NCBI GenBank assembly: GCA_020832445.1
Contig: JAFIEO010000040.1
Location: forward strand, 1 to 47,056
Direction of reading: 5' to 3'
DNA from: Paracoccaceae bacterium
Lineage (GTDB): Bacteria > Pseudomonadota > Alphaproteobacteria > Rhodobacterales > Rhodobacteraceae
DNA: 47,056 nucleotides
A program made the position numbers and the translations under genes. Below, one piece after another: positions 1-47,056 of this stretch. Under the pieces are notes generated by a model. The model worked only from the letters and a program-made list of their open reading frames with translations, was not told where the DNA came from and ran no database searches. How positions within the stretch are numbered: position 1 is the stretch's first letter; each line of letters begins with the position of its first letter.

Positions 1-141
1 ATCCGATATCTCTTGGCACGGCTATTACCGCGCCCCGTGCTGACCGCGAATTTTATCTGGGCTTGGTCTCTCTGGCGACGACACCACCAGAACTCAGCCG
101 CTATCGCCCATCGGAAAATACGATCCCATATGCAACTGTAG
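1..141 (+). pseudogene. Probable 3' end of an IS transposase (window edge)
   Basis: Frame 1 is open from the first base to a TAG at 139-141, giving 46 residues. They include WAWSLWRRHHQ followed by a His/Arg-rich tail ending HMQL. This W-S-x-WRR-x-HQ tail resembles, from memory, the C-terminus of IS701-like DDE transposases. No start is visible because the gene runs off the left edge, so I cannot tell whether the element is intact upstream or a remnant. The DNA to the right, up to about 735, carries no convincing housekeeping gene, as expected beside a mobile element. The family assignment is tentative. Confidence 0.45.
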
Positions 142-478
142 CACTAGGTTGCCCGACACAGCGGCGCGTGGCAATCTCGCGTTTTATCAATATTCGAAAG
201 GCTCACGATGGCCCTGATTATTTCAGTACTGGTTTTTTTGTGGTACCGACACTCAAATGGCAGTTGGTGATTGTCATTTCTAGTGCAGGGGCATTGCGCT
301 TGAGTGCGCGCGCGCGAAACTGGCAGCAGGCCGACAATCTTGGCATCGCGGCGAGAACAGATGAACAGATGAACAGAATTTTGTCATGTTCATCGCCACT
401 GCTGCCATGATGACTGTTATCGTACTGCTGCTTCACGGTATCAGGCATCTTATTCGCAAACACAGGAACTAAGGTTCC
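142..478. other. Intergenic stretch with no confident gene
   Basis: This stretch of about 340 bases holds only short open frames. One is a 20-codon frame starting at ATG 208 that begins with a hydrophobic run (ALIISVLVFLW). Another is the 28-codon frame at 386-472 listed separately. Neither has family resemblance I recognise. A longer frame at 63-410 has no recognisable domain and overlaps the transposase tail, so I do not call it. The segment is probably IS-flanking DNA. Confidence 0.4.
386..472 (+). CDS. Possible 28-residue single-TM peptide
   Basis: ATG at 386 opens 28 codons ending at TAA 470-472. The product would have one hydrophobic segment (roughly residues 2-17, MTVIVLLL core) followed by a basic tail (RHLIRKHRN). 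That layout suits a small inner-membrane peptide with a cytoplasmic positive end. Its stop lies 6 nt before the ATG of the next small ORF, so the two could be co-translated. There is no clear ribosome binding site and no family match. Chance is a real alternative. Confidence 0.2.
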   Translation: MFIATAAMMTVIVLLLHGIRHLIRKHRN

Positions 479-733
479 ATGTTTGGAACGGTCATAGGCA
501 CAATCGGCGGCTTGGGTGTTTCGCTGGGAATGACATACGTCCATTGTCGCCTTCTCAAAGAAGGGCATGAGCTTGGTCAGGCCCGCAAGCAGCGCGGCAA
601 GTGCTATTGGGGTGATCCGCCGCCCAACCCCGTGACACTTGCCATTGGCCTGCTTTTCGCCACCGCATGGATGTTTATCTGGGCGGCACTACCTGTGTTT
701 GTGGTTCTGGCCCTTTTCGGCATTAGAATTTGA
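479..733 (+). CDS. Hypothetical small membrane protein (84 aa)
   Basis: An 84-codon frame with an AAGG four bases before the ATG. The predicted protein has a Gly-rich hydrophobic N-terminus (residues 1-20), a polar charged middle (about 24-48, including a C-Y-W-G-D-P-P-P stretch) and a strong hydrophobic C-terminal segment (about 50-82, rich in Ala, Leu, Phe and Trp). This suggests two membrane spans with a short loop. I do not recognise a family. It lies between the transposase remnant and the convergent cysE, with 154 bases separating its stop from the cysE stop. It may be a real accessory gene or leftover coding DNA. Confidence 0.35.
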   Translation: MFGTVIGTIGGLGVSLGMTYVHCRLLKEGHELGQARKQRGKCYWGDPPPNPVTLAIGLLFATAWMFIWAALPVFVVLALFGIRI

Positions 734-887
734 TTCTTTCATATGTCGCCCCATCCATAGCGCCCATGGAACCGGCCATGTGCTTGTATGGCACGGTGTA
801 GCGCGCACGAGGGGGAAGAAGGATTCGGTGTTTCAATGACTCCGCTACCACGGAGCCAAGACAACCGGACACGCGCGCGCGGGGCCG

Positions 888-1706
888 TCATATCTCGCCG
901 CGCAGAAGGTGGTCCATGGTCAGCGAGGGTTGCGCGCAGCCCGCCTCGCCCACCACACGGGCGGGGACGCCTGCCACAGTGCTGCGGGGCGGGACGTCTT
1001 CCAGCACGACAGAGCCTGCGGCGATGCGTGCGCAATCGCCCACGCGGATATTGCCCAACACCTTGGCCCCTGCCCCGATCAGCACCCCGTTGCCGATTTT
1101 CGGGTGGCGATCGCCATCTTGTTTGCCCGTGCCGCCCAGCGTGACCGAATGCAGCATCGACACATTGTCGCCCACCACGGCGGTTTCACCGATAACAATG
1201 GAATGGGCGTGGTCGATCATGATGCCCTGCCCGATGCGCGCGCCGGGGTGAATGTCCACACCGAAGACCTCGGACACACGCATCTGGATCAGGCTTGCAA
1301 AGTCAAAGCGCCCTTGCAGGCACAGCCAATGCGCGATGCGGTAGGCCTGCACGGCCTGAAACCCCTTGAAATACAAAAGCGGCTTCATGAACCGGTTGCA
1401 AGCGGGATCGCGTTCGAAGGTTGCGACAAGATCGGCGCGGGCGGCTTTTCCCAGACCAGGATCGCTGGCATGGGCAGTATCCATGATTTCACGCAGGATC
1501 TGCTCGGACATTTCGGCAGAGGCCAGTTTTTGCGACAAACGAAAGGCAAGCGCCTGCTCCAGCGTTTTGTGGTGCAGGATAGAGGAGTGAAACACACCGC
1601 CCATCAACGGCTCGTCTGTTACCGCAGCGCTGGCTTCTTGCCGGATGCGGGTCCAGACCGGGTCAACATCAGGAAGCGGGCGCGGGGTTTTGCCAAGTTC
1701 GGGCAT
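888..1706 (-). CDS. cysE: Serine O-acetyltransferase CysE
   Basis: Makes O-acetyl-L-serine from serine and acetyl-CoA in the cytoplasm, the first committed step of cysteine synthesis. The 272-residue protein has the N-terminal helical domain (about 10-150) and a left-handed beta-helix of hexapeptide repeats (about 155-255). Diagnostic stretches are the IDHAHSIVIGE block with its active-site His, the SMLHSVTLGGTGK loop and DRHPKIGNGVLIGAGAKVLG. Length matches the family. The start is ATG at 1706 with AAGGA about 10 nt upstream. Two nearly identical 16-bp direct repeats (1716-1731 and 1739-1754) lie just upstream and the nearer one contains this ribosome binding site. The gene may be cotranscribed with the acyltransferase 120 bases upstream. 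Confidence 0.95.
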   Translation of the reverse strand: MPELGKTPRPLPDVDPVWTRIRQEASAAVTDEPLMGGVFHSSILHHKTLEQALAFRLSQKLASAEMSEQILREIMDTAHASDPGLGKAARADLVATFERDPACNRFMKPLLYFKGFQAVQAYRIAHWLCLQGRFDFASLIQMRVSEVFGVDIHPGARIGQGIMIDHAHSIVIGETAVVGDNVSMLHSVTLGGTGKQDGDRHPKIGNGVLIGAGAKVLGNIRVGDCARIAAGSVVLEDVPPRSTVAGVPARVVGEAGCAQPSLTMDHLLRGEI

Positions 1707-1715
1707 GGGTCAGAT

Positions 1716-1754
1716 CCTTGTCGCAAAAGTCGTTGCAACCTTGTTGCAAAAGTC
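1716..1754 (-). repeat. Pair of 16-bp direct repeats before cysE
   Basis: On the plus strand CCTTGTCGCAAAAGTC (1716-1731) and CCTTGTTGCAAAAGTC (1739-1754) differ at one base and start 23 nt apart. Read in the direction of cysE, each unit ends in CAAGG. The nearer copy supplies the Shine-Dalgarno-like AAGG of cysE. The far copy also contains TTGCAA, which recurs five bases later. Spacing near two helical turns would suit a dimeric repressor, but this is inference. Confidence 0.5.
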
Positions 1755-1826
1755 ACAGGCGCATGCGCCATATCTTCAAAATAAGCAAGAGAAACCGGAA
1801 AACAACGCCTGACACAGGATGAAACG

Positions 1827-2618
1827 TCATAGCGGGCACAAAGCGCGCAAGGCACGCGATCTGGCAGGGGGGATGGTTGCGGTGTCGACGGCTGTGAACA
1901 CATGCACTGTGTCCAGTTCGGGATCAACAACCGCATGGTCGGACACCCAGCCCCCCATCCCAAGATACATACGCAACAACGCCGGCAATGCCTGCCGTGC
2001 CGCCTGCGGATCTGGGTTACCGTCGGGCAAGGTGCTGGCGCGCGGGTGAATGCGCGAAGGGCGCAGCGCGGCGGGGCCGGTATGTCTGGCCCTGAGCCAT
2101 GACAGCGCGGCCTGGTGGCGCTGCATATCCTGCCCCTGGAATGAAGTGCAGCCAAACAGCAGCTCTACCCCGGTTTGCACCGAAATCAGTGTCACCGCTG
2201 CCAGAAGTGCGCGCAATGCGTCAGGCATGTAATATGCATCGGCCACCTGACACAGGCGCCCTATTTCAAGCGCACGCCTATAGTTGCGCAGGAGCGCCGA
2301 CAGGTCATAAAACTGTCCCGTATAGGTCGCAGAAATATCGGTATGCTGTGACACAAGGCGCAATCGCGCACTGGCCAGCATACGCCCCCCATCAGGGCTG
2401 AACACCATCAGATGCGCGCAAAGCGAATCAAAGCGATCCGTGTCCGATTGCTGCGGCCCCGATCCAAGAAACCGGTCACGGCGCAAATGCTGCACCCTTT
2501 CAATGTCGGACGCGGTTTGTGCAAAGCGCACCGGAAAGCCACCGATCACAAGGCCCGCCCCCGACAGCACGGCGGGAAAATCGGCAAGGTTGTTTGCAGT
2601 GGCATGCAAGGGTGTCAT
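1827..2618 (-). CDS. GNAT-fold N-acyltransferase, OlsB-like
   Basis: A 263-residue protein that resembles OlsB (ornithine-ACP N-acyltransferase), which transfers a 3-hydroxyacyl chain to ornithine in the first step of ornithine-lipid synthesis. Visible support is the pattern around LRRDRFL (about 45-52), the D-RFD-LCAHLMV strand (about 60-75), EIGRLCQV (about 117-124) and the C-terminal LPALLRMYLGMGGWVSDHAVVDPELDTV (about 205-235), where OlsB proteins have a similar G-x-x-V-x-D-x-A-V-V-D motif. The partner O-acyltransferase olsA is not in the window, so the exact acceptor amine is unproven. It is followed after 120 bases by cysE on the same strand. Confidence 0.75.
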   Translation of the reverse strand: MTPLHATANNLADFPAVLSGAGLVIGGFPVRFAQTASDIERVQHLRRDRFLGSGPQQSDTDRFDSLCAHLMVFSPDGGRMLASARLRLVSQHTDISATYTGQFYDLSALLRNYRRALEIGRLCQVADAYYMPDALRALLAAVTLISVQTGVELLFGCTSFQGQDMQRHQAALSWLRARHTGPAALRPSRIHPRASTLPDGNPDPQAARQALPALLRMYLGMGGWVSDHAVVDPELDTVHVFTAVDTATIPPARSRALRALCPL

Positions 2619-2673
2619 TCCGTCCGCCTTCAGGTGATATCACTCACGTCAGGGCGACAAAGGAACCCGCGCC

Positions 2674-3123
2674 CTATCCGCCCAGCATCTGGGCCGGGTT
2701 GAACCTGCCGAAATTCGACATCAGTTGGCGCAACACACTCATGCCAGAGGGGCCGGTATCTGTAACGCGGCGCGACAGGGCGACGATTTCACCGTCCTCC
2801 AAGCCGAAGCGTTCGATATTGGACACGCGATCTGCCGAATCAAAGCTGATGGCAACGATCTGGCGATCAACTTCGACAGGGGCGCGCCAGCCTTCATCGA
2901 CCCAGTCGCTTTGCACATAATACCAGCCCGACCCTTCCATCACACCGGACACACCGGGGCGACCGATCTTTTGCTCCACGCTTTCGCGGGTGTCGCGGCC
3001 GACCTCTATCTCGGACAGCTGCACGTCATCAGGGGCGTAGCCGTGGAAGCGGGCAACCGGGCTGCACGCCACAAGTGCCAGCAACAGGACGGGTGACAAA
3101 ATCCACAATCCGAGTATCCTCAT
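2674..3123 (-). CDS. BamE/SmpA-like outer-membrane lipoprotein
   Basis: The protein (149 aa from ATG 3123) starts MRILGLW and has a hydrophobic signal ending in the lipobox LVAC, with Cys20 as the predicted lipidated residue. The mature part contains the SmpA/OmlA-type block beginning IEVGRDTRESVEQKIGRPG, then a W-Y-Y-V-Q-S strand and a charged FDSADRVSNIERFGLEDG strand, typical of BamE. BamE is an accessory of the beta-barrel assembly machine. An upstream in-frame start at 3165 would add 14 residues ahead of the signal; I prefer 3123 because it puts the basic residue directly before the hydrophobic core. The gene is divergent from the DUF177 gene, as is common in alphaproteobacteria. Confidence 0.85.
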   Translation of the reverse strand: MRILGLWILSPVLLLALVACSPVARFHGYAPDDVQLSEIEVGRDTRESVEQKIGRPGVSGVMEGSGWYYVQSDWVDEGWRAPVEVDRQIVAISFDSADRVSNIERFGLEDGEIVALSRRVTDTGPSGMSVLRQLMSNFGRFNPAQMLGG

Positions 3124-3311
3124 GCGCCGTATTACCCCTTGAACCTGTCTTAATATTCCCGTCAACCAGCACTTGAAATCAGCACTTTGCCGAATTGCCC
3201 GTAGCCGCCTTTGGTGAAATGGATACAGAAGGACGCGCCGCTATTCAAGAAAGGAACGAAACACTATATACACTCATTCAACTTTTACGCCCCACATCCC
3301 CGAGGATTTTC

Positions 3312-3890
3312 GTGAAACACCCCAAAGCCCAACCCAACACACTGTCCCAGCCCATACGCGTGGCCCGGCTGAACGCACGCAAGCCCGTGCAGTTTGATTT
3401 ACAGCCTGATGCGGCATTGCGCAGCGAACTTGCGCACGAACTGGGGGTGACAGCATTGCGCAAACTGCGCTTTCACGGCGAGCTGCGCCCCTTCGGCCAG
3501 CGGGATTGGGAAATCAGTGCGACACTTGGGGCCACGATTGTGCAGCCCTGCTCCGTGACACTGGAGCCGTTGACAACACGAATCGACGAACGTGTCGTGC
3601 GCCGGTATCTGGCTGATCTGCCCGACCCGCAGGGACTGGAGGTTGAAATGCCGCCAGACGATACGCAAGAACGACTGGACGACATGATAGACCCCGGCGC
3701 AGTCGGGCTGGAGGCACTGGCCCTTGCACTGCCTGCATTCCCGCGAAGTGAGGCCGCAGCCTTGCCCGGCGACGGGGTTATTACAGCCGCACCCGCAGGC
3801 GCCGCCCCGATCGTGGATGAAAGACCCAAACCGTTTGCCGCCCTGGCAGGTTTGCGTGACAAACTTTTGCGCGATCAGGACAAATCCTAA
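3312..3890 (+). CDS. DUF177 (YceD-like) family protein
   Basis: A 192-residue protein of the DUF177/YceD family, which usually sits just upstream of rpmF as here. YceD in plants and bacteria has been linked to 23S rRNA accumulation, but the biochemical role is not settled. I see the conserved Q-P-C-S-V-T-L-E-P strand, the acidic middle (DLPDPQGLEVEMPPDD) and the D-M-I-DPGAVGLEALALALPAFPR block near the C-terminus. I choose a GTG start at 3312 because GAGGA lies 5 nt upstream and the protein then matches family length. The frame stays open to 3195 and would add 39 unlikely residues. Confidence 0.85.
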   Translation: MKHPKAQPNTLSQPIRVARLNARKPVQFDLQPDAALRSELAHELGVTALRKLRFHGELRPFGQRDWEISATLGATIVQPCSVTLEPLTTRIDERVVRRYLADLPDPQGLEVEMPPDDTQERLDDMIDPGAVGLEALALALPAFPRSEAAALPGDGVITAAPAGAAPIVDERPKPFAALAGLRDKLLRDQDKS

Positions 3891-3919
3891 ACCCATTTTT
3901 CGTTTTTGCAAATACCCGC

Positions 3920-3947
3920 TTGAAAATTGCATCAAAGCAAGTATTTT
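3920..3947 (+). promoter_or_regulatory. Candidate promoter for the rpmF-plsX-fabH operon
   Basis: A -35-like TTGAAA (3920-3925) and a -10-like TATTTT (3942-3947) are separated by 16 bases. They lie in the 195-base gap between the DUF177 gene and rpmF, in a locally AT-rich patch. Transcription would begin near 3955, leaving a leader of about 130 bases before rpmF. Found by eye only. Confidence 0.35.
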
Positions 3948-4085
3948 GCGCCACTCATGCAAAGAGGGCTTGGAAAGACGGCATAAGCCGTGTATGCCGC
4001 GCCTCAAATCGCAACCCATAGATTATGCGCATGTTGGGGGCCCATATCGGGCTTTCCTTCAGGCGCCTGCAACCCGAGGTTTGAT

Positions 4086-4292
4086 ATGGCCGTCCAACAG
4101 AACCGCGTTACCCGCTCTCGTCGTAACATGCGCAGGTCGCATGACGCATTGGTCGCGGGCAACCCGAATGAATGCTCGAACTGCGGCGAACTGAAACGCC
4201 CGCATCACGTTTGCCCATCTTGCGGGCACTACAATGACCGCGAAGTCATTGCCGCCGCACAGGCCGTAGACCTGGACGACGACGCCGCATAA
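4086..4292 (+). CDS. rpmF: 50S ribosomal protein L32
   Basis: The 68-residue protein starts [20 protein letters not shown], the typical basic L32 N-terminus, and carries a four-cysteine zinc ribbon (C-x2-C at residues 31-34 and C-x2-C near 44-47) followed by an acidic tail. It is therefore the zinc-binding form rather than a Cys-less paralogue. It binds 23S rRNA in the large subunit. Position between the DUF177 gene and plsX matches the order found in many proteobacteria. plsX follows after 30 bases, so cotranscription is likely. Confidence 0.97.
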
Positions 4293-4322
4293 GAACGGTG
4301 GGCATGCCAATCCGGTTCATCC

Positions 4323-5477
4323 ATGTCTGACGCGCCGCACGGTAGCGCCCCTTTTGGTGCCAAGATGACCACCATCTCGGTGGATGCCATGGGCGGGGAC
4401 CACGGACCGGAGGCTGTTGTGGGCGGGTGTGCGATTTCGGCACGCCGCAACCGCGATATTGCCTTTCTGCTGCATGGTGACGAAGCGGTGCTGAATGCGC
4501 TTGTCGCAAAAGAGCATATTCTGGCAGGACGCGCACAGGTGGTTCACAGCCCCGGTGTTGTCAGCATGGATGACAAGCCCGCGCAGATCATGCGGCGCGG
4601 GCGCGACACGTCCATGTGGTCAACCATTACCGCGTTGCGCGACGGGAAGGCACAAGCCGCCGTTTCTTGCGGGAATACCGGCGCGTTGATGGCTGTGTCC
4701 ATGTTGCGCCTGCGCAAGCTGCCGGGTGTTCACAGACCTGCTATTGCCTGCCTGTGGCCATCGCGCGGGCCGCATGGATATAACACAATGCTGGACGTTG
4801 GTGCGGATGTGCGCGCCGACGAAGAATCCCTTTTGCATTACGCGTTGATGGGGTCTGCATATTTCCGCAATGCATTTGGTGCGGCGCGTCCCCGCGTCGG
4901 GCTGCTGAATGTCGGCACCGAGGATCATAAGGGCCGCGCCGAGATCAAGGAAGCCGCCCGCCTTATTGCCGATGCCGCAGAGGTTGGCCGCTATGATTTC
5001 GTAGGATTCGTCGAGGGCAATGATATCCCGTCCGACCATGTCGATGTCATCGTAACCGACGGGTTTACCGGCAATGTTGCCCTGAAAACCGGCGAAGGCA
5101 CTGCAAAATTGATGGGCGATGTGCTGCGCACCGAACTGGAACGCAGTTTCATGTCCAAATTGGGCGGCCTGTTTGCCTTGCGCCCGCTGCGACGGATGAA
5201 AAAACGTCTGGACCCGCGACTTGCGAATGGTGGCGTTTTTCTTGGGCTGAACGGGACAGTTGTAAAGTCCCACGGTTCGGCTGATTCAACTGGTGTATCT
5301 TCGGCCATCAAGCTGGCCTTCACATTAGCGCAATCCGGCTTTCAGGATCGTATGGCAGAGCGTATATCTGCGGTATCGGATGCGCTACAGGAACGGTTGC
5401 TGAAATCAGAGGACGATGTCGAAATCGCGCCCGTTGCTGCACCGGACAGAACTCCAGACGGGACGGGGAAGGCATGA
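4323..5477 (+). CDS. plsX: Phosphate acyltransferase PlsX
   Basis: Converts acyl-ACP and phosphate to acyl-phosphate, the acyl donor for PlsY in phospholipid synthesis; peripheral inner-membrane enzyme. The sequence has the family hallmarks TISVDAMGGDHGP near the N-terminus, CGNTGALM (about 118-125), LNVGTEDHKG (about 197-206), VTDGFTGNVALKT (about 245-257) and the C-terminal HGSAD block. Length from ATG 4323 is 384 aa. A second in-frame ATG at 4365 begins directly before TISVDAMGGD and gives a shorter N-terminus; neither site has a strong ribosome binding site. Its stop overlaps the fabH start by 4 bases (ATGA), so the two genes are translationally coupled. Confidence 0.96.
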   Translation: MSDAPHGSAPFGAKMTTISVDAMGGDHGPEAVVGGCAISARRNRDIAFLLHGDEAVLNALVAKEHILAGRAQVVHSPGVVSMDDKPAQIMRRGRDTSMWSTITALRDGKAQAAVSCGNTGALMAVSMLRLRKLPGVHRPAIACLWPSRGPHGYNTMLDVGADVRADEESLLHYALMGSAYFRNAFGAARPRVGLLNVGTEDHKGRAEIKEAARLIADAAEVGRYDFVGFVEGNDIPSDHVDVIVTDGFTGNVALKTGEGTAKLMGDVLRTELERSFMSKLGGLFALRPLRRMKKRLDPRLANGGVFLGLNGTVVKSHGSADSTGVSSAIKLAFTLAQSGFQDRMAERISAVSDALQERLLKSEDDVEIAPVAAPDRTPDGTGKA

Positions 5478-6451
5478 ACGTAACCAGAGCGGTGATTCGA
5501 AGCACAGGGCATTATCTGCCCGAACGCGTGGTGCCGAATGCAGAATTCGCGAAAACACTGGATACCAGCGATGACTGGATCGTGTCGCGGTCTGGCATTG
5601 AACGGCGCCATTTTGCCGCTGAAGATGAATTCACGTCCGATCTTGCGATCAAGGCTGCACGCGCAGCACTCGACAATGCGGGGCTTGCGCCCGAAGATAT
5701 CGACGCGGTGATTGTCGCAACCTCTACGCCCGATTTCACCTTTCCCGCAGTTGCGACACAGGTTCAGGCGGGTCTGGGCATGCACAAGGGATTTGCATTC
5801 GACATTCAGGCGGTCTGCGCAGGATTTGTCTTTGCACTGGCCAACGCGACGGGCCTGATCATGGCCGGACAGGCCAAGCGGGTTCTGGTGATCGGCGCTG
5901 AAACCTTTTCGCGCATCATGGACTGGACCGATCGCGGCACTTGCGTGCTGTTCGGCGATGGTGCGGGCGCGGTCATTCTGGAAGCGCAGACAGGCACGGG
6001 CGCAAATACCGACCGTGGCGTTCTGGCATCAGACCTGAATTCGGACGGGCGTTACCGCGACCTGTTATATGTTGACGGCGGTGTATCGCGCACAGGCACA
6101 TCCGGGGTGTTGCGCATGCAAGGCCGCGAAGTGTTCCGCCACGCCGTCGAGAAACTGGCAGCCACGGCATGCACCGCGCTGGACAGGGCCGGATTGCAGG
6201 CCACAGATGTCGACTGGGTTGTGCCCCATCAGGCAAACCTGCGCATCATCCGTGGCACGGCCCAAAAGCTGGGCCTGTCGATGGACAAGGTGGTGGTGAC
6301 AGTTCAGGATCACGGCAATACATCGGCGGCCTCCATTCCGCTTGCCCTGTCGGTTGCAAATGCCGAAGGGCGCTTCAAGCAAGGCGATCTGATTGTCACC
6401 GAAGCCATTGGCGGTGGTCTTAGCTGGGGTGCCGTCATTCTGCGGTGGTAA
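5474..6451 (+). CDS. fabH: 3-oxoacyl-ACP synthase III FabH
   Basis: Condenses a short acyl-CoA (typically acetyl-CoA) with malonyl-ACP to start each fatty acid chain. The 325-residue thiolase-fold protein retains the complete catalytic triad: Cys115 in AVCAGF, His252 in VVPHQAN and Asn282 in HGNTSAAS. The GDGAGAV loop and the C-terminal GGGLSWGAVILRW are also typical. It starts inside the end of plsX (4-base overlap), linking fatty-acid initiation with phosphatidate synthesis. The next gene ihfA begins 98 bases downstream on the same strand. Confidence 0.97.
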   Translation: MNVTRAVIRSTGHYLPERVVPNAEFAKTLDTSDDWIVSRSGIERRHFAAEDEFTSDLAIKAARAALDNAGLAPEDIDAVIVATSTPDFTFPAVATQVQAGLGMHKGFAFDIQAVCAGFVFALANATGLIMAGQAKRVLVIGAETFSRIMDWTDRGTCVLFGDGAGAVILEAQTGTGANTDRGVLASDLNSDGRYRDLLYVDGGVSRTGTSGVLRMQGREVFRHAVEKLAATACTALDRAGLQATDVDWVVPHQANLRIIRGTAQKLGLSMDKVVVTVQDHGNTSAASIPLALSVANAEGRFKQGDLIVTEAIGGGLSWGAVILRW

Positions 6452-6549
6452 CAGTGCATGACACGCGGTTTAATGCCTGCGCGCAACCCCCTGATATTGA
6501 CTCGGAAAACTCTTTCCCGCATCCTGATATCTCATAGCGGGGAAATGGC

Positions 6550-6852
6550 ATGTCAAATAAAACACTCACACGAATGGACCTGACCGAGGCCGTCTTTCGC
6601 GAAGTTGGGCTGTCACGCAATGAATCCTCGGCATTGGTGGATTCGGTGCTTCAGCATATCTCGGATGCGCTGGTAGATGGCCAACAGGTCAAAATTTCAT
6701 CTTTCGGGACCTTTTCGCTGCGCGACAAGAATGCGCGGCTGGGTCGCAACCCGAAAACGGGCGAGGAAGTTCCGATCTCGCCACGGCGGGTGCTGACATT
6801 CCGCCCGTCCCACATCATGAAAGAGCGGGTTATCGACGGAAACCGCGGATAA
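6550..6852 (+). CDS. ihfA: Integration host factor subunit alpha
   Basis: A 100-residue member of the HU/IHF family of DNA-bending proteins. IHF alpha features are the opening [12 protein letters not shown], the [14 protein letters not shown] strand, the flexible arm [12 protein letters not shown] with the intercalating Pro68, and RRVLTFRPS. The preceding gap contains a TTGACT hexamer, but I see no good -10 partner, so it may rely on the plsX-fabH transcript. IHF alpha works with IHF beta, which is not in this window. It is followed at once by a MerR-family regulator, an arrangement common in Rhodobacterales. Confidence 0.95.
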
Positions 6853-6862
6853 GGTGTCCACC

Positions 6863-7678
6863 ATGCGCAAGGCCCCGGAGGCGTTTCGCACCATCAGCGA
6901 AACCGCAGAGGCACTTGATACCCCTGCGCATGTTCTGCGTTTTTGGGAAAGCAAGTTTACACAGGTGAAGCCCGTCAAGCGCGCGGGTGGGCGGCGCTAT
7001 TACCGGCGTGCGGATATTGATCTTCTGGCCGGGATCAAGGAATTGCTGCATGAACAGGGTATGACCATTCGCGGCGTGCAGAAATTGCTGCACGAAAAGG
7101 GCGTGCGCCATGTTGCCGGACTGGCCCCTGTGATGGACACGACACTGGACGACACGCCGGCAGATCGCGCCCCCGTGCAAGCCACGCCGCCCCCGCGGTT
7201 TAGGGTGGTTGATGCCGAACCTGACCAAGACACGGCCCCCACCCGGCCCGCGAACATGTCAGACCCTGTGGCAGCGTCCAGCGCGCCTGTGCCCTTGCAA
7301 CGTAAAGCAAGCCCTGCCGCCACTGCCCCCGCGTCGGACACGCCAGCGCCAGCGGCGAAAACGCCCAACACGGCACCGCCGGCTGAACTGCAACGCAACA
7401 CCCAGCGCGAACCTGCCCCGCCGTCTGCGCCCCCGACTGCGCCCCCGTCTGCGCCGGTGCCTGGGCCAGCGACAGAACCCCGCTTGGACATCACGCAAGC
7501 CCCCGCCGCCCCTGCGCCTGCCAGAAGCGCCATCAGGCTGGCCCATGACATCCGCCGCAGCAACATGCATCAATCTGTGCCCGCTGATGCAGCGCGCATC
7601 GCCCCCCTTCTGGCACGGCTGGAACAGCTACTGGCGCGCATGTCAGCACAGACCGAGGCAGAGCGCCCCCACCGCTAG
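6863..7678 (+). CDS. MerR-family transcriptional regulator with long Pro/Ala-rich tail
   Basis: The first 75 residues form a MerR-type winged helix ([23 protein letters not shown], then [23 protein letters not shown] and [12 protein letters not shown]). There is no cysteine-based metal-sensing site. The next 145 residues are low-complexity Pro/Ala/Thr sequence, and the last 45 again look ordered ([20 protein letters not shown]). I use ATG 6863 because AAGG lies 8 nt upstream and the sequence then starts like its homologues; a GTG at 6854 would add three residues. Known MerR proteins dimerise through a C-terminal coiled coil, and the terminal helix may play that part. The target and ligand are unknown. 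Confidence 0.88.
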
Positions 7679-7727
7679 GGGCCGCCAGCATTTCCCGCTG
7701 AAAGCCGAAGATTTACGGAATTGGCGC

Positions 7728-7755
7728 TTGCCCTCACCGGTGAATCGGTTAGAAA
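7728..7755 (+). promoter_or_regulatory. Candidate promoter for tRNA-Pro
   Basis: TTGCCC (7728-7733) and TAGAAA (7750-7755) are separated by 16 bases and sit 15 bases before the mature tRNA 5' end at 7770. This is a plausible sigma-70-type pair at the right distance. Identified by eye. Confidence 0.35.
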
Positions 7756-7769
7756 GCGCGCATTGATGT

Positions 7770-7846
7770 CGGGCTATAGCGCAGTCTGGTAGCGCGTCCG
7801 TCTGGGGGACGGAAGGTCGCAGGTTCAAGTCCTGCTAGCCCGACCA
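7770..7846 (+). tRNA. tRNA-Pro (anticodon GGG)
   Basis: A full cloverleaf can be drawn. The acceptor stem CGGGCTA pairs with TAGCCCG, followed by encoded ACCA. The anticodon stem TCCGT/ACGGA encloses the seven-base loop CTGGGGG, which places GGG at positions 34-36. The T arm contains GGTTCAAGTCC. Total length with CCA is 77 nt. It reads CCC and CCU proline codons. It stands alone between the merR and dcd genes, with no other tRNA nearby. Confidence 0.97.
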
Positions 7847-7966
7847 TTATCCACCGACATCTTGGGGCATTGTGCCTTGGCTTTGCGCATGAAACTGCGC
7901 AGGCGGCAGGGTGGACAAAGCGTTACGTCCCAGAATAGAAGCATAAAACACTTTCGGGGGACAGGC

Positions 7967-9052
7967 ATGACCAAACGCGGCGTTTTGCCATCGCAGGACT
8001 TGCGCGACATGATTGCGCGCGGCGAAATCACGGCCCAGACTGAAATCGAGGATGCCCAGATCCAACCTGCCAGCCTTGATCTGCGGTTGGGTGCGCGGGC
8101 GTGGCGGGTGCGTGCGTCCTTTCTGGCGGGCAAGGGAAACCGTGTCGCGGACCGGCTGAAGCTGTTTGAAATGCACCAGATGGACCTGACACAAGGCGCG
8201 GTTCTGGAAAAGGGCTGCGTCTATGTCGTGCCCTTGATGGAATCGCTTGCGCTGCCCACCGGCATTCAGGCGGTTGCAAATGCCAAAAGTTCCACCGGCA
8301 GGCTGGATTTGCTAACGCGGGTGATCACCGATGACGGGACCGAATTTGACCGCGTGGCCGAAGGGTATGACGGGCCGCTTTATGCCGAAATCTGCCCGCG
8401 GTCGTTTTCCGTGCTGGTGCGCCCCGGAATGCGGCTGAACCAGATACGCTTTCGGGCGGGGCATGCGGTGCTGGATGATGTCGAACTGACCGCCCTGCAC
8501 CATGCGCAAACACTGGTGCCCGGAACGCCGGTTATTTCGCAAGGGCTGGGGTTTTCGGTGGACCTGCGCCCCGACAGCGGCACATTGGTGGGCTACCGCG
8601 CAAAACCCCATACCGGCGTCATTGATCTGGACAGGATCGGCGCCTATGACCCGCGCGATTTCTGGGAAGAACTGCATGCTGATGCGGGCCGCATCATTCT
8701 GGACCCCGGCGCGTTCTATATTCTGGTCAGCCGCGAAGCTGTGCATATTCCCCCCGATTATGCCGCGGAAATGGCCCCGTTTCTGGCCATGGTGGGTGAA
8801 TTCCGTGTGCATTACGCGGGATTCTTCGACCCAGGCTTCGGCCATGACGCGGCAGGCGGCACAGGGTCGCGCGGGGTGCTGGAAGTGCGCTGTCATGAAG
8901 CGCCTTTTGTGCTGGAACACGGCCAGATTGTCGGGCGTCTGGTTTATGAACATATGCGCACGCGGCCCACGCGCCTGTATGGCGCGGATATGGCGTCAAA
9001 CTATCAGGGTCAGGGGCTGAAACTGGCCAAGCATTTCAGAATGGCGGGCTGA
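7967..9052 (+). CDS. dcd: Double-length dCTP deaminase
   Basis: Deaminates dCTP to dUTP, feeding dTMP synthesis. At 361 residues it is nearly twice the length of the single-domain E. coli enzyme. The N-terminal half (1-170) holds LPSQDLRDMI, QPASLDLRLG and the key NAKSSTGRLDLLTRV block (about 105-119), then RPGMRLNQIRF. The C-terminal half (180-361) repeats the fold with FLAMVGEFRVHYAGFFDPGFG and LEHGQIVGRLVYEHM. This matches the alphaproteobacterial DCD form with separate N and C domains. GGGGGACAGG precedes the ATG at 7967. The stop overlaps the marC start by one base (TGATG). Confidence 0.92.
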   Translation: MTKRGVLPSQDLRDMIARGEITAQTEIEDAQIQPASLDLRLGARAWRVRASFLAGKGNRVADRLKLFEMHQMDLTQGAVLEKGCVYVVPLMESLALPTGIQAVANAKSSTGRLDLLTRVITDDGTEFDRVAEGYDGPLYAEICPRSFSVLVRPGMRLNQIRFRAGHAVLDDVELTALHHAQTLVPGTPVISQGLGFSVDLRPDSGTLVGYRAKPHTGVIDLDRIGAYDPRDFWEELHADAGRIILDPGAFYILVSREAVHIPPDYAAEMAPFLAMVGEFRVHYAGFFDPGFGHDAAGGTGSRGVLEVRCHEAPFVLEHGQIVGRLVYEHMRTRPTRLYGADMASNYQGQGLKLAKHFRMAG

Positions 9053-9702
9053 TGCTGGATCTTGCCTTTCTGATCACGGCCTTTGTGACGCTGTTTGTGG
9101 TGATCGACCCGATCGGAACCGCACCGCTGTTTCTGGCGCTGACCCAAGGGATGAGTGCGGCACGCAGGCGGGTGATCGCACTGCGCGCCTGCATCATCTC
9201 GGTGATATTGCTGGCGCTGTTCGGCTTGGCGGGCGAGGATTTCTTGCGCGCCATCGGCATTTCAATGCCCGCCTTCCAGATTGCGGGCGGCATTTTGTTG
9301 TTTCTGACCGCGCTGGACATGCTGTTTGACCGCCGCGCGCGCCGCCGCGCAGACCATGCAGATGAAGGCGATGGCGAGGCGGTGGATGACCCGTCGGTGT
9401 TTCCCTTGGCCATGCCGCTGATCGCGGGGCCGGGTGCCATGGCAACGATGGTTTTGCTGATAAACGACGCAGGGCGCGGGCTGGAAGGAATAGCCCTGAT
9501 CACAGGCGTGATGCTGGTGGTTATATTGCTGGTGTTGCTGGCATTTCTGGCCGCCGGACCAATCGAGCGGCTGTTGCGCCGCACCGGAACCATGGTCATG
9601 ACGCGGCTGTTCGGGCTGCTGCTGGCCGCACTTTCGGTGCAATTCGTCATGAACGGGGCTGCGGCCATCGGTTTGCTGCCCGTCGTTCAATCCGGGCTAT
9701 AA
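9052..9702 (+). CDS. MarC-family integral membrane protein
   Basis: A 216-residue hydrophobic protein of the MarC/UPF0056 family. I see about six membrane spans: 5-27, 40-60, 70-90, 118-140, 145-168 and 185-208. Typical sequence features are VVIDPIGTAPLFLALT at the N-terminus and PLAMPLIAGPGAMATMVLL in the middle. The charged loop between spans 3 and 4 (RRARRRADHADEGDGEAVDD) is presumably cytoplasmic. The family has no settled function; an early link to multiple antibiotic resistance was not supported. It is coupled to dcd by a one-base overlap and is followed by a bidirectional terminator. Confidence 0.9.
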   Translation: MLDLAFLITAFVTLFVVIDPIGTAPLFLALTQGMSAARRRVIALRACIISVILLALFGLAGEDFLRAIGISMPAFQIAGGILLFLTALDMLFDRRARRRADHADEGDGEAVDDPSVFPLAMPLIAGPGAMATMVLLINDAGRGLEGIALITGVMLVVILLVLLAFLAAGPIERLLRRTGTMVMTRLFGLLLAALSVQFVMNGAAAIGLLPVVQSGL

Positions 9703-9720
9703 GCGCCCCCCACACAAACA

Positions 9721-9759
9721 AAAAAGGATCAGAAGGGATGTGCCGGTCTGATCCTTTTA
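9721..9759 (+). terminator. Bidirectional intrinsic terminator
   Basis: AAAAAGGATCAGA (9721-9733) pairs with TCTGATCCTTTT (9747-9758) around a 13-base loop. The A tract on one side and the T tract on the other let it serve both marC on the plus strand and the convergent DUF4167 gene on the minus strand. Confidence 0.8.
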
Positions 9760-9786
9760 TCTTTCTGGCCCGCGCTTATTCTGCGC

Positions 9787-10596
9787 TTATTCTGCGGCGT
9801 TGGGCTTCATGTCCGGCAGTTCTGGCTGTGTATCAGCATCCTGCTTTGCGGCGGCCGGTTTGCGCGGCTTTCGCGTGTTGCGGCGCGGCTTGGGCGTGTC
9901 GTCACCGCTGGTGTCAGCGCTGGCCTCAGTTGGTTGCGCGGCGGGTTTCGGTGTCCGTTTGCGCCGTGCGGGTTTCTTGGGCGCGTCGCCATCTGCGGGG
10001 GGCGCTGCCGCTTCTGTGGTGGTGGCACCACTTGTGTCCGCAGGCTGGGTGGTCGCGCTGTCGGATCTTGCAGGCGTCGCATTATGCTTGGCCTCGGGCG
10101 TTTCAACCAAGGTGCTGTCATCGACATCATCCTGATCCTGCACGGAAAATGATTCCGGCCGCGGGGCTACATATGTCGCGCTGTTGGTGTCAGCCGGTGC
10201 GGAATGCGCGTGCTGTTGTTGATGCCCGTTCTCGCCCTGATCGGACCTGTCATCACCCGAACGGCGCTGCTGGCGATTGCGGTCGTCTTGTTGTTGGTGA
10301 CGGTTGCGATCTTCCTGCTGCTGGCGGCGCGCATCTGCTTCGGCTTGCATTTCGCGTTGCGCCTGCGCCAGCATGCGGGTGTAATGTTCGGCATGCTGTT
10401 GAAAATTCTCGGCAGCCACACGGTCATTTGACAATTGCGCATCACGCGCAAGTACCTGATATTTTTCGATTATTTGCTGTGGCGTTCCACGAACCTTGCC
10501 CTCTGGGCCTGAACTGTCAAAGACACGATTGACAATGTTGCCCAAGGATTTCGGGCGGTTCGACTTCGAACGCGAGCGTTGTTTGCTTGATCTCAT
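9787..10596 (-). CDS. DUF4167 domain-containing protein
   Basis: A 269-residue basic protein. Residues 1-85 hold the DUF4167 domain: a basic start (MRSSKQRSRSKSNRPKSLGN), then GPEGKVRGTPQQIIEKYQVLARDA and the helix AENFQQHAEHYTRMLAQAQRE. The rest is low complexity: Gln/Arg/Asp-rich (about 90-125), then Pro/Ala/Thr with Lys/Arg clusters (RRKRTPKP, RRNTRKPRKP). Such tails suggest RNA or DNA binding, though the function is not established. It lies 247 bases downstream of prmC on the same strand, as in relatives. The 3' end carries an 11-bp tandem duplication (GCGCTTATTCT twice) over the stop codon. Confidence 0.85.
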   Translation of the reverse strand: MRSSKQRSRSKSNRPKSLGNIVNRVFDSSGPEGKVRGTPQQIIEKYQVLARDAQLSNDRVAAENFQQHAEHYTRMLAQAQREMQAEADARRQQQEDRNRHQQQDDRNRQQRRSGDDRSDQGENGHQQQHAHSAPADTNSATYVAPRPESFSVQDQDDVDDSTLVETPEAKHNATPARSDSATTQPADTSGATTTEAAAPPADGDAPKKPARRKRTPKPAAQPTEASADTSGDDTPKPRRNTRKPRKPAAAKQDADTQPELPDMKPNAAE

Positions 10597-10843
10597 ACTG
10601 TAAAAATTCCGGCCCTATGTGGCATGGCGTGCGAACCAGTCGCGGATCAGTTCGGCAAGCGAATTTTCCGGTAGGCTGCAAGGGAAAACAAGCGCAGCGC
10701 CGAAAGTAGCGCCGCATCCTGTGGATTTTGTGTGCCATGGCTGGGCATACATGACAAGGGTTTTATACGTCAAATATTCAGATTTCGCGCAAATTTGCCG
10801 AAATCACACACACATATTGCCGCGCAAGCACGAAAGCGTCGGT

Positions 10844-11695
10844 TTATTGCTGCGGGTTTTGTCCGCGCACGACGCGATCATGCCCTGACATATCGCGCAA
10901 CACTGACACGTTGTCGAAACCTGCGGCGTGAAACAACGCCTGCACCGCCTGCCCTTGCGTGTGACCAATTTCTACCATCAGCCAGCCATTGGGGTGCAGA
11001 AATTCGCGCGCCTGCGCGCAGATCACACGATAAGCGCCCAGTCCTGTGCCATCGTCGCCGTCAGGGACCAGCGCCATCCTGGGTTCCCAATTGCGCAATT
11101 CCGGCGACAGGGCGGCCATTTCCTGCGCCGCAATATAGGGCGGGTTTGACACGATCAGATCGAAACGCCCGGTAATGTCCGCAAACCAGTCCGATTGCTG
11201 CAACTGCACCCTGTCCTGCACAGCCAGCATCCGCGCATTGCCCACCGCCACATTCAACGCAGCAGGTGACAGGTCTGCGCCGACCCCCCTGGCCCCTGCC
11301 CGTTCTGCAAGCAAGGTCAGAATGATTGCGCCCGTGCCCGTGCCAAGATCCAGCACAGTGGCGTATTCAAGGTCCAGCGCGGCCTCGATCAATGTTTCGG
11401 TTTCAGGGCGCGGGTCCAGAACGTCCCGTGTGACACGAAAACGCCGCCCCCAGAATTCGCGGGTGCCGATGATCTGCGCCACAGGCTGATGGCGCGCGCG
11501 CGCATCAATGAACGCGCGGAACTGCTGCGCGGTGGCATCGCCAACAGGATCAGGCATCACCAGCGACAGGCGTGCGGCGTCTATGTCCAAAGCATGTGCC
11601 AGCAACCAGCGCGCATCGCGTGCGGCACCGTCTATCCCTGCCGCGCGCAGCTGTGCCGCCCCCGTGGCCAGCAATTGCGCGGCGGTGGCGGTCAT
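10844..11695 (-). CDS. prmC: Release factor glutamine methyltransferase PrmC
   Basis: Methylates the Gln of the GGQ motif in release factors RF1 and RF2 using SAM. The 283-residue protein has an N-terminal helical domain (1-75) and a Rossmann methyltransferase domain with DLGTGTGAI (about 116-124) and the catalytic NPPY motif at 184-187. PRPETE (95-100) is also a family signature. Its start overlaps the prfA stop by 4 bases, so enzyme and substrate are translationally coupled. Confidence 0.96.
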
Positions 11696-12747
11696 GCTTC
11701 CATCTCGGCCAGGCGGGCGGCCTGATCGGCGGTGATAAGCGCGTCAATCACTTCATCCAGATCACCCTGCATGACCTGATCCAGCTTATAAAGTGTCAGG
11801 TTTATACGGTGGTCCGTCAGCCGCCCCTGCGGAAAGTTATATGTCCGTATGCGTTCGGACCGGTCACCCGAACCCACTTGCGCCTTGCGCGCGCTGGCGC
11901 GGTCATCGGCGGCGCGCTGGCGTTCCATGTCATAGAGTTTCGCGCGCAAGACCTGCATGGCAATGGCGCGGTTCTGATGTTGGGATTTTTCCGAACTCAA
12001 CACCACAATACCCGTGGGAATATGGGTGATGCGCACTGCCGAATCGGTCGTGTTGACATGCTGCCCGCCCGCACCCGATGCGCGCATCGTATCAATGCGG
12101 ATGTCTTGCGCGGGAATGTCGATATCAACGTCTTCCGCCTCGGGCAGGACGGCCACGGTTGCCGCAGATGTATGAATGCGCCCGCCGGATTCGGTCACCG
12201 GCACACGCTGCACGCGGTGCACACCGGATTCGAACTTCATGCGCGCAAACACCCCTTCGCCAGCAATGCGCATCACGGCGTCGCGCAGACCGCCCAGTTC
12301 GGTTTCATTATAGCTGACCATCTGCACCTGCCAACCGCGCGCTTCAGCATAGCGTTGATACATGCGCAACAAGTCGGCTGCGAAAAGGCTGGCTTCCTCG
12401 CCCCCTGTTCCGGGGCGCAGTTCGATCAATGCAGGGCGGGCATCTGCGGAATCCTTGGGCAGCAATGCCATGCGCAGGGCGTGTTCCAGCGCTGGCAGCG
12501 CCGCGTCCAGCCGCTCCAGCTCTTCTTGGGCCAATGCGCGCATTTCGGGGTCGTCTTGCATGGCCTGCGCATCGGCCCGTTCAGAAAGGGCCTGTTGATA
12601 GGCCGCAATCTGGTCGACCACGGGTTTCAGTTCGGCATATTCACGCGACAGCGCAGCCATATCCTGCGATGCCACACCTTCCATAAGGCGGGCTTCCAGA
12701 AAGCCGAAGCGGCGGGTGATCTGATCAAGTGTATCGGATTGAAACAT
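11692..12747 (-). CDS. prfA: Peptide chain release factor 1
   Basis: Recognises UAA and UAG stop codons and triggers peptide release. The 351-residue protein has the RF1-type PxT codon-recognition motif (Pro183-Val-Thr185) followed by [10 protein letters not shown], and the catalytic GGQ at 227-229. PxT rather than SPF identifies RF1, not RF2. Upstream, 114 bases separate it from the divergent CNNM/CorC gene. The downstream gene prmC modifies the GGQ glutamine. Confidence 0.97.
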
Positions 12748-12861
12748 GCATCAAGCATGTGGCGCGACGCGGCAGAATGGTCAAGCCCCAGCCGTGCTGC
12801 CACTGGACCTGTGCTGAGCAAGGCTATAAACTGCCATGATCAAAACCGAGGGTCTTTCCAC

Positions 12862-14193
12862 ATGGGCGATTTCGCCAGTCAACTTGACACTGCGTTCTGG
12901 GTCAGTGTCGGGGCAGTTCTTGTGCTTTTAGTTATTTCCGGCCTTTTTTCCGGATCGGAGACCGCACTGACCGCGTCCAGCCGTGGCAAACTGAAGGCGC
13001 AGGCGGACAAAGGGTCCGGCGGGGCGAAACGCGCGCTGGAGTTGACCGAGGACAGCGAACGGCTGATCGGTGCGGTATTGCTGGGCAACAATCTGGTCAA
13101 TATTCTGGCCGCATCGCTTGCCACGGCCCTGTTCACACGCCTGTTTGGCGATAGCGGCGTTGCACTTGCCACATTGGTCATGACGCTTCTGGTGCTGGTT
13201 TTTGCCGAAGTGCTGCCCAAAACCTATGCCATTTCCAACCCTGAAACAGCGGCAACGCGTGTCGCGCCTGCATTGACATGGGTGGTGGCGATCTTTTCGC
13301 CGGTGGTGGCCGTGGTCCGGTTTGTGGTGCGGCGCATTCTGGGGCTGTTTGGTGTCACCATCGACCCTGACAGCAATATCCTGTCTGTGCATGAAGAAAT
13401 TGCCGGCACGCTGGCGCTGGGGCATTCAAGCGGGTCGGTGGAGAAGGAACACCGAGACAGGTTGCTGGGCGCGCTGGATTTGTCGGAACGCACGGTCGAG
13501 GAAATCATGCGCCACCGCAGCCAGATTGAAACCGTGAATGCCGAGGACCCGATAGAGGAGTTGATCGCAACCTCCATCAACTCCGCGCATTCGCGCCTGC
13601 CGATGTACCGCGATGATCCCGAAAATATTGTCGGCATTCTTTATGCCCGCGATCTGGTGCGCGACATGCACCGTCAGGTGACCGAAGCCAACGGTGATTA
13701 CGGCGCGATTGCGAAACTGGATATCTCCGGCCTGATCCGCCCACCGTATTTTGTGCCCGAAACGACCCCGCTGGATGAACAGATGCAGGAATTCCTGCGC
13801 CTGCGCAGACATTTCGCGCTGGTTGTCGATGAATATGGCGCGTTGCGCGGGCTGATCACGCTGGAAGATATTCTTGAAGAAATCGTAGGCGAGATCGAGG
13901 ATGAGTACGACACCACCCACGCCCCCGAAATCGAACATGGCCCGGGTGGCGAAGTGCTGGTCGACGGCGCGATGACCATTCGCGATCTCAACCGCGCCAC
14001 CGACTGGTCCCTGCCTGATGAGGAGGCCGTGACCATAGCGGGCCTTGTCATCCATGAATCGCAAACCATCCCCGAAGCGGGGCAGACTTTCTTTTTCCAC
14101 GGGTGCCGGATCAAGATTCTGGAACGCGAAGGCAATCGCATCACGCGCCTAAGCCTGCTGAACACCGCCGAAGACCCTGACGACGACAACTAG
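12862..14193 (+). CDS. CNNM/CorC (HlyC) family membrane protein
   Basis: A 443-residue protein with three parts. Residues 1-185 are a CNNM membrane domain with about four hydrophobic spans (first one residues 11-34, FWVSVGAVLVLLVISGLFSG) and the signature SGSETALTASSRGKL. A CBS-domain pair follows at about 205-335, with MRHRSQIETVNAEDPIEEL and LVVDEYGALRGLITLEDILEEIVGEI. Residues 355-430 are a CorC-HlyC domain (VDGAMTIRDLNRATDWSLPD). Relatives are linked to magnesium or cobalt handling, usually efflux, but the substrate cannot be read here. I choose ATG 12862; the frame stays open far upstream only because it runs antisense to prfA. Confidence 0.9.
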   Translation: MGDFASQLDTAFWVSVGAVLVLLVISGLFSGSETALTASSRGKLKAQADKGSGGAKRALELTEDSERLIGAVLLGNNLVNILAASLATALFTRLFGDSGVALATLVMTLLVLVFAEVLPKTYAISNPETAATRVAPALTWVVAIFSPVVAVVRFVVRRILGLFGVTIDPDSNILSVHEEIAGTLALGHSSGSVEKEHRDRLLGALDLSERTVEEIMRHRSQIETVNAEDPIEELIATSINSAHSRLPMYRDDPENIVGILYARDLVRDMHRQVTEANGDYGAIAKLDISGLIRPPYFVPETTPLDEQMQEFLRLRRHFALVVDEYGALRGLITLEDILEEIVGEIEDEYDTTHAPEIEHGPGGEVLVDGAMTIRDLNRATDWSLPDEEAVTIAGLVIHESQTIPEAGQTFFFHGCRIKILEREGNRITRLSLLNTAEDPDDDN

Positions 14194-14264
14194 GGCGTAA
14201 CCGCATCAGGGAAAACCGCAATCGCTGATCGGTGCAGCCGTGAAACGGGTCGGATGGGAATGTT

Positions 14265-14453
14265 GCCCGCGCCATCGGCGGGTCGGGGTCTGCCAGTCCA
14301 GCATTTGAAAAGTTCACTTTATGCAGGCTGCATATTCCGACAACAAAGGAATTCCCTGACATCAGCCAAATCGGCAGGCCGCAGGACGGCCCGCCGATGG
14401 CGCGGCGGGCTTCGCCCTTTGCTCCGCGCCTTGGGAATCCCCCCCATCAGGCC
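14265..14453 (-). repeat. Dispersed intergenic repeat, copy A
   Basis: One of three copies in this window (others at 26597-26783 and 42009-42196). Plus-strand landmarks are GCCCGCGCC at 14265, a 15-bp palindrome TATGCAGGCTGCATA at 14320-14334, and a 67-base block at 14369-14435 identical to copy C. That block folds into two hairpins: ATCGGC..GCCGAT, and GGCGCGG..CCGCGCC ending at 14430. The copy fills most of the gap between two convergent genes and reaches the stop codon of the ABC ATPase gene. It is listed on the minus strand because it follows the minus-strand stop codon in all three cases. Confidence 0.9.
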
Positions 14454-15367
14454 GCCTTGCCGCTGGTCAGCGACAGGAACACATCTTCCAGATCGGGTTC
14501 TTCGCTGGTGACATCCGTGACCACACCGCCTGATTGCGCGACCGCCGCCAGCAACTGCCCTGCACTGACCTGCGACCGGCGATAGGTCAGCGCAATCTGC
14601 CCGTCGCGGCGCGTTTCCTGCGTTACATTGGCGGGCAAGGCCAACGCCGCCTGCGGGTTTTCCAGACGCAACACCAGTGTCTTGGCATCCAGCCGCCCCA
14701 GCAGCGCCGATGTGCGGTCACGCACCACCACCTCGCCATGGTTGATGATGGCAATTTCATCGCACATGGCTTCGGCTTCTTCCAGATAATGGGTTGTCAG
14801 AATGATGGTCATGCCCTGTTCATTCAGCTTGCGCACATTGGTCCACAGCATCTGGCGCAATTCGATATCAACACCCGCTGTCGGTTCATCCAGAACCAGA
14901 ACCTGCGGATGATGCACCAGCGCCTTGCCCAGCAACAACCGCCGCCGCATCCCCCCCGACAAGGTGCGTGCATAGGCTTCGGCCTTGTCGGACAGGCCGA
15001 TCAGTTCCAGTATCTCATCCGTGCGGCGCGCCGATTTGGGCACCCCATAAAGGCCCGCCTGCACCTCCAGCGCACCGCGCGGGGTAAAAAACGGGTCAAT
15101 ATTCAACTCCTGCGGCATGACGCCGATGGCCGCACGCGACTGGCGCGGGTTCACATCCTGATCAAACCCCCATATCCGCACCTGCCCCGCCGTTTTGTTC
15201 ACCAACCCCGCCAGAATATTGATCAGGGTCGATTTGCCCGCGCCATTGGGGCCAAGCAGGCCGAAAATACTGCCAGCAGGGATCGTCAGGTCCACCCCGT
15301 TTAATGCGGTCTTGCCGTCTGCATAAGTCTTGCTCAGGTTCGAGATTTCGATCGCGTTTTTGGTCAT
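14447..15367 (-). CDS. ABC transporter ATP-binding protein
   Basis: A 306-residue ATPase subunit with Walker A GPNGAGKST (39-47), signature LSGGM (136-140), Walker B VLVLDEP (156-162) and switch His193. DPFFTPRGALEVQAGLYGVP (91-110) and the C-terminal 90-residue extension resemble the YadG/CcmA-like multidrug export group. ATG 15367 is chosen because the frame upstream lacks family similarity. No permease gene is adjacent: the next DNA downstream is repeat copy A, and upstream lies a divergent DUF805 gene. It must use a permease encoded elsewhere or be orphaned. The substrate is unknown. Confidence 0.9.
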   Translation of the reverse strand: MTKNAIEISNLSKTYADGKTALNGVDLTIPAGSIFGLLGPNGAGKSTLINILAGLVNKTAGQVRIWGFDQDVNPRQSRAAIGVMPQELNIDPFFTPRGALEVQAGLYGVPKSARRTDEILELIGLSDKAEAYARTLSGGMRRRLLLGKALVHHPQVLVLDEPTAGVDIELRQMLWTNVRKLNEQGMTIILTTHYLEEAEAMCDEIAIINHGEVVVRDRTSALLGRLDAKTLVLRLENPQAALALPANVTQETRRDGQIALTYRRSQVSAGQLLAAVAQSGGVVTDVTSEEPDLEDVFLSLTSGKAA

Positions 15368-15503
15368 CGGGTCCGCCCATCCTCGCATTATGTTTGCGCT
15401 GAACATAAGCACATCGGCGGGAATTGAAAGTCGGTCCGGTTTCTTGACCCGCACGCGTGCCGGTCATAGGCTGGCCAAAGCACTCGGGATGAAAGGAAAA
15501 CCC

Positions 15504-15971
15504 ATGAAGGAACTGCTGACCTCATTTGACGGACGCATCGGGCGCGGGCAATGGTGGCTGGGTGCACTGGTGTTGATTGTCTTTGCCATTGTCTTTGCAA
15601 TTATTGTGGGCGTCCTGTTCGGCGACGGCGTGATCACCAGCATTCTGACATTGCTGCTGTCATTCGCGCTGCTTTATCCTGGGGCGGCACTGGCCACCAA
15701 GCGGCTGGCAGATCGCGGCAAACCGGCCATGCCACGGCTGGTTATTTTCTTTGGTCCCAGCCTTCTGTTCAACATTATCGATTCATTCCGCATCGGCTAT
15801 CGCCCCCTGCCGGAAATGGCCGGTGTCGCAACAAACGGCGCCATGATGCCCGGCACATTCGGCATGACACTTGGCTTCATCTCGCTTGTGGTCAGTCTCT
15901 GGGCGCTGGTAGAACTGGGCATCCTGAAGGGCGATGAAGGCGAAAACCGCTTCGGCCCGGCCCCCGCCTGA
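15504..15971 (+). CDS. DUF805 family membrane protein
   Basis: A 155-residue small membrane protein. It begins [20 protein letters not shown], the F-x-GRIGRxxWW pattern typical of DUF805, then has hydrophobic spans at about 19-42, 44-62, 75-90 and 120-140. The family function is unknown. The start at 15504 has GAAAGGA about 6 nt upstream; an ATG at 15489 would add five residues. The gene is divergent from the ABC ATPase gene. Confidence 0.85.
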
Positions 15972-16051
15972 CGCGAACACCCCCTGAAGGCCCCTTGCCT
16001 GTGCGGCCAGATCAAGTATGTTCCCGCACAGGTAGCAAGAAGGTCACCAAG

Positions 16052-16249
16052 ATGAAGTCCACCCTGTCCCATGATGCCCCCGAAACCGAAATCGTAAGCG
16101 CTATGCGCGTCTGCTGCGATGGCGGCGAAGGTGCGCTGGGGCACCCGCGCGTGTGGCTGTCGCTGCCCCTCGACACCGGACTTGTTGAATGCCCCTATTG
16201 CGACAAGCGCTTCATCCACCGCGATTTTGCGGATGATCAAACGTCCTGA
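16052..16249 (+). CDS. Zinc-finger (CHCC-type) domain protein
   Basis: A 65-residue protein with the CHCC zinc-finger layout: Cys in [19 protein letters not shown], the His in GHPRVWL, and C-P-Y-C-DKRF near the C-terminus. This is the bacterial counterpart of the NDUFS6/complex I 13-kDa subunit zinc domain, and in alphaproteobacteria such genes often stand alone. It starts at ATG 16052 and ends 34 bases before polA on the same strand. Confidence 0.85.
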
Positions 16250-16283
16250 GCATCTTGAACAGACCAGAAACGGAGGGCCAGCC

Positions 16284-19100
16284 ATGAGCGAATGCAAAAC
16301 GGGCTTTGGCAAGGGCTGCCATCTGCATCTGATCGACGGATCGGCCTATATTTTCCGCGCCTATCATGCGCTGCCACCACTGACACGCAAATCCGACGGG
16401 TTGCCCGTGGGCGCTGTGGCCGGCTTTTGCAACATGCTGTGGCGCTATCTGGGCGAGAATTGCGACAGCTCCGACGCACCCACCCATGCGGCGGTAATCT
16501 TTGATTATTCATCAAAGACATTTCGCAATGACATCTATGACCTATACAAGGCCAACCGTCCCGAACCGCCCGAAGATCTGCGCCCGCAATTCCCGCTGAC
16601 ACGCGATGCCACCCGCGCCTTCAACCTGTCCTGCATCGAGGTGCAGGATTTTGAAGCCGATGACATCATCGCCACGCTGGCGCGGCAGGCGCGCGAAGCT
16701 GGCGGGCGCGTGACCATCATTTCGTCCGACAAGGACCTGATGCAACTGGTGGGTGGCGGTGTCGAAATGCTGGATGCGATGAAAAACAAACGCATCGGCA
16801 CAGATGAAGTGATTGAAAAATTTGGCGTTGCCCCCGACCGCGTGGTGGATGTGCAGGCTTTGGCGGGGGATTCGGTGGACAATATTCCCGGCGCGCCGGG
16901 CATCGGGGTCAAGACTGCGGCGCTTTTGATCAATGAATATGGCGATCTGGACAGTTTGCTGGCGCGTGCAGGCGAAATAAAGCAACCCAAACGCCGCCAG
17001 ACCCTGATTGATCATGCAGACCAGATCCGCATGTCGCGCAAACTGGTCACGCTTGATGAAAACACCCCGCTGGATTTTTCGCTGAACGATCTGGAAGTGC
17101 GCGACCCTGACCCGACCGCGCTTGTGGACTTTCTGAACCAGATGGAATTTCGCACGCTGACACGCCGCGTGGCCGACAAGTTCGGGACCGAACCGCCCCC
17201 CCTGCCTGACCCTGCCCCCGAAACGACCCCGCAGGCCAGCACGCCCGATATGCCGGAATTCAGCGCATCACTTTATGACTGCATCCGCGACACGGACACG
17301 CTGAACACATGGATCGACCGCATCCGCGAACGCGGCTATGTGGCCGTGGACACCGAAACCACATCACTTGATGAAATGCGCGCCGAACTGGTGGGCATTT
17401 CACTGTGCGTGGATGCAGGCCATGCTGCCTATATCCCGCTGAAGCATCGTGCGGGCGGGGATGACCTGTTCGGGGCCAGCGCACTGCTGGACGGCCAGAT
17501 CCCGCTGGAGCACGCGCTGGAAGCCCTGAAATCCGTGCTGGAAGATCCTGCCATCCTGAAAATCGGGCAGAACATGAAATATGACGCCAAGATATTTGCA
17601 AATCTTGGTATAGACGTGGCTCCGATTGATGACACAATGCTGCTGTCTTATGCGCTGCATGGCGGGCTGCACGGGCATGGCATGGACACCCTGTCGGACC
17701 GCTACCTGAACCACCAGCCCATCGCGATCAAATCGCTTCTGGGCGCGGGCAAATCGGCCATCACTTTTGATATGGTGGGCATTGACGATGCCACCCGCTA
17801 CGCGGCTGAGGATGCCGATATCACACTGCGGCTGTGGCACATGTTCAAACCCCGCCTGCATGCCGCACAGGTCACGCGCGTCTATGAAACGCTTGATCGC
17901 CCGCTGGTGCCGGTTCTGGCACGGATGGAACGCCACGGCATCAAGGTGGACCGCGATGTGCTGTCGCGCATGTCCAACGCATTCGCGCAGAAAATGGCCG
18001 CGCTCGAATCGGAAATCCACGAACTTGCAGGCGAAAGCTTCAATGTCGGATCGCCCAAGCAACTGGGCGAAATCCTGTTTGACAAAATGTCGCTGCAAGG
18101 CGGCAAGAAGGGCAAGACGGGCGCCTATGCCACCGGGGCCGACGTGCTCGAAGACCTGGCCGCTGAAGGGCATGACCTGCCCGCCCGTGTGCTGGACTGG
18201 CGGCAATTGTCGAAACTGAAATCCACCTACACGGACGCGCTTCAGGACCATATCCACCCCGAAACCGGTCGCGTGCACACCTCCTATGTCATCACAGGGG
18301 CTGTGACAGGGCGTCTGGCCTCGACCGACCCCAACTTGCAGAATATCCCCATCCGGTCCGAAGAAGGGCGGCGCATCCGCACGGCCTTCGTGGCCGATCA
18401 GGGCAATAAACTGGTCGCACTCGATTACAGCCAGATCGAGCTGCGCATCCTCGCCCATATCGCCGGGATCGACAGCCTGAAATCCGCCTTCCGCGACGGC
18501 CATGACATCCATGCCATGACGGCATCAGAAATGTTCGGCGTGCCCCTGGACCAGATGACACCCGATGTGCGCCGTCAGGCCAAGGCCATCAATTTCGGCG
18601 TGATCTATGGCATTTCGGGTTTTGGTCTGGCGCGCAATCTGCGCATTCCGCGCGCGCAGGCACAGGCTTTCATCGACACCTATTTCCAGCGTTTCCCAGG
18701 CATCCGCGCCTATATGGATGACACTGTGGAATTCGCCAAGAAACACGGGCGCGTGGAAACCCTGTTCGGGCGGCGCATCCAGACCCCGGAAATCAACACC
18801 AAAGGACCGGGCGCGGGCTTTGCCAAACGCGCGGCCATCAACGCGCCCATTCAGGGGACTGCCGCCGATATCATCCGCCGCGCCATGATCCACCTGCCCG
18901 ACGCACTGGCGGACCTGCCAGCCCGCATGCTGCTGCAAGTGCATGACGAACTGGTGTTCGAGGTGCCCGAAAACGCCGTTGATGACACCATCGCCCGCGT
19001 CCGCGCGGTCATGGAAGCGGCCGCCGAACCCGTGGTCAAACTCGATGTGCCGCTGGTCGTGGATGCCGGTGTGGGCGACAACTGGGCGCAGGCACATTGA
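16284..19100 (+). CDS. polA: DNA polymerase I
   Basis: A 938-residue DNA polymerase with all three activities predicted. Residues 10-300 are the 5' nuclease domain (LIDGSAYIFRAYHALPP, DFEADDIIATLA, SSDKDLMQLV, GDSVDNIPGAPGIG). Residues 320-525 are the 3'-5' exonuclease, whose VAVDTETTSLDEM retains the metal-binding D-x-E, so proofreading is likely active. The polymerase domain holds motif A DYSQIELRILAHI (about 714), motif B RRQAKAINFGVIYG (about 762) and motif C QVHDELVFE (about 885). A CGGAGGG ribosome binding site precedes ATG 16284. It functions in Okazaki-fragment maturation and excision repair. Confidence 0.97.
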   Translation: MSECKTGFGKGCHLHLIDGSAYIFRAYHALPPLTRKSDGLPVGAVAGFCNMLWRYLGENCDSSDAPTHAAVIFDYSSKTFRNDIYDLYKANRPEPPEDLRPQFPLTRDATRAFNLSCIEVQDFEADDIIATLARQAREAGGRVTIISSDKDLMQLVGGGVEMLDAMKNKRIGTDEVIEKFGVAPDRVVDVQALAGDSVDNIPGAPGIGVKTAALLINEYGDLDSLLARAGEIKQPKRRQTLIDHADQIRMSRKLVTLDENTPLDFSLNDLEVRDPDPTALVDFLNQMEFRTLTRRVADKFGTEPPPLPDPAPETTPQASTPDMPEFSASLYDCIRDTDTLNTWIDRIRERGYVAVDTETTSLDEMRAELVGISLCVDAGHAAYIPLKHRAGGDDLFGASALLDGQIPLEHALEALKSVLEDPAILKIGQNMKYDAKIFANLGIDVAPIDDTMLLSYALHGGLHGHGMDTLSDRYLNHQPIAIKSLLGAGKSAITFDMVGIDDATRYAAEDADITLRLWHMFKPRLHAAQVTRVYETLDRPLVPVLARMERHGIKVDRDVLSRMSNAFAQKMAALESEIHELAGESFNVGSPKQLGEILFDKMSLQGGKKGKTGAYATGADVLEDLAAEGHDLPARVLDWRQLSKLKSTYTDALQDHIHPETGRVHTSYVITGAVTGRLASTDPNLQNIPIRSEEGRRIRTAFVADQGNKLVALDYSQIELRILAHIAGIDSLKSAFRDGHDIHAMTASEMFGVPLDQMTPDVRRQAKAINFGVIYGISGFGLARNLRIPRAQAQAFIDTYFQRFPGIRAYMDDTVEFAKKHGRVETLFGRRIQTPEINTKGPGAGFAKRAAINAPIQGTAADIIRRAMIHLPDALADLPARMLLQVHDELVFEVPENAVDDTIARVRAVMEAAAEPVVKLDVPLVVDAGVGDNWAQAH

Positions 19101-19145
19101 CCCCCGCCCCTGCTTTCATTCTGTCAAAAATATCCACAGGGGTTT

Positions 19146-19174
19146 CTTAAGGGGGGGCCGTGCCCCACCTTAAG
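19146..19174. repeat. Inverted repeat downstream of polA and glmM
   Basis: CTTAAGG at 19146-19152 pairs with CCTTAAG at 19168-19174, and G/C runs between them extend the stem, leaving a small loop around GCCGTG. It lies in the 124-base gap between the convergent polA and glmM genes. It is followed by a second G-rich/C-rich pair (GGGGGGCAGCAGCCCTCC). There is no clear T tract, so it is a weak terminator candidate or an intergenic repeat. Confidence 0.5.
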
Positions 19175-19224
19175 GCAGGGGGTTTGGGGGGCAGCAGCCC
19201 TCCAAGCGCCCCCTCGGAAATACA

Positions 19225-20565
19225 TCACACCACGTTTTCCATCTCCGTGATGATCCCGTTGACAACATCCGCCAACAGGCCTTCATCCTCGCATTCCGCC
19301 ATCACACGCACCAACGGCTCAGTGCCGGATTTGCGGATCAGCAACCGCCCGCAGCCGTCAAGGCGGGCCTTGGCTGCATCAATCGCAGCTTTCACATGAT
19401 CGGATGACAGGATATCGACGCCTGGTTTCGTGCGCAAATTGCGCAGCATTTGCGGGACAGGGTCGAAACTGCGCGCCAGCAGGGATGCGGGTTTCTGGGT
19501 CTCCATCATTGCGGCAAGAAAATGCAGCGCCGCAATCAGCCCGTCGCCGGTCGTGGCGAAATCGGTCATTACAATATGGCCTGACTGCTCGCCGCCCAGG
19601 TTCCAGCCACCCGCGCGCATGCGTTCCACCACATGCCGGTCGCCCACAGCCGTGCGTTCCAGCCGCAGGCCATGGCCCTGCAAGAACCGCTCCAACCCCA
19701 GATTGGACATGACCGTTGCCACCAGAACCCCGCCCTGCAACCGGTCCGCCTGCGCCCAGCGATGGGCAAACAGCGCCATGATCTGATCGCCATCCGCAAT
19801 CTGGCCGCGTTCGTCAATAATGATCACACGGTCCGCATCACCATCCAGCGTAATGCCCAGATCAGCGCCTGTTTCCAGCACTTTGGCTGCGCAATGGCGC
19901 GGGTGGGTTGACCCGCAATCAAGGTTGATATTGGTGCCGTTTGGTTCTACCGCCACCGTCACCACTTCGGCCCCCAATTCCCACAGCACCTGCGGCGCCA
20001 CCTTATAGGCCGCACCATTGGCGCAATCCAGCACCACTTTCATGCCCGAAAGCTGCGTGCCGCGCGGCAAGGTGGTCTTGGCATATTCGACATAGCGCCC
20101 GCCAGCATCCTCTATGCGTTTGGCCCGGCCGATATTGGCGGGTTGCGCGGGCGTGATCGGCCCGTCCACAATGCGCTCGATCTCGGCTTCATCCGCATCC
20201 GACAGCTTGAAACCGTCTGGGCCAAAGAACTTGATACCATTGTCCTGATGGGCGTTATGGCTTGCAGAAATCATGATCCCCAGATCCGCGCGCATGGACC
20301 GCGTCAAAAACCCCACGGCCGGTGTGGGCACCGGACCCAGAAGCAGTACGTTCATTCCTGTGGATGTCAGCCCTGCCGTCAGCGCATATTCGATCATATA
20401 CCCCGACAGGCGCGTGTCCTTGCCGATGACAACACGGTGCCCGTTCGACCCGTCGCGCCGGAAATGCCGCCCCGCTGCCGCGCCCAGTTTCAGCGCCATT
20501 TCTGCGGTCATCGGATAGCTGTTTGCCGTGCCACGCACCCCGTCAGTGCCAAATAGCTTTCCCAT
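19225..20565 (-). CDS. glmM: Phosphoglucosamine mutase
   Basis: Interconverts glucosamine-6-phosphate and glucosamine-1-phosphate on the way to UDP-GlcNAc for peptidoglycan and LPS. The 446-residue protein starts [15 protein letters not shown]. It has the phosphorylated catalytic Ser102 in [12 protein letters not shown], the metal loop DGDADR (about 241-246), the sugar-binding GGEQSGHI (about 324-331) and the phosphate-binding [12 protein letters not shown] near the C-terminus. Its start codon overlaps the folP stop by one base (TAATG), so it is coupled to folate synthesis genes. Confidence 0.97.
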
Positions 20566-21584
20566 TATGCCGGTTCCCTGTATTCAATGTTCAATGCCTG
20601 CCACATCGACAGCGCCTGTCGTGTTTGCGCCACATCATGCACGCGTATTATCTGTGCGCCGCCGCTGGCCGCTGCCAACGCCACGGCAAGTGATCCTGCC
20701 ACACGGTCCGCCGCGTCCTGCACCCCGCTGATGCTGCCTATGAACCGCTTGCGCGATGCCCCCAGCAAGATAGCACAGCCTGTCATATGCAGCAGGGGCA
20801 GATCGCGCAGCAAGGCAAGATTATGCTCAATCGTTTTGCCAAATCCGATGCCGGGGTCGACGATGATCTGCTGTGGCGCGATGCCCGCATCGGTGGCGCG
20901 GGTGATCGCCTGCATCAGCCAATCAAATACATCCAACCGCACATCCGCATATTCGGGGTTGTTCTGCATGGTCTGGGGGGTGCCCTGTGCATGCATCAGG
21001 CACACGGGCACGCGTGCATCGGCGACCACTTGTGCCAGATCACGGTCCCATGTCAGGGCTGACACATCATTCACAATATCGGCGCCCGCCTCCAGTGCTG
21101 CGGCTGCCACAGCCGCTTTGCGCGTATCGATCGAGATGGGATGCGTCAGCCCTTCGGCGCGCAGCGCGCGGATCAGCGGCGCAGTGCGCGCGATCTCTTC
21201 TTTGATAGAAACCTCCTGCGCACCCGGGCGGGTGGATTCGCCGCCAATGTCCAGAATATCGGCCCCGTCGGCCACCAACCTGCGGGCTTGCGCCAGCGCG
21301 GCTGCCATGCTGTTAAACCGGCCCCCGTCGGAAAAACTGTCCGGCGTGACATTCACGATCCCCATGATGCGGGGCCGGTCAAGGGACAACCCGCAAAGCG
21401 GCGCAGGTGCAGTGGTCAGAATGTGGTCTGTCGCACGGTCATACACGCGACTGCTGCGCGCATCAGCGTCGCGCGCCAATATGTCGATACCGGCGATGCG
21501 CAGCGCCCTTTGCCCCCGCAAGGCGGGCATGTCGGCAGTGGCCAGCGCCGCAGGGCGCAGAAAGGGACAAATATAGGTTTTCAT
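20565..21584 (-). CDS. folP: Dihydropteroate synthase
   Basis: Joins p-aminobenzoate and dihydropterin pyrophosphate in folate synthesis. The 339-residue TIM barrel has [16 protein letters not shown] (about 73-88), [13 protein letters not shown] (about 110-122), DPGIGFGKT (about 244-252) and GASRKRFIG (about 276-284). The first 65 residues form an N-terminal extension beyond the short bacterial enzymes. The downstream gene glmM overlaps by one base; folB lies 50 bases upstream on the same strand. Confidence 0.96.
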
Positions 21585-21634
21585 ACCATCTATTTGCCCG
21601 TTTCAGCGTGACAGCACAAGATGTCGCAAAAGTG

Positions 21635-22555
21635 TCAGGCGGGCAAACGGCCTTGCGGCACATGACTGCCGGGGGGGATGGGCAATCCGTCAGGGGCCAG
21701 CAGGCGTTCTGCCGCCACATGTTCCGCCAGCCACAGCGCCAGCGCCACACCGTCACGCGGGCTGCAATCGGGGCTGTCGGTCGAATCCAGAATCAGCTTG
21801 GACGGCGCCCAGACAATCATCTGGCCCTGCTTCATCGCCCAGTCTATTTCCGTGCGGCTGGCCACCACAACGCAGCGGCGGTCCAACGCCGCCAGACGCC
21901 ATGCATTCTGTTCCAGCGCCAGCAGGTCGATCCGGCGCTGAACAGCGCGGGGGCGAACTTCGGGCGGGGGATCAGACGGCATACCCACACACAAGATCAC
22001 AGGCAGACCACCGGCCTGCAATGCGTCCAGACGCGCCGCAAGGCCGGGTGCCGCGATCATGTCATTGTCCAGATACACGACCAGCGGATGCACCGCTTCT
22101 TCCTGACCTGCATCATCCAGTGCACGCAACGGCTGTGATGCGCGGTTGCGCACGATTTCCACCCCCAGTGCGCCCGGCCCGCGATCCAGCTTCTCCACCC
22201 GGACAAAGGCGCGCATGGCCTGTGGTTCCAGCAAGATGCGTTCTGCAATGCGTTCGGCCAGCGTTTCCAGCAGGTTCAGGCGTTCCGCCGCCAGTTCAGC
22301 GGCAATGGATTCGGTGATGCGGTCATAGGACAGGATGCGGTCCACATCATCATCCAGCGGTTCGGGGTTGGGCCGCACTTCAACCACGATATTGAAACGC
22401 ACGCGCTGGCGCAGGCCGCGTTCGGCCTGAAATGCGCCAATCTCGACCTCGACGATATGATCGCGCAGGCTGATGCGGTCGCGCGGATCGGCGGGCGCCG
22501 AGGCTTCGGCGCGCGCTTCGGGGTGGGCAAAAGCCAGTCGTATGTCAGAACTCAT
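21635..22555 (-). CDS. folB: Dihydroneopterin aldolase with extra C-terminal domain
   Basis: Residues 20-145 form the FolB domain: ISLRDHIVEVEIGAFQAERGLRQ with the substrate-binding Glu region, SYDRITESI, LLETLAERIAERIL and the catalytic-Lys strand FVRVEKLDRG. FolB converts dihydroneopterin to hydroxymethyl-dihydropterin, directly before FolP. A further 150 residues (about 160-306) follow, with alpha/beta features (PLVVYLDNDMIAAPGL, PVILCVGMP, CVVVASRTEIDWAM) that I do not recognise. The E. coli enzyme is about 120 residues, so this is a fusion. ATG 22555 is preferred over a GTG at 22573. Next to folP, its role in folate synthesis is secure; the role of the tail is unknown. Confidence 0.85.
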   Translation of the reverse strand: MSSDIRLAFAHPEARAEASAPADPRDRISLRDHIVEVEIGAFQAERGLRQRVRFNIVVEVRPNPEPLDDDVDRILSYDRITESIAAELAAERLNLLETLAERIAERILLEPQAMRAFVRVEKLDRGPGALGVEIVRNRASQPLRALDDAGQEEAVHPLVVYLDNDMIAAPGLAARLDALQAGGLPVILCVGMPSDPPPEVRPRAVQRRIDLLALEQNAWRLAALDRRCVVVASRTEIDWAMKQGQMIVWAPSKLILDSTDSPDCSPRDGVALALWLAEHVAAERLLAPDGLPIPPGSHVPQGRLPA

Positions 22556-22690
22556 TGCGGCATCCTTCGTCACCTGCGCCTGTCATACCGACTATGCGGC
22601 TGGGTTCAACGCAGATTTACGCCATCGGGGTCCGCATATGCGACATTGCGCCTGCCCGCTGCCCTGCCCTGTTACCTGCCTGTCACCGGA

Positions 22691-23734
22691 TCAGCCACGA
22701 TAGAAAAGATGCGCACCGATCTGTGTTGTTTGCGTGAAACGATTGGACCATGATGGATTTACCGCAGTGGTGTGGAAATACTGCGCGCCCCCCGTCAACC
22801 CGCGATGCGCACCTTGCGCCATGACATAGCCGATACGCCGCGCCAGATCGGCGGCGCGGCGGTTTGGCATGCTTTCCGGCCGCCCGTCGCAGGCAAAGCT
22901 GAACTGGCAGCCCCCGATACGCCCCGCAACAACACCCTGATAGACCACGCCGCAAATGCTGTTGGGGAAATTGCGCGACTGCACCCTGTTCATGATGACT
23001 TCTGCGACGGCAAACTGCCCCTTCAGGGTTTCGCCACGCGCTTCATGATAGATGGCCGTGGCCAGACATTGCGCCTGCTCGTCCAGATCGCTGATGGATT
23101 GCCGGCGCAGCCACGATACCGAATATTGCACAACGCGCCGTTCCAGCGCAGCAGGGCGCGCGACAGGGCGCAGCGATTTAAGCGGTGCGAAACTGGCACC
23201 AAGCGCCACAGGTGCCGCCACAACACCGCTTGTGGACAGGTGTGCGTCGATATCAATATCGGCATCATCCGCGTCGGCCATGCGCGATGCGTCGTCATCG
23301 ACATGCGGGATTGCGCGCAATTCGTCAAACAGCGACGCCAGCGCCTTCAGGTCAACATCGCGGCCAAAATGCCGGTTCTGGTCCAGCCCGTAGCTGTCGG
23401 TGGTCTGGCCCAAAGCAGACGCGTTGTTCATCCGCATCCGGTCGACATTCAGCAAGACATCATTGCGAACAGAAGGATTGCTGCCCTGCAACGCAGCCAT
23501 CACCAGCTTTGCGCGCATGTCACCGTTCAGGGTGGCATTCTCGACCCGCGATCCCATGCTGGGCAAGGCCACAAGCAACGACATGCCCCAGATCGCAGAC
23601 ACGGTAAATACCCGCCGCGCACGTGCCCGAATGCGGGCCTTTATGCAGCGGCTGCGTGGCCCCGACGCATGGTCTGGTCCGGTTGCTGGCTGGCACGGTT
23701 GCACAGGCTTTATATGTTCAACAGATTTCGTCAT
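22691..23734 (-). CDS. Cell wall hydrolase (SleB-like)
   Basis: A 347-residue protein. A basic N-terminus (to about residue 45) is followed by a hydrophobic stretch (VFTVSAIWGMSLLVALPSM), so it is membrane-anchored or exported. The C-terminal domain (about 215-347) is a SleB/Hydrolase_2 domain with LATAIYHEARGE carrying the likely catalytic Glu, VAEVIMNRVQSRNFPNSICGVVYQG, CQFSFACDG and GAQYFHTTAVNPSW. This family cleaves peptidoglycan glycan strands and is common in alphaproteobacteria without sporulation. The start at 23734 is chosen by context; the frame is open to 23848, and the extra residues have no signal-like character. Confidence 0.85.
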   Translation of the reverse strand: MTKSVEHIKPVQPCQPATGPDHASGPRSRCIKARIRARARRVFTVSAIWGMSLLVALPSMGSRVENATLNGDMRAKLVMAALQGSNPSVRNDVLLNVDRMRMNNASALGQTTDSYGLDQNRHFGRDVDLKALASLFDELRAIPHVDDDASRMADADDADIDIDAHLSTSGVVAAPVALGASFAPLKSLRPVARPAALERRVVQYSVSWLRRQSISDLDEQAQCLATAIYHEARGETLKGQFAVAEVIMNRVQSRNFPNSICGVVYQGVVAGRIGGCQFSFACDGRPESMPNRRAADLARRIGYVMAQGAHRGLTGGAQYFHTTAVNPSWSNRFTQTTQIGAHLFYRG

Positions 23735-23849
23735 TTTCAAATCGCGCCGTTCCCTTGGCGCACAACACCTAACTGAAGCAATATTACATTTCCGTGATCG
23801 CCATATTCCAAAAATGCCTAAAAATCCACCCATACCGGCAAAACACATT

Positions 23850-23879
23850 CATGGCTTGGCATATCCTTGCCGAGCCATG
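23850..23879. repeat. Near-perfect 12-bp inverted repeat
   Basis: CATGGCTTGGCA (23850-23861) and TGCCGAGCCATG (23868-23879) pair at 11 of 12 positions around the loop TATCCT. It lies 25 bases beyond the stop of the PPDK-like gene and 116 bases before the start of the cell-wall hydrolase gene, both on the minus strand. With no T tract it could be a weak terminator, an operator or an mRNA stabiliser. Confidence 0.55.
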
Positions 23880-23903
23880 ATGGAAATTCCCTTATTTATA
23901 TGG

Positions 23904-26447
23904 TCAGGTCAGATCTTCTTCGATCACAAGCTGCGCGGCGGCAAGGCGTGCAACCGGCACCCTGAACGGCGAACAGGACACATAATCAAACCCAAGATCG
24001 CGGCAGAAACGAATCGATTCCGGGTTCCCGCCATGTTCGCCACAGATTGACAGTGTCAGATCATCGCGCGCCGCGCGTCCCCGTTCCGCGCCAAGGCGCA
24101 GCAATTCACCCACACCATCCAGATCCAGTGTGTGAAACGGATCTTCGGGAAACACACCTTGCTGCACATAATCCGACATGAAGCGCCCTGCATCATCGCG
24201 CGACAAACCATAGGTCATCTGGGTCAGGTCATTGGTACCGAAAGACAGGAAGCTGGCATGCAGCGCGATATCACCTGCACGCAACGCCGCGCGCGGGGTT
24301 TCGACCATGACCCCAAGCTTATAGTCAAACGTGCCCCCCGAACGCGACCGGACAGCGGCGGCGGCGGCATCAATGCGGGTTTTCACCAACTCGACCTCGC
24401 GCATGGCCGACACCAGCGGGATCATGATTTCGGGCACGATATGCGCGTTGCGGCGGCTGATCTCTATCGTGGCCTCGAATATGGCGCGGACCTGCATTTC
24501 ATAGATTTCAGGAATCGTCACACCCAGACGCACGCCGCGCATGCCCAACATGGGGTTGAATTCCGACAGCGCCTCGGCACGGCGGGTGATTTCAGACAGC
24601 GGCTTGCCAAGGGCATCGGCCAGAAACCGCAGCCCTTCCTTGGAATGCGGCAGGAATTCATGCAAGGGCGGGTCAAACAGCCGGATGCAGACAGGCTGAC
24701 CTTGCATGATTTCAAACAGTTCAATGAAATCCGCGCGTTGCATGGGCAACAGCCGCTCCAGCGCGTCCGAGCGGTCCTCTGCCGTGTCCGCAAAAATCAT
24801 CTCGCGCATCAATGTCAGGCGGTCATCTTCAAAGAACATATGTTCTGTGCGGCACAGCCCGATCCCCTGCGCCAGAAACTCCCGCGCGATCCGCGCATCC
24901 GCAGGCGTGTCGGCATTGGCACGAATACCAATGTCGCGCCGCGCATCCGCCCAGGACAGCAATGTCTGAAACCTGTCATCCAGCGCGGGTTCCAAAAGCG
25001 GCACCTCGCCCAGAAAAATCTGCCCGCTGGTTCCGTCCACGGTCAGGACATCGCCTTCGGACAGGGTGCGCCCGCCCGCAGTCAGCGTTTTGCGCCGCGC
25101 ATCGATCTGGATACGCGACACCCCCACCACACAGGGCACCCCCAGCCCGCGACCGATGACAGCGGCGTGGCTGGTCATGCCGCCGCGTTCGGTCAAAACG
25201 GCGCTGGCCGCATGCATTCCGCGAATATCCTCTGGCGTAGTTTCGCGCCGCACCAGAATGCAGGCCTCGTCACGCGCGGCACTGGCCTGCGCGGCACCCG
25301 AGCTGAACACCACGCGCCCGATGGCCGCGCCGGGGCTGGCGGCAATGCCGCGCGCGAACACTTCGGGGCGGCTGCGCGGGTCCACCTGACGGTGCAGCAA
25401 TTCGCTAAGCGCCTTGGGCGGAATGCGCATCAAGGCCTCGTCGCGCGGGATGATATCGTCATTGGCCAGATCGACCACCACCCGCACAGCCGCACGCGAC
25501 GAGCGTGGCACGTTGATCGCATCCAGCACCCACAGCTTGCCATCATCAAGGGTGAACTCGATCTCCATTTCCTCGCGCAGGCGCTTGCGGGCATTGGCCC
25601 CATGCTCCAGCAGTTGCGCATAGGCATCGGGGCAGTATTCCTGCAACGACGGCCCGCGCGCGTCGCGCGTCAGATACAGCACATTCGCCCCGTTTTTCAG
25701 CGCGTCCGCCCCGTGCTGCCCGTCGGATTTGAACCGCCCCATCACCTGCGGCACGCCAGTATCGGCATCGATAAACCGGATCAGACCGGCGCCGCTAAGC
25801 CCCCGACCAACGCCGCCCGCCATCGCCTGCACCACCAGCCCCAGCCCCGCATCACCCGATGCGCCCTTGGCCTGCCGCAACAGCCGCGCCGATGTCCCTT
25901 CCCATGCCCGCGCCATGGAGCGCAGCACATCCGCCAGCTGTTGCGCGGGCGACTGGGGGAAGGGTTCTTCCACCTCGGATTCGTATTCGCGCAGCGCCGC
26001 ATGCAGCGCAGACAGCGACGGTTCTGCCGCGTCAAACATATCGGGGTCCAGATGGGCCACATGCGCGGCATAGGATTGCACGAACCGCAGGTAGATCGCG
26101 GTTGCCACAGCCTCGCCATGGGTTTCGCTGATCCGGGCATGTGTTTCGTCATTCATGCCGATATTCAGAATTGCCGCTGGCCCCCCCCATTCGGGATGCT
26201 CCGCCGAGGGGCGCACTGACAAAAGCTGCCCCTTGGGGAAATGCCCCAGCAGATGGCGCAGGTTCATCTGCGCGCCGGTTGCAATTTCGCGCACCACCGC
26301 GAAGGACAACGCCACAGTCTGCGGCACCGGCATGTCCAACCGCACCAGCCGTTGCAGGCATTTTGCGCGCCAACCATGGGTCTGGCGCTTGATGGGCGCC
26401 GATCCGGTGATCTGCGCATAATCGGTCAGGGTCAGGTATTTGGGCAT
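23904..26447 (-). CDS. PPDK-like PEP-binding protein with degenerate ATP-grasp half
   Basis: An 847-residue relative of pyruvate phosphate dikinase, often annotated ppdK. The central and C-terminal parts look intact: the phosphohistidine domain with GGMTSHAAVIG (His427), the PEP/pyruvate barrel with GIGLCRTEHMFF (529-540), NPMLGMRGVR (631-640) and the CGEHGGNPESIRFC motif (Cys802), then SCSPFRVPVARLAAAQ. The N-terminal ATP-grasp half is shorter and altered. No GxKG-type lysine loop is visible at the start, and where PPDKs have LQTRN this protein has LDAIN (308-312). Arg79 in SVRP and EIEF (295-298) remain. It may not use ATP and phosphate like normal PPDK. ATG 26447 has AGAAGG upstream. Confidence 0.85.
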   Translation of the reverse strand: MPKYLTLTDYAQITGSAPIKRQTHGWRAKCLQRLVRLDMPVPQTVALSFAVVREIATGAQMNLRHLLGHFPKGQLLSVRPSAEHPEWGGPAAILNIGMNDETHARISETHGEAVATAIYLRFVQSYAAHVAHLDPDMFDAAEPSLSALHAALREYESEVEEPFPQSPAQQLADVLRSMARAWEGTSARLLRQAKGASGDAGLGLVVQAMAGGVGRGLSGAGLIRFIDADTGVPQVMGRFKSDGQHGADALKNGANVLYLTRDARGPSLQEYCPDAYAQLLEHGANARKRLREEMEIEFTLDDGKLWVLDAINVPRSSRAAVRVVVDLANDDIIPRDEALMRIPPKALSELLHRQVDPRSRPEVFARGIAASPGAAIGRVVFSSGAAQASAARDEACILVRRETTPEDIRGMHAASAVLTERGGMTSHAAVIGRGLGVPCVVGVSRIQIDARRKTLTAGGRTLSEGDVLTVDGTSGQIFLGEVPLLEPALDDRFQTLLSWADARRDIGIRANADTPADARIAREFLAQGIGLCRTEHMFFEDDRLTLMREMIFADTAEDRSDALERLLPMQRADFIELFEIMQGQPVCIRLFDPPLHEFLPHSKEGLRFLADALGKPLSEITRRAEALSEFNPMLGMRGVRLGVTIPEIYEMQVRAIFEATIEISRRNAHIVPEIMIPLVSAMREVELVKTRIDAAAAAVRSRSGGTFDYKLGVMVETPRAALRAGDIALHASFLSFGTNDLTQMTYGLSRDDAGRFMSDYVQQGVFPEDPFHTLDLDGVGELLRLGAERGRAARDDLTLSICGEHGGNPESIRFCRDLGFDYVSCSPFRVPVARLAAAQLVIEEDLT

Positions 26448-26596
26448 TTCACACCTTCTGGCTGCGGCGCAGCATAGGCCAATGCCACGCAGACTCAAGG
26501 TTTTGTTATCGCCTGTGCGTTTTGGCCCGCCCGTGCCGGATGGCAATGCCGCGCCGTGCGGTTCTGGCCTTTTGCAATCATTCGCGCGGGGACTAA

Positions 26597-26783
26597 GCCC
26601 GCGCTATCGGTGGGCCGGGGTCTGCCGATCCGACGCTAGTGAAGTTCACTTTATGCCGGCTGCATACCCTTACTTCAAAAACTTGGCGTGTCGCTGGCCA
26701 AATCGGCAGGCCGCGGGACGGCCCGCCGGTGGCGCGGCGGGCTGCGCCCTTGATTCCGCGCCTTGGGGTGTCCCCTTCTGGCC
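26597..26783 (-). repeat. Dispersed intergenic repeat, copy B
   Basis: The second copy lies in the 358-base gap between glyS and the PPDK-like gene. Its right end is 22 bases beyond the glyS stop codon. The palindrome at 26652-26666 has one mismatch relative to copies A and C. The 67-base block at 26701-26767 differs from copy A at six positions, yet both hairpins still pair. A further inverted pair, GCGCGGG/CCCGCGC (26584-26604), flanks its left end. Apart from this repeat I see nothing in the gap. Confidence 0.9.
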
Positions 26784-26805
26784 AAAACCACCAGCCTTTT
26801 GCGCG

Positions 26806-29106
26806 CTACCCCTCAACCCGCGTCAGGTCGGCCACTTGCAGGCAGGTGGCGCGGATGCGGTGCAGCAGGTTCAGGCGGTTGCGGCGCAATATCTGGTTGT
26901 CGGCATTGATCTGGACCGCCTCAAAAAACGCATCAATCGGCGCGCGCAGAGCGGCCATGGCCTGCATGGCAGTTTCAAAGTCCTCGGCTTCCATCGCGGG
27001 CGCAATCACAGCGTCAGCCGCGTCCAGCGCGTTGAACAGCGCGTGTTCTGTGTCATCTTCGAAGAATTTGGGATCAGGGCCAAAGCTGTATTCGACCCCG
27101 TCTTGCGCTTCTGCATCGTCCAGAACACTGATCGCCTTCAGGAACGAAGGATCGTCGTTGAAGCCGGCTTTTTTCATTTCATCCACCCATAGCTTGTTTG
27201 CGCGCTTGAACCCTTGAATAAGGTTGCTTCCGTCATCTGTTCGCAGAACAGAGTTAAGCGCTTCCGCGCGTTTGACCAGCAGCGTCAGATAATCATTATT
27301 CGGCATCGCAAGGCAGGCATCGATCACGTCATGGCGAATGCCCTGCTCGCGCAGATGGACCTTAAGGCGGTCGTGGAAGAAGGCGAGGAGATCGTCAGCT
27401 TTGTCTAATTGTTTCTGCACCAGGTCTGTATCACTCGCGCTTTCTGCATTGAGTTCTAGACCACCAAAGATTTGGGGTTCAAAAGCTTCTGCCAGCGCCC
27501 TTTCTCCGATTTTTTCAAGTTCAAACACGATTTTCCGAGCAACATCACCCGTTTCAAGCCCGCGAGAGAACCCGAAAGCACGAACTACCATAATCATTAT
27601 CGGCGTCCGTATCCCAAACCGCACCCCACTCCCCAACACCAACCGAATAACCCCCAGCGCCGCGCGGCGCAGCGCGTAAGGGTCTTTCGACCCTGTGGGT
27701 TTTTCGTCAATCGCCCAGAACCCCGCCAGCGTGTCCAGCTTGTCGGCCAACGCCACGGAGACCGATACCGGCGATGACGGCACGGAATCCGATGGCCCAA
27801 GCGGTTGGTAATGCTCCACACAGGCGCGCGCCACGTCTTCGGGCAACCCTGCCGCCCGCGCGTAATAGCTGCCCATAAGCCCCTGAAGTTCGGGGAATTC
27901 CCCCACCATTTCCGACCGCAGGTCGGATTTCGCAACCCGTGCGGCCGTTGCCGCCAGTTCCACATCAGCGCCCACCAGCGGCGCAATCTCGCGCGCCAGC
28001 GCTTCAATCCGCGCCACACGGTCGGCTTGCGTGCCAAGCTTGTTGTGGAAGGTCACCGCCGACAGCCCGGCCCCCATCCCTTCAAGTCCCGCATCAGCAA
28101 TGGCGCGCAAGTCATTGTCCCAAAAGAATTTTGCATCCGACAGCCGCGCCGCCAACACCTTTTGATTGCCCGCAAGGATTGTCGCGCCACCGTCCACGGT
28201 TTCACGGTTGGCCACAGTCACAAAGCCGGTGATCTGCCCCGATTTGGGGTCGCGCACCGAAAAGAACTTCTGGTGTTCCTTCATCGATGTTTGCAGCACT
28301 TCCGGCGGCAGGCCAAGGAATTGCGCGTCAATGCGCCCCATCAGCACCACCGGCCATTCGACCAGCCCTGCAACTTCTGCCAGCAAGCCCTTGTCTTCGA
28401 CCAGTTCCAGCCCCGCCGCGAAAGCCATCTGGCTGGCATCATTCCAGATATGGTCGGCGCGTTCCTGTGGGTCCAGAATGACGCGGGCGCGCTTCAACTT
28501 CGCGGCGTAATCCTCGAAACTCACAACAGAAAATTCATCCGGCGCCATGAACCGGTGACCGCGCGTGCGGTCGCCCGCCACAATCCCGTCCACGTCCAGC
28601 GCCACCACCTCGGCCCCGTCTTCGCGCGACAGGATACACAGGATGGAATGCAAAGGCCGCACCCAGCGCAAGCTGCCCGACCCCCAGCGCATGGATTTCG
28701 GCCACGGGAAATTGCGGATCGCGTGGTCCAGCACTTCGGCCACAATGGCGCTTGCCGCGCGCCCTTCGGTGACGACATGGGCAATATAGACCTGGCCCTT
28801 CTTGTCGTCGCGGATTTCCAGATCTTCCATGCGCAAACCGGTGGAGCGGCAGAACCCCTCAATCGCCTTGTCGGGCGCGCCAACTTTCGGCCCGCGGCGT
28901 TCTTCGCGCGTGGTAGGGCTGTGGTCAGTCACGCCCTGCACAGCCAGCGCCAGCCTGCGCGGCGTGGCGAAAGCCTGTGCGTGCGCATAGGTCAGGCCGC
29001 GTTCCACCAGCCCGTCTGTCACCATCCGCTTCAGCGCGTCGCAGGCACCCGCCTGCATACGCGCCGGAATTTCCTCGGAGAACAGCTCGATCAGAAGGTC
29101 AGCCAT
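26806..29106 (-). CDS. glyS: Glycine--tRNA ligase beta subunit
   Basis: Large subunit of the bacterial alpha2beta2 glycyl-tRNA synthetase, which charges tRNA-Gly. It starts MADLLIELFSEEIPARMQ, the standard beta-subunit opening, and continues with RRLALAVQGV, a kinase-like fold region, the HD-like middle and a C-terminal anticodon-binding helical domain. At 766 residues it is longer than the roughly 690-residue E. coli subunit. The start at 29106 is fixed by homology; frame extension to 29163 is not meaningful. A segment encoding residues about 502-682 (27061-27600) is clearly less G+C-rich than the flanks. The alpha subunit gene is upstream, separated by a DUF6446 gene. Confidence 0.96.
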   Translation of the reverse strand: MADLLIELFSEEIPARMQAGACDALKRMVTDGLVERGLTYAHAQAFATPRRLALAVQGVTDHSPTTREERRGPKVGAPDKAIEGFCRSTGLRMEDLEIRDDKKGQVYIAHVVTEGRAASAIVAEVLDHAIRNFPWPKSMRWGSGSLRWVRPLHSILCILSREDGAEVVALDVDGIVAGDRTRGHRFMAPDEFSVVSFEDYAAKLKRARVILDPQERADHIWNDASQMAFAAGLELVEDKGLLAEVAGLVEWPVVLMGRIDAQFLGLPPEVLQTSMKEHQKFFSVRDPKSGQITGFVTVANRETVDGGATILAGNQKVLAARLSDAKFFWDNDLRAIADAGLEGMGAGLSAVTFHNKLGTQADRVARIEALAREIAPLVGADVELAATAARVAKSDLRSEMVGEFPELQGLMGSYYARAAGLPEDVARACVEHYQPLGPSDSVPSSPVSVSVALADKLDTLAGFWAIDEKPTGSKDPYALRRAALGVIRLVLGSGVRFGIRTPIMIMVVRAFGFSRGLETGDVARKIVFELEKIGERALAEAFEPQIFGGLELNAESASDTDLVQKQLDKADDLLAFFHDRLKVHLREQGIRHDVIDACLAMPNNDYLTLLVKRAEALNSVLRTDDGSNLIQGFKRANKLWVDEMKKAGFNDDPSFLKAISVLDDAEAQDGVEYSFGPDPKFFEDDTEHALFNALDAADAVIAPAMEAEDFETAMQAMAALRAPIDAFFEAVQINADNQILRRNRLNLLHRIRATCLQVADLTRVEG

Positions 29107-29116
29107 GATAAGTCTT

Positions 29117-29617
29117 TCAGCGTTCAGGTGGGGGTGGGCAGCCGGCGGGGACCGGATCGCCATCGAAATGGGCCGTGCCGCAAGGGTTGATCTGCTGCCA
29201 TGAATAACCGCGCCCGTCCATCAGGGCCACAACACGGTCAACACCATAGTAGATATTGGACACGCCCATAACCGCCTGCGCCTGCCCGCTTTCCAGCGCA
29301 AGGGTCAGTTGGGCCGCGTCAAAGCAATCAAACCAGTCGGGCGCAAACATGGGCGTTGCATTGGTATAGGGTGTCAGCGCGGCGGTATCGACGTTTATGT
29401 CGAAACATGCACGGTAGCGAATGGGCGAGCTGTCAGCATCAATGCCGCGAAAATTGGCCACTGCAAAATCCTGCGCGGCCAACGCGCCCACGGGTGTCAG
29501 TTGCACGCTATCTTGGGCGGGCAATTCATCATAGAAGGCATAGACCTGCACATACCACATGCCAGCGCCCGCAAGCACCGCGCAGCCCAGCAGCAGGATC
29601 ACCAGAAAACGCCCCAT
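29117..29617 (-). CDS. DUF6446 family protein
   Basis: A 166-residue protein with one N-terminal membrane anchor (GRFLVILLLGCAVLAGAGMWYVQVY, about 2-26) and a periplasmic domain containing YRACFDINVD, PDWFDCFDAAQLT and MDGRGYSWQQINPCG, with Cys residues that could form disulfides. I match it to DUF6446, which in Rhodobacterales is found between glyQ and glyS; no function is known. Its start overlaps the glyQ stop by one base and its stop is 10 bases from the glyS start, so it is translated as part of the synthetase operon. Confidence 0.75.
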   Translation of the reverse strand: MGRFLVILLLGCAVLAGAGMWYVQVYAFYDELPAQDSVQLTPVGALAAQDFAVANFRGIDADSSPIRYRACFDINVDTAALTPYTNATPMFAPDWFDCFDAAQLTLALESGQAQAVMGVSNIYYGVDRVVALMDGRGYSWQQINPCGTAHFDGDPVPAGCPPPPER

Positions 29618-30555
29618 CAGGCCACGACCCCGCCCGCTTCGGTCTGAACAAACGCATCGGCGCACAGCTTGGCCAGCGCGCGCACCCGCCCGATATAGGC
29701 CTGACGTTCGGTTACCGAAATGACCCCGCGCGCATCCAGCAGGTTGAACAGATGGCTGGCCTTGATGCATTGGTCATAGGCGGGGTGCACCATGATTATC
29801 TTGCGCCCTGCACTGTCGGTGGCGGGTGCGTTCAGAATACGATGGCATTCAGCCTCGGCGTGCTCGAAATGGTCGAACAACATCTTGGTGTCGGCCTGAT
29901 CGAAATTCCAGCGTGAATATTCTTCTTCGGTCTGGCGGAAAATATCGCCGTATTTCAGCGGAATGGGCGCATCGGGGGCGTTGAACGGCATGTCCATGAC
30001 GTGGTTCACGCCCAGCACATACATGGCCAGCCGTTCCAGACCATAGGTCAATTCGCCCGACACGGGTCGGCAGTCATGCCCGCCCACCTGCTGGAAATAG
30101 GTGAATTGTGACACTTCCATCCCGTCGCACCACACTTCCCAGCCCAGCCCCCACGCGCCAAGGGTGGGCGATTCCCAGTCATCTTCCACAAAACGGATGT
30201 CATGCAGGCTGTCATCAATGCCAATGGCGCGCAGGCTGCCCAGATATAATTCCTGCAAATCCGGCGGGCTGGGTTTGATGATGACCTGATACTGGTAGTA
30301 ATGCTGCAAACGGTTGGGGTTTTCGCCGTAGCGCCCGTCCGTGGGCCTGCGCGAGGGCTGCACATAGGCCGCAGCCCATGCTTTCGTTCCAAGCGCGCGC
30401 AGCGTTGTCGCGGGATGAAACGTGCCCGCGCCCACTTCCATGTCATAGGGTTGCAGCACCGCGCACCCCTTCGCAGCCCAGTAATTCTGAAGCCTCAGGA
30501 TAATTTCCTGAAAGCTTTGAGGCTTTTGTGAACTGTTTTCGGTGGTTTCGACCAT
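29617..30555 (-). CDS. glyQ: Glycine--tRNA ligase alpha subunit
   Basis: The catalytic alpha subunit of glycyl-tRNA synthetase, 312 residues. Family features are [35 protein letters not shown] at the N-terminus, [30 protein letters not shown], and [16 protein letters not shown]. It is first of the order glyQ, DUF6446, glyS. A divergent gene for a secreted protein lies 136 bases upstream. Confidence 0.97.
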
Positions 30556-30691
30556 TGCGGCCCCTTGCCTTGCGCGCGCATTATCTTAAAGCTGCGTCTC
30601 AATAGGCAAGCTACGGCCAAGGGTCAACGCTTAAACCCCGCGCGCATGGCCAGCACATGAAGAAATGAACGACGAAGAAAGGTATCAGGGA

Positions 30692-32533
30692 ATGGTTTCA
30701 GGATTACGGACCGGCGCATATTTTGCCGCAACAGTGTCTGCAACAGCTATTTTGGGCAGTTTCGGCGCAACAGCACAGGAACAGCGTTGGGTGCAGATCG
30801 AAGCACATCGTAGTCTGGATGTCGCCCTTGATGCCGCACGATCCTATGACGCACGCATCGGCAATATCAGCGGGTTCCAACTGCCCAGCGAATGGTATGC
30901 CATCAGCGTTGGCCCGTTTGAAAGCGACACTGATGCTTTTGCCGTGCGCCGCCAGTTGCGCGCCGATAACGTGATCCCGATTGATGCCTTTGTCAGCAAC
31001 GGGGCGAATTATCTGGAACAGGTCTTTCCGGACGGCCCTGACGCGCCGCGCCTGTCGCCGCCCCCGTCAATAAGCGAAGACGCGCAACCTGACCAGCCCA
31101 CGCAAGGCGATACACAGCTGGCCGAAATTATTCCCGCGCCTGAAGCGGACCCCGTGCCAGAACCCGAACCGGAACCGGAGCCAGAACCGGAGCCAGAACC
31201 GGAACCCGAAGAAACCCTGCGCGAAGCACAGGCATCAGAGCGGCTGCTGGATCGCGATGAACGCGCCACCTTGCAAACCGCGCTGCAATGGTTTGGGCAT
31301 TACACCCTGGCCATCGACGGGGCCATCGGTCCGGGAACGCGCCGGTCAATGGAAGCATGGCAAAACGAACAGGGGCTGGAACCAACCGGCGTTTTGACCA
31401 CACGCCAGCGGGCGCAACTGCTGGATGACTGGCAGGGCGAACTGGCGGCCCTTGGCATGGACACATGGCGCGATGAAGATGCAGGCATCAGCATTGATCT
31501 GCCCATGGCAATGCTGCGCTTTGACCGCCATGAGACCCCCTTTGTCCATTTCGACGAACGTGACGACAGCGGCGTGCGTGCGCTTTTGATCAGCCAGGCC
31601 GGCACCAACGCGACATTGTTCGGCCTGTATGAAATCATGCAGACGCTGGATATTGTCCCGCTGGAGGGGGAGCGCGAGCGTCGGCAGAACAGCTTTCTTC
31701 TGACAGGCCAAAGCAACACATTGCGGTCCCACACTGTGGCACAGATCCGCAATGGCCAGATCAAGGGCTACACATTGATCTGGACGCCCGACCGCGATGA
31801 CCAGATGGCGCGCGTCCTGCCCATGATGGAGTCGAGCTTCGAGACATTCGGCGGCACATTGCCCGACAGCGCAGGGCCTGCCAGCCTTGTGCGGCGCGGT
31901 GACCTGTTGTCGGGCCTAAGCGTGCGCCGGCCAGAGTTTTCACGCTCGGGGTTTTATATTGATGCGAATGGCACCGTTCTGACAAGTGCGGCGGCGGTGG
32001 CCAATTGCGGGCGCATCACGCTGGATGAAGCCTATGATGCACGGGTTGTCGCGCGTGATGATGCGCTGGGGCTGGCGGTGCTGAAGCCGCAAACCCCGCT
32101 TGTGCCGCTGGCTTTCGCGCAGTTCCAGCAAGACACGCTGCAACGCGGCAGCGATATCACAATTTCGGGCTTTTCGTTCGAGGATATGCTGACCCGCCCT
32201 GTCCTGACCTTTGGCCGTGTTGAAGACCTGAACGACCTGAACGGTGCAGATGACCGTATTCGCCTGAACGCGGCCGTCCAGCCCGGCGATCTGGGCGGTC
32301 CGGTTTTCGGCGCCAATGGGGCCGTTGTCGGGATGCTGTTCGGCCAACCCGAAGATGCCACGCGCCAATTACCGCCAGAGGTCAGCTTTGCAGTGCCATC
32401 AGGTGCAATCCGCACATTTCTGGATGCCAACGACATCCGCGCCGGGACATCGCGTGAAACTGGCATCATGTCACCGGAACAACTGACACGCGTGTCAGGG
32501 GATCTGACGGTTCTGGTGTCGTGCTGGAACTGA
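30692..32533 (+). CDS. Secreted SPOR/PG-binding protein with inactive trypsin-like domain
   Basis: A 613-residue exported protein. A signal peptide (about 1-29, ending ATAQ) is followed by a SPOR-like domain (33-110), then nine Pro-Glu dipeptides (about 156-173). Next comes a peptidoglycan-binding domain (about 185-245, LQTALQWFGHYTLAIDGAIGPGTRRS), then a trypsin-like fold (about 405-595). The protease triad is missing: the usual T-N-A-H-V-V is TSAAAV (A434 for His), the Asp site reads LGLAVL (G460), and the usual G-x-S-G-G-P is GDLGGP (L534 for Ser). It is probably a cell-envelope scaffold or sensor. An ATG at 30665 would add nine polar residues before the signal. A strong terminator follows. 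Confidence 0.85.
   Translation: MVSGLRTGAYFAATVSATAILGSFGATAQEQRWVQIEAHRSLDVALDAARSYDARIGNISGFQLPSEWYAISVGPFESDTDAFAVRRQLRADNVIPIDAFVSNGANYLEQVFPDGPDAPRLSPPPSISEDAQPDQPTQGDTQLAEIIPAPEADPVPEPEPEPEPEPEPEPEPEETLREAQASERLLDRDERATLQTALQWFGHYTLAIDGAIGPGTRRSMEAWQNEQGLEPTGVLTTRQRAQLLDDWQGELAALGMDTWRDEDAGISIDLPMAMLRFDRHETPFVHFDERDDSGVRALLISQAGTNATLFGLYEIMQTLDIVPLEGERERRQNSFLLTGQSNTLRSHTVAQIRNGQIKGYTLIWTPDRDDQMARVLPMMESSFETFGGTLPDSAGPASLVRRGDLLSGLSVRRPEFSRSGFYIDANGTVLTSAAAVANCGRITLDEAYDARVVARDDALGLAVLKPQTPLVPLAFAQFQQDTLQRGSDITISGFSFEDMLTRPVLTFGRVEDLNDLNGADDRIRLNAAVQPGDLGGPVFGANGAVVGMLFGQPEDATRQLPPEVSFAVPSGAIRTFLDANDIRAGTSRETGIMSPEQLTRVSGDLTVLVSCWN
31157..31210 (+). repeat. Pro-Glu codon repeat
   Basis: Nine consecutive Pro-Glu codon pairs (CCN GAR, period 6) inside the secreted SPOR/PG-binding gene. 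Synonymous codons vary, so selection for the PE sequence, rather than recent slippage alone, is likely. Comparable PE or PK runs in TonB span the periplasm as a stiff rod. Confidence 0.9.
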
Positions 32534-32572
32534 CATAACACAGACCCCGCAAACACCTGAAAACCAATCCCG

Positions 32573-32603
32573 AAGATGCGCCCATATCGGCGCATCTTTT
32601 TTT
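32573..32603 (+). terminator. Intrinsic terminator
   Basis: AAGATGCGCC (32573-32582) pairs perfectly with GGCGCATCTT (32589-32598) around a six-base loop, followed by a run of T. It lies 40 bases past the stop of the SPOR/PG-binding gene; the convergent trkH gene ends 43 bases beyond it. Confidence 0.92.
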
Positions 32604-32645
32604 GTCGGATGGGGACAGATTTGCACGGGGCGTGCCCGCGCGGCC

Positions 32646-34094
32646 CTATGCGCGCCAGAAACGGGGCAATAACAACACCAGAACGGCCAGCACTTCCAAC
32701 CGGCCCAGATACATGCCCAGTATCATCAACCATTTCGACCGGTCAGGAAACTCGTTCACCGCACCAGTGGCCCCGACTTCCGGCCCGAATACCGGCCCGA
32801 TATTGCAGATCGCCGTCCATGCGGCGGTAATGGCTGTGCGTGTTTCCAACCCGCTTAGGGCCAGTGCGGTGGCCAGCAACAGGAAAATTCCTGCAAATGC
32901 GGTGAACATCACGATGACGGAATTTATCACATCCTGCTCCAGCCGCTTGCCGCCCAGTTTTATCGCCATAACGCGGCGCGGGCTGCTTAACTGGCGCATC
33001 CGCATCTTGATCGATTCAAACAGCACCAGAAAGCGAAACACCTTCAGCGCGCAGCCCGTCGATGCCGTGCACGCCCCGATAAAGCCCACCAGCATTACCA
33101 CCAGCAGCGGAAAATCGCCCCATTCGGCCACGTCCTCGCTGCTATATCCGGTGCCGGTGAACAGCGTAATCACGTTAAAGGATGTCCCGCGCAGCACATC
33201 CCAGACGCCCGCATCGGTGGTGGCCAGACGGTATGCCATCACGGCCGCCACCGCATAGGCAACCCAGCGCAGAAACGCGCGCACCTGCACATCTTGCCAG
33301 ATCGCGCGCACCGATCCGCCCATCAACTGGATGAACCGGATAAACGGCAGGCCCGCCAGCACCATAAACACCACTGCGACATATTCCAGCGGGCCTGCGA
33401 ATTCGGTAAATGACGCATCGCGCGTTGAAAACCCGCCCGTGGCAATGGTGGTCAGTCCATGGTTCAACGCATCAAAACCGGACATGCCAAACGCCATATA
33501 GGACAGGATCACCAACAAGGTCAGCCCCAGATAGACCTGCAACAGCGCCGCAGAAATATCATAGACGCGCGGCATCACCTTGCCCATCGTGTCAAAGGCT
33601 TCGGACTGGAAGTGCTGCATACCACCAACGCGCAATATCGGCAGGAACACAAGCGCCACAACGATAATGCCCAAGCCCCCCAGCCATTGCAGGATGGATC
33701 GCCACAACAGCACCCCCGGCGGCATTGCATCCAGCCCGACAAAGACTGTGGTGCCGGTGGTGGTCATGCCGGACATTGCTTCAAAATAGGCATGCGTCAC
33801 GCTTTCGCCCTGTGTGCCCAGCACGAAAGGCAGCGCGCCAAAGGCAGGCAGCACGGCCCAGACGCTGGCGGTCATCAGAAATGACTGCCGCCGCCCCAAC
33901 CCCTGATCCAGTGACGAACGTGTGCTTATAGTGGCGACACCGCCAATCAGGCAGGTCAGAAACGCAGCCTGTGCGAACCCCTGCCAATTGTCATGTCCCG
34001 CCTGCAAATCAACAGCAAGCGGCAGCAACATGATTGCGCCAAGCGCAAATGTCAGCAGTCCGACAAGGTGAACAACAGGGCGAATATCCAACAT
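32646..34094 (-). CDS. trkH: TrkH-family potassium uptake protein
   Basis: The ion-conducting membrane subunit of a Trk-type potassium transporter, 482 residues. All four pore loops are visible: SGMTTTGTTVF, TTIATGGFST, FTGTGYSSEDVAEWG and ACTASTGCALKVFR. Each has the selectivity-filter Gly, and loops alternate with paired membrane helices. The regulatory subunit TrkA is not in this window. ATG 34094 is chosen because it begins directly before the first hydrophobic helix (VVHLVGLLTFALGAIMLLP). It lies 31 bases downstream of pfkB on the same strand and could be cotranscribed. Confidence 0.94.
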   Translation of the reverse strand: MLDIRPVVHLVGLLTFALGAIMLLPLAVDLQAGHDNWQGFAQAAFLTCLIGGVATISTRSSLDQGLGRRQSFLMTASVWAVLPAFGALPFVLGTQGESVTHAYFEAMSGMTTTGTTVFVGLDAMPPGVLLWRSILQWLGGLGIIVVALVFLPILRVGGMQHFQSEAFDTMGKVMPRVYDISAALLQVYLGLTLLVILSYMAFGMSGFDALNHGLTTIATGGFSTRDASFTEFAGPLEYVAVVFMVLAGLPFIRFIQLMGGSVRAIWQDVQVRAFLRWVAYAVAAVMAYRLATTDAGVWDVLRGTSFNVITLFTGTGYSSEDVAEWGDFPLLVVMLVGFIGACTASTGCALKVFRFLVLFESIKMRMRQLSSPRRVMAIKLGGKRLEQDVINSVIVMFTAFAGIFLLLATALALSGLETRTAITAAWTAICNIGPVFGPEVGATGAVNEFPDRSKWLMILGMYLGRLEVLAVLVLLLPRFWRA

Positions 34095-34125
34095 GCGACT
34101 GCCATCGCGCCAGCGCGCGCCTGTG

Positions 34126-35079
34126 TCAAGCGTGAAGCGTATGCAGGGTGCATTCTGGCAAGATGGCCTGCACATCTGCGCGCCGGCAAAGTGCTGTGCC
34201 TTGTGTCATGACCGCAGCGGCGGCAGCGGCAGTTCCTGCCTGTAGGGCCTGCGCCATGCCCTGCCCGCGCGCCAGCGCAAGGGTAAACCCGCCTGTGAAA
34301 CTGTCGCCCGCGCCCACTTTGCTGGCCACCGCCACCTGTGGCGGGCGGCAGTGCAATGCCAGATCAGGCCCCGCCAGAACGGACCCGTTTGCGCCATGGG
34401 CAATGCAGACATGCTGCGCCACGCCGCGCGCGACCAGTCCTTGCGCAAACTCAAGCACATCGCCGATCTGCGGCAAACCGTGGCCTGCCTGTTCTTCGGC
34501 TTCGCCCTGATCCAGCCGCAAAACATATATCGGGGCCGCCGCGTCAGGGTTTTGCAACAGCCGCGACAATGGCGCGCCGGATATGTCTGCAACCATCCGA
34601 CCCTGCGCCAGCATGCGCGCCAGTTGTTGCGCAAAACCCGCATCCAGCCCGAGCGGTTGCGACCCGCTAAGGACAACCAGCCCGTCCGCATGTGCCGCAA
34701 TATCATCAAGGGCGCGGGCCGCATCTGCCTGTGTCCAGTCTGCACCGGGCAGTTGCAGGCGAAACTGCTGGTTGTGGCTGTCTGTAATGGCCCAGCTTTG
34801 GCGGGTATCACCGGGGGCATCAAACCGCAGGACTGTCACGCCCTGCGCCCGCAAAAGTGTTTCATGGCGCGCGCCTGTGCTGCCGCCAAGCGCTGCCCAT
34901 GCGGTGACCTGCCCGCCCAGTTCATGAATGGCGCGCGCCACATTCACACCGCCCCCGCCGGGTTCATATACCGAGTCTGTCATACGCAATTTAGGACCGG
35001 CGCGCATTTCCAGAACGCGCGCGGACAGGTCCAGCGCGGGATTAAGCGTAAGTGTCAGAACAGGTGTTTGCGCCATCAT
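34126..35079 (-). CDS. PfkB-family (1-phosphofructokinase-like) hexose kinase
   Basis: A 317-residue ribokinase-fold kinase. The N-terminus LTLTLNPALDLSARV and the GGGGVNVARAI glycine motif (about 41-51) match the 1-phosphofructokinase/PfkB branch, and GAGDSFTGGF (about 258-267) carries the catalytic Asp. The likely reaction is ATP-dependent phosphorylation of fructose-6-phosphate or a related sugar phosphate. No PTS genes are nearby, so the fructose-1-phosphate assignment is unsure. There are two adjacent ATGs; the ribosome-binding AGG lies in a hairpin described under 35078-35131. Confidence 0.88.
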   Translation of the reverse strand: MMAQTPVLTLTLNPALDLSARVLEMRAGPKLRMTDSVYEPGGGGVNVARAIHELGGQVTAWAALGGSTGARHETLLRAQGVTVLRFDAPGDTRQSWAITDSHNQQFRLQLPGADWTQADAARALDDIAAHADGLVVLSGSQPLGLDAGFAQQLARMLAQGRMVADISGAPLSRLLQNPDAAAPIYVLRLDQGEAEEQAGHGLPQIGDVLEFAQGLVARGVAQHVCIAHGANGSVLAGPDLALHCRPPQVAVASKVGAGDSFTGGFTLALARGQGMAQALQAGTAAAAAAVMTQGTALCRRADVQAILPECTLHTLHA

Positions 35080-35131
35080 CAGGGCAACCTGCCATCAGCG
35101 GATGGCAGGCGCAAGCGCCTTACACCCTGAT
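35078..35131 (-). promoter_or_regulatory. Predicted three-way RNA junction over the pfkB start
   Basis: In the minus-strand transcript ATCAGGG (35131-35125) pairs with CCCTGAT (35084-35078). This outer stem encloses GGCG-CTTG-CGCC (35119-35108), a stable CUUG tetraloop hairpin, and TGCCATC-CGCT-GATGGCA (35107-35090). The outer stem includes the first two bases of the pfkB ATG. The AGG serving as ribosome binding site lies at the end of the second hairpin. It could control pfkB translation or simply end folE2 transcripts, though there is no T run. Confidence 0.5.
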
Positions 35132-35137
35132 CAGCCG

Positions 35138-36232
35138 TCACCCCACATGAAACAACGTGCTGAACAGGCGCGGATCAAGGCTTGATGCGTCGAAACTGGG
35201 ACCGCGCGTCAACACACTGACCGCATCATGGCTGTGCAGGCTTTCCTGATGGCTGGCAACCACGCGGAAATCCCCGATACGCGGGTCATTTTCCAGCTGT
35301 TCGCAAAAGCTACGCGCCGCATCTTCCACAAAGATGGGGTTCGCAGCGTTCAGTTCGGCAAATGCCTGTTCATCTTCGCGCTTGACCATCACTTGCGTTT
35401 CCGTGGGAACAGCCGCACGACACAGATCGACCAGATCCTCATACCACAGGGGCGCGCCCTCCTCCAGCACCTGCACCGACACACGCGCGACCGATCGTTG
35501 CGAATGCGGTGTTGCCAGTTGCCCGCGCGTGGCGCGCGCGTGTTCACTTAGTTCCAGCGAACACGGACAGGTTGACGAATAGACATAATCCAGATGCATG
35601 AACACCTGCCGCACACCGGAATTATCCACCAGTTCCACCGCAATATCGTAATACTGATACCCGCTTAGGCCGGACCGCAGTGACTGCACTTTCATCGGGA
35701 AGGAAAACCGCATCATGATGCGCGCATCGAAACTTTCCAGATCGGCCTTGTAATCATCAAGTGCCGCGCGCATGACATCAATGCTGAAGGTGCGTTCGGC
35801 ATGCCCGTAAAAGCTGCGCATGATGCGCGACATATTGATGCCCTTCTTCTCGGCCTCCAGGCTGACAGTGCCCGTGACAGAGGTTTCCAGCATCAGATCG
35901 CCATTGTCGCGCGTATGGTAGCGGATCGGCAGACGGAAATTGGAAATACCCACATGCTGGATTGCGGCCTTGGCCCCCACAATCAGGCTGGCAGGCCCGT
36001 TCTGCAAGTCAGGCAGGGACGATTTATAGGCATCGCTTACGTCAAAGTCTGCGGGATATTCGCGCGACATCACCGGATATGCCGCCGCAGGCAGCAAGCC
36101 CGTTACGGCGGCTTCCATACGGGCGCGGTCATCATCAGCGGCGCTGTCGGTAAAGCGGCGCAGCAGGTCAAGCGCGGCTTCGGCCTGTTCGCGGGTGGGG
36201 GTCTGGTCCAGTCCCGGCAGGTGGATATTCAT
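35138..36232 (-). CDS. folE2: GTP cyclohydrolase FolE2
   Basis: The type IB GTP cyclohydrolase, which makes dihydroneopterin triphosphate, the first step of folate and queuosine synthesis; it is structurally unrelated to FolE at the sequence level. The 364-residue protein contains MNIHLPGLDQTPTREQAE, QHVGISNFRLPIRYH, KKGINMSRIMRSFYGHAERTF and the cysteine motif YVYSSTCPCSLELSEHARATRG. ATG 36232 is supported by GGAAGGGACG upstream and by homology. FolE2 commonly replaces zinc-dependent FolE under zinc limitation, but I see no clear Zur box in the 94-base gap before it. Confidence 0.95.
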   Translation of the reverse strand: MNIHLPGLDQTPTREQAEAALDLLRRFTDSAADDDRARMEAAVTGLLPAAAYPVMSREYPADFDVSDAYKSSLPDLQNGPASLIVGAKAAIQHVGISNFRLPIRYHTRDNGDLMLETSVTGTVSLEAEKKGINMSRIMRSFYGHAERTFSIDVMRAALDDYKADLESFDARIMMRFSFPMKVQSLRSGLSGYQYYDIAVELVDNSGVRQVFMHLDYVYSSTCPCSLELSEHARATRGQLATPHSQRSVARVSVQVLEEGAPLWYEDLVDLCRAAVPTETQVMVKREDEQAFAELNAANPIFVEDAARSFCEQLENDPRIGDFRVVASHQESLHSHDAVSVLTRGPSFDASSLDPRLFSTLFHVG

Positions 36233-36326
36233 CGTGGCGTCCCTTCCTGTCTGTCGCTTTCTATACATAAGCGTCAGTTTCCTGATTTCCACGAGTATAC
36301 GGGCCAGATATGGGATCGGATCGAAA

Positions 36327-37508
36327 TCAAATCGCGTCAAGCGCCTTGCGCAAATCCGCAATCAGATCTGCGGTTGCTTCCAGCCCGACGGACAAACGCA
36401 CCAGACCGGTCGAAATGCCAAGTTCGATTTTCTGATCCTCGGGCAGACGCTGATGCGTTGTAGTGGCGGGATGGGTGGCGATGGACCGCGCATCGCCCAG
36501 ATTATTGGAAATCAGCACGATTTGCAGCGCATTCAGAAAACGAAATGCCGCGTCCTTGCCCGCCGCGATATCCAGCGCCAGCACTGTTCCGAAACCGCCC
36601 ATCTGCGCCTTTGCAACCGCATGGTGGGGGTGGCTGGACAAACCCGGAAAAATTACGCGTGCCAGTCTTGGATCATCTTGCAGGGCTTCCGCGATGGCCT
36701 GCGCGCTGGCGGCCTGCGCACGCACGCGCAAATCCATCGTTGTCAGGCCATTAACCATGACCCATGCATTGAACGGGCTTAACGCGCCGCCTGTGTGTTT
36801 CATATAAGGTTCGACCGTGCCGCGAATAAATTCGCGCGTGCCACAGATCACACCGCCCAGCGCACGCCCCTGCCCGTCAATATGCTTGGTTGCGGAATAA
36901 ATCACCACATCCGCGCCCAGTTCCACCGCACGGCTGAAGATTGGCGTGGCAAACACATTGTCCACCACCACCGTAGCCCCCACGGCATGGGCGATTTCGG
37001 CAATCGCGCGCAGATCCACAACTTCCAGCGTGGGGTTGGACACGGTTTCACAAAAAACCGCGCGCGTGTCGGGGCGGATGGCCGCGCGCCATTGGTCCAG
37101 ATCGGTGCCATCAACGAAATCGACCTGCACGCCGTAGCGCGACAGCACTTCTTCCAGAATATACAGGCAAGACCCGAACAGCGCACGCGATGACACGACA
37201 TGATCGCCTGCGCGCAACATTGATGTCAGTGCCCCCGACACCGCAGCCATTCCCGATGCAGTGGCAAATGCGTCTTCGGTGCCTTCGATCGCGGCAATCC
37301 GGTCTTCGAACACTGCCACAGTCGGGTTACCATAGCGGGCATAGATGAATTCATCGGCTTCGGTTTTCAAAAACCGTGCCTCGGCCGCTTCGGCCGACGG
37401 GTAGACGAACCCCTGGGTCAGAAAAATCGCCTCGGCGACTTCGCCATATTGGCTGCGCCGCGCGCCTGTGTGCACCAGTTTCGTGCGCTTATCCCAATCT
37501 TGTGCCAT
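36327..37508 (-). CDS. metZ: O-succinylhomoserine sulfhydrylase
   Basis: PLP enzyme of the Cys/Met metabolism family that makes homocysteine from O-succinylhomoserine and sulfide. The 393-residue protein binds PLP through Lys208 in SATKHIDGQGR and contains RYGNPTVAVFEDRIAAIEG, TASGMAAV and VVVDNVFATPIF. Initiation is at ATG 37508, downstream of a SAM-II riboswitch and terminator (37524-37625), so SAM is expected to shut expression down. The gene is followed 94 bases later by folE2 and preceded by metF on the same strand. Confidence 0.95.
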   Translation of the reverse strand: MAQDWDKRTKLVHTGARRSQYGEVAEAIFLTQGFVYPSAEAAEARFLKTEADEFIYARYGNPTVAVFEDRIAAIEGTEDAFATASGMAAVSGALTSMLRAGDHVVSSRALFGSCLYILEEVLSRYGVQVDFVDGTDLDQWRAAIRPDTRAVFCETVSNPTLEVVDLRAIAEIAHAVGATVVVDNVFATPIFSRAVELGADVVIYSATKHIDGQGRALGGVICGTREFIRGTVEPYMKHTGGALSPFNAWVMVNGLTTMDLRVRAQAASAQAIAEALQDDPRLARVIFPGLSSHPHHAVAKAQMGGFGTVLALDIAAGKDAAFRFLNALQIVLISNNLGDARSIATHPATTTHQRLPEDQKIELGISTGLVRLSVGLEATADLIADLRKALDAI

Positions 37509-37523
37509 GTCCGTCCCCGACGC

Positions 37524-37557
37524 AAAGAAAAACCCCCGGACTGTCACAGGCCGGGGG
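37524..37557 (-). terminator. Intrinsic terminator in the metZ leader
   Basis: In the minus-strand transcript CCCCCGG (37557-37551) pairs with CCGGGGG (37539-37533) around an 11-base loop that can itself pair (CTG/CAG), followed by TTTTTCTTT. It sits 19 bases downstream of the riboswitch core and 16 bases before the metZ start, the expected place for an attenuator. Confidence 0.85.
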
Positions 37558-37575
37558 CATAAAACGCCCTGACCT

Positions 37576-37625
37576 CTTTAGCGGTTTTTTTAGCGTGGCC
37601 CGCAATCCGGTAACAAAGCGCCACG
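37576..37625 (-). promoter_or_regulatory. SAM-II riboswitch
   Basis: Read in the direction of metZ, the sequence starts CGTGGCGCTTTG, continues TTGCGGGCCACG and ends CGCTAAAG. The stem GTGG/CCAC, the TTTG loop, the CCACG-n-TAAA join and the terminal CGCTAAAG match the SAM-II aptamer known upstream of met genes in alphaproteobacteria; it aligns base by base over about 50 nt with the metA-type example I recall. It binds S-adenosylmethionine with a pseudoknot. The aptamer begins about where transcription should begin. Confidence 0.88.
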
Positions 37626-37633
37626 TCGCTCTG

Positions 37634-37661
37634 CATTAAGGCTTTCGTCAGGGCAGGTCAA
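37634..37661 (-). promoter_or_regulatory. Candidate metZ promoter
   Basis: On the minus strand, TTGACC (37661-37656) and TTAATG (37639-37634) are separated by 16 bases. Transcription would start near 37627, at the 5' edge of the SAM-II aptamer. It lies 16 bases beyond the metF stop codon, so metZ can be read from its own promoter. Confidence 0.5.
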
Positions 37662-37677
37662 TCAGGCTTTGCGCGTA

Positions 37678-38544
37678 TCAGGCCACGTTTTCCAGCGACA
37701 CCTGCGGCTGCACGCCCAGCGCATGGCACACATCGCGCGTCAGATAGGCACGGTTCAGGGTATAGAAATGCAAATCTTCCACCCCTTCGGCAATCAGGCG
37801 GTCACACATTTCGGTGCAAATTGCAGTGGCCAGCAAGTCCTCGCGCCCGTCGCGCGCCGCCTTTTCAAACGCTTCATCCATCCATGCAGGGATATGCGTG
37901 TTGCATGCGCTGGCAAATTTGCGAATGCCGGCCCAGTTTTCAATCGGCACAATGCCCGGAATGATCTTGCCTGTGATCCCCTGACGCACGCAGTCATCAC
38001 GGAAGCGCAGGAATGTTTCGGGTTCAAAGAAGAACTGCGTGATGGCCGAATCCGCGCCCGCCTGAAACTTGCGTTTCAGCCACATGACATCGGCGCGGGC
38101 ATCGGGGGCGTCAGGATGGGGTTCGGGATAGGCACCCACACGGATCTTGAACTTGCCGGTGTTGGCCAACGCCTCGATCAACTCTACTGAAGACCCGAAA
38201 CCGTCGGCATGGGGGGTGAAGCGCGCGGCCCCTTTGGGGGCATCGCCGCGCAGCGCCACAATCTCGCGCACACCCGCATCGGCATAGGCGTTCACAATCT
38301 CCAGCGTTTCTGCGCGCGTGGCGTCCACACAGGTCAGATGCGCGGCCACGTTCAGGCCGTATTGCGCCGCGATGGTGGTGACCGCCTCATGCGTCAGCTT
38401 CCGCGTTGTGCCCCCTGCCCCGTAAGTGACCGACACGAATTCAGGGGCCATCGGGGACAGCATACGCACAGTGTCCCACAGCCGGAAGCTGGCATCCAGC
38501 GTCTTTGGCGGGAAGAATTCAAACGATATGCGCGGCGTGGTCAT
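37678..38544 (-). CDS. metF: Methylenetetrahydrofolate reductase
   Basis: Reduces 5,10-methylene-THF to 5-methyl-THF, the methyl donor for methionine synthase. The 288-residue flavoprotein has ISFEFFPPKT, FVSVTYGAGGTTR, HLTCVDATR and ALRGDAP early, then KRKFQAGADSAITQFFFEPE and PGIVPIENW. ATG 38544 fits the family; upstream residues would not. It is divergent from metR with a perfect MetR box between them, and lies upstream of the riboswitch-controlled metZ. Confidence 0.95.
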   Translation of the reverse strand: MTTPRISFEFFPPKTLDASFRLWDTVRMLSPMAPEFVSVTYGAGGTTRKLTHEAVTTIAAQYGLNVAAHLTCVDATRAETLEIVNAYADAGVREIVALRGDAPKGAARFTPHADGFGSSVELIEALANTGKFKIRVGAYPEPHPDAPDARADVMWLKRKFQAGADSAITQFFFEPETFLRFRDDCVRQGITGKIIPGIVPIENWAGIRKFASACNTHIPAWMDEAFEKAARDGREDLLATAICTEMCDRLIAEGVEDLHFYTLNRAYLTRDVCHALGVQPQVSLENVA

Positions 38545-38592
38545 TATTGGTGCTCCGGTTTTTGTTGCCCCCTTGTGCCATGTCTGCGAATG

Positions 38593-38605
38593 TGAAACCA
38601 ATTCA
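38593..38605. promoter_or_regulatory. MetR-type operator between metF and metR
   Basis: TGAAACCAATTCA fits the MetR consensus TGAAnnnnnTTCA with no mismatch. It lies 48 bases before the metF start and 34 bases before the metR start. Downstream, TTCAT and ATGAA form another inverted pair around 38602-38627. One site can serve both the activated target and autoregulation. Confidence 0.65.
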
Positions 38606-38639
38606 TTATTCTCATCACCATTATGAACGGGATTGAAGG

Positions 38640-39545
38640 ATGCATATCGAATTCCGGCATCTTCGCACCATCAAGGCCATCCATGACGCAGGCGGGCTGG
38701 CGCGCGCCGCTGATCTGCTGAACATGACCCAGTCAGCACTGTCGCATCAGGTCAAGGGGTTGGAAGATCAGGCAGGGGTGGAGTTGTTCGTGCGCCGGTC
38801 CAAGCCGCTGAAACTGTCGGCGGCGGGGCTGAAAATGCTAAGTGCCGCCGAAGACATCCTGCCGCGTGTCGCCGCACTGGAGGAAGAATTCACCGGTCTG
38901 GTCAAGGGGCGGCTGGGGCGGCTGCATATCGCAATCGAATGCCATGCCTGTTTCGACTGGCTGTTTCCCGTGCTGGAGCAGTTCCGCAAGGCATGGGCAG
39001 ATGTGGATGTCGATATTCGCCCCGGTCTGGCCTTTGATGCGCTGCCTGCGCTGAGGCGCGAGGAAGTGGACCTTGTCATCTCATCCGACCCCGAAGATTT
39101 GCCGGGCATCACCTTTTTGCCGCTGTTCGACTATGAACCCGTCTTTGTGGCATCGGCCACCCACCGGCTGGCCACGCAGGACTATGTGACCGCGCCCGAT
39201 TTTCGCGACGAAACGCTGATCACCTATCCGGTGGACCGCAACCGGCTGGACGTGTTCACGCAACTGCTGACCCCCGCCAAGGTCGAACCCCGCGCCATCC
39301 GGCAGGTGGAACTGACCGCCGTTATCCTGCTGCTGGTGGCATCGGGGCGGGGTGTGTCGGTGCTGCCCGACTGGGTGCTGCGCGATGTGCGCTATCATTC
39401 GGACTATGTGACCAAACCCATCACCAAGGGCGGCCTGACCCGCCGCCTCTATGCCGCCGTGCGGGCCGAGGACGCGGCAAAACCCTTCATGGCGCATGTT
39501 TTGCGGCTGGCACGGACGGAGCCGGTGAAATTGCAGAGGGGGTGA
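38640..39545 (+). CDS. metR: LysR-family regulator, MetR-like
   Basis: A 301-residue LysR-type regulator. The winged helix (1-65) reads LRTIKAIHDAGGLARAADLLNMTQSALSHQVKGLEDQAGVELFVRR. The effector domain (about 90-295) includes IAIECHACFDWLFPVLEQFR, as in MetR, which senses homocysteine. Divergent orientation from metF and a consensus MetR box between them support the assignment. The expected role is activation of metF and probably metE or metH elsewhere. GAAGG lies directly before the ATG. Confidence 0.88.
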   Translation: MHIEFRHLRTIKAIHDAGGLARAADLLNMTQSALSHQVKGLEDQAGVELFVRRSKPLKLSAAGLKMLSAAEDILPRVAALEEEFTGLVKGRLGRLHIAIECHACFDWLFPVLEQFRKAWADVDVDIRPGLAFDALPALRREEVDLVISSDPEDLPGITFLPLFDYEPVFVASATHRLATQDYVTAPDFRDETLITYPVDRNRLDVFTQLLTPAKVEPRAIRQVELTAVILLLVASGRGVSVLPDWVLRDVRYHSDYVTKPITKGGLTRRLYAAVRAEDAAKPFMAHVLRLARTEPVKLQRG

Positions 39546-39555
39546 GGGAATCGCG

Positions 39556-40989
39556 TTACCGCATCCTAAAACGAGTTCGCAACCCAAGCCCAAAGAAAAA
39601 CGCCAACGGCAAAGATAAAATGCTCTGCAATGCAGAAAAAATCTTCTTGACGACATGAAGATCTTCAAAGAAATTCAAACCTAAATACGCACGCCCAAAG
39701 CCAAAAAAAGGGAAAACATTATTGAAACTCAAAGCTAAAGATGTTCTCAATGGATTATCTAAACCCTCCACAAAAAAACCGCCCCAGAAAAAAATTAATC
39801 CAATGACAAACACTGACAGCAGCCCCAACAAGGGACGCGAGATGGAGTGGCCAAAATTCGAAAATACTCCATAAACTATGTATAGCAATCTTTCAGAAAA
39901 GCTTCCCATCCTAGAAGCTAATTTCATTTCACTTCGAAAGAAAAAATGAGCGTCCTCTATATTCCCCTGACGCTCTGAGAGATTGCGCAACAATGAGCAA
40001 GTTTCTTTTGCATCTTTAAGATGCTTGACAACGCCTTTAGGCCACAAATTATCTTCAGCTGAAAATATTGATTTATCATGAAGCAACGAGCCTCGAAAAA
40101 TTGGAAAACAATCATTAAACCTCGCAGATCGAAAATTAGCAGGCATCTCAAAAATAACATCTGAAAAATCTGGTCTTCTTGATCGCTCTCCGCCTTCAAA
40201 AGAAGCATCTATCATGGTCAACCTACCAAGAAAGTTACTTTGCCAAAATGACACACCTTCTTTAAAAATTGCACCGTAAAACCAAGCCTCATCTTGCATT
40301 TTCACATTTGTAAAATTCACTCCGCGCTGAAACACTACGCGTTGAAAATTTACTCTTTTCTCAAAGATCGCGCCATTAAAAGACACAGAGCCATTAAAAC
40401 TTGTCGCATTCCAAAAAGCTTCTGACCTGCACTGAACTCCATTTAAATATGCACCCTTAACGAATTTCGCATCAGAAAAATCAATCATATCATTAAATAT
40501 CACGTTGTTAAACGCCGCCGATTGCGAAAAAATAGCCCAGCCAGATTCAATTTTATTTTGAAATACACAACCGTTGAATTTAATATCACAAGGGATATAA
40601 AACCCATCAATACAAAACATTTTTGCAAATTCGGTAGAAGAAAAATCTATCAAGGCATTAGGGTTTGGCGCAGGCGTTTCATCTTTAATATGATAATAGC
40701 TATCCTGAGACAATCTAATATACTTCCCCTTAGAGATTTTTTTCATCCTTTCAAAGAAGATACTTTCAAAATCACTCCAGTCAGCCACTTCGCCTTTAAA
40801 TACTCTGTAATTTTGAATTAAGTATTCTTTTTCACTTTGGGAAGATTGGTGTAGCGCCCAAGCATTCCAAGCCTTTCGATTTCTATCGTGTAGCTCTGGA
40901 TCGATGCTGGAACCATCTTGTTCGCCAAATAGCGTAGCAAGGATATACCAAGGATTCTCATAGAGGTTTCTATTTGTGAACTTGACCAT
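39556..40989 (-). CDS. Pentapeptide-repeat membrane protein (AT-rich gene)
   Basis: A 477-residue protein in three parts. Residues 1-110 have no recognised domain. Residues about 120-310 are pentapeptide repeats with F/L in the central position (FSSTEF, FNGCVF, FNNVIF, FSDAKF, FNGAIF, FQRVVF), which form a right-handed beta-helix. The C-terminus has two hydrophobic spans (about 385-412 and 447-470) bracketing a short hydrophobic loop (LALSFNNVFPFFGFG) that could be a pore-like re-entrant segment. Lines I counted are 25-40% G+C, far below neighbours, pointing to horizontal transfer. ATG 40989 is used; a GTG at 41055 is possible. No ion-channel signature such as TVGYG is present, so function is unknown. 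Confidence 0.75.
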   Translation of the reverse strand: MVKFTNRNLYENPWYILATLFGEQDGSSIDPELHDRNRKAWNAWALHQSSQSEKEYLIQNYRVFKGEVADWSDFESIFFERMKKISKGKYIRLSQDSYYHIKDETPAPNPNALIDFSSTEFAKMFCIDGFYIPCDIKFNGCVFQNKIESGWAIFSQSAAFNNVIFNDMIDFSDAKFVKGAYLNGVQCRSEAFWNATSFNGSVSFNGAIFEKRVNFQRVVFQRGVNFTNVKMQDEAWFYGAIFKEGVSFWQSNFLGRLTMIDASFEGGERSRRPDFSDVIFEMPANFRSARFNDCFPIFRGSLLHDKSIFSAEDNLWPKGVVKHLKDAKETCSLLRNLSERQGNIEDAHFFFRSEMKLASRMGSFSERLLYIVYGVFSNFGHSISRPLLGLLSVFVIGLIFFWGGFFVEGLDNPLRTSLALSFNNVFPFFGFGRAYLGLNFFEDLHVVKKIFSALQSILSLPLAFFFGLGLRTRFRMR

Positions 40990-41129
40990 ACCATCGCCAT
41001 ATCTATCTGAGTTAGGATGTGCATTAGAATCCTCCTTAGGATACTGCCGCCCCACCCCGCTCGCAAGGGCTTCACATCTGCCCGCTGCGCGCGTATAGCG
41101 CCCTCTGACCCAAGCTAGGAGCCGTTCGG

Positions 41130-41924
41130 ATGCAAGGCAGTGCCAACCTTAACCTGATGATCAAAGCCGCGCGCAAGGCGGGCCGCGCCTTGGTCAAGGA
41201 TTTCCGCGAAGTGGAAAACCTTCAGGTGTCGTCCAAGGCCGCAGGTGATTTCGTGACCCGTGCGAATGTCGCCGCCGAACGCATTATCCGCGAAGACCTG
41301 ATGGAAGCGCGCCCCAATTACGGCTGGCTGGCCGAGGAAACAGACCCGCTTGAGGGCAAGGACCCGACACGCCGCTGGATCGTGGACCCGCTGGACGGGA
41401 CCGCGAATTTCCTGCATGGCCTGCCGCATTGGTCCGTGTCGATCGCGCTGGAATTCAAGGGGGAAATCATTGCAGCCGTGGTGTTCGACCCCGCCAAGGA
41501 CGAATTGTTCGTCGCTGAAAAAGGGTCTGGCACCTTCATGAATGACAAGCGCCTGCGCGTGTCAAACCGCAACAGTATGCTGGATTGCATATTTGCAACC
41601 GGCATCCCCCAGGCGGGAAAACGCACGCTGCCCGCCACCTTGCATGATCTGGCGCAAATGATGCCTGCATGCGCGGGTGTGCGGCAATGGGGGTCGACGG
41701 CGCTGGATATGGCCTATGTGGCGGCAGGGCGTTTTGACGGATATTGGGAACGCGAATTGCAGCCGTGGGAATATAGCGCAGGGCTGCTGCTGGTGCGCGA
41801 AGCAGGCGGGTTCACCGCCCCCATTCGCGACGGCGCCGATATTGCCGAACGTGGCGAGTTGATCGCGGCAAATTCGGGCGTCTTTGACGGCCTGACCCGC
41901 GTGCTGCGCAAACGCCCCGAATAA
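41130..41924 (+). CDS. suhB: Inositol monophosphatase family protein
   Basis: A 264-residue metal-dependent phosphatase of the IMPase/SuhB family. Metal and substrate motifs are WLAEETD (about 69-75), IVDPLDGTANFLHGLPHW (about 84-101) and STALDMAYVAAGRFDGYWE (about 190-208). It hydrolyses inositol-1-phosphate or similar phosphates; SuhB also acts in rRNA transcription antitermination in E. coli. The gene follows the AT-rich pentapeptide gene divergently, and its 3' side faces repeat copy C. Confidence 0.9.
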   Translation: MQGSANLNLMIKAARKAGRALVKDFREVENLQVSSKAAGDFVTRANVAAERIIREDLMEARPNYGWLAEETDPLEGKDPTRRWIVDPLDGTANFLHGLPHWSVSIALEFKGEIIAAVVFDPAKDELFVAEKGSGTFMNDKRLRVSNRNSMLDCIFATGIPQAGKRTLPATLHDLAQMMPACAGVRQWGSTALDMAYVAAGRFDGYWERELQPWEYSAGLLLVREAGGFTAPIRDGADIAERGELIAANSGVFDGLTRVLRKRPE

Positions 41925-42008
41925 CCCCGCTGCGGCACTATCCCGCCCCGATGAAATCGCAGGGCGGGTTCATGCGGGCCTGAAGGGGCCGTTGCAACCA
42001 TGGACAAA

Positions 42009-42196
42009 GCCCGCGCCATCAGTGGGCCGGGGTCTGCCGATCCTACGTTACAGGGGCGCAGTTTATGCAGGCTGCATATTCTAAAGATCACAGGATTGGC
42101 CTGCCATCAGCCCAATCGGCAGGCCGCAGGACGGCCCGCCGATGGCGCGGCGGGCTTCGCCCTTTGCTCCGCGCCTTGGGCGTCCCCCTTCTGGCC
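42009..42196 (-). repeat. Dispersed intergenic repeat, copy C
   Basis: The third copy lies in the 314-base gap between convergent suhB and rpiR genes, 42 bases from the rpiR stop. The palindrome TATGCAGGCTGCATA is at 42064-42078. The block 42114-42180 is identical to copy A over 67 bases. From the start of each copy to its palindrome is 55 bases in all three. The rest of the gap holds nothing I can name. Confidence 0.9.
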
Positions 42197-42238
42197 AGCC
42201 CCCGCAAACCGGATATTCCAACCTGACCAGACCAGACT

Positions 42239-43108
42239 CTAGCGGAGGCGTTTGAACAGCCGCATCTGTTCATAAAGCGATTCCATACGTTCCAGCCTTT
42301 CACTGGTATCGGCCCAGTTGCGTTCCTGAATGCGCGCCAGCATCGCCTCGACAATCGCGACAAGGGGCACCACCGTGTCCCATGCGGACGGCACTTCTAT
42401 ATGGCTGGCAAGGATATGGCGCGCGACACTGGCCGCAGGCGACACCCATCTGTCGGTCAGCAAGATGACCTCTACGCCCTGCTCGTTGGCCAGTTCGGCC
42501 AGTTGCATCACGGACGGCTCATACCGGCGTATGTCAAACACCACCAGCACATCACGTTCCGTCATATCCAGCAGCGCGGGCGGCCATGTGTTGGGCAGGC
42601 TGGACAGCAGCGACACATCGGCGCGCATAACCTTCAGCGCGGTTGCGAAATATTCCGCGATGGACCGCGTCAACCGCCCCCCCACCATATGCACAGGGCG
42701 CGCCTTGTCCGACAGAATGCGCGCCGCTTCGTCAAAGCTGGCCAGATCCTGCTGGCGCAGTGTCATGTTCACATTTTCGATCACACTTTGGGCAAAGCGG
42801 TTCAAAATATGATCCTGCGCGCCCGCCCCTGCCCATTTTTCGTGCTTGGATATGGGCGAGGCCAGTCTTTCGCCCAGATCTTCATGCAGTTGCGCGCGAA
42901 ATTCGGGGTAGCCCGAAAACCCCAGCTTGCGCACCAGCCGCACGACAGTCGGCCCGGACACTTCGGCGGCGCGGGCGACGTCAGACACGCTGCCAAGGAC
43001 GGAAACCGGAAAATTTCCAAGCATATAAGCCGCAAGTTGCCGTTCAGCCCGCGTCATGTCCGGCATTGCCGCGCGCAGCCGCCCCTCCAATGTGTCGATA
43101 GGTTTCAT
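42239..43108 (-). CDS. MurR/RpiR family transcriptional regulator
   Basis: A 289-residue regulator with an RpiR-type N-terminal helix-turn-helix (about 1-80, ADVARAAEVSGPTVVRLVRKLGFSGYPEFRAQL) and a SIS domain (about 125-255), normally a binder of phosphosugars or related ligands. The SIS part reads VHMVGGRLTRSIAEYFATAL, then LVVFDIRRYEPSVMQLAELA and VILLTDRWVSP. It diverges from the amidohydrolase-TRAP operon with 136 bases between, so it most likely controls that operon. A small palindrome in that gap could be its operator. Confidence 0.9.
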   Translation of the reverse strand: MKPIDTLEGRLRAAMPDMTRAERQLAAYMLGNFPVSVLGSVSDVARAAEVSGPTVVRLVRKLGFSGYPEFRAQLHEDLGERLASPISKHEKWAGAGAQDHILNRFAQSVIENVNMTLRQQDLASFDEAARILSDKARPVHMVGGRLTRSIAEYFATALKVMRADVSLLSSLPNTWPPALLDMTERDVLVVFDIRRYEPSVMQLAELANEQGVEVILLTDRWVSPAASVARHILASHIEVPSAWDTVVPLVAIVEAMLARIQERNWADTSERLERMESLYEQMRLFKRLR

Positions 43109-43138
43109 CCCAGCCCCCTGCCCCTGAAAGAACTACGA

Positions 43139-43148
43139 ACAAGTTTGT
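43139..43148. promoter_or_regulatory. Possible operator between rpiR and the TRAP operon
   Basis: ACAAGTTTGT has inverted ACAA/TTGT half-sites with a two-base centre. It lies 30 bases before the rpiR start in an AT-rich patch, 96 bases before the amidohydrolase start. The half-sites are short and the case is weak. Confidence 0.3.
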
Positions 43149-43244
43149 AATTTTTGTTACAGAAAAGCAATGCAAGAAAAACTCTTGACGAAATCGCCCC
43201 CCATGCGGCAGGCTTGCAGGTATCAGCCCGATGGAATCTATCTG

Positions 43245-44096
43245 ATGTCACACCCCGACCCTGCACCCTTATCATACACGCCGCCGCCCATGCATGGCGG
43301 CTGGTCAGGCCTGTGCGATGCCTGGGGTGCCACTGGCGCTGCGGACCCTGATACGTTGACACCAAAGGTGCTGCTGATCTGCGAACACGCATCAAATGCC
43401 ACAGCCCCGCCATGGACGCATTTTGACGAAGACCCCGCACAAATGGCGGCCCATGTTGCCAGTGATCCGGGTGCGCTGGGACTGGCGCGGGCGCTGGGGC
43501 ACATTCTGGGCCAGTCCACCGGGGCGGCAGAACTGGTGCACGCGCCGCTGTCACGGCTGATCTATGACCTGAACCGCAGCCCCGATCGCGCGGATGCCAT
43601 GCCGCCAGTGTCCGAATCATTCCATATCCGGCAAAATCAGGGGTTGGACCTTGACCAGCGCATGACGCGTATGGAAGCGCTGTATCTGCCGTTTCACAAC
43701 CATGTCCGCGCCCGCATTGCGCGTGCGCTGATGCATGGCACGCGCCCGTGTATCGTGACCATCCATTCCTTCAGCCCGACATGGCACGGCCTGCCCCGCG
43801 ATGTGGAATTCGGCATCATCCACGATGACGCGCCCGAATTCGCACAGGCCATTCTGGCACATTCTGCCGGTACCGGACTGACAACGCGCCTGAACGAACC
43901 CTACAGCGCCAACGATCATGTGACCCACACGCTGCGTCTGCATGCGCTGCCATATTTCCTGCCCAATGCGATGCTGGAATTGCGCAACGACCTGATTGCC
44001 AGCCCCACACAGCAAGCCGATATTGCCGCGCGGCTGGCACCCGCGATACTGCGCGCGATGAAAACCCTGAAGGATGGCCCATGCCCGCAATCCTGA
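43245..44096 (+). CDS. N-formylglutamate amidohydrolase family protein
   Basis: A 283-residue zinc-hydrolase relative of HutG-type N-formylglutamate amidohydrolase, in the predicted COG3931 branch. Features are LLICEHASNATAPP (about 45-58, likely metal ligand His/Glu region), LSRLIYDLNRSPDRADAMP and VTIHSFSPTWHG (about 167-178, second His region). It probably cleaves an N-acyl amino acid, but the substrate is not known. Its end overlaps the next gene by 16 bases, so it is cotranslated with a TRAP transporter, suggesting the transporter imports its substrate. ATG 43245 fits the family. Confidence 0.82.
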   Translation: MSHPDPAPLSYTPPPMHGGWSGLCDAWGATGAADPDTLTPKVLLICEHASNATAPPWTHFDEDPAQMAAHVASDPGALGLARALGHILGQSTGAAELVHAPLSRLIYDLNRSPDRADAMPPVSESFHIRQNQGLDLDQRMTRMEALYLPFHNHVRARIARALMHGTRPCIVTIHSFSPTWHGLPRDVEFGIIHDDAPEFAQAILAHSAGTGLTTRLNEPYSANDHVTHTLRLHALPYFLPNAMLELRNDLIASPTQQADIAARLAPAILRAMKTLKDGPCPQS

Positions 44097-44587
44097 TCAC
44101 CTATGTCCGCTGGGTAGAGGCGCTGAACTACCGCGTGGGCCGTCTGGCCATGTGGGGGCTGTTTGTGCTGATGGCGGTGCTGATGTGGGGGGCGGTTGCG
44201 CGCGCGGGTTTCACCCCGCAAATCTGGACGGATGAGATGGCACAGTTCCTGCTGCTGGGGTATTTCATGCTGGGGGGTGCCTATGCGCTGCAACTGGGCT
44301 CGGCGGTGCGGATGGATCTTTTGTATTCGCGCTGGTCGGACCGCACGAAAGCCATGGTCGATGCCATTACCATTTTCACGCTGCTGGTCTATCTGGGCGT
44401 GCTGCTGTGGGGCGGGATTGAAAGCACGCAATATGCGCTGGAATATGGCGAACGCCGCCGTGGAATGTGGCGGCCCTATATGGCGCCCATCAAGATTATC
44501 ATGTGCGTGGGCATTGTGCTGATGATCCTGCAATGCACGGCGTTTCTGATCCGTGATATCGCCAAACTCAGGGGCAAGGACATCTGA
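44081..44587 (+). CDS. TRAP transporter small permease (DctQ type)
   Basis: A 168-residue membrane protein with four hydrophobic spans at about 18-38, 50-70, 95-116 and 131-152, the DctQ layout. It pairs with the large permease in a sodium-driven tripartite transporter. Span 2 contains QIWTDEMAQFLLLGYFMLGGAYALQLG, a typical DctQ stretch. It overlaps the amidohydrolase gene by 16 bases and the large-permease gene by one. Confidence 0.9.
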   Translation: MPAILITYVRWVEALNYRVGRLAMWGLFVLMAVLMWGAVARAGFTPQIWTDEMAQFLLLGYFMLGGAYALQLGSAVRMDLLYSRWSDRTKAMVDAITIFTLLVYLGVLLWGGIESTQYALEYGERRRGMWRPYMAPIKIIMCVGIVLMILQCTAFLIRDIAKLRGKDI

Positions 44588-45912
44588 TGTCATATGAAAT
44601 GATTGCAGCCCTGATGTTCGGGTCCATGCTGGTGGTCATGCTGACCGGCCAGCGTATGTTTGGCGTCATTGGCTTTGTGGCCGTGGTGGCCGCGATCGGG
44701 TTGTGGGGCGACCGTGGCGGGCATGATCTGGCATTCGCGCAGACCATCAAGCTGATGAACTGGTTTCCGCTGATGACGCTGCCGATGTTCATTTTCATGG
44801 GCTATGTGCTGTCGGAAAGCAAACTGGCCGATGATCTGTACCGCATGTTCCATGTGTGGTTCGGCCCTGTGCCCGGCGGGCTGGCGATTGGCACGATTGT
44901 GTTGATGGTGCTGATTTCGGCCATGAACGGGCTAAGCGTGGCGGGTATGGCAATCGGGGCCACAATCGCGCTGCCCGAATTGCTGAAACGCAATTACGAC
45001 AAGCGCATGGTCACGGGCGTTATTCAGGCTGGCTCCAGCCTTGGGATTCTGGTGCCGCCGTCGGTGGTGCTGGTGCTGTATGCGATGATCGCGCGCCAGC
45101 CTGTGGGACAGTTATGGATGGCGGGCCTGTTGCCGGGGCTGATGCTGGCCACGCTGTTTATCATCTATATCTGGATACGCTGCAAGATTAACCCCGCCCT
45201 TGGCCCGACCATCGATCCCGACGAACTGGCGCGCGTGACGCGTTCGGAAAAATACCGCCTGCTGCTGGCAGGGTTGATGCCGCTGGGCATTTTCGCGGTG
45301 ATGATGGTGCCATTTGTTCTGGGCTATACGCGGCTGGTCGAAAGTTCGGTCGTGGGGGCGGTGGCGGCGCTGGCGGTGTCACTGGCCAAGGGCCGGATGA
45401 GCTGGGACGTGCTGGAGCGCTGCACCCGCAAGACACTGGCCATTTCATGCATGTTCTTGTGGATCATCCTTGCCGCACTGGCCTTCGGCGCGGTGTTTGA
45501 CGGGCTGCGCGCTGTGGATTTCGTGCGCGCGCTGTTCATGGAGAACCTGGGGCTTGGGCGCTGGGAAATCCTGATCCTGATGCAGATTTCCTTTATCCTG
45601 ATGGGCATGTTTCTGGATGACACCGCGATGCTGGTGATTGTCGCGCCGCTATATGTGCCCATTGTGCGGATGTTGGAATTCGATCTGATCTGGTATGGGG
45701 TACTCTATACCATCACTTGCCAGATCGCCTATATGACGCCGCCATTTGGCTATAACCTGTTCCTGATGCGGGCCATGGCGCCGAAAGAAGTGTCCTTGAT
45801 AGATATCTACCGCTCCATCGTGCCCTTTGTGGGGGTGATGGTTATAGGCCTTGCGCTGGTGATGATCTTTCCACAGATCGCGCTGTGGCTGCCGGGCGTG
45901 GTATTTCCCTGA
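44587..45912 (+). CDS. TRAP transporter large permease (DctM type)
   Basis: A 441-residue membrane protein with about 12 hydrophobic segments. DctM features are PLMTLPMFIFMGYVLSES, SAMNGLSVAGMAIGATIALPELLKRNYDKRMVTGVIQAGSSLGILVPPSVVLVLYAMI and a C-terminal ITCQIAYMTPPFGYNLFLM. It forms the translocation path for an organic acid or similar solute. The order small permease, large permease, binding protein is unbroken here. Confidence 0.94.
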   Translation: MSYEMIAALMFGSMLVVMLTGQRMFGVIGFVAVVAAIGLWGDRGGHDLAFAQTIKLMNWFPLMTLPMFIFMGYVLSESKLADDLYRMFHVWFGPVPGGLAIGTIVLMVLISAMNGLSVAGMAIGATIALPELLKRNYDKRMVTGVIQAGSSLGILVPPSVVLVLYAMIARQPVGQLWMAGLLPGLMLATLFIIYIWIRCKINPALGPTIDPDELARVTRSEKYRLLLAGLMPLGIFAVMMVPFVLGYTRLVESSVVGAVAALAVSLAKGRMSWDVLERCTRKTLAISCMFLWIILAALAFGAVFDGLRAVDFVRALFMENLGLGRWEILILMQISFILMGMFLDDTAMLVIVAPLYVPIVRMLEFDLIWYGVLYTITCQIAYMTPPFGYNLFLMRAMAPKEVSLIDIYRSIVPFVGVMVIGLALVMIFPQIALWLPGVVFP

Positions 45913-45976
45913 ACCCATACAGAAGGTGCGGATAACGCGCCCGAACAACTGAAACCCAAGACAGGAAGGAAGACCC

Positions 45977-47014
45977 ATGACAACGACAAGACGGACGTTT
46001 CTGACCACCAGCGCCCTTGGCGGCGCGGCAACCCTGGCAGCCCCCGCAGTGCGCGCGCAATCCACCATCCGCTGGCGGCTGCAAACCTATGCGGGTGCAG
46101 CCCTTGGCGCACAGGTGGCCAAACCCGCCATCGACATGTTCAACGCGATCGCCGGCGATGAAATGCAGATTGACCTGTTCTATGCCGACCAGCTTGTGCC
46201 CACGGAAGAGTTGTTTCAGGCCATGCAGCGCGGCACAATCGACGCGGTGCAATCGGATGATGACTCCATGGCGTCCCCCACAGAAGTGACCGTATTCGGC
46301 GGCTATTTCCCCTTCGCCAGCCGCTACAGCCTTGATGTGCCGGCCCTGTTCAATGACTGGGGCCTGAACGAGATCTGGGCCGAGGAATATGAGAAGGTGG
46401 GCATCAAGCACATCTCGGCCGGGTCATGGGACCCGTGCCATTTCATCACCTCCTCGCCCATTACATCGCTGGCCGATCTTGAGGGGAAGCGGGTGTTTAC
46501 CTTTCCGACTGCGGGGCGGTTCCTGTCGCAATTCGGTGTCGTGCCGGTCAGTGTGCCGTGGGAAGATGTGGAAATTGCGTTGCAAACCCGCGAGATTGAC
46601 GGCGTGGCATGGTGCGGGATCACCGAAGCCTATGAAGTGGGCTGGGCCGATATTTGCAGCCACTTCCTGACCAACAACATTTCTGGTGCGTGGATCGGGC
46701 ATTTCTTTGCCAATATGGACCGCTGGAACGAATTGCCCGAACATCTGCGCAACCTGATGGCGACGTGTTTCGAGCAGTCGCATTACTACCGCCAGCACTG
46801 GTATTGGGCGGGCGAGGCGCGGCTGCGCACCGAAGGCGACAAGCTGGAACTGACATCCATTCCCGATGCGGAATGGGGCACAGTTGAGGGCGCCGCGCGT
46901 GATTTCTGGGAAGAGATCGCCGCCGAGTCCGACACCAAGCGCCGCGTGGTCGATATATTCCGCGCCTATAACGCGGCGATGGACAAGGCAGGACGCCCCT
47001 ATCGCTACAGCTAG
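45977..47014 (+). CDS. TRAP transporter substrate-binding protein (DctP type)
   Basis: A 345-residue periplasmic binding protein. The twin-arginine signal (TRRTFL followed by ALGGAATLAAPAVRAQ) directs Tat export. The mature protein has DctP features: LFYADQLVPTEELFQAMQRGTIDAVQ, SLADLEGKRVFT, GRFLSQFGVVPVSVPWEDVEIALQTREIDGVAW and a C-terminal helix region. AGGAAGG precedes the start. The binding-protein gene follows dctM after 64 bases. The ligand is unknown; the neighbouring amidohydrolase hints at an N-acyl amino acid or a related carboxylate. Confidence 0.93.
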   Translation: MTTTRRTFLTTSALGGAATLAAPAVRAQSTIRWRLQTYAGAALGAQVAKPAIDMFNAIAGDEMQIDLFYADQLVPTEELFQAMQRGTIDAVQSDDDSMASPTEVTVFGGYFPFASRYSLDVPALFNDWGLNEIWAEEYEKVGIKHISAGSWDPCHFITSSPITSLADLEGKRVFTFPTAGRFLSQFGVVPVSVPWEDVEIALQTREIDGVAWCGITEAYEVGWADICSHFLTNNISGAWIGHFFANMDRWNELPEHLRNLMATCFEQSHYYRQHWYWAGEARLRTEGDKLELTSIPDAEWGTVEGAARDFWEEIAAESDTKRRVVDIFRAYNAAMDKAGRPYRYS

Positions 47015-47037
47015 GGCGGGTTTGATCCGCCAAGGGC

Positions 47038-47056
47038 GGGGGGCTGTCTGCCCCCC
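47038..47056. repeat. G/C hairpin at the right edge
   Basis: GGGGGG (47038-47043) and CCCCCC (47051-47056) flank a seven-base loop, at the extreme end of the window. It resembles the G-rich/C-rich pair after polA. There is another pair, GGCGG/CCGCC, at 47015-47031. It may be a terminator or the edge of a longer intergenic repeat that lies outside the window. Confidence 0.4.

Follow-up and report, generated by a model that had tools for sequence, protein, structure and literature searches.

An apparently clade-specific and undescribed family of folded intergenic elements in Rhodobacterales

Introduction

Three similar intergenic sequences lie in the window, the whole 47,056-nucleotide stretch of a Paracoccaceae bacterium genome (contig JAFIEO010000040.1) that was analysed here. 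The question raised by this locus is what such sequences are and why they lie where they do. A preliminary description regarded them as copies of a dispersed repeat of about 188 bp with fixed spacing and variable sequence, and favoured a structured RNA or a short mobile element over random relics. We followed the repeat through this genome, its relatives and the order Rhodobacterales, and weighed the explanations for its fold, placement and exchange.

Results

All three copies were found at the positions previously given. Copy A (14265–14453, forward strand, 156.8 bits) comprises a core at 14265–14437 and a right terminal repeat, with no recognisable left end or left terminal repeat. Copy B (26565–26784, forward strand, 159 bits) has its core at 26597–26769, and copy C (41976–42197, forward strand, 157.6 bits) at 42009–42180. 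Recounting reproduced the spacing reported earlier, with 55 bases from the left end to the palindrome in each copy and 34, 34 and 35 bases from the palindrome to the right block; the longest stretch common to copies A and C was again 67 bases. The extent of about 188 bp had to be revised, as copies B and C reach further left (from ~26565 and ~41976) and carry inverted GGCC-type terminal repeats on both sides (TGGCCTTTTGC...CTTCTGGCCA in copy B, GGGCCTGAAGGGG...CCCCCTTCTGGCCA in copy C). The fixed spacing with variable sequence applied family-wide, apart from some one-base length changes.

Copy A lies in a gap between convergent genes: a CNNM/CBS/CorC-type gene (12058–14193, forward strand), the stop of which faces the copy from the left, and an ABC transporter ATPase gene (14447–15367, reverse strand), which ends at the copy. 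Copy C is likewise flanked by convergent genes, with the stop of an inositol monophosphatase-family gene (41130–41924, forward strand) facing it from the left and a gene for an RpiR-type regulator (HTH_6, SIS; 42239–43108, reverse strand) ending 42 bases away. Copy B is situated in a tandem gap 3' of glyS (26806–29106, reverse strand), the stop of which is 22 bases away, and the start of a PEP-utilising enzyme gene (23904–26447, reverse strand) faces it from the left. The distances of 22 and 42 bases from the stop codons, as proposed before for copies B and C, were reproduced; copy A overlaps the ABC-ATPase gene end (14447) with its terminal GGCC (14450–14453). The setting beside minus-strand gene ends was an incomplete description, A and C lying between convergent genes and B in a tandem gap.

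Further copies were sought as a test of the chance-relic reading, and 114 distinct places of at least 75 bits were detected in this 4.08-Mb genome. A 26-base pattern (up to 3 mismatches) gave 50 + 64 matches vs. 0 + 0 for the reversed control. The repeat unit is a core of ~172 nt. A simple word search, restricted to this genome, identified the inverted GGCC-type ends at both borders of 46 out of 98 copies, and the full span of these 46 had a median of 227 bp. Further out than the GGCC ends, no general inverted repeat rose above shuffles in the 46 copies; only a few copies had such words in common. Some single copies have open frames, but others contain stops and length changes of one base, so protein coding appears improbable and was rejected.

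A search of related genomes, also suggested in the preliminary description, was performed with a covariance model and yielded matches in 152 of 292 sampled genomes and in 70 of 112 genera of the order Rhodobacterales, with only 9 candidates scored per genome. Since the other 140 genomes gave no match with 9 candidates scored in each, the element is not essential. Related genera differed in the number of matches per genome, from none detected or one up to more than 100, and copies were also present on plasmids. The class-wide search found matches in 3 of 289 genomes, all three of the same family. No BLAST match to the element was obtained in phages. Neither the whole window nor five related loci matched Rfam at the gathering score, and the four matches of copy C at E values up to 10 were all far below gathering scores. 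In the literature on this clade, subscription papers and supplements being outside the scope, no such element was named among the matches listed. The family of folded non-coding elements is therefore apparently specific to Rhodobacterales and undescribed.

The core consists of a long interrupted stem, a large loop with a conserved TTTAT, and a GC-rich 3' hairpin. In copy C, the arms of the long stem occupy 42009–42042 and 42115–42149, the central conserved TTTAT motif 42057–42078, and the 3' hairpin 42144–42175 (all on the forward strand). The left end of the core is an alternative pairing partner for the 5' half of this hairpin: the segment around ATNGCGCGG has both partners, and both pairings can form in 32 of 37 sequences. 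Double changes were seen across genera in 16 of 31 base pairs, and none of 500 shuffles reached the observed values on any of five measures. Among 1138 cells, 94.6% were paired, compared to 33–42% in slid controls; alifold alone marked 14 of 25 pairs as compensatory. Mismatches in the long stem were mostly G·T rather than A·C, both across genera (27 vs. 4) and among 93 copies of this genome (126 vs. 12), the rows being not independent. In the 3' hairpin, G·T did not outnumber A·C (5 vs. 7). Because G·T far exceeds A·C in the long stem, the element's own strand seems to be the folded one. Of 37 aligned sequences, 36 retained the unpaired central TTTAT, as did 8 of 9 others inspected. In this genus, the central motif belongs to a palindrome TATGC-N5-GCATA (42064–42078 in copy C); the centre was not palindromic in most sequences from other genera. 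According to published accounts of template switching (PMC8794818, PMC8604942), a switch from one arm of a palindrome to the other can by itself generate paired changes and inversions, so the covariation does not prove that the element functions as RNA.

The copies lie 3' of genes: among the 107 placed in this genome, 73 were convergent, 18 tandem, 1 divergent and 15 undecided. An orientation common to the copies relative to genes, as suggested by the three first seen, was not found, the tandem placements being split 9 vs. 9 (n = 18). An unselected 400-kb stretch of a relative with ~96% identical flanks had the element in 5 of 21 convergent, 3 of 45 tandem and 0 of 27 divergent gaps of at least 150 b (p = 0.013); in a second sample of the relative, it was carried by 5 of 10 convergent gaps of at least 150 b, and the pooled p value was 3e-5. 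The five places on a plasmid of Roseinatronobacter sp. S2 (PGAP annotation) were 3 convergent, 2 tandem and 0 divergent. Outside this genus, 23 of the 57 distinct places were convergent, 30 tandem and 2 divergent, with 2 undecided; one orthologous site accounts for 8 of the 57, and rows L152 and L278 refer to the same place. Convergent placement is weaker there than in this genus.

In L159, L160, L207 and L228, too, glyS is followed by an element of the same orientation, glyS having been sampled because copy B lies there; both the glyS and the pheS-pheT sites are common to different genera. A special link to aminoacyl-tRNA synthetases was considered because of these sites and was rejected, as 17 of 20 further neighbouring proteins belonged to other families, 3 matched no family and none was a synthetase. 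No U-tract followed the hairpins in the aligned copies. U-tract terminators were found at 23 of 194 ends facing elements vs. 9 of 40 other convergent ends with gaps of at least 60 b (p = 0.08) or 10 of 56 with gaps of at least 20 b (p = 0.26), i.e., they were if anything rarer at element-facing ends. Intrinsic termination by the element is therefore not supported.

All seven comparable sites in the unselected 400 kb of the relative were shared, and no recent insertion was seen among them. Ten of 27 orthologous copies were inverted. A copy was closer to its own paralogue than to its orthologue in 13 of 20 cases, including all seven flipped ones, and at distances above ~15 nt linkage was close to that of the permutations. 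The sites are fixed, and their content is often inverted and mosaically exchanged. The comparison with the relative contained no clean empty site. At site C72 in G033 the core was missing and remains of both ends were kept, flipped, which looks like an internal deletion and not an empty insertion site. Target duplications of 2–9 bases, sought at four end offsets in 46 copies, never exceeded all 200 shuffles; old copies could have lost them. Classical MITE insertion was rejected on the missing duplications and empty sites. Y1 transposase (Y1_Tnp, PF01797; RAYT) exceeded the cut-off in none of 8 element-bearing genomes, with one sub-threshold match of 30 positions in G033; the same search was positive in 5 of 14 control genomes. 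A REPIN/RAYT system was consequently discarded for these 8 genomes.

Discussion

Further copies, covariation and positional bias together exclude chance relics. The alternative offered at the outset, a structured RNA or a short mobile element, was right in outline, and recent movement was not seen. We propose that transcription of the neighbouring genes would run into the element, which would thus be part of their 3' ends. Through its RNA structure, the folded strand may then delimit, stabilise or insulate two facing transcripts, in the manner of REP and ERIC sequences. Inversion would be tolerated because a 3'-end structure that is almost a palindrome can function either way round. As each end is an inverted copy of the other, another element could be a donor in either orientation, and such copying would give flips and mosaics. 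The chance that a 3'-end RNA structure with orientation-blind exchange explains the family is, in our estimate, about even. With little confidence, the elements may further be regarded as order-wide residents of gene ends, with sites inherited like genes, a content pool re-copied either way and selection on the fold of one strand. They may even switch the 3' ends of two facing genes at once between two states, since the fold contains a strand exchange around ATNGCGCGG.

A selfish non-autonomous element (MITE- or REPIN-like) without host function could also survive past gene ends, where it is least harmful, with the fold as the single-stranded substrate of an enzyme. The variation from none or one to more than 100 matches between related genera, the copies on plasmids and the avoidance of promoters agree with it, and the structure and folded-strand bias equally fit single-stranded DNA. 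We consider it possible but doubtful: 46 testable copies had no target duplication, Y1 transposase was over the cut-off in 0 of 8 element-bearing genomes vs. 5 of 14 controls, all 7 unselected comparable sites were shared with the relative, and the glyS and pheS-pheT sites are common to different genera. Convergent placement, where positive supercoils collect, would likewise suit a DNA-level site bound by gyrase, a nucleoid protein or a recombination protein. E. coli REPs are gyrase targets (PMC3733652), this genus has the palindromic centre TATGC-N5-GCATA, and symmetric use would tolerate inversion. This is improbable, however, given strand-asymmetric mismatches and a centre that lacks the palindrome in the majority of sequences from other genera.

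The flips and paired changes resemble what template switching does when it homogenises arms and inverts spacers (PMC8604942, PMC8794818), and palindromes kept or re-made by it together with gene conversion could be a mutational by-product with an unselected fold. Template switching would, however, be expected to give perfect pairs and not an excess of G·T over A·C (27:4, 126:12), the unpaired TTTAT is conserved (36 of 37 aligned sequences, 8 of 9 others), and a simple inversion would not bring flipped copies nearer to their own paralogues (7/7), which makes this origin quite improbable. The conserved unpaired centre and stable fold would also fit a family of genes for trans-acting small RNAs made from the forward strand of each element, which could be new, as no Rfam family fits. 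We find this very improbable, since the location relative to neighbours is a conserved feature. A copy number above 100 would also be atypical of an sRNA.

Among known repeats, ERIC, YPAL and Correia (NEMIS) elements, bacterial MITEs of host groups different from those of this family, are 100–250 bp long and non-coding, have inverted ends and can fold in RNA when co-transcribed. The present family is MITE-like in its GGCC-type terminal inverted repeats (46 of 98 copies of this genome) but, judged by descriptions of those elements, differs in having no target duplication (46 copies) and in its paired changes over many genera. Rhizobium mosaic elements (RIME) are mosaic palindromic intergenic repeats of Alphaproteobacteria; the class search with the present elements matched 3 of 289 genomes, all of the same family. 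REP/BIME and REPIN sequences, palindromes with GTAG or CGTC tags, are described as intergenic and high in copy number, mostly in convergent or unidirectional gaps 3' of coding regions, with frequent G·T pairs (PMC3733652). The present family is also intergenic, in high copy, and found in convergent or unidirectional and rarely in divergent gaps. In contrast to REPs of 20–40 bp (PMC3733652), its core spans 172 nt, with several helices and a loop motif that is conserved. Y1 transposase did not pass the cut-off in any of 8 genomes, the range is a whole order, and inversion occurs at fixed sites. Two structured motifs reported as confined to Rhodobacterales, HRC-8-4 and uORFC-8-2 (Brewer et al., 2021, PMC8632094), share this range but have gene settings of their own: HRC-8-4, which terminates in a run of U residues, is mainly located between ccoNOQP and ccoGHIS, and uORFC-8-2 lies before cysS (PMC8632094). 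Overlap with further motifs in the supplements of that study is possible. With moderate confidence, the elements can be named REP/ERIC-like structured elements, a new family of 3'-end RNA structures renewed by orientation-blind exchange.

The pattern of flips and exchange probably causes assemblies to break and can be misleading in tests of covariation. The family is a clear case of repeats that keep their place while being exchanged and flipped. If the proposed reading is true, one structured element would sit at a sizeable share of the longer convergent junctions (in the relative, 5 of 21 gaps of at least 150 b in one sample and 5 of 10 in the other), and the family provides a natural experiment on the 3'-end requirements of convergent genes.

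Copy number and distribution of the element

Rechecking of positions bore out the three copies of the preliminary description. With terminal repeats taken into account, A lies at 14265–14453, B at 26565–26784 and C at 41976–42197. The element consists of a core of about 172 nt (long stem, central TTTAT loop and 3′ hairpin), with or without GGCC-type inverted terminal repeats. The window is the entire contig C88 of genome G000 (99 contigs, 4.08 Mb); it also carries a SAM_alpha riboswitch (RF00521, 37557–37634, minus strand, 60.1 bits) and a tRNA (7770–7843, plus strand).

The genome-wide search proposed in the preliminary description yielded many further copies. DNA search gave at least 40 matches in G000 (40 of 174 candidates scored), and a 26-base pattern gave 114 vs. 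none with the reversed control, about 100 of the 114 being among the matches listed. In 97 merged stretches, nhmmer distinguished 107 copies, of which 99 were nearly full-length. The covariance model returned 146 matches among 150 candidates scored; these corresponded to 114 distinct places at ≥75 bits, the weaker rows being mostly the opposite strand of the same palindrome. The element probably breaks the G000 assembly, since 11 contigs (C3, C4, C5, C25, C50, C74, C89, C91, C92, C95, and C96) have copies no more than about 250 bases from their ends. In 12 genomes picked for having matches, the model gave 147, 135, 132, 84, 84, 49, 42, 34, 32, 24, 22, and 15 matches (150 candidates scored each, other-strand rows included).

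In a BLAST search with one copy, with few candidates scored per genome, at least 21 of the 37 genomes in the genus and at least 53 of the 394 in the family matched; both counts include G000 itself. At the order level, the covariance model matched at least 152 of the 292 genomes sampled, representing at least 70 of 112 genera (9 candidates scored per genome, strict filters). In the class, 3 of 289 genomes matched, all labelled as the same family; of the 20 genomes listed without a match, 19 come from other families. BLAST matched 5 of 72,556 plasmid records and gave no match to the element in phages.

Several variants were observed. Locus L277 of another genome (G124) contains two full copies head to tail (4991–5162 and 5225–5396), 62 bases apart between convergent genes. 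On plasmid NZ_CP121115 of Roseinatronobacter sp. S2, 75–88-nt variants at 156132, 79461, and 419396 match both model ends and lack the middle; a similar internal deletion occurs at the C72 site in G033, a close relative of G000. At two positions on contig C3 of G033 (179883 and 332868), coordinates and scores coincide with those of matches on NZ_CP121115; G033 is thus very probably S2, and the window probably derives from Roseinatronobacter or a sister lineage (Rhodobacterales, Paracoccaceae in NCBI). Five or six copies share the words CAAGGCTGG and TCAACCTGA in their flanks, at positions of roughly −48 and +35 relative to the core and outside the terminal repeats; these are perhaps a second repeat with elements nested inside.

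Secondary structure and covariation

The covariation check suggested earlier was made in an alignment of 37 sequences from many genera, for the long interrupted stem (20 pairs) and the 3′ hairpin (11 pairs). Pairing was present in 94.6% of 1138 cells (33–42% in slid control versions), 16 pairs had changes on both sides, and the covariation score was 0.261 vs. 0.088 in shuffles; none of 500 shuffles reached any of five structure measures. Columns 30/116, for example, were CG in 19 sequences, GC in 13, and UA in 5. The long stem was also recovered by RNAalifold alone, which gave 14 of 25 pairs as compensatory. As a caveat, template switching is able to create paired changes (PMC8794818).

In the loop, TTAT was invariant and TTTAT occurred in 36 of the 37 sequences; nine further copies had TTTAT in eight cases and TTCAT in one. 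The middle segment could pair alternatively (runs ≥6) with the left end in 35 of 37 sequences (shuffled partners: mean 24.6, maximum 30), with the 3′ hairpin in 33 (mean 25.6, maximum 29), and with both in 32. Since G·T exceeded A·C among long-stem mismatches (27:4 in the alignment and 126:12 in 93 copies of G000, rows being related and significance thus overstated), the strand that folds seems to be that of the element itself; the 3′ hairpin had no comparable bias (5:7).

Placement relative to genes

Copy B lies 3′ of glyS, and A and C lie between convergent genes. A bias toward 3′ gene ends, raised as a check in the preliminary description, was found across G000: according to a simple codon-model caller, 73 of 107 copies occupied convergent gaps, 18 tandem gaps, and 1 a divergent gap, with the other 15 at contig or stretch ends; 42 of 582 element-free gaps were convergent. 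The shared orientation described for the three window copies did not extend to the genome, where tandem-gap copies split nine to nine.

As the G000 stretches had been fetched for their elements, 400 kb of G033 was taken regardless of elements. Among its gaps of ≥150 bases, the share holding an element was 5/21 for convergent, 3/45 for tandem, and 0/27 for divergent ones (p = 0.013); off-centre parts of earlier G033 stretches gave 5/10, 3/55, and 1/29, respectively. Pooled, the two samples gave 10 of 31 convergent vs. 7 of 156 other gaps (p = 3e-5). PGAP annotation of the S2 plasmid was in line with this and placed five distinct copies, three of them the short variants, in three convergent, two tandem, and no divergent gaps. 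The 57 distinct places in other genomes (one duplicate of 58 rows removed) comprised 23 convergent, 30 tandem, 2 divergent, and 2 undecided.

Some sites recur. Among glyS-centred loci of 80 genomes (the best 80 of 593 candidates, 931 kb), there were five strong matches, four directly after glyS and oriented to it as copy B. A copy between pheS and pheT, genes identified by Pfam on L261, was present in seven genomes of genus g44 (L260–L266, all fetched from this one site) and one of another genus (L267); 9 of the 13 matching g44 genomes listed had a single match. The pheS–pheT gap could be an ancestral element site.

Stability of sites and exchange of content

In 20 orthologous pairs of G000 and G033, from stretches selected for G033 elements, mean identity was 96.1% for flanks and 91.8% for elements. 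Seven pairs were in inverted orientation. An own-genome paralogue was closer than the orthologue in 13 pairs; with about 100 paralogues some closer matches are expected by chance, and the telling part is the contrast between inverted (7/7) and other pairs (6/13; p = 0.044). Of two further sites, one held a truncated copy and the other an inverted remnant that had lost its core. All seven own sites with both flanks in the unselected 400 kb (three with one flank being left out of the count) were occupied in G033, three of them inverted and one truncated in both genomes. Of four inverted pairs inspected, three had flanks that agreed as far as the left terminal GGCC repeat and diverged within it; on the right, two pairs were clear and the other two unclear. 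Among 98 copies, linkage at distances above about 15 nt fell close to that of permutations (r2 0.019 at 16–30 nt vs. 0.010), and all four combinations occurred at 90–100% of site pairs. Together, these results indicate that element sites are stable and their content is exchanged.

REP/ERIC elements resemble this family in 3′ location, convergent preference, and G·T in stems (PMC3733652). The family does not qualify as a REPIN, as no RAYT exceeded the cut-off in eight element-bearing genomes and the size is wrong, and it did not pass the target-duplication test of a MITE in the 46 copies examined. A selfish element restricted to harmless sites is a serious rival explanation. We favour the reading of the family as a putative 3′-end RNA structure that gene conversion would renew irrespective of orientation.
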